Shown: piece after piece, positions 1 to 64,000 of the stretch
Numbering within the stretch: position 1 is the first letter of the stretch
How the letters are laid out: each line of letters begins with the position of its first letter
Source of the DNA: Brachycybe producta
Taxonomy: Eukaryota > Arthropoda > Diplopoda > Playtdesmida > Andrognathidae
Reading direction: 5' to 3'
DNA length: 64,000 nt
Assembly (NCBI GenBank): GCA_036925085.1
Contig: JAUPFP010000026.1
Coordinates: 2,488,501 to 2,552,500 of the forward strand
Notes under the pieces: generated by a model
The model's database searches: none
Told to the model about the DNA's origin: nothing
The model's input: the letters and a program-made list of their open reading frames with translations, nothing else
Position numbers and translations under genes: made by a program

Positions 1-2
1 AA

Positions 3-137
3 AAGAATATTGTATCATTTAGTAGGGTTGATCTCCGAGGCCACTCCGCCTTGGTTGGACCTGTGACGACACAGCCCTCGGAGGACCCGACAAGCCCCCA
101 CACCACGACAAGGCGATACAAGTATATGGGGGAGTAG
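3..137 (+). CDS. 3' end of an unidentified open frame entering from the left edge
   Basis: An open frame of 44 codons runs from the window edge to TAG at 135-137. It is GC-richer than its surroundings and ends PHTTTRRYKYMGE. A purine-rich stretch with a GGGGGAG run overlaps the stop, as is common just upstream of an LTR in retroelements, so this may be the tail of an old pol frame. No domain is visible, so the assignment is a guess. The frame could also be chance or a host exon fragment. Confidence 0.2.
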   Translation, partial: KNIVSFSRVDLRGHSALVGPVTTQPSEDPTSPHTTTRRYKYMGE

Positions 138-366
138 TTATGACAGTGACAATCTGAAGAAGACACGTTCATGTTATAATTGAACACAATTGGATTTCTA
201 CCTCGAGTTAGCCTCATATCCCTACACTTCCCATCATTCAATAGAAGTTGCTATGTATTACACCATCCTTCAATTCCCTTCAAGTGTAAAGCACAACTTG
301 ACATTTTAATTCATTAATAATTGATAGAAGTAATACACTTCGAGATCTCGAATCTCCCAATATTTC
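138..366. other. Unclassified sequence left of the first solo LTR
   Basis: No open frame, inverted repeat or match to the other families of the window is visible. It ends at the TTTC target copy (363-366) of the LTR that follows. Confidence 0.4.
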
Positions 367-1049
367 TGTAACACCCAGTAACTCCCGATCCCGCCAAAAC
401 CATAGCCTGGGGGTAAACAACTGCTTGTCCTTCCCTTCCTCTCTGACTCATACTTATGACTCATATCGAAGTGGCGGATTGATACTCTTATGACCAGTGC
501 CACTTAGACCTGGTTACGCCTCGTAGGTGTACACAGGTCCAAGGTATAAAAGGACCGTGTTCCTCTGTTCATCGTCCTTACTTGCTCAACTTTTGTATTA
601 CGTTTGATTTCTATATCCGTACCACATCATGGGCCCGAGGACGCACCTTTAATATAACAGTTAATTCTTGTACTCTTAATGTTTCTGAGCAAGAATGAAT
701 AAAGTGTTACAATGAGAAACTGTGTTTTCTATTTGTCTGGAAACTAATCCTTCTTTAGGCAAGCCGGAGACACCACAAGGCAAGGAGACATACAGATCCT
801 GGAGGAGCTACAACATCTTCTGGTAGCAACAGGAGGATGTACATCAGTGTCGACCAGGAGAGATGGTCACTATCCTTCTGCGAAGACTACACTCCTGTAC
901 AGAAGGATAATCAAAATCGATCTCCGTCCAACTTTTTCTGTAACTTGAATCTTCTTCGTGCGGTCACCTCGCAATCAGGAGAAGAAACGAGTTATGGAAA
1001 ACATCATCATAAGTTGGTAAAATTATAAGGTCGTCACTAAAAGGTCACA
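367..1049 (+). mobile_element. Solo LTR, copy 1 of a family of three
   Basis: This 683-base fossil starts TGTAACACCC and ends GGTCACA. It is flanked by the 4-base duplication TTTC (363-366 and 1050-1053). A TATAAAAGG box lies near 546 and an AATAAA signal near 698, so it carries the promoter and polyadenylation parts of an LTR. Two related copies, at 52431-53118 and 55843-56531, have nearly the same length and their own 4-base duplications. No coding part remains, as expected after LTR-LTR recombination. The 4-base duplication and TG...CA ends fit Ty3/gypsy or BEL elements; which one cannot be decided. Divergence between copies suggests an old family. Confidence 0.85.
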
Positions 1050-1195
1050 TTTCTAATATTTGAGTGTTCGCCTATACTATTCACCTATCTCTAAATATTA
1101 TTAATAATAATTAATAAAATAAATAAATTAATAGTAATAATAAATATTAATATTATTAATAATAAAATACATTATAATTAATAATCAGAGGGCGG
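1050..1195. repeat. AT-rich TAATAA-type low-complexity tract
   Basis: Almost pure A/T with TAATAAT and AAATTAATA repeats. It is the left part of an array that the next element split; the same sequence resumes at 2427. Confidence 0.8.
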
Positions 1196-2426
1196 AATTC
1201 TATAAAAAAACATATTCCAAATACATTCAGCTATCATGCCCAAATTTAATATCCATCCATTTCAGAATGTTAGGAATTGAATAAACTACATTTATAAATA
1301 CATATTTTACATATTTTGGAAAATATTTAAATACACATATTTTTGTAAATATTTCTTAAAATTTAAACATATAAATATTTTTTTTCAAATTTCAAATATT
1401 TATACCAATCACAATCATTATTAATCACTGAATTGGAAAGAAACTAACAAAATTATAATTTTTCAAGTATCTAAATGTTATTTCGTGAATCATTCGTTAC
1501 TTTATATAAGGTTAGTAGAGACCACATGTTAGAAACAAAGAAGACAAAGAAAGTTAAGTTATTTTATATCTGTTTTCCAGTTGTTAATGAAATTTAACAA
1601 AACCATTTACTATTTGAAAAAAAATTTGTCTTTTACAGTAACTTGTGAAGTATTAGGGACTTAACGAAATTTCGTACGAAATAAATTTATTTACGAAATT
1701 AATTATTTTGACGTCATTTCCGGCTGATTTCGTTACAACACAAAGATTTCGTACGAAATGAGGCATTTCTTTACGAAATTATAAAATTCTTTTGTAGTTT
1801 GATTTTGTAGAAACGAAATAAACGCGCATGCGCAGAAGCATTTAACGCAGTTTGAGAAAGTTGAAAATGACGCCATTTTTCCACCGCTTCGATGGAAAAC
1901 GACGTCGTTTTAAAAAGAATAACCAACCCTACATGAAAGATTTCCGATTAAAGCAAGAATATTTAGTGCAAAGAACAATAAAAATTAAAAAATCTACGTT
2001 TAGCGGCGATTAATTAGGCAAAAATTACCACACAAATTGCCGTAAAAGGTGAATGATTTCGTTTACGTTTTCGGGTTGCTTCGCTAACTACAATAACGAA
2101 ATTGAAACGAAAACGAAATCACTTAATTTAAATATATAAATTTCGTAAAACTTAACTTCGTACGAAATTTCGCTAAGTCCCTATTGTAGTAAATTGGTCT
2201 CTCACTATCAATTATCTAACATCTAAATTTTATGATAATTCTGATGATAAAACATTTTTACTTTCTAAGAAAATTAAAATAAATGAATTAAAAGTATTAA
2301 ACAGACTATTTGCTTATTAAAGAATATTTAGGAATTTAAAAATATTTTAATACATATTTTGCCCATTTTGAGTACATGTATATGTACATATTTTCCAGTA
2401 ATAAAAACATTTTATTCCGCCCTCTG
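1196..2426. mobile_element. hAT-type non-autonomous element (CAGAGGGCGGAAT ends)
   Basis: The left end CAGAGGGCGGAAT (1196) is exactly inverted at the right end (ATTCCGCCCTCTG, to 2426). An identical 8-base duplication, TTAATAAT, flanks it (1188-1195, 2427-2434). Eight-base duplications and CAGNG ends are the signature of the hAT superfamily. The 1.23 kb interior is AT-rich, encodes nothing recognisable and contains a second TIR element at 1654-2183. Confidence 0.85.
1654..2183. mobile_element. Nested TIR element (TAGGGACTTA ends)
   Basis: The ends are TAGGGACTTAACGAAATTTC and its near inverse, sharing a palindromic TTCGTACGAA core about 20 bases in. TTTCGT/ACGAAA motifs recur inside, giving it a base composition unlike its host element. 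No clear target duplication is visible, so the superfamily is open. Confidence 0.65.
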
Positions 2427-2505
2427 TTAATAATAATAAAATACATTATAATTGATATTAATAAGTCTTAGTTAATAAATATTAAATAAATTTGAATTTA
2501 AATTT
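2427..2505. repeat. Continuation of the AT-rich array
   Basis: TTAATAATAATAAAATAC resumes right after the hAT element, then runs into the AATAAGTCTTA unit that forms the array at 3057-3345. Confidence 0.7.
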
Positions 2506-3056
2506 GTATTTTGAAAAACTACTCTGCAAGCAGCCCCGAAGGAGTATAGCAGAGGACACTTGTCCAATGCAGCATACAAATGCATTGTCAAAACCAAAAA
2601 AAAATATTATGAATCCCATTAAGTATGTTTTTCATGTGCAAAGTCCCTTGCTAGTAAGGTCCATTGTCGAATTGCCCTAGGAACAAATCACCAGTAATAA
2701 GAATCTGTCCGTGCAAATATCTTCCTAACCTTTTTAGAGTGATCACCTCTACCCAAATATGGTGCCCTGCGAAGTTTGCTTGAAGGCGGCTTCGGGCAGG
2801 AGCCTTCTAACATTCGGTTAAAAATGTTAAGACTAAACTCTGGCTGTCTTGCAAGTAGACTATCCCAACCAAGCTCTGAAAGCATAGTAGTTACGCAAGC
2901 AGTATATCAGTAATTACCACAAACGAACCTAGCAGCCCTACGTTGGACCATTTCAATAGAGTTAACTAATTTTGCAGTGTGGGGATTCCACACGGTACTA
3001 CAGTATTCTAGATTGGGACGCACTAACGATTTGTATGCTATACACTTCTCTTAGAA
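2506..3056 (-). mobile_element. LINE 3' fragment, reverse-transcriptase C-terminus (family 2)
   Basis: Read on the minus strand, broken frames give SLVRPNLEYCSTVWNPHT, then IEMVQRRAARFVCGNY, then LSELGWDSLLARQ, and finally DHSKKVRKIFARTDSYYW. This order is typical of the region after the RT palm in jockey/CR1-type LINEs. It is 5'-truncated, carries stops between the conserved blocks, and is followed by a 3' untranslated tail ending near 2510. It interrupts the AT-rich array. The FARTDSYYW motif links it to the copies at 53391 and 57000. Confidence 0.85.
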
Positions 3057-3345
3057 TTAATTTTATAATAATAATAATGTATTAATAAGTCTTAATAAAT
3101 ATTAAATAAATTAATAATAATATTAATACGTCTTAATAAATATTAAATAAATTAATATTAATAAGTCTTAATTAATTAATATTAAATAAATTAATATTAA
3201 TAAGTCTTAATTAATTAATATTAAATAAATTAATGATATTAATAAGCCTTAATAATAAATATTAAATAAATTAATAATATTAATAAGCCTTAATTAATAA
3301 ATATTAAATAAATTATTGTTATAATGCATTATAATTTAATAAATA
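3057..3345. repeat. Tandem array, unit about 40 bases, AT only with GTCTTA
   Basis: The core TTAATAAGTCTTAATTAATA followed by AATATTAAATAAA recurs at least six times, with some units carrying GCC for GTC. It is the right part of the array split by the hAT element and the LINE. Confidence 0.85.
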
Positions 3346-3763
3346 TTCTGTAATAAAAAATTTTCAATGGAAAACATTTGATGTTTTTCACAACTTAAAA
3401 ACGTTTCAAAATACCGATTTTGAACGTACATAACATAATATTGACTGCAATGGTCTGGTATTAAAACGTCATGTACTTTGATGTCACAGAGCGGTTATGG
3501 GGGCGGGGGGGGCCCTTTTCTATTCCCTGATTGTCCTTTTTTTCATCTTTTATTTTTAGAGCTGAGGCCTGTTTCTCAAAATTGTATTACAAGACTTTTA
3601 CTTTTGATAAACAGGCCCCGGCCATGCATGTAGAAAGGACAGAAGATTTTGAAGCAATTAATTGTACACACATGGCGTCTAGCACTATAATAGGCACAGT
3701 GTTTAGATGCCATAATGGTTCACCTATATAATGGTGGCGGGTTGTAAATTATTTTAATAGGTC
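3346..3763. other. Unclassified stretch with a G-run
   Basis: No gene is visible. It contains GGGGGCGGGGGGGGCCC near 3499 and the small hairpin annotated separately at 3564. Confidence 0.4.
3564..3619. repeat. 56-base hairpin with GAGGCCTGTTT ends
   Basis: GAGGCCTGTTTCTCAAAAT pairs with the right end TTTTGATAAACAGGCCCC. The ends resemble the GGGCCCGTTTCACAAAAGTA ends of the palindrome at 54395-55535, so this may be a minimal relative of that family. Confidence 0.55.
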
Positions 3764-4107
3764 CTAGGCTAGGCTAGGTCCTTCTATTTTTAAACAATGC
3801 TTAAAATTGTACATTTTTATAACTCCATGTTTTAATTCCATGGGACCAAAACCACCCCACAAACGTTTTAGCACGTGCTTTCATGTATTGGCTTCACGGA
3901 GATTCCTTTTTATAAATTTCGAAAAGATCCTTCTATTTTCCAATAATAGAACCAAAAAATAGTCTAATAAAAGTTTGAAAAACACTCATTAAGCATTAGC
4001 ACATACATGTGTTTATTAGTTTCACATTGATCACTTTATATTCAGTTTGGAAAGGTCTTTCTATTTTTAAATAATATTTAAAATCTTTCCTTCTTAACTC
4101 CATGTTA
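3764..4107. repeat. Family H fragment (AGCACGTGC repeat)
   Basis: It shares the blocks CCTTCTATTTTT, ATGGGACCAAAA, AGCACGTGCTTTCATGTATT and GGCTTCACG with the complete family H elements at 37128 and 52188. Neither terminus (TTAAGAGCCTAGATAC) is present, so it is truncated. Confidence 0.65.
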
Positions 4108-4300
4108 AGATGTTGTGGCTAGGCTTGCTACCTGTGGAGGACAGTCCTCCATTTGGATAAACTGTCCTCCACAAACGTATTTGAGTTTTTATACAATTTA
4201 TATATTGTGTGGAGGATGGTCCTGGCCGGAGGACTTTTCTTCCAAATGGAGAAATGTCCTCCAGAAAGGAGGAAAGGTAGCCAGCTTAGTTGTGGCACTG
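4108..4300. repeat. Family K palindrome (CTGTGGAGGACAGTCCTCC)
   Basis: GGCTAGGCTTGCTACC at the left pairs with GGTAGCCAGCTTAG at the right. Inside, GGAGGACAGTCCTCCATTTG is itself a hairpin and is mirrored on the right arm. Relatives lie at 36879 and 43446, with a fragment near 44535. Confidence 0.7.
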
Positions 4301-4958
4301 GCAAGTTTGTAAAATAAAATTTACACAGCAGATGAAACTTTAATTTAAATATGGAATTGGCCATTGTCTTCAGCACTTTTTAAATTAAATATAATTAAAG
4401 AATAACCAATTAGTTGTGTGTTCGTACTTTTATATTGTTATGTATTGAACTGAATTAGTTATTGTTAATTTGAATTTGGTATATTTCACGTCCTATGGAC
4501 TGTAAACGTGGATCAGAGAAATGTATGTCAAAACAACATGAATTTCACTAAATCGCCACAATATACCATAAATTTAATAATTGTTTTAAATAGCTAGGTT
4601 ATTGGGAATGGCGTGGTACGTTTCTTTTGTTTTATTTTAGTGTAGTTGTAGTGTAATTGTAAAGTACATTTAACAAAAAACAGAACATTTCTACTTATTT
4701 GTTTACTCTTGTTATCTGACAACAGTGCATGAATTTGTGACGTCATTTGGCGCCAGATTTGAACTACAGGTGAAAAACTGAACAAGAAACCTGTTTTCTG
4801 AAGAATATATATAGAAAACATAAGTAAAATAAACATTGAATTTGAATTCACACATTCTTTTTTTATCAAGAACAAAGTTAAATGGACAAAAGGGATCAAT
4901 TATTTTCACCCTGTTTCTACTTTAAAGTTTAAACTTTGACTTGTCCTACCTAAATTAC
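4301..4958. other. AT-rich sequence, nothing recognised
   Basis: Short frames only (up to about 100 codons, without any recognisable motif). No inverted ends found. Confidence 0.5.
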
Positions 4959-5164
4959 ACAGGCAATTAGAAATCGGGACAAACACAAGTTGGTTCCGCC
5001 CTTTTTATGACGACTGGCAACTTCTAATTGGTTTGTTGTGTGGTTTGACGTTGAAAAGGGCGGAGCATGTGACGTCAGGCTACATAACCAACCAATTAGA
5101 AGTTGCCAGTCGTCATAAAAAGGGCGGAGCCAACTTCTGTTTGTCCCGATTTCTAATTGCCTGT
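4959..5164. mobile_element. Foldback element A, copy 1
   Basis: Type copy of the most abundant family here. It runs ACAGGCAATTAGAAATCGGG to the exact inverse ending GCCTGT. Arms of about 78 bases surround an unpaired core of about 50, so nearly the whole element folds into one hairpin. Flanks CTAAATTAC and TTAAATTAC give a 9-base target duplication with one mismatch. The copy carries CCAAT, GGGCGGAGC and TGACGTCA motifs. It encodes nothing. Long inverted repeats and 9-base duplications fit a Mutator-like foldback MITE; this is inference. Confidence 0.9.
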
Positions 5165-5239
5165 TTAAATTACACGTTGGATTTCCCTATGCAAGGTTAA
5201 TTTAAATTTTTTTTTTCGCGCCATCTGCTGTTTTTTTCT

Positions 5240-5552
5240 TGCACGTTTGTCAGTGTTAAATCCCATAGGACCAAAAAAACCGTCCAACAAACGTTTGAAG
5301 ACCTCTAGTTAAAACGATTTAGAGCAATAACAATATAATTAGCACGTGCATTATTAATGTATAGGCTCCGCTCTTGATTCATTTTTTAAGCTTAGCACGT
5401 GCAATTATTTTTCTATTAATTTTTATGTGACTTCATATCTTTGGACAAAAACCGTTTAAAAACCATTTTTAAACATCAACAACAAAAAAAAGATCGCAGC
5501 ACCTCCATTCGGAGAAATTTTGAATTAAACGCTGTGTCTAGGCTCTTAAATT
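5240..5552. repeat. Family H fragment with right terminus
   Basis: It carries AAATCCCATAGGACC, ACAAACGTTTGAAGA, TTAGCACGTGCA, GATCGCAGCACCTCCATTCG and the terminus GTGTCTAGGCTCTTAA. The left half is missing. Confidence 0.7.
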
Positions 5553-5896
5553 TGATATAGTTAAATAATTTTTTGCAAATTTTAAAAGAAACACTTATTT
5601 AAGGTGGTTTTAAATTGTAAACGCCTTTTTTTTTTAAAAAAGATATCAACATGAAAATACAGTAATCATAAGTGATTGTGAGCTACTCTTCTAGTTTCTC
5701 TTAAAATTTGCTCAAGGAAGACAATAACCAGATTTCAAAAATCAACTGTTCATAAATTACCTTAAATACAGCCTATGGAAAAATAATAGAATCAAAATGC
5801 GATACGGATAAATTATTGAAATCAAAAAGTACATATATTTTTAAAAAAATATTCATCTAATTTTTTTTTTTAATTTTGTCATTTATTTGTTTTAAT
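5553..5896. other. AT-rich sequence, nothing recognised
   Basis: It contains CTACTCTTCTAGTTTCT near 5682, a phrase that also occurs in similar form near 20442, 35370 and 48630. This may be a low-copy dispersed repeat. Confidence 0.4.
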
Positions 5897-6310
5897 TTGG
5901 GATGGCACATTAGATTCCTCGAATTCCGCGAGTCTTGGAAAATATTCGAGATTCGAAAACTTGAATCTTCGCGCTTTTTTCGTTTTTCGAATCTTTCGAA
6001 TCCTAACCTAAAAAAAAATTGTTAAAAACTTTGGTAAAATTAGTTTGAACTCCATTGACGTCCAATAAAAGCGTTCTTTAACAAAAAAAACGGTGATTGT
6101 TGCAATTTCGGTGGTATCCGGATCACCAATATCACCTTGTGGTGACCCTGAGTCCAACACTTTTTTATTGTTAATAATTTAATATTCATTTATTTTTATC
6201 TTCTTAATAAATAATATAGGATTCTTATATGAAGGATTTGAGAGATTCGGTAGATTCGAGAACCTTTTAGGATTTGGATTCGAGAAAATTTAGGATTCGT
6301 TCCACCTCTA
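5897..6310. mobile_element. hAT MITE family I, copy 1
   Basis: The ends are TTGGGATGGCACATTAG and the inverse of TAGAGGTGGAACGAATCC. An identical 8-base duplication, GTTTTAAT, flanks it (5889-5896, 6311-6318), which places the family in hAT. Subterminal regions are dense in GATTCG/CGAATC motifs. The 414-base body contains TCCAATAAAAGCGTTC and GGATCACCAATATCACC, conserved in all copies, but encodes nothing. Confidence 0.9.
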
Positions 6311-6405
6311 GTTTTAATTAATATTTAAAGTTTATATGCAACATTCTAATTTTTGTATCAACTCGTAATGTATGCATGTATGCCTAGATTTTTTTTTTCC
6401 ATATA

Positions 6406-6574
6406 AGGCCTTGTTTCCATTGAGGTGAAAATATGAACTTTTTTAAAAAAAAATTTCAACTGGTGAAAAATAGAAGAAACGTGCCCCCCCCCCCCCCTGC
6501 CCATGCAGTATCGTTTGTTCAATTTTTCATCACTAGTTGAAATTTTAAAAAAAGTCACAGTGGAAACATGGCCT
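6406..6574. mobile_element. TIR MITE family G, copy 1
   Basis: AGGCCTTGTTTCCATTGAGG at the left is inverted at the right (CAGTGGAAACATGGCCT). Inner motifs TTCAACTGGTGAAAA and its inverse form a second paired block around a C14 run. Related copies lie at 16072 and around 32267-32650. Confidence 0.75.
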
Positions 6575-6999
6575 AACAATGAAATTCTAAAAATTAAACT
6601 AATTATCAGTGTAGTCGTTTTATGGGTATTTTGAGTTGATAAAAAAACTGTGACTATTGTTAGTAATCATTAAAAATAAACTTCATTGAGACCAAACTTG
6701 ACAATTTTTTTTTTACTTAAAAATGCCCTAAAATGTATGTACTTTTTTATTTCAATAAAGATTTCCATGAAATATTGACAAAAATTGATGAAATGTAGCT
6801 GATATGTGTTTTTTTTAGTAATTTTTCCGTAGTTCTTGTATATATTGTATTTTTTTTCTTTCAATTTGGTTTGATTTTATTGTCTTACAAATTATTCTGT
6901 TATTTTTAAATAAAAGTGTTTTTATAAATAGCCACTAGAGGGCAACACTTGTGGTAAGTTGGTTCTTATCATTAAACTGTTCTACGTTACAGATGCTTT
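6575..6999. other. AT-rich sequence left of the gene start
   Basis: No gene or repeat recognised. It changes near 7000 from AT-rich to CpG-containing sequence, consistent with a promoter-proximal boundary. Confidence 0.4.
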
Positions 7000-7409
7000 T
7001 TAGGTTTGATGTTTGATGGATGTGTGTGCTCTTTTCGTCACTTCCCATGCCCTCCTCATGCATTGGAAGCGACGGTGAATGAAAAAGGTGAACGAGACAA
7101 GAAGAAAAGGGGGGGGGGAGAGGGAGTTAAAGAGGAGGGTGAGGAGGTGGAGTAGGAGGGAGCAGTTTCTCCTAGCGTTCGATAACAAAGATCGGAAAAG
7201 GCTGTTCTGTGCATCGCTCTCACGCTGCATCGAGTTTTTCTCTTTGAGAGTCTATAGATAGATAGATATATTCTTTCGGCGGTTTGTGCTTGTCTTGAGT
7301 GTCGGTCGTAAGCGAGGGTTTCTTGCCGACGTACGGTACTTTCTTAGGACGGCTTTCTGCTGCGTTCACTTCCTCTTTTATATTATTTTGAACTGGAGTT
7401 TGCGGGAAT
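7000..7409 (+). promoter_or_regulatory. Probable 5' leader/promoter-proximal region of the zinc-finger gene
   Basis: The stretch before the ATG is repeat-free and richer in CG dinucleotides than the rest of the window (for example CTTGCCGACGTACGG near 7323). It contains a purine-rich block (7081-7170) and a GATAGATAGATATA stretch near 7255. The start of transcription cannot be fixed from sequence alone. Composition and position are the only evidence. Confidence 0.45.
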
Positions 7410-7449
7410 ATGCCAAGGAGGAAACAGGACTGTCCCAAACGGATGAAAT
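7410..7449 (+). CDS. First coding exon of a NuRD-recruiting zinc-finger repressor (teashirt/TSHZ-like)
   Basis: ATG at 7410 opens 13 codons, MPRRKQDCPKRMK, plus one base. A near-ideal splice donor follows, GTAAGT at 7450-7455. An N-terminal M(P/S)RRKQ is established as the motif by which FOG, SALL, BCL11 and TSHZ zinc-finger proteins bind the RBBP subunits of the NuRD co-repressor. Proline at position 2 and a proline at position 9 match vertebrate TSHZ (MPRRKQQAPRR) best, and those proteins also have a very short first coding exon. The remaining exons are not in the window, so the family assignment rests on this motif alone. SALL/BCL11/FOG types usually have serine at position 2. The product would be a nuclear transcriptional repressor. 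Confidence 0.6.
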
Positions 7450-8378
7450 GTAAGTACAAATTTTGTGTATGTTTTTTTCATTTTCAAGCGAGAGAGAGAG
7501 CGGTCTTGCACGGCGGATTTGTTTTTATTACGGTCGTCTCATTTTTTCGCGACAGAAAAGACAATCGACCTTTTTTTTTTTTACTGTTATTGACTAACGT
7601 CTATCTGTCAAAAAACAGCAACTAATTAATGCAAAGCTGATATTTCAGAATGTTTTTAATCGTTCGTTTGTGTGTGTTTTTTTTTAAATACGATATGTAA
7701 ATGATTGATATTTGAAGAGTGAGAAAAATTGAGATGGAAAAGAGGAGGAAAAACGTAGAAGAAGAAGAAGAAGGAAAAAAAAAAGAGGGCGAGCCAAAAG
7801 GCTGTTTGGCATTTTTCAGTGTCTGGCTGCTTTGGCTTGCTTGGGTTGTTCTTGGAGAGAAGGAGATGATGATGTAGCCCAAGCACCGAGCCTTCGCTTC
7901 ACTTCTATCAATCAAAGCCGCCTGCGCGCATGTGTCAATCACGCACGTCAGGCAAACGCAAAAAAGCGCTCTTTCTGAGCGGTCTAGTAGCAGTTCGTTC
8001 GTTTCTTTATATATTATATTAGATATTTTTGCTGCTTTTAGTTTCTTCAGCTATTTTTAGTGAATTTTGAGGTTTATACTGGTGAACAATTTCCTTTCAA
8101 AATGAGACAAACAAATGATGGAAATGAGTGGTTAGATAACAGCGACAGTTGTTAGCACGCATCTTTCTACCCTCTCCCCCTTCCCCTATCCTTCCTATAC
8201 TGAATAAAGGGGAGAAAAAAAGGGGGGGGGGAAGAAAGGGTTAGGTCACATAGAGAATGTGACAAGTCTTATAATAATAAAGTATTGTAATATGTTGTTT
8301 TTCTATTTGTATTGACAGTGGTTAATAATTTTTGCTATTGTATCGTATAACTACTGACCGGTAACATTGACCGGAAAT
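7450..8378 (+). other. Start of intron 1, repeat-poor
   Basis: From the GTAAGT donor onward no family repeat appears for over 900 bases, in contrast to the rest of the window. It includes a G-run at 8223. The absence of insertions may reflect constraint near the promoter; that is inference. Confidence 0.45.
7907..7922 (-). promoter_or_regulatory. Possible TCF/LEF site with adjacent helper-like motif
   Basis: ATCAATCAAAGCCGCC reads GGCGGCTTTGATTGAT on the minus strand. CTTTGAT is the HMG-box core recognised by TCF/LEF, and GCCGCC resembles the helper site used by invertebrate TCF. One such site can easily occur by chance. Confidence 0.25.
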
Positions 8379-8401
8379 TGACACACACACACACACAAAC
8401 A
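8379..8401. repeat. (CA)n microsatellite
   Basis: About nine CA units beginning GACACACACACACACACA, then AAACAC. Confidence 0.9.
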
Positions 8402-8483
8402 CTGTCATGTTTGTTTCACGTGGTTTGTTTATTTAATTCGTTATCGAGAATAATTGTTTTTTTTTGGGGGGGGGGGACGGTAT

Positions 8484-9519
8484 TAGAGGCGGGACGAATC
8501 CTAATTTTTTCTCAAATCACTCGAATTTCCTCATATAATAAGAATCCTATATTATTTCATTAAGAAGATACAAATAAACGAAATGATATTAATTATATTA
8601 AATTATTAATTAGAGGTGGGACGAATCCTAATTTTTTCTCGAATCCGAAACCTAAAAGTTTCTCGAATCCGTCGAATTTCTCGAATCCTTCATATAAGAA
8701 TCCTATAAAATTTTATTAAGAAGATACAAATAAATGAAATAATATTAATTATATTAAATTATTAATTAGAGGCGAGACGAATCCTAATTTTTTCTCGAAT
8801 CCTAAACCTAAAAGTTTCTCGAATCCGTCGAATTTCTCGAATCCTTCATATAAGAATCCTATAAAATTTTATTAAGAAGATACAAATGAACGAAATAATA
8901 TTAATTATATTAAGTTATTAATTAGAGGTGGGACGAATCCTAATTTTTTCTCGAATCCGAATCCTAAAAGTTTCTCGAATCCTTCTTATAATAAGAATCC
9001 TTATATTATTTTATTAAGAAGATACAAATAAATTAAATAATATTAATTATATTAAATTATTAATTAGAGGTGGGACGAATCCTATTTTTTTTTTCTCGAA
9101 TCCGAATCCTAAAAGTTTCTCGAATCCGTCGAATCTCTCATATAAGAATCCTATATAATTTTATTAAGAATCCTATATTATTATTATTCATTACGAAGAT
9201 ACAAATAAAAGAAATAATATTAATTATATTAAATTATTAATTAGAGGTGGGACGAATCCGAAACCTAAAAATTTCTCGAATCCTTCATATAAGAATAATC
9301 TGGATACCACCGATATTGCAACAATGTGCCGGTTTTTGTTGTTAGTGAACGCTTCTATTGGACGTCAATGTAGTTAAAACTAATTTTACCAAAGTTTTTA
9401 ACAGTATTTTTTAGGTTAGGATTCGACGAAAAAGCGAAAAAAGCGCGAAGATTCGAGTTTACGAATCTCGAATATTTTTCAAGTTCCCACGATTCGAGGA
9501 TTCGAATGTCCCGTCCCTA
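8484..9519. mobile_element. hAT MITE family I, copy 2, with expanded terminal array
   Basis: It begins TAGAGGCGGGACGAATCC and ends with the inverse of TAGGGACGGGACATTCG. The left terminal segment is repeated in tandem, with units starting TTAGAGGTGGGACGAATCC near 8611, 8766, 8922, 9064 and 9240. Each unit is about 126-176 bases and includes AAGAAGATACAAATAAA. The last unit runs into the normal body and right end. No matching 8-base flanks were found, so the outer end may lie in a lost unit. Confidence 0.8.
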
Positions 9520-9852
9520 GTTTTTTTTTTATGAAAATATGTTTACTGATGAAATTTTATTGGTCGAAGAGTTTTAAATTATTTTATTTCTAGGTATGAA
9601 AATGACAGAAAGAATATTTTGTTGTCATTTGTCTTTGTCAATGTCCGTATTTATATTAATTTATACAATTAATTAATTTTAATCAAAAATAGTTTTAATA
9701 TTTATTTTAAAATTTATTAATCTTAAATTATATTAATACATACTTAATTGAAAATCAATCAAATATTTTAAATATTTATTTTAACAATTTATTACGGGTA
9801 TTTTAAAAATTTAAATCGTTTAATTAAATTTTTTTGATTTTAATAGAATATC
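9520..9852. other. AT-rich sequence, nothing recognised
   Basis: AATTTATT/TTAATTAA-rich without repeats of a fixed length or a gene. Confidence 0.5.
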
Positions 9853-10645
9853 TACGGAGCCCTGTTGAGGACATGGAATATTTTTTTTTATCTCGTCCGG
9901 ACGAGATACTATAAGTCGCCTGGACGAGATACCATAAGTCGTCCAGACGAGATAGTCAATTCAGGATGAAAGGATGAACATTGTAAGGTAACTCTAAACC
10001 CCGAAACAGAATGCATATAGAATTGGAGAGTAGATGGTGTTACATTAAATTAAGGTTGTGGAAGGGGGTCTGGGGGGCGCAGCCCCCCTCCCCTCCAGAA
10101 TGTAAAAAAAATCACGTGATTTTAATTTTAAAAATGGTTATGTTGTTTCGCACCCATGTTAGTACCAATGTTCAGCCAAATTCTATATGCATTTTGTTTC
10201 TGGTTTTAGAGTTACCCCTACAACTAATCATCCTTTCATTCTGACCCCGACTTACTATTTCGTCTGGATTACTTAGTATCTCGTCTGGACGACTTAGTAT
10301 CTCGTCTGGACGACTTAGTATCTCGTCTGGACGACTTAGTATCTCGTCTGGACGACTTAGTATCTCGTCTGGACGACTTAGTAACACAGGCACACTCCTG
10401 TGCCCAGCAGTAAAATTTTGTTGGCCCCGCCCTTTTCTGAACGTCATCGATTTCTAATTGGTTTGTTACTTGGTCTGATTTCACATGCTCCGCCCTTTTC
10501 AATTTTTAATTGGTTGATATTTGGTCTGACGCTCATAAAAGAACGGGGCCAACAGAGTTTTACTGCTGGGCACACTTGCCTGTGTTACAAAGTCGTCCAG
10601 ACGAGTCATAAAAAATATATTTCATGTCCTCAACAAGGCTCCGTA
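9853..10645. mobile_element. Family C palindrome with tandem-repeat arms
   Basis: TACGGAGCCCTGTTGAGGAC at the left is inverted at the right (GTCCTCAACAAGGCTCCGTA). AATATC flanks both sides (9847-9852, and after 10645 once element A copy 2 is removed), suggesting a 6-base duplication. The inner arms are arrays of CGACTTAGTATCTCGTCTGG, 2-3 degenerate units on the left and about six near-identical units at 10261-10385. A separate inverted pair (GGTAACTCTAAACC near 9989, GGTTTTAGAGTTACC near 10202) brackets a G-run hairpin. Element B copy 1 occupies the right part. Confidence 0.7.
10386..10583. mobile_element. Foldback element B, copy 1
   Basis: Type copy of B. It runs ACAGGCACACTCCTGTGCCC to GCTGGGCACACTTGCCTGT. 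It shares with A the termini, CCGCCCTTTT, CCAATTAGAA-type and CATAAAAG blocks, but the outer 25 bases differ (GTGCCCAGCA). The flanks are inverted, not direct (TTAGTAAC / GTTACAAA), so no target duplication is seen and the copy sits at the centre of a C palindrome. Confidence 0.8.
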
Positions 10646-10649
10646 AATA

Positions 10650-10846
10650 ACAGGCAAATAGAAATCGGGATGAACGGAAGTTGGCTTTTTATGACGAACG
10701 CAACTTCTAATTGGTTGTTTATGTAGTCTGACGTCACATGCTCCGCTCGTTTCAACGTCGAACCACACAACAAACCAATTAGAAGTTGCCTTTCGTCATA
10801 AAAAGGGCGGAGCCAACTTTTATTCATCCCGTTTTTAATTGCCTGT
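10650..10846. mobile_element. Foldback element A, copy 2
   Basis: ACAGGCAAATAGAAATCGGG to TTTTTAATTGCCTGT, with perfect 9-base duplications CCGTAAATA (10641-10649, 10847-10855). It inserted across the right end of element C, so it is younger than C. Confidence 0.92.
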
Positions 10847-10855
10847 CCGTAAATA

Positions 10856-11193
10856 TCCGATTTTTTTTCACATTTTATTCAAATTAATTATAATTATTTA
10901 TTACTTACTACATTATATTGAGGGGTGGTGGGGGTGATCAGGTGGATCCCTCCTGTGGGAGCGAAGTTCATTTTTTTTTCAAAAAACTCAATTTTCATTT
11001 CTGTGAAGACGTTGTGTTGTTGTGGTATTTATGAGAGAGTGAGAGCGATTTAGTTCATTTCTATTGTTTGTTTATGACAAGAAACAAAACTTTGACGTTC
11101 GTTTTACTTAACAGCACAGAACCTGTCTTTTCGTAATGTCAAAAAAAAAAAAGCGGAGCTAAAGTAACTACGTCAAACATCATTGATTAAGAC
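10856..11193. other. Unclassified sequence
   Basis: No gene recognised. It contains GAGGGGTGGTGGGGGTGATC near 10920 and is otherwise AT-rich. Confidence 0.4.
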
Positions 11194-11395
11194 ACAGGCA
11201 AGTGTGCTCGGCAGCACAATACAGTCGTTTGCTCTGCCCCTTTTATGAACGTCAGAATCAAATATCAACCAATTAGGAATTGAAACGGGCAAGGCATGTG
11301 ACGTCAGACCCAATAACAAACCAATTAGAAGTTGTCGTGCCTCTTAAAAGGGGGCGGAGCAAATGACTTGTATTGTGCTGAGCACACTTGCCTGT
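11194..11395. mobile_element. Foldback element B, copy 2
   Basis: ACAGGCAAGTGTGCTCGGCA to its inverse ending CACACTTGCCTGT. Flanks TTGATTAAGAC on both sides give an 11-base direct repeat. The copy contains GTGACGTCAGACCC and two CCAATTAG blocks. Confidence 0.9.
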
Positions 11396-11407
11396 TTGAT
11401 TAAGACG

Positions 11408-11779
11408 ATATATGTCGCACCTCGGCCTAGAAGTGACGGTCAGGCATCTGTAGACAGCTTTAGAACATTTTTTTGTTTCCGCCCTTTTATGAGCGTCAGA
11501 CCAAATATCAACCAATTAGAAATAAAAAAGCTCGGGGCATGTGACATCAGACCCAGTAACAGATTAATTAGAAATTGATGACGCTCATAAAAGGGCGGAG
11601 CCAAAGAAATTCTGAAGCTGACTACAGATGCCTGTTCGAGAAGAGCGGCACAACTAAAAAAAACACTTTTTTGTGGGTGGGGGGAGGGGAAATGAGTTTT
11701 AAACCCATTTCCCCCTCCCCCCCCCCCGCAATAAAGCGGTTTTTGAGTCGTGCCACGCTTCCAGCCGAGGTGCGATGTA
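11408..11779. repeat. Short palindromic element P split by element B
   Basis: TGTCGCACCTCGGC at the left is inverted at 11764-11778 (GCCGAGGTGCGATG). With B copy 3 removed, the left arm continues GCGGCACAACTAAAAAAAAC, pairing with GGTTTTTGAGTCGTGCC on the right. Runs of G and C (about 11677 and 11710) form the loop. Confidence 0.6.
11440..11635. mobile_element. Foldback element B, copy 3
   Basis: TCAGGCATCTGTAGACAGCT to the inverse AGCTGACTACAGATGCCTGT. The ends differ from B copies 1 and 2 (ATCTGTAG instead of TGTGCCCAG) while the middle is shared, so it is a subfamily. Inserted into palindrome P, with imperfect flank repeats (GAAGTGACGG / GAGAAGAGCGG). Confidence 0.8.
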
Positions 11780-11785
11780 TAAAAC

Positions 11786-12171
11786 TAAAGATGGACCATT
11801 CGTATCCGCGAATTCCGGCGAATCTTGAAAAATATTCGCGATTCGAATCTTCGCGCGTTTTTCATTTTTCTAATCTTTCGAATCCTTACCTAAAAAAAAC
11901 TGTTAAAAACTTTGATGAAATTAGTTTTAACTCCATTGACGTCCAGTAGAAACGTTCACTAACAAAAAAAAAACCGGTGACTGTTATCCGGATCACCACT
12001 AACACCCTTGTGACGACACTGAATGCCACACTTGTTTTTTTTATTTTTAATAATTTAATATTTAATATTATTTCATTTATTTGTATCTTCTTAATGAATA
12101 ATGTAGGATTTTTATGAGCGATTAGAGAACCGATTCGGATTCGAGAAAATGTAGTATTCGTCCCACCTCTA
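11786..12171. mobile_element. hAT MITE family I, copy 3
   Basis: It runs TAAAGATGGACCATTCG to GATTC...CCCACCTCTA with identical 8-base duplications TATAAAAC (11778-11785, 12172-12179). 386 bases. Confidence 0.92.
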
Positions 12172-13224
12172 TATAAAACACGTTGTGTTTGACGCATCGT
12201 GGCGTCATAATAGTACACCCTATCCGCATAATCCGCATCCGCATTTAGTGTGCTCGTCATCTTCATCATCATCATCATCATCATCATTTGATTGGTTTTC
12301 GTTATTGTAATGTCAGACTTTAATCATTTCGAGCGGGCGGGCGTTGGTTATTGTTCTTTGGGAGGAGGGAAGTGGGAGTTGGGTGGTAAGGAGGAGGAGG
12401 AGGCGGGAGAAGTATTCCAGAGTATAATATGAAAAACTCAATAGGATAACATTAGATAGCATTTTTCAGCATAGAAATTGAAAGAGAGAGAAAGAGAACG
12501 AAGTCATAGAGAAGAGAAAGAGACAGCTTCTTGAAGGAAAGGCCTCAGCGATTCAAGTTTCAGATTTATGATTACTGGAAGAACAGCCGTCATAAAGAAG
12601 AGGCGGGCTGTTGGACATGACAAGGCTTATCGGCAGCTGACAATGATTTAGGGGCTGTGTTGAGTACATAATGGCAGCGTTCTGGAAGTTTCGCAGGAGA
12701 TGTTTTCCAAAGTTATTTCAATAAATTATGGCCGTCAGAATACAGAAAACCAGGCGTGACCTCTTTCAAAAGTTTTTTTTTTAAAAAAAATAGAGAAAGG
12801 GAGGATTTTTGGCGTTTGAAAGTGGGGTGGGAAGGAGGGCAGTGGGTAGAGGGGGGGCCCCCACCTCCCTCCTCTACTTTACAATTTAGATGTTGGGTGA
12901 ATCTCAAAATAACTGTGATCTAAGAGAGAGATCAGGAGAAAATTTTTGTTTAAATAGACACGGCGGTTTATAATAAGGGAATGTTTTTAGTGTAATAGGG
13001 TTAAACTGAATCTGTACTATTTCAGTATAGTGTCAAAATGTTGTAATTTGTAAAAGGGCATCATAATATATATGAAGGAGTGAATGCTGCATGCATGGTG
13101 CTGCTGCTGCACTCAGCAATGCCATTTCCCTATTCAGCCCGTATCTCTGACGGTTTCATTTGGTGAAATATTTAGAAAGTAGTTAGTTTTTCACCTTAAG
13201 AAGCTGCTGCTGCCACATCACTAA
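12172..13224. other. Long repeat-poor stretch, possible conserved non-coding DNA
   Basis: Apart from a GAT/ATC microsatellite at 12261-12288, purine tracts around 12360-12410 and 12480-12530, and a G-run at 12850, this kilobase contains no family repeat. The block 12540-12715 is of balanced composition and includes AAGTTTCAGATTTATGATTA and CTTATCGGCAGCTGACAATG. It looks like single-copy sequence. No frame is convincing. A regulatory role is inference from its lack of insertions. Confidence 0.35.
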
Positions 13225-13888
13225 AGGCGCATTCACACTAGGCTGGTTTACAAGCCGCTGGTTGCTGCTGGCTATTAGCAGCAACAGCAAGCAGCGGCTG
13301 CTTTGGGTTCACACTTGTCCAGTCACTGCTGGTATTAGCAGCACAAGTCATCCAATCACCGTCGTGCAAAAACACAAACTAACAACCACCAACCCAAGCA
13401 GTGGAGTTTCAACTACCACTAGTACCACTACTAGCAACAAAAAGTTCACACTAGATGGCAGCAGCAGGAAGGGAGTCACATGGCCAGCTTTTAGCTGCTA
13501 AAGTTGGACATGTTCGACTTCACCAGCCACTGTTAAAATCACTAGCTCGCTGGAGAAAGCAGCTGCTAGTAGCAGTTCAGACTATGCTGCTAGAGTGCTA
13601 CAACCAGCCAGCAGCAACCAGCAGCTGGGAAACCAGCCTAGTGTGACTGCAGCATAACAACAACCAACCAAAGCAGTGGAGTTACACACTGGTAGCAGCA
13701 GGAAGGGAGTCAAATGGCCAGCTTTTAGCTGCTAAAGTTGGACATGTTCGACTTCACCAGCCGCTGTTAAAATCACTAGCGTGCTGGAGAAAGCAGCTGC
13801 TGGTAGCGATTCACACTATGCTGCTAGCTGGCTACAACCAGCAAGCAGCAACTAGCAGCTGACAAACCAGCCTAGTGTGAATGCGCCA
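13225..13888. mobile_element. TTA/TAA-target TIR element T, CAGCAGC-rich
   Basis: The ends are AGGCGCATTCACACTAGGCT and the inverse (AGCCTAGTGTGAATGCGCC), flanked by TAA on both sides. Three-base TWA duplications are typical of PIF/Harbinger. The interior is rich in CAGC/GCTG. A block of about 200 bases, including GGAAGGGAGTCA and TTTTAGCTGCTAAAGTTGGA, is duplicated (13440-13660 and 13670-13880). No transposase. Confidence 0.8.
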
Positions 13889-13891
13889 TAA

Positions 13892-14590
13892 ATAACTTCG
13901 AAAAATCTCAGCAAAGAGCGCTAGCATCATTTTTGTAGTTTTTTAAAATACACACAGTCGCGGCTGCAATATGTTTATGTTTCATATTTAAAGTTGTCCA
14001 ATATTAAGTTTTTAAAGTTTAATATGCGCCTTACATATATGGCTGATCGAGTGATAGAATGACAAAAAATTGCCGGTTATATTTTTAAAAACTATTTCAA
14101 AATCGCGAATTTCTAACTCTCTATTTATATATCGCCCAAATAAGAAAAAAACATCCATTAAAATGCTCGTAAAAATACGTAAAATTAATTTTCTAAAACC
14201 AGAAAAAAAAAAATCCAGCACGTGCTCTAATGTGTTGGCTTCACTGTTGTTTAATTGTGGTTTTTTAAAATTATTTTTTTTTATTTTTAAGAATATTTTA
14301 ATGGCTGTTTTTTTTTTCTTTTTTGGACGTACTCAGTGGAGTTTAACATAAGAGTTAGAAATTCGCGATTTTGAAATAGTTTTTTAAAAAATATTACCGC
14401 ACTTACCAATTTTTTGTCATTCTATCACTCGATCAGCATATACAGTATTTAAATTGCACATTTGCACTTTGAAAACTTAATATTGGATAACTTTAAATAT
14501 GAAAAATAAACATATTGCAGCCGCGACTGTGTGTATTTTAAAAATTAACATGTTTTTTTTAACATTGGGTCTATGGGCTTACGGGTTTAT
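13892..14590. mobile_element. Palindromic family J, copy 1
   Basis: One arm starts ATAACTTCGAAAAATCTCAG; the other ends near the TAACATTGGGTCTATGGG block. Arms of about 340 bases contain GATCGAGTGATAGAATGACA and its inverse, and GTCGCGGCTGCAATATG with its inverse GCAGCCGCGACTGTG. The centre carries TAAAATGCTCGTAAAAATAC. The outer left end is truncated next to element T, the right end before GAGCGCTAGC. Confidence 0.75.
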
Positions 14591-15163
14591 TTTTTCTAAT
14601 TGTAATTATTTATTTAAAATTGTGTGACATTTTTTATTAAAAAAAAACTGAAAATCCATTCATGACAAAGTCTTCAAACACATTATTGGAAGAAATTCAT
14701 TTCATAAAAGAGAAAAAAATTCGCATTTTTTTTAAAAAAATTAAGAAATATTCTTAAAAATAAAAAAATGAATAATTGAAAATGTGATTTAAATCACTTG
14801 ATTTTTATGGTGTCCCAGATGAATACAGTCCGCCTTATGTACGAAGTATTTCCACTTGGCTACATGAGCCTAGTTACCCCCTAATCTAATGACAGTTGTC
14901 ACTTTTTAAATTGAAATGTTACTCCTCCTCCCCCTTTAAATGCATTTTACCCCTTTAACCTAATGCCCCTCCCTTTCATCCCAATGATTTTCTTAAACCC
15001 AGTAGTTCAAATGCTGATAAACTCTAACCTTTTCCCAAATACCATGCCTATTTAGATGTCACCATCAAATAATGCGTGTTTCTTTAATGACCCTGTTTCT
15101 CAATGTTTATCATCTGTAGACGTGTTGGGTGGGGGGGGGGGGGGGGTTATGTACACACAAAGT
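14591..15163. other. Unclassified sequence
   Basis: AT-rich at first, then pyrimidine-rich (14900-15010), ending at a run of about 19 G (15128-15146). No gene. Confidence 0.45.
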
Positions 15164-15744
15164 TAGGGATGGGCCATTCGAATCCCGTGAATCTTGAAAA
15201 ATATTCGAGATTCAAAAACTCGAATCTTAGCGCTTTTTTGAATCCTAACCTATAAAAAAAATAGGCAATTAGAAGTCGGGACAAACACAAGTTGGCTCCG
15301 CCCTTTTTATGACGACCTGCAACTTTTAATTGGTTGGTTATGTAGTTTGCCGTCACATGCTCCGTCCTTTTCAACGTCGAACCACACAACAAACCAGTTA
15401 GAAGTTGCCGGTCGTCATAAAAAGGGCAGAGCCAACTTCTTTATGTCCCGATTTCTAATTGACAATAAAAAAACTGTTAAAATACTTCGATAAAATTAGT
15501 TTTAACTCCAATTGAAGTCCAATAGAAGCGTTCAATAAAAAAAACCCGGCGATTGTTGAAATTTCGGTTGGTACTCGGAGTGCTGCACTGTTTTTCAATT
15601 ATTAATAATTTAATATAATTAATATTATTTCATTTATTTGTATCTTTCTTAATAAATAATAGGATTCTTATATGAACGATTCGGGAGATTCGAGAACTTT
15701 TTAGGATTCGGATTCGAGAAAATTTAGGATTCGTTTCACCTCTA
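15164..15744. mobile_element. hAT MITE family I, copy 4, split by element A
   Basis: It begins TAGGGATGGGCCATTCGAATC and ends with TTTCACCTCTA. Family I sequence stops at 15260 and resumes at 15465 across A copy 3. No matching 8-base flanks were found. Confidence 0.85.
15261..15464. mobile_element. Foldback element A, copy 3
   Basis: ATAGGCAATTAGAAGTCGGG to TTCTAATTGACA, flanked by the 9-base repeat ATAAAAAAA. The empty site is known from other family I copies (CCTAACCTAAAAAAA-ACTGTT), so the insertion is clear. Confidence 0.92.
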
Positions 15745-15891
15745 TAAAAATGTTTTTGAAATTGTATTAAAATTTTATTAAATATGCCTGATAAAATGGA
15801 AGAAAATAATTTGGAAACCAAAAGCAACAATGTAACCTTCGTTAACTAGTTGTTGCATAGAATACATAGTTAGTTACTAATCACATGCATT

Positions 15892-16046
15892 CAGTGCCGG
15901 CCCTAGAGGAGGCCTATGTGAAGCCCGTGGCAGCGAACGATGAGCGGGGCCGAGAAAAAAAAATGTTTAGTAAGTAGCGCGGCAGCTCTTGATAGCGCGG
16001 AGCCCAAGGCGGTTGCCTCGCTTGCCTTGCCTAACGTCGGCCCTTG
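15892..16046. mobile_element. Small hAT MITE (CAGTGCCGGCCCTAG end)
   Basis: CAGTGCCGGCCCTAG to CGTCGGCCCTTG, flanked by perfect CATGCATT duplications (15884-15891, 16047-16054). The GC-rich 155-base body contains AGCGCGGAGCCCAAGGCGG. Confidence 0.88.
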
Positions 16047-16071
16047 CATGCATTAGTAATATAGTCTGTTA

Positions 16072-16344
16072 TGCCTTGTGCCCCACCCCCCCCGCGCCTA
16101 TTCACTATCATAATTTTAAAAATTCAAAATTTGTACTTTTTGAAGATTTCAACTGGTGAAAAATGGAACCAACTGTGTCTTTTACCTATGGTAGTGAATG
16201 GGCGGAGGCCACGTGTTTTTTTTTTTCTTCACCAGTTTAAATTTTTAAAAAGTTTAAATTTTTACAAAAAAGTTTAAATTTTTACAAAAAAGTTTAAATT
16301 TTTACAAAAAAGTTTAAATTTTCACCGCAGTGGAAACAAGGCCT
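16072..16344. mobile_element. TIR MITE family G, copy 2, with 20-base array
   Basis: The right end CACCGCAGTGGAAACAAGGCCT and the paired GATTTCAACTGGTGAAAAA / TTCACCAGTTTAAAT match copy 1. The left end is degraded. Unit AGTTTAAATTTTTACAAAAA is repeated about three and a half times at 16250-16320. Confidence 0.7.
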
Positions 16345-16714
16345 TTAATCCCATTTTGATCTCAATGGTATTTGTCGAAATTCTAAAAATATATATTTTG
16401 AATACTTATATTGATTTTAATTTTCTAGTTTTTTAATTTTTTTCTATTATTTTTATAATTTCTTTTTAGAATTATTTTTTTTACGTTATAATTGACTTAA
16501 ATTTAGCTCCCAGAAACAAACCTCTTTAAACTGCAAGGCCCCCAGGAGCCTCTCGAAAATGTGTAGTCCCTGGAGAATCTCAAAACTTAACAAGTCATTA
16601 AGCATTTTAGAACCTTTGAAGTCCTGAAGAACTTCTCAAAATAAGGTGGCTCTCGAGAGCCTTTCCTAACCCTGAAATATACATTTATGGTTACCAAAAT
16701 TTAATAACTACTTA
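16345..16714. other. Unclassified AT-rich sequence
   Basis: It includes short echoes such as CAGGAGCCTCTCGAAAA and CTCTCGAGAGCC. No gene. Confidence 0.4.
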
Positions 16715-17201
16715 AGCCGCTATTACACTAGCAACTTTTAATGCAATCAAATGTGCAATGTGACATGCAACTTCAATGTTTATAGTGTGATGTGACATGC
16801 ATGCAACTGGATAAAACTTTCCTTTTAACTAGTGTGAGACTCAGTCTCACCGAGTTGAACAGGTTCACCTTTGAGAGACTTTTCAAGTAAACTTTCTGAC
16901 AAACAACCAATCAGGCTGTTTGCCAGAAATGACGTCAGAAGTTTGAATAAATTTCCCGTTTCATGACTTCCGGTTGATGAACTTCTTGTTAGGGGCTAAT
17001 GATCATAATGGCGTCCTGTAGGCTAAATAATGTCTGCCTGTTGTCTGGACACCATTTTATTTTTCAGAGGTTTAAAAAATTGATCGCAACTAGGTTGCAT
17101 AGTGTGGTATAGAAGTTTATTACAAAGTTCTAGTTGCAAGTCACATTGCAGGTTGCATTGCAAGTTGAATTGCATTGGATGTTGCTAGTGTAATAGGGGC
17201 T
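16715..17201. mobile_element. TTA-target palindrome family Q, copy 1 (short form)
   Basis: The ends are AGCCGCTATTACACTAGCAA and the inverse of AGCCCCTATTACACTAGCAA, flanked by TTA (16712-16714, 17202-17204). TTA duplications fit PIF/Harbinger. Arms contain ATGTGACATGCAACTT and GCAAGTCACATTGCAGGTTG. The middle includes GAGACTCAGTCTCACC, a small palindrome. 487 bases, non-coding. Confidence 0.88.
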
Positions 17202-17948
17202 TTATATTTCAAATGTGTTTACATGTTTGGTGCTATATTTAAAAAAATGTTGATAATAATTGAATTGTGGCTCGCGTTGCTCACCACTAGATGAACATAC
17301 TTGGTGGGGGGGGGGTTCAGTATGTTTATTTTAGCAATTCTTTTTTGATTGCTGACTTGATTGTCTTGTATTGTAATCAATAGATGGCGATGTAAGCAAG
17401 TTTTTTATAGGGTAAATCACCGGGGGAGGGGGGGGGGGGGGTCCGGAAAAAAAATTTTTTTTTGATGAAAAGAGGGGGATCTTTGAACTACTGAAGTTAA
17501 GAACTAAGGTGCCCTGCAAAGGACATGCATCGCAAATTCACAGTTTATTATGAATTTATAATTTGCATTTACAAACCTCGAAATTTGTTATTACAAACTT
17601 CAATTCATAATTACAAAGTGAAGACTACAAATTCTTAATTGCAAATTTAAATTCATAATTAAGAATTGTACCAATTTGTAATTACTGTCAAATTTGCAAT
17701 TATGAACTATCAAATTTGTAATTACGAATGAAAGTTTGTAATAAGTTAAATGGTGGTATATACGGATTGTGAATTTCTATATATGGATTTGTTAAATTGT
17801 TTGTTGCGGCGGGGGGGGAGTGTCTGGAGGCACAGCCCCGTAGGCGTATTCGACGAGAACACCTTGGGTTGTTGCGCCCCCCCCCCGATTCCCCCGCAAG
17901 AAATACTTTAACGAATCTGTATATACGGATTGTAATTTGTATATATGG
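17202..17948. other. Low-complexity stretch with G/C runs
   Basis: 17530-17740 is built from short permutations of AATTCATAATTACAAA on both strands, so it folds on itself. Runs of G at 17302, 17418 and 17811, and of C at 17878, flank it. TATATACGGATTGTAATTTG recurs around 17757 and 17922 and is the target of the next two elements. Confidence 0.5.
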
Positions 17949-18306
17949 CAGGGTGGCAGTGATTTAAATCACATTGATTCAAATCATGATTTAAATCAAA
18001 TGATTTTTTAAGTAAATCAAATGATTTTTTTAAAAATATATTCACATTTATTTAAACATTTAAATTATACAATAAAAATAAAACAGTTCCCAGCAGTTTT
18101 CTCTGTGTTTATCAAATAAAGTCTGGTGGTAGGCCTTTCATTAATGCATTATTTTTTCGGAAGATATGCTTGAGGAAGTACCCCCAATTGAATGGTGGAA
18201 AAATTCATTAAAGAAATACGTACATATAAATAGTAAAAGTTATCTATTTAAGAGCCTCAGAGGTAAACTGTGTTAAGTCACCAAACCTAAAACCTCAGCC
18301 ACCCTG
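17949..18306. mobile_element. hAT MITE (CAGGGTGGCAGTG end)
   Basis: CAGGGTGGCAGTGATTTAAAT to CTCAGCCACCCTG, flanked by ATATATGG and ATATACGG (one mismatch). The left subterminal region repeats GATTTAAATCA. Confidence 0.8.
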
Positions 18307-18308
18307 AT

Positions 18309-19015
18309 ATACGGCCAAGGTTGGCAAAATCCTGGGAAAAACCGGTAAATGGTACTGGTAAATACCAGTTACAACTGGTGTTTACTACTAAAACCGGGAA
18401 AAACTAGTATTGTGCTCTTTTCATCTAGTACTAGCTAGTGTTAATATTATCTTATGATGCATTGTCTCACTAGTCAAATGACAACTTCTGTTAACAGGCA
18501 ATTAGAAAACGGGATGAACAGAAGTTGGTTCCGCCTTTTTTATGATGAATGGCAACTTCTAATTGGTTTGTTGTGTGGTTCGACGTTGAAAAGGGCGGAG
18601 CAGGTGACGTCAAATTACATAACGAACCAATTAGAAATTGTGTTTGTCATAAAAAGTACGGAGCCAACTTCTGTTATGTCTATCTGGATTCTGGTCACTA
18701 GTTTTTAATTTTGTGTGTTTATATACAGCATTTTTTACTTAAATCACAAAAAAATGACCTGGGGTGGAAGACCAGTAGATTCATTCATGATCACTTTGAA
18801 AAACATCGTAATGAACCGTGGAAAGTTAACTGTACGGAAAGAAAGTGACATCTGAGGGCCAGAAAATTTTCTGCTCATAAATTCAAAAAAGTAAAAAAAT
18901 TGGCTTAAAAAATTGAAATTGTCTAAAACTGAGAAAAAGCAATTATTCTCAGACGGTAAATACCGTGATAATATCCGGTAAATACCACTCCTGGAAAAAA
19001 AAACTTTGCCAACCC
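18309..19015. mobile_element. hAT-like element (CAAGGTTGGCAAA end), split by element A
   Basis: Left end CAAGGTTGGCAAAATCCTGG and right end inverse of CAGGGTTGGCAAAGTTTTT. Both subterminal regions repeat GGTAAATACC/CCGGTAAATA. The interior (18755-18880) has a fragment TTGTTACAT-free of stops that reads FIHDHFEKHRNEPWKVNC, resembling the start of a BED-finger hAT transposase; this is tentative. A copy 4 interrupts it. Confidence 0.65.
18494..18690. mobile_element. Foldback element A, copy 4
   Basis: ACAGGCAATTAGAAAACGGG is intact. The right 30 bases are diverged (GTCTATCTGGATTCTGG in place of GTCCCGATTTCTAATTGCC), so no duplication can be shown. It inserted into the hAT-like element around it. 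Confidence 0.8.
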
Positions 19016-19082
19016 TGATATATACGGGTTATAATCTGTATATACGAATAGTTAAATTAAAAATGAAACGTATGTTCTTTAC

Positions 19083-19288
19083 ACAGGCAGTTAGAAATCG
19101 GGGAGAACTTCAGTTGGCTCTGCCCTTGTTATGACGACTGGCAACTTCTAATTGGTTTGTTGTGTGGTTCGACGTTGAAAAGGGCGGAGCATGTGACGTC
19201 AGACTACATAACCAACCAATTAGAAGTTGCGTTCGTCATAAAATGGGTTTGAGTCAACTGAAGTTCTCCCCGATTTCTAACTGCCTGT
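19083..19288. mobile_element. Foldback element A, copy 5
   Basis: ACAGGCAGTTAGAAATCGGGG to CCCCGATTTCTAACTGCCTGT. The flanks do not match. The right flank CATGTCCTACACAAACAAGG recalls the end of family C. Confidence 0.85.
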
Positions 19289-19338
19289 GCACATGTCCTA
19301 CACAAACAAGGCTCCGTAATGAACTGCTAATTTGTTTC

Positions 19339-19600
19339 AGGGTTGTTAAAAATAATGATTTAAACACAATGGAATAAAATTCAGATTTATTTTTCATGTT
19401 TTATACAGAACTTATTTATCTTTTTTATTGAGTACTTTCAAAACATTAACTAGTTTTGTCGTTTTTACTGCCCCGAACTTGTTTCTTACTTTACTTTGAG
19501 TGAACCCACCAAAGGTAGATGTTGTTTCAGTATGCAATTGAGACCACAGGTGTAGCAAGGGGGGGCACATGTCTCTGGGCGCTGCGCCCTGGGGGTACAA
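19339..19600 (-). pseudogene. hAT transposase C-terminal remnant with its terminal repeat
   Basis: On the minus strand the frame ending at 19412 reads STFGGFTQSKVRNKFGAV then TTKLVNVLKVLNKK. This resembles the hAT dimerisation region, where a short serine-rich turn is followed by KxRNKL...LxxVLxV. The stop lies about 70 bases before CAGGGTTGTTAAAAATAATG (19339), a hAT-type end, which is where a hAT 3' end would be. The rest of the gene is missing, and the GGGCGCTGCGCCCTGGGGG hairpin follows at 19577. The match is from memory of the family, so moderate confidence. Confidence 0.4.
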
Positions 19601-19938
19601 AAATCACAAAATGGACATCAAAACAAGTTAAAAATTGACCCACAAAATTAGCACATAGGAACACTTTTCAGTTTAATAATATACAGTTTTTATAAATGAT
19701 AGGGATTAAGTTTTGATTTAAAAAATTATGAAATGGTCAAGAGGTTGGGGGGGGGCATTTCTATTATTTTTACCTGGGTGGGTCCCGGATCGGTGGGCCT
19801 GATTTTAGTTATGGTTAACAAATGAAATATTATCGGTTGGGGATGATAAGACATTGATTTCATTTGTTTGAAATAATGCGACGATCACACTGGCTATTTT
19901 TATGGCAAGATATTCGGTGCAAAAAATGTGTCAAGTAT
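19601..19938. other. Unclassified sequence with G-run
   Basis: Nothing recognised. GGTTGGGGGGGGGCATTT at 19743 and the left 9-base duplication of B copy 5 at its end. Confidence 0.4.
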
Positions 19939-20125
19939 ACAGGCAGTTGTGTCTCCTTTTCGTTTGCCCCGCCCTTTTATGAGCGTTAGACCAAACATCA
20001 ACCAATTAGAAATTGAATAGGGTGGAGCATGTGATATCAGACCCAGTAACTAACCAATTAGGAATTGGTTACGCTCATAAAAGGGCCTGGCAAACGAAAA
20101 GTTAGTGCTGGGCAGAACTGCCTGT
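19939..20125. mobile_element. Foldback element B, copy 4
   Basis: ACAGGCAGTTGTGTCTCCTT to GTGCTGGGCAGAACTGCCTGT, with perfect 9-base duplications GTCAAGTAT (19930-19938, 20126-20134). Confidence 0.93.
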
Positions 20126-20829
20126 GTCAAGTATTGCTGTGAATCTTGTTGCAACAACAACAAAAAAAAAAAACGGAAGAGCAGAGTTTTCTGTAAAACT
20201 TTAATTCTTGCAAGTATATTGTCAACTTGTCACATTGGCAATTGCAAGTAATTCAAGGACATGTTATTGCAGCGAATCTTGCTTTAAATATTCCCAATCT
20301 GATCGCCACTTATGATTATAATTACGATATGATTATACATTAATTTAATACGATTATAATTTTAAAAACTGTTATATAGGTTTATATGACATTCTTTAAA
20401 AAATTAACCTGAATATAGATCTACTTTTAAATGATTCAGCTACTATTCTAGTTTCTCACACGTTTCAACTTCTTCTAAACGAGGAATCACACATGCTGAA
20501 TAAAATCCCACTGAATGTCACATTGTTAGGCATTTACCAGAAGCGCCATATATCTTTGAGTACAAAGGAACACATAATTTTTTTTAGAACTAATTCTGTT
20601 TTTGGTGGTTTTTCAGCGAGTGTGATTCTTCCTTAAGTATTGCTCCTGAAACGCAGAATTATTTTAGGGCAAGTGTCTTTAGGGAAAATTTCCCTTTAAG
20701 GCAAATAATTTTAGGGCAAGTGTCCATAGGACAAATGTTTCTTTAGAGCAAATGCGAAAATGCTTGTGGTGGTGGGGGGGGGGACGAATACAAAATAAAT
20801 ATCTATTCAGCCACCTTAAATAATTATAT
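20126..20829. other. Unclassified; short-period TTTAGGGCAAGTGTC repeats
   Basis: 20655-20760 repeats the phrase TTTAGGGCAA(GTGTC) about four times in degenerate form, followed by ATCTATTCAGCCACCTTA. The inverse of that last phrase is at 48290, also close to a short-period array (47685-48050), so the two may belong to one old element. A G-run lies at 20768. Confidence 0.4.
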
Positions 20830-21181
20830 ATATATATATATAATATCCCAGGTCTGTGTGTGTGTGTGTGTGTGGAGTAACAAAAACCATTGAAGCACGT
20901 CGGAATTTATATAAATTTGAATAAATGAACCGTTTTTTTTCTCAAGGTCAACTATATGTTGAACTCTTCCTTTGGAAAGTGTAGAAGGGGAGAGAGAGAG
21001 AAAAGTGGGAGGGGGTGAGGGGAAAAGGTTGGAAAGTGTAGAAGGGAGAGAGAGAGAGAGAGAAGTGGGAGGGGGTGACTGAAATTGAAATGAAAGGAGT
21101 AAAAAAAGGAAAAAACGACGCGCATGCGCACAATTGCCTGTGAATTTTGCTCCCGTCATTTATGACGGGTTACCCCACTAG
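20830..21181 (+). mobile_element. Non-autonomous Helitron family E, copy 1
   Basis: The 3' end has the Helitron layout: hairpin CCCGTCATTTATGACGGG, then TTACCCCA, then CTAG (21178-21181) before a T. The 5' side starts in an AT run followed by AATATCCCAGGTCTGTG and a (GT)n tract. The body carries GGTCAACTATATGTTGAAC, a purine/GA block and GCGCATGCGCACAATTGCC. No helicase is encoded, so mobility would depend on another Helitron. Confidence 0.85.
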
Positions 21182-21284
21182 TTAAAAATATTTGACATTT
21201 CGAAAATTAGTACAGTACGAGCACATAAAAATATGTACCATTCTTGGAATAGACTATGTAGAATCATTTAAAGTTAGTTCGTCA

Positions 21285-21889
21285 TACCTTGTACACACAT
21301 GAGTTAAATGATTTCAAATTAAATGTGTTCAGGTGAATTATACGGAATCCAGTTAAGGACATGAACCAAATAAAAATTGACTTTATGATTAATATTTTAA
21401 ATTGAAATACTAAATCAATATTTTGTCAATAGTTTATATATTAGATTTAAGTATTAACTGAATATTTTGAGATAATTTAACTGAATAATTTGAATTCGAT
21501 ATATAGTTTGTTTGTCCTTCACAGGGCTCTGTTGAACACATGTATTATTTGAATGCGTTTAAATTATCAGGTGTGTAATATATGCATTATACTAGAATGA
21601 CTTATATCTAGTACACACCTAATAATTTAAATGCATTTAATAAATAAGTGTTATACGGAGTCCTGTGAAGGACAAACAAACAATATATCGACTTAAATTT
21701 CTTCAGTTAATAATCTGAAAGTATTGAGTTAATTACTTAAATATATAAAATATTGATTTAGTATTTCCATTTAAAACATTAATAATAAAGTCAATCTTTA
21801 TTTGGTTCATCTCTTTTAACTGGATTCCGGTAATAATTTACCTAAACACATTTCATTTGAATTCATTTAACTCATGTGTGTACAAGGTA
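21285..21889. mobile_element. Family D palindrome, copy 1 (two units head to head)
   Basis: It is flanked by TACCTTGTACACACATGAG and its inverse. Each half is a D unit of about 300 bases, the units meeting at 21580-21610 via their GGTGTGTA/TACACACC ends. Conserved blocks are GGAATCCAGTTAAGGACATG, AAATCAATATTTTGTCAATA and CCTTCACAGGGCTCTG. Non-coding. Confidence 0.8.
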
Positions 21890-22299
21890 TTAGATTGTTT
21901 AATTCCTGATTTATATCAATTCTGGGGGGGGGGGGGGGGAAATAAAATTTTGGTTTCAATCAAAATTATAATTACAATTGTTTTTTTTTTACACAGTTGC
22001 AATGTCACCGAGTCACTAAAACAACAAGCAAAAGGTTTTATATACATACATAATTATGTGGATATATATTTTTTTTAAGAATAAACGCACTTGATGTTTG
22101 GCATCCATCCATCCAAATGTGCGTAGTTTTTCATAAACGAATAACTTATTTCTGTAAACAGCGAGAAAGATCTAACAACAGATTCAATAAATTCTTAAAA
22201 AAAATAATTTTAAAATTTCTATATTTAAATTTATTATATTGTTTATGCTGTAACTGATATTATGGCATTCATGGCATATCATGTGAATATTGGAGACAA
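21890..22299. other. Unclassified AT-rich sequence with a G14 run
   Basis: No gene; run of G at 21926-21939. Confidence 0.4.
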
Positions 22300-22394
22300 C
22301 TGATTGAACATGAACCAAATAAAAATTGACTTTATTATTAATATTTTAAATTGAAATACTAATTCAATATTTTGTCAATAGTTTATATATTATA

Positions 22395-23248
22395 CTAGCA
22401 GAACCCGGCAGACGTTGTCCTGACAGTGCATATTTATTTTACCTTTATATATTTCTGAAAATAGATGGTTAGTATGTAACCTAGAATCTATAAATCGTTG
22501 TAGACAAATGTGGGAAAATGAAAGATAACTCATTCTGATATGATATTACATCTAGCGTAACGCATGTGGATAAACAATATTTTTGGTTTTCTGATTTGGT
22601 GTATAGATGTACAAAGATTTTGGAGTTCCTAATGTAGAGCAAGCAACATATAGTTGACCATGCGAAAAACATGGATTTGCTAAATTTAATCCAGCAATGT
22701 GCAGCGACTGCCCTTGAGCTTTGTTGATTGTCATCGCGAAAGCAAGATGCACAGGAAATTGTAGCCGTTTGAATGTGAAGGGCAAATCAGTGGGAATCAT
22801 TGGAATCCGTGGAATCAGCACATCTTCTCCTTTACATTTGCCATTAATTATTGTTGCTTCAATTACATTCGGCATTTTTTACGTGGCATTTAAAATAATT
22901 TCTAGTATTTAATGTTTATTGACAGATGAGACATCCGAAGATAGTTTAGTTGCGTGTGATACAAATGTCATCTGCCTATAAAGAAAAGAATAATAGTTAT
23001 TCCTATTGCACGAAAATATTTTCCATACTCGAATACCTATTTATACCAATTTTCATGGCGATCGGTTGAACGGTATAAAAGTTGATATAATGCAGCGCCA
23101 TCTGGTGGCGACTTACAACAAAGGGGATAGCATAAAAACCTTCTCCATGAAAAAATACATATACGTGCTTATTTTCATGGTGATCGGTCAAACGGTGTTG
23201 TAGTTAAGCGATTTCATATATACAAACATCCATTTTTATATATACAGA
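22395..23248 (-). mobile_element. Helitron, internally deleted, with helicase remnant
   Basis: On the minus strand it begins TCTGTATATATAAAAATGG (5' TC) and ends GCCGGGTTCTGCTAG (3' CTAG). It lies exactly between A and T of the host D element with no duplication, which is the Helitron insertion rule. The 854-base length is far below that of an autonomous element (several kilobases). Only the last part of the helicase remains and the Rep nuclease is absent. It is younger than D. Confidence 0.93.
22552..22875 (-). pseudogene. C-terminus of the Helitron PIF1-type helicase
   Basis: 107 codons read MPNVIEATIINGKCKGED at the start, then PFTFKRLQFPVHLAFAM (residues 33-49) and TINKAQGQSL (50-59), then HGQLYVACSTLGTPKSLYIY. 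The TINKAQGQS and GQLYVACS blocks are the last conserved motifs of PIF1-family helicases in Helitron RepHel proteins. The arginine usual after the serine of motif VI (CSRV) is threonine here. The ATPase motifs I-III and the Rep domain are gone, and the frame is closed upstream. Inactive relic. Confidence 0.9.
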
Positions 23249-23386
23249 TTTAAGTATTAACTCAATATTTTGAGATTATTAACTGAATAAATTGAATTCG
23301 ACATATTGATTGTTTGCCCTTCACAGGGCTCTGTAGAACACATTTATCGTTTAAATGCATTTAAGTTATCAGGTGTGTAATAGGTA

Positions 23387-23515
23387 CTAGACTGCTGCCC
23401 TTTCTTGAACCAGTTGAATAAGGTGTGACTTCCCTTTAGCGTTTAGGCCACATGTTACAAAACATTAGCTTGATTTGTGCATATAAATCCGCCCTCTAGG
23501 CATGACTTCTATAAT
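23387..23515. other. Spacer, nothing recognised
   Basis: Contains the left 8-base duplication of the next element at its end. Confidence 0.4.
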
Positions 23516-24367
23516 CAGTGGCGTAGGTAAGGGGGGATATAGGGGATTGATCCCCCCAAAAGCTTAAAAGAAGAAACCAAATTAATTTCAATTGAAATCG
23601 CGGCCATATGTTTATTTTTCATATTTAAAGTTGTCCAATTTTAATTTTTCGAAGTGCAATGTGCACCTTAAATATATGCTGATCGAGTGATAGAATGACA
23701 AAAAATTGGTAAGTGAAGTTATATTTTTAAAAACTTATTTAAAAATCGTGAATTTCTAACTTTTATGTTAAACTCCAGATGAGTACGTGCTCGTAAACAT
23801 CCATTAAAATGCTCGTAAACATCCATTAAAATGCTCGTAAAAATACATAAAAATAATTTAAAAAAAAAAAAAAACCAGAATTAAACCACAGTGAAGCCAA
23901 CACATTAGCGCACGTGTTGATTTTTTTCTGTTTTTTTTTTTAAAAATTTTCCCTTTTTTTACGGACATTTTAATGGATGTTTTTTTTTCTGATTTGGAGT
24001 TTAACTCAATGGAGTTTAACATAAGAGTTAGAAATTTGCGAGTTTGAAATAGTTTTTAAAAACTAGAACCGCACTTACCAATTTTTTTGTCATTCATATA
24101 TTCATATATTTAAGGTGCACATTTGCACTTTGAAAACTTAATATTGGACTGGACAACTTTAAATATGAAAAATAAACATATGGCAGCCACGACTGTGTAT
24201 TTTAAAAAAATAATTTTCTTTAACAAAAAAAAAAACGATGCTATCGCTCTTTGCGGAGATTTTTCGAAGTAATTTTGTGATGTAGCCTTTTCACACGTAA
24301 CAAGTTTTTTTTACGTTGACCCCCCTCCCCTCCCCTCCCCCAAAGGAAAATCCTACCTACGTTAGTG
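23516..24367. mobile_element. hAT element S (CAGTGGCGTAGGTA ends) hosting family J
   Basis: CAGTGGCGTAGGTAAGGGGGG to TCCTACCTACGTTAGTG, flanked by TCTATAAT and TCTGTAAT. The outer 80 bases belong to this element; the middle is J copy 2. Confidence 0.75.
23594..24292. mobile_element. Palindromic family J, copy 2
   Basis: AAATCGCGGCCATATG near the left; the right end is GGAGATTTTTCGAAGTAATT then TTGTGATGTAGCC. Both GATCGAGTGATAGAATGACA (left arm) and CCGCACTTACCAATTTTTTT (right arm) are present. The phrase AAACATCCATTAAAATGCTC is doubled at 23806-23840. The left end is truncated. Confidence 0.75.
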
Positions 24368-25248
24368 TCTGTAATAAATGAATGAGTGAAATAACATGCA
24401 AGAGCTTCACCGAGTCACATTTTCGATTTCACTTTGTAATGATTATTCAGGTTAACAAATTTTAATTAGGGGACTTTTATGTTGTCATGTGTTACAGTCG
24501 TACTGAATTATCAGTAGTGGTAGACCCCCCCCCAACGACCACCACCACCACCTTTCACCACTGTTTTGCAAGAAAATGCCAAAACCTCATCAACACCAAA
24601 AAAATGTCAATTACATGGTATCACTTCTTAATCAACGATTTACCTACTGTACCTCCAACATTTTTAGCTATACAAAAGTGACGTGGGTGCCCAAACACGG
24701 GCATCCATGTCACTCTTTTGTATTGCAGTAAGCGCGAGCTGTAAATATATTCAGATAATCAGATCTTTTGTTTTGTTTGCAGCTTTTTTTTTAAAATTTA
24801 GAATTGTATTTATTGTTATTATGTAGCAGTAACTGTAGTTAACATGTTTGCTGAACTTTTTCAAACATCTCATGGTGGGCACAGTTGCCAGTGTCTTTGA
24901 AAAGGGTCAATACTAATTACAGGTGTTCTTGAATGAGAAGAAGCCACTGTATTCAGAAATGGATTTCATTGAATTAATATGAAATTTGAATCTACAATGG
25001 ATTTTTATGACATGAAACTGTTTAGAATTTCGTGAGGAAGTGAAAGGTGTTGTCAGTCTGAAAAGAAGAAAGAAAAAAAAAAAAAAAACTAAACACCTGC
25101 CTCGTCTATTCTAATTATGAGGATGATGACGACGAAGATCATAGACTATAGTATAATAGTAACCAACATTTGAATCCTTTTTCTTGTTTCTAAAAAGAAA
25201 ATCATAAAATGTGTCAAGTGTCCAAACATGGTCAACATCAGATTATTA
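24368..25248. other. Repeat-poor stretch
   Basis: No family repeats except the hairpin at 24679. A frame at 24487-24681 has a threonine/proline run, no homology seen. Some A-rich and C-rich runs. Possibly unique intronic sequence. Confidence 0.4.
24679..24722. repeat. Small perfect-looking hairpin
   Basis: AGTGACGTGGGTGCCC and GGGCATCCATGTCACT pair with a loop of about six bases, and A/T runs extend the stem. It is not part of any repeat family found here. Confidence 0.6.
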
Positions 25249-25932
25249 AGCCGGTATTACACTAGCAACTTCTGATGCAATTCAACTTGTGATGTTATGC
25301 TGCTATTACACTAGCAACTTTTAATGCAATAAAATGTGCAAATGTGACATGCAACTTTAATGTTTATAGTGTGATATGACAATGCAACTTGATAAAACTT
25401 TCCTTTTAACTAGTGTCAAACTCAGTCTCACCGAGTTGAACAGGTTCAACTTTGAGAGTCTTTTCAAGTAAACATTCTGACAAACAACCAATCAGGCCGT
25501 TTGCCGGAAATGACATGTGTAACATTGAACGAATTCTCGGTTTCATGACTTCGGGTTTATGAACTTCCTGTTAGTTGATCACAATATGGACACACAAACC
25601 AAGGAGGCAGACATTAAAGAAAATCATGTACGATTTTCATTAAGATTCACAGCAGATCGTGTGGATGGAAAGTCATTTTACTTTTTAGTTGCATTTTACT
25701 GGATATCCAGAATAGAATTGAAATTTTAAAATTTAGTAAAACGCGGATTAAAAGTAAAGTGGCTTCCGATACCATACGAGATTCACATGAATGTCGGACC
25801 CATGACATAAACAAAGTTTGGAAAACTTGACTGGCAACTAGGTTGCATAGTGTGATATAGAAATTTATTACAAAGTTCTAGTTGCAAGTCACATCACAGG
25901 TGGCATTGGAGGTTGCTAGTGTAATACCGGCT
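25249..25932. mobile_element. TTA-target palindrome family Q, copy 2 (long form)
   Basis: AGCCGGTATTACACTAGCAA to its inverse, flanked by TTA (25246-25248, 25933-25935). A second Q-like end (GCTGCTATTACACTAGCAAC) sits at 25300, so the left end is doubled. The long form holds GCAGATCGTGTGGATGGAAA and TACTGGATATCCAGAATAGA, absent from copies 1 and 6. Confidence 0.85.
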
Positions 25933-25935
25933 TTA

Positions 25936-26287
25936 GTGAAACTCGTATATGATTTTCTTCAATGTCTGTCCCCTTGGTTTGTGTCCATATTGTGGAAGCC
26001 ATTATGATCAGCTAACAGTAAGTTCGTAAACCGGAAATCATGAAACCGGAAATTCATTCAAAGTTCTGATGTCATTTCCGGCAAAGAGCCCTGATTGGTT
26101 GTTTGTCAGAAAGTTTACTTGAAAAGTCTTTCAAAGTTGAACCTGTTCAACTCGGTGAGACTGAGTTTGACACTAGTTGAAAGGAAAATTTTATCAAGTT
26201 ACATGTCATATCACACTATAAACAAGGGAGTTGCATGTCACATTGCACGTTTTCTTGTATATCAAAATTGCTAGTGTAATAGCGGCT
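25936..26287. mobile_element. Family Q, copy 3 (half element)
   Basis: Only the inverse-oriented half remains, from CTTCAATGTCTGTCCCC to GCTAGTGTAATAGCGGCT, followed by TAA. It abuts copy 2, as if produced by recombination between two Q elements. Confidence 0.75.
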
Positions 26288-26872
26288 TAAGTTTAGGTAA
26301 AATGAAATGAAGGAAGAAAAAAAAACTGGTTTCCGCTTTACGCAGGTGGCATAATGAGCCCACCCCATAGCACTGTGTGTGTGACATGGAGCCGTTTTTT
26401 TTTTGTTTCTAACTGAAACATAATAAATTATTATGAACGAAAATAATCTTCGTCTCATTAACGCTGTGGTCGAAGTTCGGAGTAAAAGGGTTTTTGTTAT
26501 TTTTTTCAAAAAGAAAGAGAAAAAAAAAGGGAGGAGAGAGAAGACTCATTTGGATTATTGGTTAGATAACTAAAAGTGGTTCTGCTTAGAAATTGGTCCA
26601 TAATTAATTGGTCCAGTCTGCATATTTTCTTCATTGGAAAAAAAGAGAAATAAAATTTGAAGTTCGAAGGCATATTATTTAAAAATCAGACAAATAAGAG
26701 ATAATCTGCTCATTGGCTTTATTTGTTTAGTTGGAATTGAATACTAAATTTCCAGTTTATTAATTTTAATTGGAATGCCTATTTTAAGAAGAAAACAAAA
26801 AGCTATTATAGCCGCGTGGTTCTCAATCAGTGGCTCTTGAGAGTGTGGTCCAGTGGACAATGAGAGAGTAGA
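26288..26872. other. Repeat-poor stretch
   Basis: No family repeat or convincing frame. Purine-rich block 26505-26550. GTGGTTCTCAATCAGTGGCT near 26817 resembles a hAT end without a partner. Confidence 0.4.
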
Positions 26873-27358
26873 GAGGCGCATTTACTAGTAAGCTGAAATA
26901 AGGAGAATTTGTATGAGCTGAAGCTGAAATGTTGTAGTAGGCTACCCATCTTATGCTTCTCCTCCTCCCCTCTCAGCTCTGACCATTTACTACATGTAAG
27001 TTGAAGATGAAAGATTTCAGCTAAAGCAGCAAAATTGGAGCTTAAAATGCATTTCAGCTCATTTGTAGCTGGTCAGCTATAGTGATGTCATCATCACATG
27101 ATACCTATCAACCAATAGGAATGTGAAAACGGTTATTACGCGCAAATAAGTATCTTATCAAGATCACATGACGTTAACTTTGTGTAATAAAATACTTTCA
27201 TTGAAGCGCTTGGAACTCATTTTTTGTGAACTAAAAAGCTTGAGCTGTTTTGTTGCAGAGCTGAAGATGACTAAACACAATAGCTGAAACACATGTTCAT
27301 TTCCAGCTACCTGCTTCGATACAGTAATTTCATGTTCAGCTCACTAGTAAATGGGACT
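26873..27358. repeat. TIR element with ATTTACTAGTAAGCTGAA ends
   Basis: GCGCATTTACTAGTAAGCTG is inverted near 27335-27355 (CAGCTCACTAGTAAATGGG). The inside is rich in AGCTGAAG/TTCAGCT motifs. No duplication defined, class unknown. Confidence 0.6.
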
Positions 27359-27677
27359 AAGCTGTGTGAACTGTTTTTTTTTCTCCTCTCATCAATCAAG
27401 GAGACTTTACTAATGTCAAGCCACGCCCAAATTTGCGTCACTGCCCTGAGGCCACTAAATACTGTATGCAGTTGGTGGTGGGGATTTCTTTATTTCGTAG
27501 AATAGCACAGGAAGACAAGACAAGGTTCACAAATTAAATTATAAGGTTTTACTTGTACGGTTCACATTGACAGCATTAACGTATACACAGCCAGATTGAG
27601 GAAAATTGCGTTTGTCAATAAGATGATATGATACTGTTGTTACAGACAATCATGCAACATTCACAGCAACATTTGAC
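27359..27677. other. Unclassified sequence
   Basis: No gene or repeat seen; ends with the left target copy of A copy 6. Confidence 0.4.
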
Positions 27678-27856
27678 ACACGCAATTAGAAAACGGGACG
27701 ACCGGCAACTTCTATTTGGTTTGTTGTGTGGTTCAACGTTGAAAAGGGCGGAGCATGTGACGTCAGACTATATAACGAACCAACCAATTAGAAGTTGCCG
27801 GGCGTCATAAAAAGGGCGGAGCCAACTTCTGCGTGTCCCGATTTCTAATTGCCTGT
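27678..27856. mobile_element. Foldback element A, copy 6 (arm deletion)
   Basis: ACACGCAATTAGAAAACGGG to CTAATTGCCTGT with CATTTGAC duplicated on both sides. The left arm lacks about 28 bases around the GGCTCCGCCC block, so the hairpin is asymmetric. Confidence 0.88.
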
Positions 27857-28411
27857 CATTTGACTCGTTGCACGAAATCTTGCTGAAAAAATAGCCAGTG
27901 AGATCGCCCCATGATTCTTAGTTAAGACATGTATACTAGTTATGTTTAGTTAATATTTCAATTAATAGATACGGTATTGTATTTCTTAATTTTGCTGCTG
28001 GAGTAAGGAATGTTTCACTGTTTCAATTTTTAATAACTTGACTTCTATCTACAGTATAAGATAGAAACAATCTGTAAAATACAATTGAAAGGGAATTTAT
28101 TCAAGGTTTAGCATATTATTATGGAAACGTTTACCAGTCGACATATCCACCATCTTTTTTGGATACAAAGGGTAACACTTTTCTGAAGTTCTCCGAACAT
28201 GTTCTACAGTCATGTTTAAGTTAAAAGAGTTCTGATGACATACTGTATGTTATTCTCTCATGCAGATCACCCACTTTCAGTTGGCATTTTACAGATTGCT
28301 TAAATTATTATATACAATATACAATATTAAGCCAAGTCTGTCTGTCTGTATGTGTATGTGTAACGCTGTACAAACAAGGACAAAAACCTTTAAGCAAACA
28401 CATGTGAAGGC
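27857..28411. other. Unclassified sequence
   Basis: No gene or family repeat seen. Ends with the TGTGAAGGC target copy. Confidence 0.4.
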
Positions 28412-28618
28412 ACAGGCATTTAGAAATCGGGAAGAAAATAAGTTGGCTCCGCCCTTTTTATGACGAACGCAACTTCTAATTGGTTGGTTATGTAGTCTGA
28501 CGCCAAATGCTCCGCCCTTTTCAACGTCGAACCACACAACAAACCAATTAGAAGTTGCCAGTCGTCATAAAAAGGGGCGGAACCTACTTATGTTCTTCCA
28601 GATTTCATAAATGCCTGT
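28412..28618. mobile_element. Foldback element A, copy 7
   Basis: ACAGGCATTTAGAAATCGGG to CATAAATGCCTGT, with duplications TGTGAAGGC / TGTGAAAGC (one mismatch). Confidence 0.9.
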
Positions 28619-28696
28619 TGTGAAAGCGGTGTGGGACAGGGGAGAAGGAAACGGCCTTCATTGAGTGACCTTCAGTATTTGAATAAAATAGTTAAA

Positions 28697-28735
28697 CTAG
28701 AATGTCCCGTCATGTATGACGGGTTACCCCACTAG
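28697..28735 (+). mobile_element. Helitron family E 3' end fragment
   Basis: Hairpin CCCGTCATGTATGACGGG, TTACCCCA, CTAG, then T. Only about 40 bases of the 3' end are present. Confidence 0.75.
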
Positions 28736-29445
28736 TCTTATAATAATAGAACTGAAGTTATTACCAACTGAAAACTGCACAATTACTGTAAGGACACCCT
28801 GTATTATTAAAAAAATAACACTTTAAATCCACCTTAAGGAGCGAGACCAATTACCTCCAGAAATTTCTTTTCAAAATATTGTCAAGACTTACTCAACGAT
28901 TGTCAAAACGATTTTTAAAATTTAAAATAAGACTATTAATATAATTTAAAAAAAAATCAAAGTCAAAATTAACTTCATATAAATGGACTTTTATCACCAA
29001 ACAACAGACATTGACAATAAAAAAACTACCTATCTACTTAGGTGTTGGTGTTGTCAGCTCACATTACTTATAATTCCCTATTCAAATATATGTATTTCCT
29101 ATTAATTTCATTTCGTTTGGTTATGGTCACACCGTTGCAATGCTTGCAAACACTTTTCTTATATTTCCGGTTCCTGTTTTTATTTCAGAAAACTTCTGAA
29201 AATATGACAACGAAAAAGTTTTCAGATGAAAAAAGTTCTGAAAACTATTATTTCAGAAGTGTTTGTTGAGCTCTAGGAACGCCTTTACTGAATAGCAGGG
29301 AGAGAGTAGCCCCACTAAAAATCGTAGGCCCGTGCCAGGCGACCCATCTGTCTCCCCTCAGTGTTCAGGCTTGTTTGTACCTGACACCCCCCTTTTTTTT
29401 ACGAAGATGCCACAAAAGTGCTCAAAATTACACATAACAATCCAT
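28736..29445. other. Unclassified sequence
   Basis: 29180-29290 contains TTATTTCAGAAGTGTTTGTT and GAGCTCTAGGAACGCCTTTA, a lone copy of an end of the next element. No gene recognised. Confidence 0.4.
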
Positions 29446-29713
29446 TTAAGGCCTTGATAAAGCTCAATGAAAAAGAACTCAGAAAGTAATTTGCAGCCTA
29501 TAGCATAATGAAAACTCTGAAAACAAAAGCAATTGTCTAAATCTCTATGCTACTGTCTGCACATGGTCACTCTGGCCATTGCAGTGTTGCATTTCACTAT
29601 TGTATTTCAGAGTATTCAGATTTTCTACTCTGAAACGGCAGTTTTTGAAAGAAAAAAACTTCACAAAACTATCATTTCTTGAGTGTTTCATTGAGCTCTA
29701 GAAAGGCCTTTAC
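29446..29713. repeat. TIR element with AAGGCCTT...AGCTCAATGAAA ends
   Basis: TTAAGGCCTTGATAAAGCTC at the left is inverted at the right (GAGCTCTAGAAAGGCCTTTA). TTCAGAGT/ACTCTGAAA motifs recur inside. An extra end lies at 29230-29290. Confidence 0.6.
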
Positions 29714-29752
29714 AGTGCGACTCATTTTGGGAGATCATCCGTTTTTTGCTAA

Positions 29753-30057
29753 TATCTAGTACACGCGTTGATAATTTAAATCCATTTAAATAATAAACGA
29801 GTTCTACAGAGCCCTGTGAAGGACAAACAAACAATATGTCGTTGAATTCAATTTATCTAGTTAATAATCTGAAAATATTAAGTTAATACTTAAATCTAAT
29901 ATAGAAACTATTGACAAAATATTGATTTAGTATTTCATTTTAAAATATTATTAATAAAGTTAAGTTTTATTTGGTGTTTATGTCCGTAACTGGATTCCGT
30001 ATAATTCACCCTAAACACATTTATTTGAATGCATTTCACTTATGTGTGTACAAGGTA
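29753..30057. mobile_element. Family D unit, copy 3
   Basis: TCTAGTACACGCGTTGATAA to TATGTGTGTACAAGGTA, a single 305-base unit with the CAGAGCCCTGTGAAGGAC and AACTGGATTCCGTATAATTC blocks. Confidence 0.8.
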
Positions 30058-30125
30058 TGTCACACAACAACGATGCCATAGGGTACACAGTTTTTCAATT
30101 TGGCGCCTTTTCATGTATTGAACAG

Positions 30126-30332
30126 ACAGGCAATTAGAAATCGGGGACGAACAGAAGTTGGCTCCGCCCTTTTTATGACGAACACAACTTCTAATTGGTT
30201 GGTTATGCAGTTTGACGTCGCATGCTCCGACCCTTTTCAACGTGGAACCACACAACAAACCAATTAGAAGTTGCCGGTCGTCATAAAAAGGGCGGAGCCA
30301 ACTTCTGTTCGTCCCGATTTCTAATTGCCTGT
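30126..30332. mobile_element. Foldback element A, copy 8
   Basis: ACAGGCAATTAGAAATCGGGG to GATTTCTAATTGCCTGT; arms nearly perfect. Flanks do not match. Confidence 0.88.
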
Positions 30333-30997
30333 CGCTAGAAGAGTGCCACCAATTTGACCACCGGCGGCATGAGAAGCAGGCGGGGTGGACACATGAAAGT
30401 ACGGACTGAGTGTGAACGCTTAAATTAACTGGCTAATCTGAAGTTAAAATTTTAAACAATTACTCCCTCCTCCCCCCCCCCCCCCCAAATAAAAATGTCA
30501 GCCCTCCGTCACTATAAATCCTCTCTCTTGTCAGTATTGTTAGAAAAGCAAACTTGTCAAATTTATGCAATTTTTTTTTTAATACATATATATTTTTTGT
30601 TAAATAATTACACCTTTGCAAGCTTTAACTATTGTTTATTTCATTGTATATGATAGTTCATCTGTGAAATTACGTGTCAGAATACGAAAATGAAAATATT
30701 AATGTAACAATTGGCCTGTATCAATCAGACTGTAGCCAAAATCCTCGTATACTTTTTTTTTTTTTTTGGTACAATCTTGTCCTGGTGTGAAAGGAATTTT
30801 ATAATCCCTTTAACAGCGTATTTTTTTGTTGTTGTTACTTTTTCGTGGTTACGGTTGTAAATTACTAAATTCTACAAGACTAAAAATCTTTTAATTTGTT
30901 TCGTTTTGTTTAATTATGGTGATTTCTTTTTACTGTGAAAGTTCAATTCGCCAATATACAGGATATATATAAAATTTCGATTAACAGTTAACAGACG
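30333..30997. other. Unclassified sequence
   Basis: A run of about 15 C at 30472 and T-runs near 30570 and 30750. No gene. Confidence 0.4.
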
Positions 30998-31797
30998 CTA
31001 CATTACAAAATTACTTCGAAAAATCACCTCAAAGAGCGCTAGCATCGTTTTTTTTTTTTCTATTGAGCCCCATAGACCCAAATGTTAAAGAAAAAAATGT
31101 TAATTTTTAAAATACACACAGTCGCGGCGGCAATATTTTTATTTTTCATATTTAAAGTTGTCCAATATAAAGTTTTCAAAGTGCCAATGTGCACCTTAAA
31201 TATATTGCTGATCGAGTGATAGAATGACAAAAAATTGGTAAGTGTGGTTCTATTTTTAAAAACTATTTCAAAATCGCGAATTTCTAACTCCATTGAGTTC
31301 GCCCAAATAAGAAAAAAAACATCCATTAAAATGCTCGTAAAAATTAAGTTTAAAAAACCACAATTAAAACAGAATGAAGCCAAAACATTGGCGCACGTGC
31401 TGATTTTTTTCTTCTTCTGGTTTTTGAAAATTATTTTTACGTATTTTTACGAGCAATTTTAATGGATTTTTTTTGCTTACGAGGGCGCGTACTTAATGGA
31501 GTTTATCATAAGAGTTAGAAATTAGCGATTTAAAATAGTTTTTTTTTTTTAAAATAGAACCGCACTTACTAATTTTTTGTCATTCTATCACTCGATCAGC
31601 ATATATTTAAGGTGCACATTGCACTTTGAAAACTTTAATATTGGACAACTTTAAATATGAAAAATAAACATATTGTCGCCGTGACTGTGTATTTCAATTT
31701 AACAATTTTTTAACAATTGGGTCAATGGGGCTCATAGAAAAACGATGGTAGCGCTTTTTGCAGAGATTTTTCGGAGTAATTTTGTAATCTAGCCTCT
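30998..31797. mobile_element. Palindromic family J, copy 3 (complete)
   Basis: Most complete copy. GCTACATTACAAAATTACTTCG is inverted at the right end (CGGAGTAATTTTGTAATCTAGC). The arms carry AAAGAGCGCTAGCATCG, GAGCCCCATAGACCCAAATG and CACAGTCGCGGCGGCAATA with inverses. 800 bases; the middle (31320-31420) carries GCACGTGCTGATTTTTTTC. Non-coding; superfamily unknown. Confidence 0.85.
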
Positions 31798-32149
31798 TAA
31801 TATTATACAGTATGTTTGTGTAGATTACTTTTGTTAAACTTTTGAAATAATAATTATTTAGCTTGTTGTTACCATTTAAGTTCAATTAGAAAAGGGCGTC
31901 TTCTAATTTGCCTACTTCCCATTTTCGTAAATTAACATCCCAATTTCTGTTGTTTCCACACAATTGAACGTGCATTGATTTAATTGTATTATTGGTTCGC
32001 CTATTTGTTAACTACATATAAAGAACATACTAAATATTAATTTGCATATTTCGTACTCGTATTTATTTCTCTACAATAATACCTTCTTGTGTGTTTCCCG
32101 TTTCGCCTACTGAATAACTATGAACAGCTTAGGATTACACCGAGGATTG
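31798..32149. other. Unclassified sequence
   Basis: CAATTAGAAAAGGGCGTCTT near 31881 may be a scrap of element A. Otherwise nothing seen. Confidence 0.4.
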
Positions 32150-32266
32150 ACAGGCAATTGGAAATCGGGACATACAGAAGTTGGCTCCGCCCTTTTTATG
32201 ACGAACAGCAACTTCTAATTGGTTGGTTATGTAGTCTGACGTCACATGCTCCGCCCTTTTCAACGT
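32150..32266. mobile_element. Foldback element A, copy 9 (left half only)
   Basis: ACAGGCAATTGGAAATCGGG through CTCCGCCCTTTTCAACGT, then family G sequence begins. Losing one arm removes the hairpin. Confidence 0.85.
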
Positions 32267-32650
32267 AAAATGGTGAAAAATAAACACACGTGGCCCCTCA
32301 CCTATTCACTATCATAGGCAAAGGCCACGTTGATTCAATTTGTCAACAGGCATTTAGAGATCGGGACGAACACAAGTTGGCTCCGCCCTTTTTATGACGA
32401 CCGGCAACTTCCAATTGGTTTGTTGTGTGGTTCGACGTTGAAAAGGACGGAGCATGTGACGTCAGACTACATAACCAACCAATTAGAAGTTGACGGTCGT
32501 CATAAAAAGGGTGGAGCCAACTTGTGTTCGTCCCGATTTCTAAAGGTCTGTATATAATTTGTCACCATTTGAAATTTTCAAAGGCCACCGGTTGGTTAAA
32601 TTTTTTTCACCAGTTGAAATCTTCGAAAAGTTCAAAATTCACTAACAGGT
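32267..32650. mobile_element. TIR MITE family G, copy 3, split by element A
   Basis: AATGGTGAAAAATAAACAC at the left and TTCACCAGTTGAAATCTTCG with AAAAGTTCAAAATTCAC on the right are G blocks. A copy 10 sits between them. Outer ends are lost. Confidence 0.55.
32346..32551. mobile_element. Foldback element A, copy 10
   Basis: ACAGGCATTTAGAGATCGGG to CGATTTCTAAAGGTCTGT. AATTTGTCA precedes it and recurs two bases after the right end, consistent with a 9-base duplication plus small end drift. Confidence 0.87.
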
Positions 32651-32652
32651 TG

Positions 32653-32691
32653 GTTGTTTTGCAGATTGCCTAGGCAATCTTGCAAAACAAC
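32653..32691. repeat. 39-base near-perfect palindrome
   Basis: GTTGTTTTGCAGATTGCC and GGCAATCTTGCAAAACAAC pair with one bulged base around TA. It is not recurrent in the window. Confidence 0.65.
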
Positions 32692-33817
32692 GCAAATTGA
32701 CTTAGAACGTAAAAAAATTAAAAAAAGAATCCGATTTTTTTGTTGTTAAATTATGATTTTTATCGACCCACCCTGAACATAGCTTCCCCCCCCAAAAAAA
32801 AAAACATTGTCTTTCTTTTGAATGTTGTCAAAAGTGACATGTAACGTTCATCATCTTGGTTATCCACCTAGAATTTTTGCCCCCTTTTAGGTGCTCAACG
32901 AGAAGCTGTCTGCACCTACCTTTCTCTCTCTCTCTCTCTCTCTATCTCCCTCTCATTAAATTGTATGATACTCATTGACCCCCCATCTGTTCATCATTAT
33001 GTTTATGTATTTCACAAAAGGAAAAAAAAAAGAGGTCAGGTTTGTGACGAAATGTCTTAAGTATTCTAGTTGATGTGACGCTGATACATTTTTTTCTTTT
33101 CCTCCTCCGATTTAGTGTGTGTTGGTTAATAATAATGACGGTGTTTCATTGGCCATTGACAGTTATCTCTATAGAATATATGTAACCGTTTCTTAGTTTT
33201 TGTGTTTCTAACTCTTGTCAACGTCTCTTTTATTTGAGGGGATAATGTGACAACATGCTATTGATTAGTATGACGGCAGTCGACTCGTGCAAAAGTATAG
33301 GGTTTAAAGAGACCAAGATTGTTCAGAGTCCTCTACTCTCTTTCTCTCTCTCTCTTTCTTTCTTTTTCCACAGCAGAAGAATCTATATGATGATCATATG
33401 GTGTAGGTAGGGGGATTGGGGGTGAGGGTGGGGTGGGGGTAAAGAGTAGTGGGTGTCAAAAATAGTAAAGGGGGGGGGGGTGCGACTCATTTCTTTATTT
33501 CCTCTTTGTGTGTTGCTAGGCGTTGATGGAAAGCAAGCGTCGAGTCTTGATGTTCCCGTCAAAACTCTATGTGTCTGTCACGTCAAGTGTTGGTTACGGA
33601 GGATGTATATGTGTGTGTTTGTGTGTATGTGTTCCTTTGCATCTCCGCCGTGCTACGATCAATAGTTCATTTTTGGTGTCGGTTATATCAACTTAAATGC
33701 TATGTAGTGAAAACTGATTTTCTAACCGATTGTGTGCTGTTGGTTTGTAGAACTAAAATAGTAAATGAATGGCATATAGGCTATTTTTCTGAAGGTGGTG
33801 TGGTTTTTATTTTATGC

Positions 33818-33852
<35 letters not shown>

Positions 33853-33854
33853 TA
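32692..33854. other. Repeat-poor stretch, mixed composition
   Basis: It has an unpaired hAT-like end (inverse CAGGGTGGGTCGATAAAAAT ending at 32773), (CT)n tracts at 32921-32947 and 33340-33360, G-rich runs at 33410-33481 and (ATT)n at 33818. Frames near 33453-33880 have no family resemblance. Over 33040-33700 no dispersed repeat is seen, so this may be unique intron sequence. Confidence 0.4.
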
Positions 33855-34210
33855 TTAGTGGGGTAACCCGTCATAAATGACGGGAGCAAAATTCACAGGC
33901 AATTGTGCGCATGCACGTCGTTTTTTTCTTTTTTTACTCCTTTCATTTCAATTTCAGTCACCCCCTCCCACTTTTCTCTCTCTCCCCTTCTACACTTTCC
34001 AAACTTTTCCCCTCACCCCCTCCCACTTCTCTCTTCCCCCCCCCCCTTCTACACTTTCCAAGGGAAGAGTTCAACATATAGTTGACCTTGAGAAAAAAAA
34101 GGTTCATTTATTCAAATTTATATAAATTCCGACGTGCTTCCAATGGTTTTTGTTACTCCACACACACACACACACACACAAACACACAGACCTAGGATAT
34201 TATATATATA
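33855..34210 (-). mobile_element. Non-autonomous Helitron family E, copy 2
   Basis: The minus-strand 3' end reads hairpin CCCGTCATTTATGACGGG, TTACCCCA, then CTAA (still CTRR) at 33855. The 5' region has GACCTAGGATATTATATATA and a (CA)n tract at 34157-34187. Body blocks match copy 1. Confidence 0.83.
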
Positions 34211-34275
<65 letters not shown>

Positions 34276-34276
34276 T
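34211..34276. repeat. (ATT)n microsatellite
   Basis: About 20 ATT units adjacent to the Helitron 5' end; insertion into, or expansion at, the AT-rich edge. Confidence 0.9.
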
Positions 34277-34404
34277 AATGTTTAGTTAACCCCCCCCCTC
34301 GCCCAGCTTCCTGTATAACACGGTCATTAGGTTCCTAAAAAAATGCCGTGTTATGCAAATTCGTGTTATACAAAACAAAGAACTAGTACAGAAAAACAGG
34401 GTTA

Positions 34405-34881
34405 AAAGCCTCGTTTTCACGACAGTTGCTGTCATCATGACAGCAGCAACTATCGCGAGAACTATCATCGTGAAGACCACATGATAGTCACTATCACACT
34501 GTTACGATAGCACTATCACAACTATCTCGTTTGACTAGATATAGTTGATAGTACTATTGCGACAGTAATAGTAACTATCATGATTACTATCACCGTGCAT
34601 ACAAAACTGTCGCAATAGTAATAGTTGTTGAGTGACCGCTTGTAGGGAAATATCTACTTTAGGGAAATTTGGCTTCTGGAGGGAGAAAGAGGCAACACTG
34701 TTGTTGATTCAATGGTATCCTCTGAAGTAGACGGTCACACTGTCATGACAAGACGACTAACATGTTACTTCAAGACAGCCTAGACATGTAGACAGTTGCT
34801 ATTGTGAGAGTGAACTATCGCACCTTTCATAACAGCCTACTACTCTCATGAAAGAACTATCGCCACCGTGAAAACGAGGCT
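34405..34881. mobile_element. TTA-target TIR element U, rich in ACTATC
   Basis: AAAGCCTCGTTTTCACGACA is inverted at the right (CACCGTGAAAACGAGGCT), with TTA on both sides (34402-34404, 34882-34884). The interior is a patchwork of ACTATC, GATAGT and ATCACC on both strands. It forms a PIF/Harbinger-like group with T, Q, V and W. Confidence 0.75.
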
Positions 34882-34912
34882 TTAGGTTCTTTGCACAGTG
34901 CATACCTTAAAT

Positions 34913-35352
34913 TAGCGGTCGCCAACCGGTGGTCCGCGAGAAATTTTTGGTGCTCCGGAGAAAATTTCGAACAATATTTATATAATAAATTCTTTCATTT
35001 TCTGAATGACAATTTTCGCATTTATATTGCACTAAATTTAAGAAATGTACTAAGAGTCTAGAACAGTTCTCGTAAAATACGCAGCACGCGAGAGAGCTAC
35101 ATTTCGTTCAGTTTCCCCCCCACCACACGTACGCTTCTCCCCCTCTAAGCTTCGATTATTTTGTAATAATTAAATTATTAAACTAACTTTAATAATTTTG
35201 TTACAATTAAACAACCTTTAAAGATTTTCTATTAATACAATGGAAGTTCGTTCTCTGATCATTATTTGACAAAAAAATCATATTAGTGGTCCGCGGGATT
35301 TAAAATTTTGAATTTTAGTGGTCCGTGAGGTCCGAAAGGTTGGCGACCGCTG
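34913..35352. mobile_element. hAT MITE (TAGCGGTCGCCAACC ends)
   Basis: TAGCGGTCGCCAACCGGTGG to GGTTGGCGACCGCTG, with perfect 8-base duplications CCTTAAAT (34905-34912, 35353-35360). GGTCCGCG and its inverse-like copies lie near both ends. 440 bases. Confidence 0.93.
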
Positions 35353-35360
35353 CCTTAAAT

Positions 35361-35849
35361 GGTGCAGTTACTCTTCTAGTTTCTAAAACACATCGAGGTG
35401 TTGCTTAATGTTGTATCTAAATTAGTATTGGCGCTCATTTTTTTTTGTGCATAGTTTTCACCACACTATGACACTAAGTACTGCATTGTCGCTTTGTCGT
35501 CATTTTGAATTGACAAGTATTGTACAGAATCTTGGAAACCCAACCCCCCACCCCCGACCTCGAGCTTTCTTGCAAATCAAGTTGTGCTTGAACTAGTGAA
35601 AGGCAATTTTCATGAAATTCATGTTGTTGAAATATTTCAGGACATTTTATGAAAAGTTGGGAAAAAAATACTATGAAAAAGTTGTCAAATGAACAAAGAT
35701 ATAACTGTATCAGTTTACATTTACTTTATATAGTAATGTTATATAAATCACATAATGAGACTAATGACTGTCGAATAATTACACATCAGTCTTTGAGCAT
35801 TAAAAATTTCGAACCATAAAAAATTTGACACCCAAAAATGACGTTTAAA
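35361..35849. other. Unclassified AT-rich sequence
   Basis: TACTCTTCTAGTTTCTAAAA at 35370 echoes 5682 and 48630. No gene. Confidence 0.4.
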
Positions 35850-36262
35850 ATACTCTTTTATGAACCACCAATTGAACCAACACGTGGTGATTGTCCTAAA
35901 CTACAGTCTAGTGATGTTCATAAACCACTATACAACAGGCATTTAGAAATCGGGACGAACAGAAGTTGGCTCCGCCCTTTTTATGACGACCGGCAAACTT
36001 CTAATAGGTTTGTTGTGTGGTTCGACGTTGAAAAATTCGGAGCATGTGATGTCAAACTACATAACCAACCGATTAGAAGTTGCCGGTCGTCATAAAAAAA
36101 AGGCGGAGCCAACTTCTGTTTATCCCGTTTTCTAATTGCCTGTGGGTGCATGTATATGTGCTTGACAATGCTTAATACTGCATGTGGACTTTTATGTCCC
36201 TTTGCCATAGGCCTATTTGGCTGCTAGCAGAGTACTAATTGTAATTGTAATTAGTACTAATT
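35850..36262 (+). mobile_element. LINE 3' fragment (family 2) carrying element A
   Basis: CGTGGTGATTGTCCTAAAC and GTGATGTTCATAAACCACTA match the coding end of the LINE at 53391, and from 36144 GTATATGTGCTTGACAATGC onward is its 3' untranslated tail, ending in (TTGTAA)n-like repeats. The segment between is missing and A copy 11 lies in its place. Confidence 0.75.
35935..36143. mobile_element. Foldback element A, copy 11
   Basis: ACAGGCATTTAGAAATCGGG to TTTTCTAATTGCCTGT. Flanks do not match, consistent with a deletion of LINE sequence at the junction. Confidence 0.87.
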
Positions 36263-36426
36263 ACAATCACCATTTTTTTCGTTAATGGTTTCAGTACTTG
36301 GAAACAGGTTTTTTAAAATTTAATTTCACACGTTTTTAAAAAAAAATATTTCAAATTTATTTCATGTGAAAAACATCAAAGAAATGAAATATTTCACGTG
36401 AAATATTTCAATGGCACACATCACTA
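36263..36426. mobile_element. hAT-like MITE family N, copy 1
   Basis: The right end reads inverse TAGTGATGTGTGCCATTG, then AAATATTTCACGTGAAAT, a strong palindrome. GGTTTCAGTACTTGGAAACA is shared with copy 2 at 55630. Confidence 0.65.
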
Positions 36427-36649
36427 GCAAGAAACGTCTGCAAGTTGTGCCAGAACAGCAAGAGAGTATTATCACGTTGGCAATTACAATTTATTGCAGG
36501 GAAAAAATTGCAGTAAATCTATTGAGCTGTAAAAATAGCCCGTGTGATTTTTGTTTAAACATCCGTCATTCGTCTAGTAAAACTTTTGTTGTCTTATGAC
36601 GTGGTTATATCATTGAAAAACAAAATTAAATCTCAAAAAGTCAAAATCT
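36427..36649. other. Short unclassified segment
   Basis: Nothing recognised. Confidence 0.4.
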
Positions 36650-36726
36650 TTTAAGAGCCTAGATACAGTGTTTAATTCAAAATTTCTCCGAATGTAGGCG
36701 CTACGATCGTTTTTGATTTAAAACTA
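36650..36726. repeat. Family H terminal fragment
   Basis: TTTTAAGAGCCTAGATACAG with AATTTCTCCGAATGTAGGCG, cut off where Helitron E sequence begins. Confidence 0.75.
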
Positions 36727-36821
36727 TATAGTTTCAACATATAGTTGACCTTGAGAAAAAAAAACGGTTCATTTATTCAAATTTATATAAATTCCGACGT
36801 GCTTCAGTGGTTTTGTTACTC

Positions 36822-36852
<31 letters not shown>

Positions 36853-36878
36853 AGACCTGGGATATTATATATATAATT
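36727..36878 (-). mobile_element. Helitron family E 5' fragment, copy 3
   Basis: TTCAACATATAGTTGACC, GGTTCATTTATTCAAATTTA, a (CA)n tract at 36822-36846 and ACCTGGGATATTATATATA. The 3' half with its hairpin is missing. Confidence 0.75.
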
Positions 36879-37127
36879 TTTTGTAAATGTTCAGATAAGA
36901 AATCGTAAGAGCCGTCCTAGGCTATTCATAGGATTATATCCTATGATGACTAGGCTTTTGCCACCTGTGGAAGACAGTCCTCCATTTGGAAGTATTGTCC
37001 TCCGACCACGACCCCATCCTTCACGAACGTATTTAAGTTTTATACAATTTATTGTGTGGAGGACATGTTTGCCTTCGTGGAAGACGATCCTGGTCGGAGG
37101 ACATTTCCTCCGACTTGGCTTTAAGAG
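36879..37127. repeat. Family K, copy 2
   Basis: AGAGCCGTCCTAGGCTATTC, ATAGGATTATATCCTAT and CACCTGTGGAAGACAGTCC. Near-identical over 240 bases to 43446-43694, so the two are recent relatives or one duplicated unit. Confidence 0.75.
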
Positions 37128-38032
37128 GCTAGATACATCGTTTAGTTCAAAATTTCTCCGAATGTAGGCGCTGCGATCGTTGTTGATTGAAAAACGGTTT
37201 TTTGACGTTTTTTCTCCCGGTTCGAAGTCACATAATAATTAATAGAAAAATAATTTCACGTGCTAAGCTTATAAAAAGGAAACATCGTGAAGCCAATAGA
37301 TTAATGCACGTGCTGATTATTTTGTTATTGTTCCAAGTCGTTTTTAACAAGAGTTCTTCAAATGGTTGTGGGACGGTTTTTTGGTCCAATGGGATTTAAT
37401 ATGGAGTTAAAAAAACGTGCGATTTTGCACGTTATTAAAAAATAGAAGGACCTTTTCAAAGTTTATAAAAAGGAAATATCATTTAGTCAATACATCAAAG
37501 CACGTGCTAATTTTTTTTGGTAATGTTCTAAGTTGTTTTTAACGAGAGTTCTTGAAATGTTTGTGGAATGGTTTTTTTCCTATGGGATTAAACATGGAGT
37601 TAAAAAAACGTGCGATTTTGCACGTTATTAAAAAATAGAAGGACCTTTTCAAAGTTTATAAAAAGGAAATATCATGAAGTCAATACATAAAAGCACTTGG
37701 TAATTATTTTTGAAAATGTTCTAAGTTGTTTTTAACGAGAGTTTTTCAAATGTTTGTGGAATGGTTTTTTTTGGTCCTATGGGATTAAACATGGAGTTAA
37801 AAAACGTGCGATTTTAAACGTTATTAAAAATAGAACCTTTTCAAAATTAATATAAAGCGAGCACTTAACGAACAACACTTTTTATTGCATTTTGTGCTTT
37901 ACTGTATCTTCATTGAGCGATTGTGTGACTATTTCTTGCAATTTTAGTTAACACCATAGAGTGCCACTCATTTGTCTGGTTGTCGTCTGCTCAAAAACAA
38001 CAAGATGGAGGACGCGTATCTACTGTCTTAAA
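37128..38032. mobile_element. Family H element, copy with internal tandem repeats
   Basis: TTTAAGAGGCTAGATACATCG at the left, and the inverse end (GTATCTACTGTCTTAA) near 38020. A segment of about 170 bases with AGCACGTGCTAATTTTTTTT, TGTTTGTGGAATGGTTTTTT and AAACGTGCGATTTTGCACGT is present about three times at 37260-37830. TTAA lies at both ends and may be the target. Non-coding. Confidence 0.7.
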
Positions 38033-39031
38033 TCTTTTATTATCGGGCCTTTTTTGAATTGAATGATTTCAAACTTATTACTAATCATAAGTAGCAAGTA
38101 ATTAGAAGAAGAAAAAAATCGCATTACTATAATTTTCTTTTCTTTTTATTAAATTTAGTCTCTTAATAATAAAACGTTAATTAAGTAGTCACACATTCAT
38201 TGTTTCATAAAAATAGAAAAAATAACAGTTCAATGCTCTTTTTTATTAGAGATGCTTCAGTATTTTTTTTGCTGTAATTCTTAACCAAAAAAAAAAAACA
38301 GTAAAATAATTAAAATGAGTCTTTATATGAACATAATAAATTAGCACATGTCGTAAATGACTGGCTACGTTGGTTGGAAGGGTATTCATTCGTTGGCCCG
38401 CGAGCTGTATTTTGTTTCCAATAAAAAAAAGAAGGTATTCAATTGGGCTCATAATTATTTTAATGGACGGCGTGAAGTGATGCGTGTGTTGGGGGAGGGG
38501 GGAGGGGGGGGGAATTATAGCTGTAGTTATTTTTAATTTGCTGCATCGCATATTTTACCAGGTATTTCGAATGGTAGTTAAGAGCAAATAGGTAAAACCC
38601 CATCAAAGGGTTCTGACCATGATCTAGAAAAAAGGGGGAGGTAAACAAACTTAAGTTAAACAATTTTATTCACGTGTCGGTTACTTCCGTTATGCATGCC
38701 ACAAGAGGCTAGCTTCTTCACGGGTCGCTTTATGTGCCTTTCTTACTTTTTCAAAAAAAAAAAAAACGACCAAAAGTCGAAGAATATTTAAATGCTCTAA
38801 AAGCTCTAAAAATGCCTCAGGAGCACTCAACTGATCCCAGAAGTCCCAAAAAGCTTGGAAAAGTACAAGGATTCAAGAATTTTTAAAATTCGAAAAAATG
38901 TGTCAAAAAGCCAAGACTATAGTTTTTGGCTTTTTTTTTTTATTAACGCGCCACCCTGAAGTTTTTCCCGGTAACAACTTGCAAGTTCAGTCTGGGTCTG
39001 TTCAGAACTCAGTTTGAATAACTGACTTTAA
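38033..39031. other. Mostly unclassified; one dispersed repeat copy
   Basis: 38730-38940 carries CCAAAAGTCGAAGAATATTT, AAGCTCTAAAAATGCCT and CAGAAGTCCCAAAAAGCTTG, the unit that is tandem at 48785-49545. GGGGGAGGGGGGAGGGGGGG lies at 38491. No gene. Confidence 0.5.
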
Positions 39032-39676
39032 AGCCGGTGTTACACTAGCAACTTTTAATGCAATAAAATGTGCAATGTGACATGCAACTTCCTTGTTTAT
39101 AGTGTGGTATGACATGCAACTTGATAAAACTTTCCTTTTAACTAGTGTGAGACTCAGTCTCACCGAGTTGAACAGGTTCAACTTTGAGAGACTTTTCTTG
39201 TAACTTTCCGACAAACAACCAATCAGGCCGTTTGCCAGAAATATGGCATATGTAACATTGAACGAATTCTCGGTTTCATGACTTCCGGTGTATGAACTTC
39301 CTGTTAGTTGATCACAGTATGGACACAAACCAAGGGAACAAAGAAAATCATTTACGACTTTCACTAAGATTCACAGCAGATCGTGTGGATGGAAAGTCAT
39401 TTTACTTTTTAGTTGCATTTTACTGGATATCCAGAATAGAATTGAAATTTTAAAAATTCAGTAAAACGCGGATTAAAATGTAAAATCGCTTCCGATACCG
39501 TACGAGATTCATCCGAATGTCGGCCTCTTGATATAAACGAAGTTTTGAAAACTTGATTGGCAACTAGGTTGCATAGTGTGATATAGAAATTTATTACAAA
39601 GTTCTAGTTGCAAGTCACATCACAGGTTGCATTGCAAGTTGAATTGCATCAAAAGTTGCTAGTGTAATAGGGACTT
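39032..39676. mobile_element. Family Q, copy 4 (long form)
   Basis: AGCCGGTGTTACACTAGCAA to GCTAGTGTAATAGGGACT, ending in TTA-containing flanks. It includes GCAGATCGTGTGGATGGAAA. A 120-codon minus-strand frame (39002-39364) falls in the repeat arm and shows no transposase motif. Confidence 0.82.
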
Positions 39677-39810
39677 TTAAGATAAAAATGTTTTAAAAAA
39701 ATTCATTCATCTGAAAAGTATGTTAATTAAAATGCAACTTGTGCAAAATATAGTCAAAGCCGTGGCCAAATTTAAGTAAAAATAAATGGCAACAACAATA
39801 TTTTTTTTAC

Positions 39811-40211
39811 TAGGGATTGGACATTCGAATCCCGCGAATCTTAAAAAATATTCGAGATTCGAAAACTCGAAACTTCGTCTTTCGAATCTTTAGAATCCTA
39901 ACTTTAAAAAAAAACTATTAAAAACTTTGGTAAAATTAGTTTTACTCCATTGACGTCCAATAGAAGTGTTTCACTAACAAAAAAACCGGTTATTGTTGCA
40001 AATTTCGGTGTTGTACCCGGATCACCAATATCACCACCTTGTGGCGACCCTGAGTGCCACACTGTTTTATATTAATAATAATTTAATATTTAATATTATT
40101 TCATTTATTTGTATCTTTTTAATGAATAAATATAGGATTCGAGAGATTCGAGGAATTCGAGAACCTTTTAGGATTCGGATTCGAAAAAATTTACGATTCG
40201 TCCCACCTCTA
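39811..40211. mobile_element. hAT MITE family I, copy 5
   Basis: TAGGGATTGGACATTCGAATC to GTCCCACCTCTA, flanked by TTTTTTAC / GTTTTTAC. 401 bases. Confidence 0.88.
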
Positions 40212-40253
40212 GTTTTTACAATTTTATTTAATGATGATGTTACAGCACATCAC

Positions 40254-40578
40254 TATGGCTCGGATTTTTATGCAATATCAAAGCAAGTGTTTCTCAATTT
40301 GTGGCCCAAGCGCCAATTGTAAATTAAAAAATCTCCAGTTTAGAGATCAACCAATAATTATGATTTATTTTTTCAATGAAAAACACCTGGTTAGAGGCTA
40401 GACCTTTAGTTAACAACTGATAGTAATCAAACATTAGCCTATAACCAGCCATTTTGATTAGAGAAAAAAAGCATAATTGCATTTGATCTATTGAGGAAGA
40501 TGACTTCAACAATTGGCACTTGGGCCACAAATTCCGAAACAGTTTGCTTTGATATTTTGCATAAAAATCCGAGCCCTA
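40254..40578. mobile_element. hAT MITE (TAGGGCTCGGATTTTTATGC ends)
   Basis: TATGGCTCGGATTTTTATGC and the inverse at the right (GCATAAAAATCCGAGCCCTA) start arms of about 70 bases that also include TTTGTGGCCCAAG and its inverse. Flanks CACATCAC / ATCATCAC give a diverged 8-base duplication. 325 bases. Confidence 0.8.
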
Positions 40579-40641
40579 ATCATCACATTTCTAAATTTGT
40601 CTCGGTTTTGCACTTTGAAAATATGGTCACCTTACTGAATG

Positions 40642-40846
40642 ACAGGCAGTTAGAAATCTAGGAGAACTTCAGTTGGCTCCGCCCTTGTTATGACGAACGC
40701 AACTTCTAATTTGTTGGTTATGTAGTCTGTCGTCACATGCTCCGCCCTTTTCAACGTCGAACCACACAACAAACCAATTAGTAGTTGTTGGTCGTCATAA
40801 CAAGGGCGGTGGCCACTGAAGTTCTCTCCGATTTCTAACTGCCTGT
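40642..40846. mobile_element. Foldback element A, copy 12
   Basis: ACAGGCAGTTAGAAATCTAGG to TTTCTAACTGCCTGT, with perfect 9-base duplications TACTGAATG (40633-40641, 40847-40855). Confidence 0.93.
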
Positions 40847-40855
40847 TACTGAATG

Positions 40856-41171
40856 CGCTTGAATGTGCACACAGGAACAGTGAGAATGATGAGCCCTTTA
40901 TGATTAGTGAGTGTCACATGTCCTGACCACAACCAGCCAGCCAGTGACAAGGCTGTTATAGGCCTACACTTTATAGACAATCTATATATGCAGCTGTGGT
41001 GAGAAATACATGTTTTTAGACAAGACATAAGTCAATAGATTACAAATAATGACAAGATGTATTTATGACCTCATATTAACTGATTTATTAACATACATTA
41101 TTATATGGGGAGGAGGAGAAGACGACTCTTTTGCAACTTGATGACCTCCTAGAATACAGGCTTGGCTCTAA
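40856..41171. other. Unclassified sequence
   Basis: No gene or family repeat seen. Confidence 0.4.
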
Positions 41172-41867
41172 AGCCCGTTACACACCTACAATTTTTACTT
41201 GCATTTTTGTGTCAATTAAATGATGAATGTTTTCAGTGAATGATTTGGTACATAAAATGTATAAATTAATTTATAAGTATCAATCGGCTGGGTTATACAC
41301 AAGTAAAAGTATTCGAACATTTTTACCTAAAAAAAATATGCTCAGAACAGTGTGTAATGTGACAGTTTATCATATATCTGGGGCGACTGAATAAGCGCCA
41401 AATTGAACAAACGCCAAACTAAATAAGCGCCAAATTGAACAAACGCCAAACTGAATAACCGCCAAATTTTTGGCTTTTATTCAGTTTGGCGTTTCTTCCA
41501 TTTGGCGCTTATTCAGTTTGGCGTTTCTTCCATTTGGCGCTTATTCAGTTTGGCGTTTCTTCCATTTGGCGCTTATTCAGTTTGGCGTTTCTTCCATTTG
41601 GCGCTTATTCAGTTTGGCGTTTCTTCCATTTGGCGCTTATTCAGTTTGGCGTTTCTTCCATTTGGCGCTTATTCAGTTTGGCGTTTGTTGCATTTGGCGC
41701 TTATTCAGTTTGGCGTTTGTTGCATTTGGCGCTTATTCAGTTTGGCATTTGTTCCATTTGGCGTTTATTCAGTTTGGCGGTTATTCAGGTTTTTTTGTAA
41801 ATTCTGATGGTCCAAATATTGTGAGCTTTTATAGACGTCAGACTGTGCAGATTTACAAACAGAACAT

Positions 41868-42047
41868 GCTAACCTAACCTAACCAAACCTAACCTAACCT
41901 AACCAATCCTAACCAAACCTAACCTAACCAATCCTAACCAAACCTAACCTAACCAATCCTAACCAAACCTAACCTAACCAATCCTATCCTAACCTAACCA
42001 ATCCTATCCTAACCTAACCTAACCAAACCAAACCTAACCTAACCTAA
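41868..42047. repeat. CCTAA-type array inside element X
   Basis: AACCTAACCTAACC with variants CCAAA and CCAATCCTAACC fills about 180 bases. The unit is the complement of the arthropod telomere repeat TTAGG, but the array is interstitial and imperfect. Confidence 0.85.
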
Positions 42048-42411
42048 CAATGTGTTTATCACATTTTGGCGGTTATTCAGTTTGGCGCTTGTTCAGTTTG
42101 GCGTTTGTTCCATTTGGCGCTTGTTCAGTTTGGCGTTTGTTCCATTTGGCGCTTGTTCAGTTTGGCGTTTGTTCCATTTGGCACTTATTCAGTTTGGCGT
42201 TTGTTCCATTTGGCGCTTATTCAGTTTGGCGTTTGTTCCATTTGGCTTTTATTCAGTTTGGTGTTAGTTCAGATTGGCGTTTGTTCAATTTGGCGTTTGT
42301 TCAATTTGGCGCTTGTTCAATTTGGCGTTTGTTCAATTTGGCGCTTGTTCAATTTGGCGCTTGATCAGTGCCACCGTATATCTAACCTTGTGATCTTCTA
42401 GATGGTGGCGC

Positions 42412-42800
42412 TGATCAAGCGCCAAATTGAACAAACGCCAAACGGAACAAGCGCCAAACGGAACAAGCGCCAAACGGAACAAGCGCCAAACGGAACAAGC
42501 GCCAAACGGAACAAGCGTCAAACGGAACAAGCGCCAAACGGAACAAGCGCCAAACGGAACAAGCGCCAAACGGAACAAGCGCCAAACGGAACAAGCGCCA
42601 AATGGAACAAGCGCCAAACGGAACAAGCGCCAAACGGAACAAGCGCCAAACGGAACAAGCGCCAAACGGAACAAGCGCCAAACGGAACAAGCGCCAAACG
42701 GAAGAAGCGCCAAACGGAAGAAGCGCCAAACGGAAGAAACGCCAAACGGAAGAAACGCCAAACGGAACAAGCGCCAAATGGAAGAAACGCCAAACTGAAT
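42412..42800. repeat. 16-base tandem array, about 24 units
   Basis: GCGCCAAACGGAACAA is repeated with very low divergence, with a few AAGAA variants toward the right. It is more uniform than the arrays on the left of X, which suggests recent expansion or gene conversion. Confidence 0.9.
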
Positions 42801-43178
42801 AAAAGCCAAAAATATGGCAGTTATTCAGTTTGGCGTTTGTTCCATTTGGCGCTTATTCAGTTTGGCGTTTGTTCAATTTGGCGCTTATTCAGTCGCCCCC
42901 TTCTAGACAAGAGAATTGGGGGGGAGAGGTGTGCTAAATAGGTTGCAGAGCGCATAGTATATAGCTTTGTAAATTACATAATAATGATGGTGATCCTGAA
43001 AAAGCGCTCTAGTAGACGTGATCATTTAAGAAAAATAGAACATCTTCTAAATTAATGTAGTTTTTGAATAAATAATTTAACATTCACGTCGTTATACACA
43101 TAACACATGCACTGTCACATTTATAAATTTATACATTTATTTAAGAACTAATTGTAATTGTAGGCCTATAACGGGCTT

Positions 43179-43445
43179 TAAAGACATAACCAATTTCGAT
43201 ATTAGCTTGTTTATGCATTTTGAGTGAGTGACTTTGCATCACTTCATGTTAACACTAGAGTGCAAATTTATACCTATTGGACAATTTAACAGTTGAGTTG
43301 CACGAGTTAAAAAGGAGCAATTGCTCCTGAGCATGAGCAAAAGATTAAAATAATTTATATCATTGCTCCAAAGCAAATTAGTTGGAGCAAGAGCATATGC
43401 TCATTTTTGTATGAATAATGAAATGGTAGATCATATTTATACATT
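43179..43445. other. Unclassified; GAGCAATTGCTC motifs
   Basis: 43308-43410 has repeated GAGCAA/TTGCTC palindromic motifs. No gene. Confidence 0.4.
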
Positions 43446-43694
43446 TTTTTGTAAATGCTCAGATTAGAAATCGTAGGAGCCGTCCTAGGCTATTCATAGG
43501 ATTATATCCTATGATGACTAGGCTTTTGCCACCTGTGGAAGACATTCCTCCATTTGGAAGTACTGTCCTCCGATCACGACCCCATCCTCCATGAACGTAT
43601 TTAAGTTTTTATACAATTTATTGTGTGGAGGACATGTTTGCCTTCGTGGAAGACGGTCCTGGTCGGAGGACATTTCCTCCGACTTGGCTTTAAC
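43446..43694. repeat. Family K, copy 3
   Basis: Near-identical partner of 36879-37127, with the same ends (TTTGTAAATGCTCAGA, CCTCCGACTTGGCTTTAA). Confidence 0.75.
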
Positions 43695-43755
43695 CAAAGA
43701 CAACTATTTTTTTTTTCTTTTTTCTGTAAATTGTACTGAATCTATTGCTTTTTAA

Positions 43756-44161
43756 TAGAGGTGGGACGAATACTAAATTTTTCCGAATCCAAATCCTAAA
43801 AGGTTCTTGAATCCCGCGAATCTCTCGAATCCTTGTTATAAGAATCATACTATTATTCATTAAGACGATACAAATAAGTTAAATAATAATAAACAGTGTG
43901 ACGGCACTCAGGTTCGCCACAAGGTGATGAATCTGATGATATTGGTGATCCGGATACCACAGAAATTTTAACAATCACTGTTTTTTGTTAGTGAACGGCT
44001 TCTATTGGACGTCAATGGAATTAAAGCTAATTTTCCCAAAGTTTTTAAGTTTTTTTTTTAGGTTAGGATTCGAAAGACGAAAAAACGCACTAAGATTTGA
44101 ATTTTCGAATTTCGAATATTTTTCACGATTCGCGGAATTCGAGGATTAGACTTCATTCCCA
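43756..44161. mobile_element. hAT MITE family I, copy 6 (opposite orientation)
   Basis: TAGAGGTGGGACGAATACTA to GATTAGACTTCATTCCCA; the body matches copies 1, 3 and 5 inverted. The right end is diverged and no duplication is visible. Confidence 0.82.
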
Positions 44162-44845
44162 CAATATGCTTCACTACATAGGTCATACTGTGACTCGTAA
44201 AGGTCATGGGAGTTGCAGATTGTAACTGAAGGTTTTATGTCAATGTTAATCACTGCTGCCCACCACACATTATTCAAACGTTTTCGGTTATTGGAATTAT
44301 TTGTTTAATTACTTTAATATTTATATTAAATTAGTATTTGATTTTTGAATAAAAGATAAAAATATGCACAATATGCAAAATGCAAAAAAATACTCTTCCC
44401 AGTGTGGCAGTGTCTTATAGTCAGTGTAGTAATTTATTTTATTAAAAAAACATATTTGATGGTTTAAACCAAAAAAAAAAGGGTTAAATTGGTTTTTTTT
44501 CTTTCTTCAAACTAAAGAAAAAAACGAGACACCCTGCTCCAAATGGAAGACTGTCCTGCACAACGGAGGATAGGTGGCAAGCCTACCTATGACCTTTGTA
44601 ATCTATTTTCCTGTTGAACATTCTCATAAAGTAGGCAAGAATGACACAAACTTAATTTGAAGGTACCTTTATTACACCTTGTAAATCACCTATAGGCCCA
44701 TATTCGTGGATTTTTCTTTGTAAATTTAATGCAGTCATAATCAGGTCCACCGAGAGTGGGCCCGGACTCCGGGGAAAACAATAATTTGGGTTTGGAGCCC
44801 GGAACTAAAATATATAATCACTATTACTAATTTACTAGTATTAGA
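44162..44845. other. Unclassified, with a family K scrap
   Basis: 44535-44590 (CCAAATGGAAGACTGTCC, ATAGGTGGCAAGCCTA) is a K end. GAGACACCCTG at 44527 may be an unpaired hAT end. No gene. Confidence 0.45.
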
Positions 44846-45269
44846 TCCTACTATTATATATATATAATATCCCAGGTCTGTGTATCTATCTATCTATATA
44901 TCTGTCTCTGAAGTAACGCTTTACAACCATTGAAGCATGTCGGAATTTATATAAATTTGAATAAATGAACGGCTTTTTTTCTCAAGGTCAACTATATGTT
45001 GGACGCTCCCCATCCAAGAACCCCATGATATTAAATTGGAGAGGGGAAAAGGTTGGAAAGTGTAGAGGGAGAGAGAGAGAGAGAGAGAAACGTGGAAGGG
45101 GAAAAGGTTGAAAAGTGTAGAGGGGGAGAGAGAAACGTGAAGGGAGGAAAAAAGGGAGAGGGGGTGACTGAAATTGAAATGAAAGGAGTAAAAAAGGAAC
45201 AAACGACGCGCATGCGCACAATTGCCTGTGAATTTTGCTCCCGTCATTTATGACGGGTTACCCCACTAG
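44846..45269 (+). mobile_element. Non-autonomous Helitron family E, copy 4 (full length)
   Basis: Starts A|TCCTACTATTATATATATA and ends with hairpin CCCGTCATTTATGACGGG, TTACCCCA, CTAG|T. 424 bases with both expected termini and the A/T target. A GA-rich block (45057-45170) is longer than in copy 1. Confidence 0.9.
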
Positions 45270-45391
45270 TGTTTTATGATTACCAACAATAAGAATTATG
45301 CACCAAAATCACAAAGAAGAAAATTGGATAGTCCCGGGGGGCTTACGTCGCTTAGTTGAGCACCTGTGATGGCAGAACAGAAAGTGAGTTC

Positions 45392-46096
45392 TATAATACG
45401 GTGGCTTCTAAGGGCCATGTAGCAAATGCACCGTATGAACACAACATGCACACAAATGAACCATATTCAGACTTCAAATGTTTCAATGCCACACACAACA
45501 CAACTACCTATCATCCCACCAAACCAATACAACGCACATTTGCACCATATTATGAAGTCACACTTTTGAACCAAAACGTTATGGTGCGCCATTTGGATCA
45601 TAACACGCATTTGCACCACAATACGAAAACACTTTTGCACGAAAAAAAAAACGGTATGGTGCGCCGTTTGAATCATAATAACACGCATTTGCACCAAAAC
45701 GGTATGGTGTGATTTGAATCATTTGCAAAACTATGTAATACATTTGTCCATCATTCTGAAATTGGTGAAATATTTTTAAATAACTGGAACTGTTGCATTT
45801 TCAAATTAAAAGTTTTGCTCTTCTACTTCTACATTTGGCAAAAGTCGAGGCAAAAGTGCGTTTTTGTATTGTGGTGCAAATGCGTGTTATTATGATCCAA
45901 ACGGCGCACCATACCAAAAAGTGTGACTTCATAATGTGTTGCAAATGTGTGTTGTGTTGGTTTGGTGGGATGAAAGACGGTTGTTCTGTGTGGGTGGCAT
46001 TGAAACGTTTGAAGTCTGAATATGGTTCATTTGTGTGTGCATGTTGTGTTAATACGGTGCATTTGCTGTGTGGCTCTTAGAAGCCACCGTATTATA
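45392..46096. repeat. Long palindrome M (AATACGGTGGCTTCTAAG ends)
   Basis: TATAATACGGTGGCTTCTAA is inverted at 46075-46096. Arms of about 330 bases include CATTCAGACTTCAAATGTTT-like, CACCATATTATGAAGTCAC and GTGCGCC/GGCGCACC blocks. It is rich in CACAAATG/CATTTGTG. No class-defining duplication; frames of 76-118 codons are arm translation. Confidence 0.7.
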
Positions 46097-46701
46097 AGGT
46101 TAAGACAATGAAAGGGAGGGAGACAGAAAAAAGTCTATCACATGTAAACCAGCTCTTTTTGGTATGTAGATAGCATTTTTGGGAAAAGGGAGGGGGGGGG
46201 GGGGCCGGACCCAAGAACCTCTGGCTACGCCACCAGTTTTCATTCACGTGTTGCTCCCTAGTCGTTGGCAATAATAGCTTTGATCAATTCGAATTTGGCC
46301 AATTGTAATGCAGTATTTTATTTTTGCAGTATATAAAATCCCCTCATCAGAATCATTAGTATTTTAAACAATGCTAAAGCCGCTTTTCGCTTGCAGTGTT
46401 GCCAGACATACTGTACATTTGAACTTAATAATACTTCATTATTTTTTTACATTCTGGGGGGGGGGGGCTGTGCCCCCAGACTCCTTACATCAAGATTAAT
46501 TTATTTTTTTATTAATCCTAGAATTCAAAGCTTTTTTTTTTACAAATGTACACAGCTACTATATCGGTTTGGGGGGGGGGGGGGGAATACTGCGTTTCTA
46601 TTGAGTAAATTCAAATTCACCATAGCTTTTGCCAATGGTCGCCGTGTTGCTCGTGTAAAACGTAACGACATTAACATAGCGAGCATTCATGTGACGTGTG
46701 G
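46097..46701. other. Unclassified with G-run hairpins
   Basis: G-runs at 46192, 46455 and 46571. GGCTACGCCACCAG at 46222 resembles a lone hAT end. The 46440-46490 block contains the inverse of GTCTGGGGGCACAGCCCCC next to the inverse of CCAGAATGTAAAAAAA, shared with 10065-10110. Confidence 0.45.
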
Positions 46702-46829
46702 ACAGGCGTCTGTGCCCAGCACTACAATTTTGTTTGCCCCATCAGACCAACTAACAAACCAATTAGAAATTGTTGCCACTCATAAAAGGGCGGACAAACG
46801 AAATTCTGTCGCTGGGCAGAGCTGCCTGT
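46702..46829. mobile_element. Foldback element B, copy 5 (short)
   Basis: ACAGGCGTCTGTGCCCAGCA to GCTGGGCAGAGCTGCCTGT, with perfect 9-base duplications GACGTGTGG (46693-46701, 46830-46838). The 128-base copy lost part of its core. Confidence 0.93.
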
Positions 46830-46867
46830 GACGTGTGGTGGGTTGTGTTGTCTGTTAGCATTCATGA

Positions 46868-46992
46868 TAGTCTGACGTCGCATGCTCCGCCCTTTTCAAC
46901 GTCGAACCACACAACAAACCAATTAGAAGTTGGCGGTCGTCATAAAAAGGGCGGAGCCAACTTCTGTTTGTCCCGATTTCTAATTGCGTGTG
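46868..46992. mobile_element. Foldback element A, copy 13 (right half)
   Basis: Begins in the core at GTCTGACGTCGCATGC and ends CTAATTGCGTGT; the left arm is missing. Confidence 0.85.
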
Positions 46993-47142
46993 AAAATTGT
47001 TGCAGAGATTTAGGGGCGCAATAAAATAAAGTTCATTATTTTAATTTGTTTTTATTTACTTAATCTATTTATTTCTAATATACCGGTAGGCTCTTTTTTA
47101 TTTCCGGGTGCATAAATGTTATGAAAACGTCAGTAACATTAA

Positions 47143-47365
47143 AGCCCCTATCACATTAGCAACCTCCAATGCAATTCAACTTGCAATGCAACCTGTGATG
47201 TGACTTGCAACTAGAACTTTGTAATAAACTTCTATATCACACTATGCAACCTAGTTTGCCAATCATCAAGTTTTCAAAACTTCAGTTTATATCAAGGGGC
47301 CGACATTCGGGTGAATCTCGTACGGTTATGGAAGCGATTTTACTTTTAATCCTTTTAATCCACGC
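47143..47365. mobile_element. Family Q, copy 5 (partial)
   Basis: AGCCCCTATCACATTAGCAA through CAAGGGGCCGACATTCGGGT to ATTTTACTTTTAATCC; then unrelated sequence follows. Confidence 0.78.
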
Positions 47366-47684
47366 TATTCCTAACGGCTTATATCGGCATTCCCGCTCGC
47401 CAATGCCATTTGACTTTATTGAAAATACTTCGACGTCCACACTAGTTTGTGGGCAGCGGGTGTGAAATTGTAATTATGACCACGACTGAAAACAAAGCCT
47501 CGCAGCATTGGTATGTCTCCACGACACAGTTCGGCTCCGCATCCTTTGTTGAGACTGACATCGTTCGGTTTCGATCAGCCTATCGGCAATGCCAACTGAA
47601 TGTCCCCGCCTATTCTGCAATGCCGATTTAGAGCCGATTGGCATAATGTGGATGATATCATGACACTTTAAATAAAGTTGTTCA
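47366..47684. other. Unclassified, GC-richer stretch
   Basis: ATCGGCATTCCCGCTC and TATCGGCAATGCCAAC are partial repeats with mixed orientation. Open frames of 60-86 codons show no domain. Could be a piece of an unrecognised element. Confidence 0.35.
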
Positions 47685-48050
47685 CCTAAAAGACAGTTCA
47701 CCTAAACAATTACACCTAAACCAAATACTCTAAATGTGTTTTTTTTTTTTCGCTACCTAAATGACAATACACCTAAACCTTTTCACCTAATTAATATTCA
47801 CCTAACTGCAGTTCTTGTAATAACATTTTCATCTAAAAACATTTAGCCTAATTATTTTATCTCGGTTTGTTCACCGAAAGTATATTTCACCCAAAACATT
47901 TTCCCCTAAACAAATTCGTCTAAACATTTTTCTTCTAAACGAATTCGCCTAAAATAACTTTCGCCTGAAATACATTTCGCCTGAAACACATTTCGCCTGA
48001 AACACATTTCGCCTGAGACACATTTTGCCTGAGACACATTTCGCCTGAAT
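47685..48050. repeat. Short-period array of TTCRCCTAAA units
   Basis: Left part: degenerate TTCACCTAAA spaced 14-18 bases. Right part (47950-48046): regular 16-base TTTCGCCTGAAACACA about six times. Divergence falls from left to right, as in a growing satellite. Confidence 0.85.
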
Positions 48051-48784
48051 TAGTTTATATCTAAACAATGGTGAACAACTCGATAAAACGGATTGAGATT
48101 AAAGAGATGCGGTATTTTTTTAATAAAACATAAAACAACTAATTACGAGCAAGTACTTAAATAATTAGTTATGAACGTTTTAAGAATGAGATTTGTGCAT
48201 TTGGAACACCCTGCAGAAAAGAGTCAACAACAAAAAAAAACTGGATTCGTAAGATTCTGGTTCAAACAACTCGTGATCAGTATGAGATTAAGGTGGCTGA
48301 ATAGATATTTATTTTGCTTTTGTGTACCTACCTATGCTCCGTAGACGTTTTTGTAAAAATTTCAATGCAAAAAAACCTCAAGCAAACGTTTTTTTTTTTT
48401 AAAAAAAACATCATGAAAAAATTCAACTTGGTCTCAAAACTAGAATGGTAAAATATTATGTTAGAAAGTAATATCTTAAAAAATAAACATTTTATATAGC
48501 AGTTCGAAAATGACCCGTTTTTTCTGCTGACGTTTAATAAACACTATTTTCATTTTTTTCAAACTGTCGTAAAAAGTTTATTTTGAAAGATATCATCATC
48601 ATGATATAACTTTTAGCATAATCGCCAACTATTCTAGTTTCTAAAAACACTTTGAATTTTTTTTTACTTGAAAGATAAAAGAAAACTAGATTTCATCTTC
48701 AGCTATAAACATGGGCGCCCGCAAACATAGGGGCAAGGTGGGGCGGTTGCCCATCCCCTTTCCAAAGCCATTTTTAATGTTGTC
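48051..48784. other. Unclassified AT-rich sequence
   Basis: AAGGTGGCTGAATAGATATT at 48290 is the inverse of a phrase at 20795, and AACTATTCTAGTTTCTAAAA at 48629 echoes 20450 and 5682. GTGGGGCGGTTGCCCATCCC at 48738. Confidence 0.4.
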
Positions 48785-49545
48785 ACAAAAAGCTTGGAAA
48801 AGCACAAGGATTCAAGAAATTTTAAAAATTCTAAAAAATGGGTCAAAGCCATGATTTTCGTTTTTTTCTTTCAAAAAACGGCCAAAAGTCGAAAAATATT
48901 TAAATGCTCTAGAAGCTCTAAAAATGCCTAAGGAGCACTTAACTGGCCCCAGAAGTCCCAAAAACCTTGAAAAATCACAAGGATTCAAGAATTATTAAAA
49001 TTTCTAAAAAAAATGGGTCAAAAGCCAAGACTTTCGTTTTTTTCTTTCAAAAAACGGCCAAAAGTCGAAACATGTTTAAACGCTCTAAAAACTCTAAAAA
49101 TGGCTCAGGCCACAGAAGTAGACCTGTGCGCCGTAGCATATTGATCGGCGGCGGCGGGCTAGGGTAAGTACGAGTAGCGACGGCGGCGACTACCGGCGTC
49201 TGGAATTGAACACATCGAACAAATATATCGATTTATCGATATATTGAATGGGGGTAATTATCGATATAAATTGAAATCGATAAATATCGAATATGGTATC
49301 ATTTCATTCCTATGGCAGTTTTTGAAACAAAACCAACCAAAACAAATTTGAATTCGGCGGCCGCCAGTCATACACCGGCGGCGAGTGGCGGCGGGTTATT
49401 AAAAAAAAGTACAAGCGGCGAGCGGCGGCGTTTTTTTCTTCAAAAACACCGGCGGCGGCGGTTTCGCCCGGCGGCGCACAGGTCTACCCAGAAGTCCCAA
49501 AAAGCTTGGAAAAGTTACAAGGATTCAACAATTATTTTAAAATCA
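48785..49545. repeat. Tandem repeat, unit about 170-205 bases, split by a hAT
   Basis: Units start AAAAAGCTTGGAAAAG(C)AC near 48785, 48956 and 49495, and include CAAAAAACGGCCAAAAGTCG and GCTCTAAAAATGCCT. A single related unit is at 38730. Confidence 0.8.
49119..49486. mobile_element. GC-rich hAT MITE (TAGACCTGTGCGCCG ends)
   Basis: TAGACCTGTGCGCCG is perfectly inverted at the right end (CGGCGCACAGGTCTA). Flanks CACAGAAG / CCCAGAAG are an 8-base duplication, and the undisturbed site (CCCAGAAGTCCC) exists in the neighbouring tandem units. The 368-base body has CGGCGG runs near both ends around an AT core with ATCGATTTATCGATATA. Confidence 0.9.
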
Positions 49546-50220
49546 CCTTTTTCTTGTTGCGGCTGCAGAGAGCTTGAGCTTGCACAAGGGCGCTGTATAC
49601 CCACACAGCGGCGCTGGAAATCGCCCCCCCCCCCCCTTCTTCCTCCCCCCAAAAAATGTTCATCTTTAACATTTAAACTAAGTTTCACTGAGAGGGTTCT
49701 TTAAGATAGAAGATGCTGTACGAGATTGGGAATAAAATGCACAAAACAGAACAGGCCTCCTCCATAACGCAATGTTTTATATATATATATACAGTATATA
49801 TGGTATTGGCTAATAAACGTTTTCTGTTGGACAGGTTTATGTTGTGTATGTGGGCGGTTGACGATGCATAAATCAAATTGTTTCTTGACAGCCAGTGACG
49901 GCTCTGTGTGAGTTACTCACTTTGTGTTTTTTTTGTTGCTGCTTTGGACGCACTGATGTGTGCTTCATGGTTGTCGTCAATATTTTTAAACTAACCCCGT
50001 CTCCCGACATTGTTTTCGAGTAGAATGTATAATGAAAATTATTAACTGGATTGCTTTCATAACCAACAAGCAGTATTGGCAAGTAATTTGTTAAAAACTA
50101 ATGAATTACTGTAATTAAATTACTTTTTTCAAGTAATTAGCAATTCAACACAAATGTAAATTAAAGATGAATTGCATTTTTTTTTACTGCAATTAATTTC
50201 TAATTACTTATGTTTTTAGA
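49546..50220. other. Unclassified sequence
   Basis: CCCCCCCCCCCC at 49625, AT microsatellite near 49780. No gene. Confidence 0.4.
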
Positions 50221-50421
50221 TTTTTAGAAATGGAAACAAACGGAAGTTGGCTCCGCCCTTTTTATGACGACCGGCAACTTCTAATTGGTTTGTTATGTGG
50301 TTCGACGTTGAAAAGGGCGGAGCATGTGACGTCAGACTACGTAACCAACCAATTAGAAGTTGCGTTCGTCATAAAGAGGGAGGAGCCAACTTATTGTTCT
50401 CCCCGATTTCTAAATGCCTGT
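50221..50421. mobile_element. Foldback element A, copy 14
   Basis: The left ACAGGC is eroded (TTTTTAGAAATGGAAAC); the right end ATTTCTAAATGCCTGT is intact. Core and arms are normal. Confidence 0.85.
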
Positions 50422-50434
50422 CAGTGACACTGGC

Positions 50435-50662
50435 CCAAAGGTCTGTAGATTAACACTTTGGCCAATAATAAAAGGAATGCAACGAATGTCCATTATGTCC
50501 TCACTCCAAGCAGTTGCAACGGAATAAGAATGGAGGGTGACGTAAGCATGTATCACTCACCATAATTGCCTATGTCACCCCCGCATCCCTATTTCCAGCA
50601 ATGGCTTGGGTTGAAGGAAATTTCCTTGTTTACCATCCAACCTGTTAGTCTACGGACCTTGG
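50435..50662. repeat. TIR element with CCAAAGGTCTGTAGATTAAC end
   Basis: The right end is the inverse (GTTAGTCTACGGACCTTGG). The inside pairs further (GGGTGACGTAAGC / CTATGTCACCC). 228 bases; class unknown. Confidence 0.65.
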
Positions 50663-51011
50663 CATTGGCCAACTTGTGGGGGGAAAAAAACAACAGATGA
50701 CGTTTTAAGAAAATATATATATTTTTTTTAAAAAGCTAGCTAGCATAGGGAAATCCCTACATGTACGATCGTCATGGCATGACTTAGTTAGGACAACTCT
50801 TAAAGTTTGAAGTGGAAAGGGGGAGTATATAATTGAACCCCTTTTGTCATTGTTACTTTGTTTTCAATTGAACTAGTGTTTCCTTTTAAATTCTTTTGTT
50901 TAATTTGACTGTTGTTTTTGTTTATATTTTGTGTTCGTTTTTCACCTCTAGTGCCAGCTGACATCGCAGATTCAGGCAGTGTTATCAGTTAACATCTTGA
51001 ATAAATAAGAA
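50663..51011. other. Unclassified sequence
   Basis: Nothing recognised apart from poly-A/T runs. Confidence 0.4.
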
Positions 51012-51125
51012 ATAGGCTGTTATGCCCAACACTAAAATTTCGTTTGCCCCGCGCTTTTATGAACGTCATCAGTTTCTAGTTGGTTTGTTACTTGGTCTGA
51101 TGTCACATGCCCCGCCCTTTTCAAT

Positions 51126-51567
51126 TAAATTCAATTAAATACACCTGCAATCAGCTCGAAAGCCATGTGGCAGGGGCGGGGGGATTGCTCCCAATCACGA
51201 CTGATTGTCATTATTTAAAAATAAGACATCATCATGAAATTGAAATCGTCCTAACAAAGAACTATTCACAGGAAGAGAATTCCATAGTCTAATAACATTA
51301 AGAAGAAAAGACCAAAAATATGCATCAGTCCTAGCCATTAATTCTTTTAAAGTTTTTGAATGCCCAAATCTACCTTTACGAGGATTTCTAGTTAGTAAAC
51401 CATTAAGCAGGGTAATGTTATTACAAGACAGCAAACGTCCCAGAAGAGCGAGACTTTGCTCATTTCTTCGGCCTGCTAATGATTCCCATTCTAGCTCTTG
51501 GAGCATAGACGATACGCTGTCAGTATATGCATACCGTCCCTTTACAAATTAACCTAACCTTTATGAG
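51126..51567 (-). mobile_element. LINE 3' fragment, reverse-transcriptase C-terminus (family 1)
   Basis: A 103-codon frame (51195-51506) reads LQELEWESLAGRRNEQSLAL, then LTRNPRKGRFGHSKTLKEL, MARTDAYFWSF and LLNVIRLWNSLPVN. This is the tail after the RT of jockey/CR1-type LINEs. The 3' end has an ATTTAATTGA-type tail. A short CAATT repeat at both junctions suggests target-primed insertion into B. Strongly 5'-truncated. Confidence 0.88.
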
Positions 51568-51648
51568 GGATGGCCAATTTCTAATTGGTTGATGTATTTT
51601 GTTTGATGCTCATAAAAGGGCGGGGGCAACGAAATTTTAGTGCTGGGC

Positions 51649-51827
51649 ACAGGTATTTAGAAATCGGGACGAACATAAGTTGACTCCGCCCTTTTCATGA
51701 CGACTGGCAACTTCTAATTGGTTTGTTGTGTGGTTCGACGTTGAAAAGGGATGAGTATGTTATGTAAAGACTACATAACCAACCAATTAGAAGTTGCCGG
51801 TCGTCATAAAATGGTCTAAATTCCTGT
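51649..51827. mobile_element. Foldback element A, copy 15, inside element B
   Basis: ACAGGTATTTAGAAATCGGG to GGTCTAAATTCCTGT with perfect 9-base duplications GTGCTGGGC (51640-51648, 51828-51836) made from the end of B. The right arm is shortened by about 30 bases. Confidence 0.93.
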
Positions 51828-51982
51828 GTGCTGGGCAGTCATGCATGTAAATTAGAGATGTTTTTTATTATTATTATTAAATGTGTTTTAAAATTAATTC
51901 TGCACTGAAAAAACAAACAAAAGAAACCTCACCATTCCATATTAATTAGCCATTTTGAAACAGTCATGAAATTTATTTTATA

Positions 51983-52187
51983 CTAGTGGGGTAACCCTGT
52001 CATAAATGACGAGAGCAAAATTCTAGTTTAATTATCCTACTGAAATTACTTAATTATTTTATTCAAATACTTCATAAGCACCTTAATATTGTTTGGGTTC
52101 TTGGATCGGGACAGCTCAACATAAAGTTAACCATTAGAAAAAACCGGCTCATTGAAATTTCAATAAATTCCACGTGCTTAAGAGCCT
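51983..52187 (-). mobile_element. Helitron family E, copy 5 (diverged)
   Basis: CTAGTGGGGTAACCCTGTCAT marks the minus-strand 3' end; ACATAAAGTTAACCATTAGA and GGCTCATTGAAATTTCAATA are diverged body blocks. It is cut at 52187 by family H. Confidence 0.7.
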
Positions 52188-52430
52188 AGATACACTTTCA
52201 TCTTGTTGTTTGGAGCAGACGACATCAAGACAAATGAGTGTTTTACTATATGGTGTTACTAAACTTGTAAGAAATCGCCTCACAATCGCACAATTAAAAT
52301 ACAGTAAAGTGCAAAATGCAATAAAAAGTATTGTTCTTTAAATGCTCGATTTATATAAATTTTGAAAATGTCCTTCTATTTTTTAAACAAGGTTCAAAAT
52401 TGTTCGTTTTTTTAACCCCATGTTAAATCC

Positions 52431-53118
52431 TGTAACACCCAGCAACTCCCGTTCCCACCAAAACCACAGCCTGGGGGATAAACAACTCCTGCTTGTTCCT
52501 CCCTCTTCTCCTAATTAATATTCTAACGGTGGATTGATACTTCTAGAACCATGGTCATTTGGACCTGGTTACACTTCGTAGGTGTACACAGGTACAAGGT
52601 ATTGAAAGGAACGTGTTCCTCTTTGTTCCCCATCCTTATCTTTGCTCTCTTTTGTACTACGTAGATATTTATCCGTATCACATCATGGGCATGAGGACGC
52701 ACCTTTAATCTAAACAATTCATCTTTGTACTCTTGATGTTTCTGAACAAAGATGAATAAAAGTGTTACAATGAGAAACTGTGTTGTCTTTATGTTTGGTA
52801 ACTAATAACTTCTCTACAGAGGCAGGAGACACCATAGGGCAAGGAAGCATACGATCCTGAAGCAGCTACAGCATCTTCAAGGATGGTAATCACCACGAGG
52901 GAAAATGCATATCAGCGTCGACAAAGAGAAGGATGGCCACCATCCTTCTGCATTGATTTCACCCCCATGTAGGCGGATGATCGTAATCAAACTCCATCCA
53001 ACTCTTTCTGTAGCTTGAATCTTCTCCGTGGAGGCACCGCGCGATACAGAGAAGAAATGAGCTATAGAAATCATCATCATAAGTTGGGTAAAATAATAGT
53101 CAACGTCAAAAGCTCACA
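52431..53118 (+). mobile_element. Solo LTR, copy 2
   Basis: 688-base fossil, TGTAACACCC to AAAAGCTCACA, flanked by ATCC (52427-52430, 53119-53122). The empty site AAATCCCAT is preserved in other family H copies. AATAAA lies near 52754. No coding part. Confidence 0.92.
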
Positions 53119-53390
53119 ATCCCATTAAACCAAATACTGTCCCATAAACATTTGAAGAACTCTTGTTAAAAACTATTTAGAACAATAACAACAAGATTAG
53201 CACGTGCTTTCATGTATTGGCTTCACGATGTTTCCTTTTTATAAGCTTAGCACGTGAAATTATTTTTCTATTAATTATTATGTGACTTCAAACCGTTAGA
53301 AAAAACGTCAAAAACCCTTTTTAAATAAAAAAACGATCGCAGCACCTACATTCGGAGAAATTTTGAATTAAATGCTATATTACGATTACA

Positions 53391-53713
53391 ACCACAATTA
53401 GTACTCTGTTAGCAGCCAAATAGGCCTATGGCAGAGGGACATAAAAGTCCACATGCAGCATTAAGCATTGTCAAGCACATATACAAAAAAACAAACTGAA
53501 TATACAAATGTCAATCCCACAAAACAAAATTATCCCCATTCACCACTGCCTCAGGAAGAGAGTTCCATTGTCCTATAACTCTAGGAAAAAAAAGACCAAT
53601 AATATGAATCTGTCCTGGCCAAAATCTCCCTAATTTCCTAGAGTGGTCAGCCTTGCCCATGTATAGTGCTTTATGAATATCACTGGACTGTGGTTTAGGA
53701 CAATCACCACGTG
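53391..53713 (-). mobile_element. LINE 3' fragment (family 2)
   Basis: On the minus strand it reads GDCPKPQSSDIHKALYMG and ADHSRKL, then the 3' untranslated tail GTATATGTGCTTGACAATGC, GCCATAGGCCTATTTGGCTG and a short AATTGTGGTTGTAATCGTAA tail. Inserted near the right end of family H. Confidence 0.85.
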
Positions 53714-53727
53714 TAATCTAGGCTCTT

Positions 53728-54047
53728 AAACGTTTTTGTACAAGTTTGTTTGTACAGTGTTTTACACCGACAGACAGACAAAGCTTAATAATATATAAAA
53801 ATTGTAAAGATTTTGCGTGATAGGCCGTGAAATACACCAAATTCAAATTACAATAAGTACAATTAATACAACGTTAATACAACGTAAAAGTGCAAACACG
53901 CAATTAATTGATTTGTTTTTTTAAAAAAAAATATGCTTGATTTAAACCCCCTCCTCCCCGCTGAAGGCAGCGGCCGATTTCGTATTTAAATTAGAAGTTA
54001 AATCTGCTATCATGCTATGTAAATCTTTTTAAAGAGTAAACGACTAA
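53728..54047. other. Unclassified sequence
   Basis: No gene or repeat recognised. Confidence 0.4.
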
Positions 54048-54351
54048 TACCGTATACACACATGAGTTAAATGAATTAAAATTAAATGTGTTTAGGGGAA
54101 TTATACGGAATCCAGTTAAGGACAAGAACACAAGAACACCAAATACAAATTAATTTTAATATTAATATTTTAAACTGAAATACTAAATCAATATTTTGTG
54201 TCAATAGTTTCTATATTATATTTAAGGATTAACTCAATATTTTGAGATTATTAACTGAATAAATTGAATTGTTTGTTTGCCCTTCACAGGGGGCTCTGTA
54301 GAACACGTTTATTATTTAAATGCATTTAAATTATCAGGTGTGTACTAGGTA
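54048..54351. mobile_element. Family D unit, copy 4
   Basis: TACCGTATACACACATGAG to CAGGTGTGTACTAGGTA, 304 bases, same blocks as copies 1-3. Confidence 0.82.
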
Positions 54352-54394
54352 GTAGATTAGTTAAAAATGAGACACCAACTTTTACAAGTTTGTA

Positions 54395-55535
54395 AATTAT
54401 CTACTTATTAGCATTTCACAAAAGTACAAATGTACATTTGTAATTACAAGTGATTTTTTTACAAGTTTACAAGCAAATTACTTGTAAATCACAAAAGATC
54501 ACTTGTAGCTAACAAGTATAGTGGACAAACTTGTTAAGCCCGGGTTACACTTGGTTACTAGGCAGTGGCAGGCACTGTAAACTAGTCACGTATGACAAAT
54601 GACGCCTCCAACACATCCAGGCAGAATATTGAGTTTTCTTTGTATACCTGTTAACATGCCAATTAGGAGGGTCAGTGCAGGCTGGGAGAGAGTTTTGGAG
54701 GCTTTTATGCTTTTACACTTTGACTAGTTCACAGTGACTAGCAGCCAAGTGTAACCTGTGCTTTACTGATACTCAGCGCCTATCAGCAGTTGTGGGGGGC
54801 ATCACAATTTCATACCTGGGCCTCGCATTTCGTACCCGGGCCTCGCATTTTTTCTTAAAAGCCCCGTTGACCCTTGTACTGTAGGTTGACTGTTTTACAA
54901 GTGTTTTGAAATTAAACAGACTTGTTTTTTTAATATCTCGTATTTATTTTAAAATACACAGCTTATTTCCTATTGCAACACTTTTAGACATTTTTGACAT
55001 TATGGAATTACAGGTAAAGAAAAGAAAACGACAATTTTATGAATACTGACACGTTTTCTTAACTACACTTGTTATAGGGCAAGTTCAATTTCACTTGTTC
55101 ACAACAACTTGTGATCTACAATTGTAGTTACCATCTTGGGCCCGTTTAATAAAACTACAAGTCTTGTCCGTAACAATTGTGGGTTACAAGTCCTTGTAAT
55201 CACAACTTGTGGGGCTACGGGGGTGTTTCACGAACATTTGTACACAAAACTAGCTACAAGTCTTGTGATTAACAATGGTACCTTTCAAGTGTAGGCAACA
55301 AGTTGGTAGGAAGGGACATTCTGGTTTAATTTCAAAACACTTGGAAAACTATCTAACTTTTGAGAGTTAGGTAGAAAATCTTTGGTTGGCAACAAATGTC
55401 AGTAACAAGTTTGTCCATTACACTTGTTAGCTACAAGTGTTCTTTTGTGGTTTACAAGTAAATTCACTTGTAAACTTGTAAAAATTCACTTGCAATGACA
55501 CGTGTACACTTGTACTTTTGTGAAACGGGCCCCTG
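54395..55535. repeat. Long palindrome, ends GGGCCCGTTTCACAAAAGTA
   Basis: TTTCACAAAAGTACAAATGT at the left is inverted at 55508-55535, where GGGCCC is added. Arms are rich in TTACAAGTG/CACTTGTAA. A second inverted set (TTGGGCCCGTTTAATAAA near 55137, GGTGTTTCACGAACATTTG near 55223) lies in the centre, as if one element sits in another. Element W interrupts the left arm. Confidence 0.65.
54537..54762. mobile_element. TTA-target MITE W
   Basis: AGCCCGGGTTACACTTGGTT to CAGCCAAGTGTAACCTGTGCT, flanked by TTA (54534-54536, 54763-54765). Inserted in the palindrome's AACTTGTTACTGA site, which is preserved in the other arm. 226 bases, PIF/Harbinger-like. Confidence 0.85.
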
Positions 55536-55629
55536 GTAATTATTTTTTTTTGTAATTCATTAGTTTTAAAAAATTAATTTGTCCCAACACATTAATGCTA
55601 TTTGGCAACCGTCTGCGGTTATGTATGAC

Positions 55630-55800
55630 TAGTGATGTGCCATTGAAATATTTCACGTGAAATGGATGTGAAATATTTCAATTTCATTTAAATATTTCAA
55701 ACGACATGCGTTTGAAATATTTTTAAAAAAAAAACCTGTTTTCAAGTACTGAAACCATAAATGCCAAAAAAAATATGGTGATTGTAATTGGTTCATAGGA
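55630..55800. mobile_element. hAT-like MITE family N, copy 2
   Basis: TAGTGATGTGCCATTGAAAT then ATTTCACGTGAAAT, and GTTTTCAAGTACTGAAACC near the right. Inverse orientation to copy 1. Confidence 0.65.
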
Positions 55801-55842
55801 GAGTATTTTAAACATGTTTAATTTTACCATTTGTGTCACTTT

Positions 55843-56531
55843 TGTAACACCCTGTAAATCGTGATCCCGCCAAAACCATAGCCTGGGGGGTAAACAACTC
55901 TCAACCGTCCCTCCCTCCTCTCTGACTCACCTTTCTGACTCATGCCCAAGTGGCGGATTGATACATAAAGGACCATGGTCACTTGGACCTGGTTACACCT
56001 CGCAGGTGTACACAGGTCCAAGGTATAAAAGGACCATGTTCCTCTTTGTTCCTCAGTTCTTTCCTTTGCCTGTTTTTGCGATACATTCCAAATCAATGGG
56101 CCTGAGGATTTCCAGTTAGTATTTTACTATTCACCCTTGTATCTGTACTTCTTACAAGGAATGAATAAAAGTGTTGTAACAAGAAGTAGCGTTGTCTCTA
56201 TGTCTTTATGTAAATAACTTCTCTTCAGAGGCCGGAGGTTTCATAGGGCAGGAGCTATACGATTCTCAGCAGCTACAACATCTTCTCTAGTCGGAATACC
56301 GATGGAGAAGATGTATATCAGCATCAACCGGAAGAGAGAGAGATGGCCGCCACTCTCCTGCATCGATTTCACCCCCATGCAGAAGAGTGACTACAATCTA
56401 TCTCCATCCAGCTCTCTCTACAGCTCGGATCTTCTCTGTGCAGGTGTCATACTGCTCAGAGAAGAAACGAAAAGTAGAAAATGTCATCTAAAGGTTGGTA
56501 ATAAAATATTGGTTGATGTCAAAAGCTCACA
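55843..56531 (+). mobile_element. Solo LTR, copy 3
   Basis: 689-base fossil, TGTAACACCC to AAAGCTCACA, flanked by CTTT (55839-55842, 56532-56535). TATAAAAGG near 56024 and AATAAA near 56164. Clearly diverged from copies 1 and 2. Confidence 0.9.
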
Positions 56532-56569
56532 CTTTTGTGTCAATTTTTTTCTTCCAAAGTTTTTTTAAT

Positions 56570-56980
56570 CTGTTTCATTTTCACCCTTAAACATTGTAAA
56601 GAAAATGTAAAAGAGTCTGTTATTTTACCTTAGTCAGACCTATATTAGAATATTGTTCCCCAATTTTTGGAGCACATTTAGAAGTAACTTAAAGCACCAA
56701 ATAGAAATGGTACAGCGTAGTAGGGATGCAAGATTTGTGAAAGGAAGATACGTGTATACTGACTGTGTTTCTTGTATGCCCAAAGCCTTGCCCTTTTCGG
56801 ACGTTTACTGGCAGATGATAATATTGCCCTACTTAATGGCTTATTGAATACACATCCTCGTAAGGGAAGACACGGGCGTTCAAAGACTTTAAAAGAATTA
56901 ATGGCTAGAACGGATACATATTTTGGTCTTTTTCCCCTGAATGTTATTAGACTATTGATTTCTTTTCCAGTTTGATACGA
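56570..56980 (+). mobile_element. LINE 3' fragment (family 1), plus strand
   Basis: Frames read RPILEYCSPIFGAHL-like text, RSNLKHQIEMVQRSRDARF, VKGRYVYTDCVSCM, then HPRKGRHGRSKTLKELMAR and TDTYFGLFPLNVIRLL. The same family as 51126, with several frame changes. It meets the next LINE tail-first at about 56985. Confidence 0.85.
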
Positions 56981-56984
56981 TTAC

Positions 56985-58605
56985 ACTTACAATAAGGACT
57001 CTGCTAGCAGCCAAGTAGGCCTATGGCAGATGGACATAAAAGTCCACATGCAGCATTAAGCATTGTCAAGCACATATACATGCACAAAATTGCACATATA
57101 CAAAAAACAAAATTAATATACAAATGTCAATCCCACAAAACAAAATTATCCCCATTCAATACTGCCTCAGGAAGAGTTCCATTGTCTTATAACTCTAGGG
57201 GAAAAGAAAAGACCAATAATATGAATCTGTCCTAGCAAAAATCTCTAATTTTCCTAGAGTGGTCAGCCCTGCCCATGTATAGTGCTTTATGAATACAAAC
57301 CACTGAAGTTAGAGATACAGGCCTATAGTTTGCAGCTTCGGACTTATTTCCTGATTTAAATATTGGGTTAACATTTGCTAATTTCCACATACTTAGAACA
57401 ACCCCTGATCCTAAATTAGCTGAAGAAATGGTCCCTCTTCCCTAGCTAATTTTATAAGAACTACTGCATGAATTCCATTTGGCCCCCCACTTTTATTTTT
57501 ATTAAGGGTCAATAGTTGCTTGATAATTCCCTCAGTGTTAACAATAATATACCCGAAAGAATGCATTGTTCTAGACTCAAAAGTTTTAGGTGTAGTATTT
57601 TCATCTACTGTAAAACACTCTTGTATTGTTCATTCAACAAAGAAGCTTTCAATTCTCGGTGTGATATTAGTTCTCTATTTGCCCCAACAAGAGCTGGAAT
57701 CGAGAACTCACCATCCCGAGAATGCTAGACGTACCTCCAAAACAGCTTTGGATCTTCTTGCAGCCATTCAATGAGCTTATTAGTTTTAAAATCCTTATGG
57801 GCCAATGAGTTCTTTTTTAGCATTTGCACGAGCAATATGCAAACCATTTGCATTCAATAAACTTGAAGTACCTGCGTATCTATTTCTCCATAATCGCTGC
57901 TTACATAGAGCCCTTTTAACACATGGTGTATACCATGCTGGTGTTGAGGCATCCCGGACTCTTTAATGGAACAAACTTCGAGACCCCTCCCATCAGTAAC
58001 GAGTGAAAAATTGCCCAATTTTCATCAACATCATGCTGATTAAAATTATTTTTAAAGTTCTCAAGATTTTGCTGCATATGCAACTTAAACCCATCCTGGT
58101 TATATTTGTTATAAAGACTAACCTGCCTTACGGCTTTAACGGTACTCCTAACATTAACATTGACATCACAAGTTACAATGTGATGGTCACTAATTCCCTC
58201 AGAAACCTTAACATTAGATATCATAAGGGGAATGTTAGTTATTACAACATCAAGGACACTACTATTCCTAGTTGGTTGCATAACCATCTGTTCCATGGAG
58301 TAAATATCCAAACTTACCAACAATGAAACAGCTAAAGTAACATCAATCCCACCTGTAATTGAGCAAAGTTCCCAGTTTATGTTTGGGAAGTTAATATCAC
58401 CTCCTACAATTATAGCTGCGTTATTATGCACATGATGAAGGGCATCGAGACATGAGCAAATGGCAGCTATATCACTAATGGAAGATCCTGGAGGGCGATA
58501 GAAAGAAATTAAAAGTACCTTTTTCCCATTCAGCAACTTTACACTGCAGCAAACTATTTCACACCCAGTCTCAAGTGCCTGTTCCCTTTTTACAAGCATC
58601 ATCAA
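56985..58605 (-). mobile_element. LINE (family 2): endonuclease, linker, RT start, tail; RT core deleted
   Basis: Minus strand order: APE endonuclease (58605 to about 57950), linker with LLTLNKNKSGGPNGI (about 57490), RT opening WKLANVNPIFKSGNK and EAANYRPVSLTSVV (about 57300-57420), then directly IHKALYMGRADHSRK (57285) and the 3' tail to 56985. The RT catalytic core (about 300 residues) is missing between SLTSVV and IHKAL. The 5' end stops at element B. Motif order is that of jockey/CR1-clade LINEs. Inactive. Confidence 0.88.
57916..58605 (-). pseudogene. APE-type endonuclease domain of the LINE
   Basis: A 229-codon open frame. It has YRPPG (residues 36-40), GGDINFPNINW (68-78, catalytic Asp), LDVVITN (118-124) and SDHH (139-142, catalytic Asp-His), the ordered motifs of exonuclease-endonuclease-phosphatase domains in non-LTR retrotransposons. 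The N-terminal motif with the metal-binding Glu is missing because the element is cut at 58605. In intact elements it nicks the target to prime reverse transcription. Confidence 0.9.
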
Positions 58606-58734
58606 TTTCTAATTGGTTTGTTATTGGGTCTGATGTCACCATCTCCCACCCTTTTCAATTTCTAATTGGTTGATATTTGGTTTGATGCTCATAAAATGCC
58701 AACAAAATCGTACTGCTGGGTGGGCGCTCTTGCC
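58596..58734. mobile_element. Foldback element B, copy 7 (right part)
   Basis: CATCAATTTCTAATTGGTTT through CCACCCTTTTCAATTTCTAA to CTGCTGGGTGGGCGCTCTTGCCTGT. The left part is replaced by the LINE. Confidence 0.8.
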
Positions 58735-58759
58735 TGTCCTGTTGTAGCCACCAGCTCTC

Positions 58760-58967
58760 ACAGGCAATTAGAAAATGGGATGAACAGAAGTTGGGCTCCG
58801 CCCTTTTTGTGACAAACGGCAACTTTTAATTGGTTGGCTATGTAGTCTGATGTCACATGCTCCGCCCTTTTCAACGTGGAACCACACAACAAACCAAATA
58901 GAAGTTGCCGTTCGTCATAAAAACGGCGGAGCCAACCTTCTGTTCATTTCGTTTTCTAATTGCCTGC
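58760..58967. mobile_element. Foldback element A, copy 16
   Basis: ACAGGCAATTAGAAAATGGG to TTTTCTAATTGCCTGC. Flanks CCAGCTCTC / CCAAGCTCTC give a 9-base duplication with one inserted base. Its right flank, about 20 bases, is repeated after the next copy. Confidence 0.9.
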
Positions 58968-58989
58968 CCAAGCTCTCTGGTTGAAATAC

Positions 58990-59192
58990 ACAGGCATTTA
59001 GAAATCGGGATGAACATAAGTTGGCTCCGCCCTTTTTATGACGAACGCAACTTCTAATTGGTTGGTTATGTAGTCTGACGTCACATGCTCTGCCCTTTTC
59101 AACGTGGAACCACACAACAAACCAATAAGTTGCTGGTCGTCATAAAAAGGGGCGGAGCCAACTTCTGTTCGTCCCGATTTCTAATTGCCTGT
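58990..59192. mobile_element. Foldback element A, copy 17
   Basis: ACAGGCATTTAGAAATCGGG to CTAATTGCCTGT. It is flanked on both sides by CAGCTCTCTGGTTGAAATAC-like sequence (one base longer on the left), far longer than a normal target duplication. Confidence 0.9.
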
Positions 59193-59714
59193 GTCCAGCT
59201 CTCTGGTTGAAATACTTCTTTCTTTTGCTTCCAAACTAACCAAAATGCAATAATAATAATAAATAATAATAATAATTATAATAATAATAATAATAATGTT
59301 TAAAAGAAGGGAGTTCGTTCAAAGTGAAGAGCCGAAGAAAGAAAGTAATAAATAAAGTCTCGATATATTTTTTCTCTTCTTTCCTCTTGTTTCTTTTACT
59401 AATTAACGCCTGTAGCGATTCTTTAACTAAAAGTTTTTATTTTTACAAAAATTTTCTTCGTTATATGTCCGGTGAAAATAATTTACAACATAAAATCAGT
59501 CGTAAATGAAACTCGTTTTGAGATGAAATGTCATGAAAAAGTGTGTATATTTTTTTGTTATGAGAGGGTTTGTCGTGAAGATAATACGCCTCATAACTTT
59601 CGACCTTGTCAAAGGGAGAAGAAAAACCTGTAATCTTTTAAAATGTACGACTGATGACTGACTGATTTAGAAAAAGAGGTTTTTTTGTTAAAAAAAATGT
59701 ACAGCGTTTGGGTC
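59193..59714. other. Repeat-poor stretch with (AAT)n
   Basis: (AAT)n at 59247-59297; the rest shows no family repeat. Possibly unique intron sequence. Confidence 0.4.
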
Positions 59715-59927
59715 ACAAGCAATTAGAAGTCGGGACAAACAGAAGTTGGCTCCGCCCCTTTTTATGACGACCGCCAACTTCTAAATTGGTTTGTTGTGTG
59801 GTGGTTCGACGTTGAAAAAAGGGCGTAGCATGTGACGTCAGACTACATAACCAACCAATTAGAAGTTACCGTTCGTCATAAAAAGGGCGGAGCCAACTTC
59901 TGTTTGTCCCGATTTCTAATTGCCTGT
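59715..59927. mobile_element. Foldback element A, copy 18
   Basis: ACAAGCAATTAGAAGTCGGG to GATTTCTAATTGCCTGT; the core has a GTGGTGGTTCGACG insertion. Flanks not clearly duplicated. Confidence 0.88.
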
Positions 59928-60405
59928 CGTTGTGGAGAGGGGGGGGGGGGTCAGTCAAAATAAAAGAAAGAAGAGAGAAAGAAAAAGAAAAACTTCATGT
60001 TAGCAAAAATGAAACGTTTAAAAATTATGATTTCTTTGGCCACCATAAAGTTATCGCATTTTGTTGTCAGATATATATCTTGTTGTTAGGGAGCGCTCTC
60101 TTATAATGGTGTGGTTATTTATGGGGATTTTTCAAATGACGCGCACTCTACCTTAGACCACCCCCCCCCCCTTCTTCTTTCTCCCCTTCCACCACACGCT
60201 TTTTTGTAGCTCTGGAATAACAAGGTTTTAGTTTTGTTATTCAATGTGCGGTGGTGACGTTTTGTGAGAAACTGAAAATCCCTTTTTTTTTTGTTTCTTG
60301 CTCTCTCGCTCTCTGCTGCATGTAACTCGATTATTGACCATGTAGCGCCATCTAGTATATACTTGTTGAAATAAACACGTGTTTTTCTTAAAACAGGATC
60401 TGAAT
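59928..60405. other. Repeat-poor stretch with G- and C-runs
   Basis: GGGGGGGGGGG at 59940 and CCCCCCCCCC at 60162, purine tract 59958-59990. GACCATGTAGCGCCATCTAG at 60336. No gene; possibly unique sequence. Confidence 0.4.
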
Positions 60406-60613
60406 ACAGGCATTTAGAAATCGGGAAGAACTTCAGTTGGCTCCGCCCTTTTTATGACGACCGGCAACTTCTAATTGGTTTGTTGTGTGGTTCAACGTTG
60501 AAAAGGGCGCAGCATACGTGACGTCAGACTACATAACCAACCAATTAGAAGTTGCGTTCGTCATAAAAAAGGGAGGAGCCAACTGAAGTTCTTCCCGATT
60601 TCTAAATGTCTGT
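60406..60613. mobile_element. Foldback element A, copy 19
   Basis: ACAGGCATTTAGAAATCGGG to GATTTCTAAATGTCTGT, flanks GATCTGAAT / GATGTGAAT (9 bases, one mismatch). Confidence 0.91.
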
Positions 60614-60654
60614 GATGTGAATGGACATGTCTTCGTTTATAAGCAGTGCAGGCC

Positions 60655-60859
60655 ATAGGCAATTAGAAATCGGGACAAACAGAAGTTGGCTTCACCCTTT
60701 TTATGACGAACGGTAATTTCTAATTGGTTGGTAATGTAGTCTGACGTGACATACTCAGCCTTTACAACGTCGAACCACGCAACAAACCCATTAGAAGTTG
60801 TCGTTCGTCATAAAAAGGGCGGAGCTAACTTCTGTTTGTCCCGATTTCTAATCGCATGT
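60655..60859. mobile_element. Foldback element A, copy 20
   Basis: ATAGGCAATTAGAAATCGGG to GATTTCTAATCGCATGT. The core TGACGTGACA has lost the TGACGTCA form. No clear duplication. Confidence 0.88.
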
Positions 60860-61610
60860 GTGCCGCCGGCCTTATACCTAGTACACACCTGATAATAATT
60901 TATATAATAAACGTGGTTCTACAGAGCCCCCTGTGAAGGGCAAACAAACAATATGTCGAATTCAATTTATTCAGTTAATAATCTGAAAATATTGAGTTAA
61001 TACTTAAATATAATTATATGAACTATTGACAAAATATTGATTTAGTAAAATCTTAATAAAGTCAATTTTTATTTGGTTCATGTCTTTAACTGGATTCTGT
61101 ATAATGTACCCTAAACACATTTAATTTGAATTCATTTAACTCGTGTGTGTACATGGTATTAGCCTCCTTGGCGCCCCGGGTAGATTTTTTTCATGGCGGG
61201 GCCCCATTCAAATTGAAAAAATGAAAATATTTGCTTCATTATTATTACAATAAACACATCGATTATGTTTTTAGATTAAAAAATGACAAACCAGTTGCAA
61301 AGATCACAAAGAAAATTTTAAACCAAGTTTAAATTAATATCTAAACATTAAAAGTTGGTCCGTTCTCTGGCCTTTTTTCGGCGAAATCTTTAATTAGAGC
61401 AGTAAAAGTTCGAGTTTCTAAACTGGAAAGTCTGTTTTGTGACATTGTAGACCTGGACAAAGGGGGTCGAGTTGTTCTATTCACGAGGTGAAAATGTTTT
61501 GAACCAATAAACATAATATTAAAAATAATTTAAGAGGGGCGAAAATGGACCCAACAAGTACTGCGCCCTCGTGCGGTGCACGACCTCGCCACCCCCAAAG
61601 GCCGGCACTG
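60860..61610. mobile_element. hAT-like element R, split by family D
   Basis: The left end GTGCCGCCGGCC and the right end (inverse of CAGTGCCGGCCTTTGGGGGT) show CAGTGCCGGC-type termini, as in the hAT MITE at 15892. Between 61162 and 61610 lie AGCCTCCTTGGCGCCCC and CGTGCGGTGCACGACCTCG. No coding motif seen and no 8-base duplication established. Confidence 0.55.
60875..61158. mobile_element. Family D unit, copy 5
   Basis: TACCTAGTACACACCTGATA to TGTGTACATGGTA, flanked by TTA on both sides (60872-60874, 61159-61161). This is the clearest target duplication of family D and points to a PIF/Harbinger-like mobiliser. Confidence 0.85.
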
Positions 61611-61624
61611 TTTATAAGTGAGAC

Positions 61625-62368
61625 CACGTAACTAACAGACCCAATGTTAAAGATGAAATGTTAATTTTTAAAATACACAGTTGCGGTGGCAATATCGTAT
61701 TTCGTATTTAAAGTTGTTCAATATTAAGTTTTCAAAGTGCAATGTGCACCTTAAATATTTGCTGATCGAGTGATAGAATGACACAAAATTGGTAAGTGTG
61801 GTTCGATTTTTAAAAACTATTTCAAAATTGCGAATTTTCAAGTCTTAATGTTAAACTCCATTGAGTACGCCCAAATAAGAAAAAAAAAATCCATTAAAAT
61901 GCTCGTCAAAATGCCTAAAAATAATTTTAAAACCCACAATTAAACCACAGTGAAGCCACCACATTGGTGCACGTGCTGATTTTTTTCTGGTTTTTTAAAA
62001 TTAATTTTAGGTATTTTTACGAGCATTTTTAATGGATCTTTTTTTGCTTATGAGCGCGCGTACCCAATGGAGTTTAACATAAGAGTTAGAAATTCGCGAT
62101 TTTGAAATAGTTTTTAAAAATAGAACCGCACTTACCAATTTGTTTGTCATTCTATCACTCGATCAGCATATATTTAAGGTGCACATTGCACTTTGAAAAC
62201 TTAACATTGGACAACTTTAAATATGAAAAATAAACATAATGCTGCGACTGTGTATTTTAAAAATTAATATTTTTCCTTTAACAGTGGGTGTATTGGCTCG
62301 ATAGAAAAACGATGCTAGCGTTCTTTGCGGAGATTTTTCGAAGTAATTTTGTGATCTGTAGCCTCTTA
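61625..62368. mobile_element. Palindromic family J, copy 4
   Basis: CAGACCCAATGTTAAAGATG at the left; TTTTTCGAAGTAATTTTGTG then ATCTGTAGCCTCTT at the right. Both GATCGAGTGATAGAATGACA and its inverse present. The outer left 30 bases are missing. Confidence 0.82.
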
Positions 62369-62621
62369 AGTTTTAGTCCCTTTTCTTTTTGTGCAAGTTG
62401 CACGACGGGTTTACTATAGAGTAGGCCTATATTGTACTATTGAATTCATTGCTTTTTTCATTCTAACATTGTGTGAGTTTGTAACTATCGGACAATCCAT
62501 TGAATTAGCTCATTTCACCCAATTTGTTATTCATCTAATAAGATAAATGAAAATCGTATTCATCTATAAATGAATTTGTAAATTTGATCTCATAATAGTT
62601 TTTGTGTAAATGAAAATCTTA
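62369..62621. other. Unclassified spacer
   Basis: No gene or repeat recognised. Confidence 0.4.
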
Positions 62622-63105
62622 AGTCGCTATTCCACTAACAACTTTTAATGCAATCAAATGTGCAATGTGACATGCAACTTCCTTGTTTATAGTGTGATGT
62701 GACATGCATGCAACTGGATAAAACTTTCCTTTTAACTAGTGTGAGACTCAGTCTCACCGAGTTGAACAGATTCAACTTTGAGAGACTTTTCAAGTAAACT
62801 TTCTGACAAACAACCAATCAGGCTGTTTGCCGGAAATGACATCAGAACTTTGAATAAATTTCCGGTTTTATGACTTCCGGTTTATGAACTTCCTGTTAGG
62901 GCTAATCATAATAGCGTCCTCTAAATAATGTCTGCCTGTTATCTGGACGCCATTTTATTATTCAAAGAGGTTTTAAAAACTTGATTGGCAACTATAGGTT
63001 GCATAGTGTGATATAGAAGTTTATTACAAAGTTCTAGTTGCAAGTCACATCGCAGGCTGCATTGCAAGTTGAATTGCATTGGAAGTTGCTAGTGTAATAG
63101 GGGCT
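62622..63105. mobile_element. Family Q, copy 6 (short form)
   Basis: AGTCGCTATTCCACTAACAA to GCTAGTGTAATAGGGGCT, flanked by TTA (62619-62621, 63106-63108). Same short form as copy 1 (shared GTCTGCCTGTTATCTGGACG). Confidence 0.88.
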
Positions 63106-63163
63106 TTAGATAACTCCAAATAATTTTTTTTACTGAACACTGTGCATCAAAAGAAACATATTA

Positions 63164-63819
63164 AGCCCCTATCGCACCAGCAATTTCCAATACAATGCAA
63201 CCTGTGATGTGACTTGCAACTAGATTGCAACTTGTAATAAACTTCTATATCACACTATGCAACCTAGTTGCCAATCAAGTTTTCAAAACTTCGTTTATGT
63301 CAAGGGGCCGACATTTGGGTGAATCTCGTACGGTATCGGAAGCCATTTTACTTTTAATCCGCGTTTTTTTTTACTGAATTATAAAATTTCAATTCTATTT
63401 TGGATATCCAGTAAAATGCAGCAAAAAAGTAAAATGACTTTCCTCTCTTTCCATCCACACGATCTGCTGTGAATCTTAGTGAAAATCGTACGTGATTTTC
63501 TGTTCAATGTCTGCCCCCTTGGTTTGTGTCCATATTGTGATCAACTAACAGGAAGTTCATAAAACAGAAGTCATGAAACCGGGAATTCGTTCAATGTTTC
63601 ATATGTCATTTCCAGCAAACAGCTTGATTTGTTGTTTGTCAGAAAGTTTACTTGAAAAGTCTCTCAAAGTTGAACCTGTTCAACTCGGTGAGACTGCGTC
63701 TCACACTAGTTAAAAGGAAAGTTTTATCCAGTTGCATGTCATATAAGACTATAAACAAGGAAGTTGCATGTCACACTGCACGTTTTATTGCATCAAAAGT
63801 TGCTAGTGTGATAGGGGCT
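63164..63819. mobile_element. Family Q, copy 7 (long form, opposite orientation)
   Basis: AGCCCCTATCGCACCAGCAA to GCTAGTGTGATAGGGGCT, flanked by TTA (63161-63163, 63820-63822). Contains ATCCACACGATCTGCTGTGA. Confidence 0.88.
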
Positions 63820-64000
63820 TTAATATTTATTGATAGAACTTGCAGTAATTTAATGGCTGACCATTAAAAATTATAAGCTCTGTCGTTTTCTATAGAAAAA
63901 GGAAAGAGCAAGTGTATTCGTGTGTGTGAGCATGTTGTCATTGCACTGAATGGAACGTGTTCTTTTGCCAAATAGTCATAAATAATGTTCAGTAATGTCA
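63820..64000. other. Right edge, nothing recognised
   Basis: AT-rich sequence without a repeat or gene. Confidence 0.4.

Follow-up and report, generated by a model that had tools for sequence, protein, structure and literature searches.

A high-copy family of non-autonomous foldback MITEs, probably of Mutator type, in the millipede Brachycybe producta

What are the near-palindromic segments that recur throughout this 64,000-nucleotide stretch of Brachycybe producta contig JAUPFP010000026.1 (hereafter the window), and how did they reach their positions? An nhmmer profile built from 16 window copies of the family, here called A, found 20 copies scoring >100 bits between 4959 and 60859, in agreement with the initial annotation, which had proposed about 20 copies of a foldback element of about 200 bases. 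A is a non-coding near-palindrome of approximately 205 bp with ACAGGC and GCCTGT ends. The arms of the 205-bp consensus form 88 base pairs and consist of unique sequence, and the tandem-array listing contains no tandem-repeat array overlapping any copy. Folded as DNA, the full-length copy at 32346..32551 (+) has an energy of -88.1 kcal/mol vs -24.4 +/- 3.6 for 200 shuffles (z -17.5). With 88 pairs in the consensus and this z in one copy, the inverted repeats extend over most of the element, as in foldback elements. A also has all the features of a MITE: it is short and non-coding, has inverted ends, generates a target duplication and is present in high copy number. A is best read as a new family within a well-known class of mini-transposons. 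The text of 5.39 million open papers contains no match to three strings taken from the A ends, which says little about earlier naming because papers rarely print sequences.

An exact 20-bp end of A occurs 9,765 times in the genome, and a control string occurs 0 times. The same end was counted 16 times on the 20 window copies and 10 times on 11 sampled copies, and the genome total is about 11,000-12,000 copies, of the order of ten thousand. The window is dense in A for this genome, with 20 copies per 64 kb vs 11 across 20 arbitrary stretches of 10 kb, a background rate that is only approximate because the contigs were chosen among those that already had an A match and one stretch lacks a few kb. 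The copies are locally clustered. Clustering of this kind could arise if A spread mainly by segmental or satellite-like duplication of flanking DNA rather than by transposition, and two tandem pairs with repeated flanks agree with this. One lies in the window, where the copy at 58760..58966 (-), with flanks CCAGCTCTC and CCAAGCTCTC, is followed by a second at 58990..59192 (-) and then by a repeat of the first copy's right flank of about 21 bp; the other is in L054. However, the flanks of A copies differ and carry 9-bp duplications, and an empty site exists (L043). Duplication of flanking DNA may explain some pairs and is highly improbable as the main route.

The lengths of the target duplications, tabulated for 63 copies, peak at 9 bp. 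Exact 9-bp duplications flank 20 of the 63 copies, and 32 of 63 have 9-mers with at most one mismatch, vs 0.03% in a mismatched-pair control; other lengths are few, and exact 8-bp duplications abut 2 of the 63. In the remaining 31 copies, the modelled boundary is not flanked by a 9-bp duplication. The number of copies with duplications is a lower bound, because in L016 a copy with one extra end base is still flanked by an exact duplication. For the insertion in L043 a matching empty site with a single TATTTTAAC was found, which confirms insertion of A. The preferred target is CA-N9-TG, according to a logo from 32 sites that were each counted in both orientations; the symmetry of the logo is therefore built in, and the letter preferences are unaffected. 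The exact and near-exact 9-mers, the 9,765 ends and the empty site support genome-wide the earlier proposal that A is a foldback MITE whose insertion consistently duplicates 9 bases.

In the window, 5 of 14 tested copies carry a 9-mer duplication with at most one mismatch. The initial annotation had listed duplications at seven copies. Those at 10650..10846 (-, full length; CCGTAAATA), 40642..40846 (-; TACTGAATG) and 51649..51815 (+; GTGCTGGGC, by eye) are exact 9-mers, the last in a copy that lies in the end of a B1 element (see below) and has a damaged right arm. The copies at 28412..28618 (-; TGTGAAGGC/TGTGAAAGC) and 60406..60613 (+; GATCTGAAT/GATGTGAAT) have 9-mers with one mismatch, and the duplication at 27678..27860 (+; CATTTGAC, by eye), where the left arm has an internal deletion, is 8 bp long. 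The listed duplication at 15261..15465 (-) did not hold, since its A-rich flanks form an A-run with three mismatches and are uninformative. The full-length copy at 4959..5165 (+; 237.7 bits) has a 9-mer, (C/T)TAAATTAC, with one mismatch. Duplications are lacking at 19083..19288 (+), a member of the GTT/CTTCAG subfamily with the same variants on both arms, and at the full-length copies 30126..30332 (-), 35935..36143 (+) and 59715..59927 (+). The copies not yet mentioned are damaged at the right end (18494..18690, +) or the left end (50220..50421, +), mutated at both ends (60655..60859, -) or truncated (32150..32270, -, and 46868..46991, -).

The window also contains two kinds of relatives, B1 and B2, listed without strand, which have in common with A the core, the first end bases and duplications of 9-11 bp. 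A B1 element with ACAGGC ends and inner TGCCCAGCA at 10386..10583 adjoins a 21-bp minisatellite. Other B1 elements lie at 11194..11395 (flanked by the duplication TTGATTAAGAC, read as 11 bp), at 19939..20125 (exact duplication GTCAAGTAT), at 46702..46829 (short, exact duplication GACGTGTGG, 38 bp from the truncated A copy at 46868) and, in degenerate form, at 58573..58737. B1 fragments occur at 51014..51126 and at 51575..51634, and it was into the latter that the A copy at 51649 inserted. The B2 element at 11440..11635 has ends TCTGTAGACAGC, and no duplication was seen there.

The A consensus contains CRE (TGACGTCA), CCAAT and GGGCGGAGC motifs, and the core that bears them is partly common to B, as might be expected if the copies were domesticated regulatory elements under selection. 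However, in a test that also counted the outer ends as motifs, low-frequency variants were not depleted in motif columns (permutation p 0.997) and were in fact commoner there, at 1.73 per non-CpG column vs 1.13 elsewhere, and private changes are not compensated on the other arm. Variant density shows no constraint on motif columns and does not support regulatory exaptation, which is very improbable.

Private and common variants are distributed differently over the two arms of A. A match on the other arm was found for 1 of 113 private mutations vs 100 of 149 common variants, counted on the 86 of 88 consensus pairs that are Watson-Crick. A separate listing of copies gave concordance between the arms at position 8 in 15 of 17 pairs. 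The alignment comprises 66 full copies and leans young, because 41 of them come from loci selected for similarity to one window copy. Since private variants are one-sided and common variants are mostly two-sided, lineages that multiply renew both arms jointly, and resident copies decay. A transposase would bind two matching outer ends and then cut and paste the element. Elements with matching arms might preferentially amplify, or a hairpin or cruciform intermediate might copy one arm onto the other, and every successful sub-lineage would thereby begin symmetric. A bolder version, which we consider distinctly unlikely, is that one foldback core repeatedly gained new matching end modules (A, B1 and B2) and arm variants by hairpin- or cruciform-templated copying in each amplification round; symmetry would then be actively rewritten in the germ line, not merely selected, and the same step would leave tandem pairs and local clusters.

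Which transposase moved A? The duplication length agrees with that of Mutator elements (8-11 bp, typically 9 bp) and, judged on length alone, not with the 8-bp (7-8-bp) duplication of hAT and P. MULE transposase genes are present in the genome (21 matches, a set that overlaps with 8 ZSWIM/RNaseH matches), and the Merlin (IS1016-type) transposase PF12762 gave 0 matches in the assembly at the sensitivity used. The Mutator-like affinity suggested in the initial annotation is partly supported: the presence of MULE genes, the length of the arms and a duplication of 9 bp are all consistent with it. At the 9 of 21 MULE matches whose flanks were examined, no MULE lies between A ends flanked by a duplication, and the superfamily is therefore inferred from duplication length, long arms and MULE genes rather than shown. 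The lack of an A-framed MULE at these 9 matches would also fit an origin of this non-autonomous foldback transposon outside Mutator (P/Galileo-like, hAT, Merlin or an undescribed superfamily), the 9-bp duplication being a property of the transposase concerned, and foldback structure has arisen in several superfamilies (PMC3169594, PMC4079207). The peak at 9 rather than 7-8 bp and the absence of Merlin matches speak against such an origin, which is credible though unlikely. A is probably a non-autonomous, non-coding foldback MITE family of approximately 205 bp whose copies a DDE transposase mobilises in trans, the enzyme most likely being of the Mutator (MULE) type.

A larger element with A ends and a transposase gene, which the initial annotation had suggested seeking, did not appear at the nine MULE matches (8 places) with flanks examined or in pattern searches for A ends. 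The flank stretches are short: the ends of palindrome L073 and one side of L069/L074 lie beyond them, and a tenth match is covered by 0.7 kb only. The pattern searches for A ends continuing into other sequence gave no parent; in one of them 100 of 165 matches were covered, with two places followed. About ten of the matches listed continue unlike A, and of these the ones located on C16 and C20 were pursued further. Two A copies bracket the MULE frame L071, the near one some 40 bp away from the start of the frame and the far one (L072) past its other side. We read this as two independent insertions and rejected an A-framed MULE, because a duplication of its own, GTTATAAAA, flanks the near copy, none flanks the far copy and the outer flanks of the pair do not match. 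L069/L074, MULE copies 99.4% identical, were rejected because the one boundary that can be seen lacks an A end. L068/L070 are MULE paralogues 83% alike that have A and B debris nearby. L079-like MULE fragments occur at five places; the two compared share 1.7 kb and have no A ends at their boundaries. A MULE fragment on C1 is surrounded by ACAGGC/GCCTGT words, and its flanks do not match. L075, a candidate parent in which 4.3 kb separate two A-like ends that face each other, proved to be an interrupted A copy enclosed in a repeat that has TTAA-type ends and is present there as two inverted copies. Its only open frame of 80 codons or more has 113, and the inner 151 bp of L075 belong to a separate repeat, for which 40 of 664 candidates were scored. 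In L082-L084, the word ACTTCTAATTGGTT lies in a different repeat, which has a TATA box and looks LTR-like. The autonomous parent of A may be extinct, lost or not yet recognised. Tandem FLYWCH exons and a TTAGG-type array, both suggestive of an arthropod, were also found in this genome.

Rehavkus and Drosophila FB-NOF are foldback elements with a 9-bp duplication, as in A, and have minisatellite arms, unlike the unique-sequence arms of A. Arms of short tandem repeats, which characterise these elements and Tm1, are not found in A. Rehavkus is mentioned in PMC6446971. As described in PMC3169594, Tm1 of root-knot nematodes, a Mutator/Foldback element of Phantom type, resembles A in being foldback/MITE-like, in having many members without coding capacity and in its duplications of 8-10 bp, mostly 9. 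Tm1 differs in its ends, in arms that consist of tandem repeats 13-15 bp long, with end motifs that are asymmetric, and in having a member that encodes a FLYWCH-MULE transposase; none was found for A, whose weak target preference also contrasts with the lack of a clear consensus reported there for Tm1. Tetris/DAIBAM of Drosophila virilis is likewise a non-autonomous foldback element with 8-10-bp duplications, possible homogenisation between arm repeats and no transposase source found, whereas its arm repeats of 220 bp, its satellite formation and its number of structurally complete copies, three, set it apart from A, by description rather than by ends (PMC4079207). The Muta1 MULE of Aedes aegypti shares with A duplications of 8-9 bp, an imperfect palindromic terminal motif and long arms; unlike A, it is autonomous and 3.2 kb long, carries subterminal repeats of 12 bp and has no apparent target preference, and a high-copy foldback derivative is not mentioned in the available part of PMC5225508.

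Our study indicates that A is a well-populated family in which the renewal of foldback arm symmetry becomes measurable. Because private changes are one-sided and family-wide changes are mostly two-sided, the question of how similarity between the arms of foldback elements is maintained can be tested directly in A.

The copies of element A in the window, near-palindromic with ACAGGC and GCCTGT ends, were counted with a profile built from 16 of them at a threshold of 100 bits. Twenty copies exceeded the threshold, all between 4959 and 60859, and seven weaker matches belonged to relatives. The 205-bp consensus forms a near-perfect hairpin of 88 base pairs, and the single copy that was folded gave a z of -17.5. 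The initial annotation, which described about 20 copies of a 200-base foldback element, was thus accurate on this point. Their density is high for this genome, 20 in 64 kb compared with 11 in 20 arbitrary 10-kb stretches, a background rate that is approximate because the contigs were chosen among those with matches and one stretch was incomplete. The window also contains inverted 16/32-bp satellite arrays (TTTGGCGTTTGTTCAA type, 41386-42893) to the left and right of a CTAAC (TTAGG-type) array (41869-42048), and a 230-codon open frame on the minus strand with a non-LTR retrotransposon endonuclease domain (57919-58608, PF14529).

In the genome to which the window belongs (295.3 Mb, 442 contigs), the exact 20-bp A end ACAGGCADTTAGAAAWCGGG occurred 9,765 times (4,859 forward and 4,906 reverse), and its reversed control did not occur. 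Ends of this type numbered 16 on the 20 window copies and 10 on 11 sampled copies; this calibration therefore gives about 11,000-12,000 copies of A, or close to 0.8% of the genome. Taken by itself, the sample gives about 16,000, with a wide error. Median divergence from the consensus was 6.8% for 14 window copies, 6.3% for the 11 sampled copies and 3.9% for 41 copies at loci chosen by similarity. The elements are clustered. The first 100 listed ends correspond to 69 deduced elements, and 9 of the 68 gaps between these were shorter than 500 bp; the mean in 2,000 random placements was 0.9 and the maximum 5. At least one close pair is plainly a nested insertion, the copy at 51649 lying inside the related element B1. 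Several other pairs have the look of tandem events: the pair at 58760-59192 has a repeated flank of about 21 bp, the 5-bp spacer ACTAG of a second pair (L054) is also present ahead of its first copy, and the outer sides of both copies of a third (L067) have the eight bases CTCAATCA in common. These features hint at duplication or joint transposition.

Target duplications were tabulated for 63 copies with enough flank, drawn from 72 copies, 66 of which had both ends. At the ACAGGC/GCCTGT boundary a 9-bp duplication was exact in 20 of the 63 and had at most one mismatch in 32. Each other length from 6 to 14 gave 0-2 cases by the exact criterion and 0-3 when a single mismatch was allowed; under the latter, mismatched pairs reached 0.03% at 9 bp. 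The other 31 copies, some of them damaged, had no 9-bp duplication at the modelled boundary. At least one of them, with an extra base at its left end (L016), is flanked on both sides by an exact CACTTGACT. The 32 sites showed a preference for C, A before and T, G after the nine bases; at two of these places A reached 52% and C 45%, against backgrounds of 32% and 18%. An empty site was found for the copy in L043, which has TATTTTAAC on each side: L068 carries a single TATTTTAAC and is 85% identical over 113 bp. The copy in L038 likewise matches uninterrupted relatives, but this match carries no weight because a TGA microsatellite lies close by. The table of lengths and the empty site bear out the consistent 9-base duplication that had been claimed.

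MULE target duplications are 8-11 bp (PMC6446971), and by duplication length Mutator is the best-fitting superfamily for A. The Merlin transposase profile PF12762 had no match in this genome. PF10551, taken as the mark of MULE genes, had 21 matches genome-wide, and flanks were read at nine of them (C89:451062, C13, C43, C32, two on C5, C28, C1:14993664 and C18). None of the nine had A ends and a duplication around it within the stretches read, which stop short of where the C5 palindrome ends and of one side of the C13/C28 element. On C32 a MULE frame is enclosed by two A copies; it is 814 codons long and includes C2H2 zinc fingers. It was rejected as the parent, since the flanks outside the pair are not alike and a separate duplication surrounds the nearer copy, which lies about 40 bp from the start of the frame. 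Three pattern searches looked for A ends running into other sequence. They gave 165 matches (control 0; 100 listed), 17 (control 0) and 38 (control 1), and those listed were mostly shifted or damaged A copies, besides an unrelated repeat, an A copy interrupted within a different element and some single cases. The proposed Mutator-like foldback MITE fits the 9-bp duplication, the length of the arms and the MULE genes of this genome. A larger transposase-encoding element with A ends was not found at the nine PF10551 matches whose flanks were read or by the pattern searches.

Several other repeats were seen alongside. The C5 locus (G000:C5:5400400-5408300) is a giant palindrome that extends beyond the stretch read. 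Its two arms are 99.77% alike for 3.83 kb, and each contains a MULE frame, 1,003 codons long in one and 1,088 in the other; contigs C2 and C38 have similar inverted pairs of MULE matches. Two MULE copies on C13 and C28 (L069 and L074) are 99.4% identical and possibly recent. On one side they have a long tandem array with a unit of about 21 bp, which is a Rehavkus/FB-like layout. Another repeat family of this genome, with TTAA-type ends, was seen at L075, L077 and L078 as an inverted pair enclosing a broken A copy. Rows of FLYWCH exons at G000:C94:225359-235439 and C16:1568594-1586352 resemble arthropod mod(mdg4)-like loci.

The relatives B1 and B2 are about 130-200 bp long and have a core in common with A, about 75-83% identical there. 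The first bases ACAGGC are common to all three, the outer 30 bases of B1 and B2 differ from those of A, and the better-preserved B copies carry one module at both ends. A is therefore one of a set of families, which combine a single core with different matched ends. Among the B copies, GTCAAGTAT and GACGTGTGG are exact 9-bp duplications with one further base matching, TTGATTAAGAC is exact and 11 bp as read, and a B2 copy on another contig has an exact 10-bp GGATTTAGAT, judged by eye. The flanks of the copies at 10386 and 11440 had no duplication. The B1 copy at 10386 adjoins a 21-bp minisatellite (10248-10383), and GAGATACTAAGTC occurs four times in that array and 26 times in the array at the terminus of the MULE element L069.

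The two arms of A were compared in 66 aligned copies at the 86 pairs whose consensus bases are Watson-Crick partners; variants are shared among related copies, and the figures count copies, not events. For variants present in a single copy, the opposite arm carried the matching change in 1 of 113 (0.9%, against 1.0% with permuted partners). The matched number rose to 11 of 114 for variants in 2-3 copies (permuted 2.2%), 64 of 172 for those in 4-8 copies (permuted 6.4%) and 100 of 149 for those in more than eight (permuted 23.0%; highest of 200 permutations 32.9%). Pair 27/179 was A/A in 54 copies, T/T in 8 and mixed in 4, and pair 22/184 was T/T in 31, C/C in 16, A/A in 6 and mixed in 13. In a separate listing from contig C1, position 8 was concordant in 15 of 17 facing end pairs (7.7 expected), a count that omits one discordant facing pair 53 bp apart. 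The middle of the arm is less symmetric: the commonest version pair of one short segment was CCGG with ACG (11 of 66 copies), and matched versions were a minority. Variants private to one copy are one-sided whereas common variants are mostly two-sided, which indicates that resident copies decay arm by arm and that multiplying lineages renew the symmetry. Descent from a small number of symmetric founders accounts for these counts. The founders may owe their symmetry to selection for transposase sites that are equal, to gene conversion or to copying on a hairpin template. Low-frequency variants were richer, not depleted, in motif columns (CRE, CCAAT, GGGCGGAGC and the ends), and individual copies therefore show no sign of retention for function.

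Our data indicate that A makes up a new MITE family, non-autonomous and of foldback structure, probably of Mutator type. As a kind of element it is ordinary, well populated and clean. What is unusual is the quantitative separation of one-sided decay from two-sided lineage change, together with the presence of different matched ends on one core.
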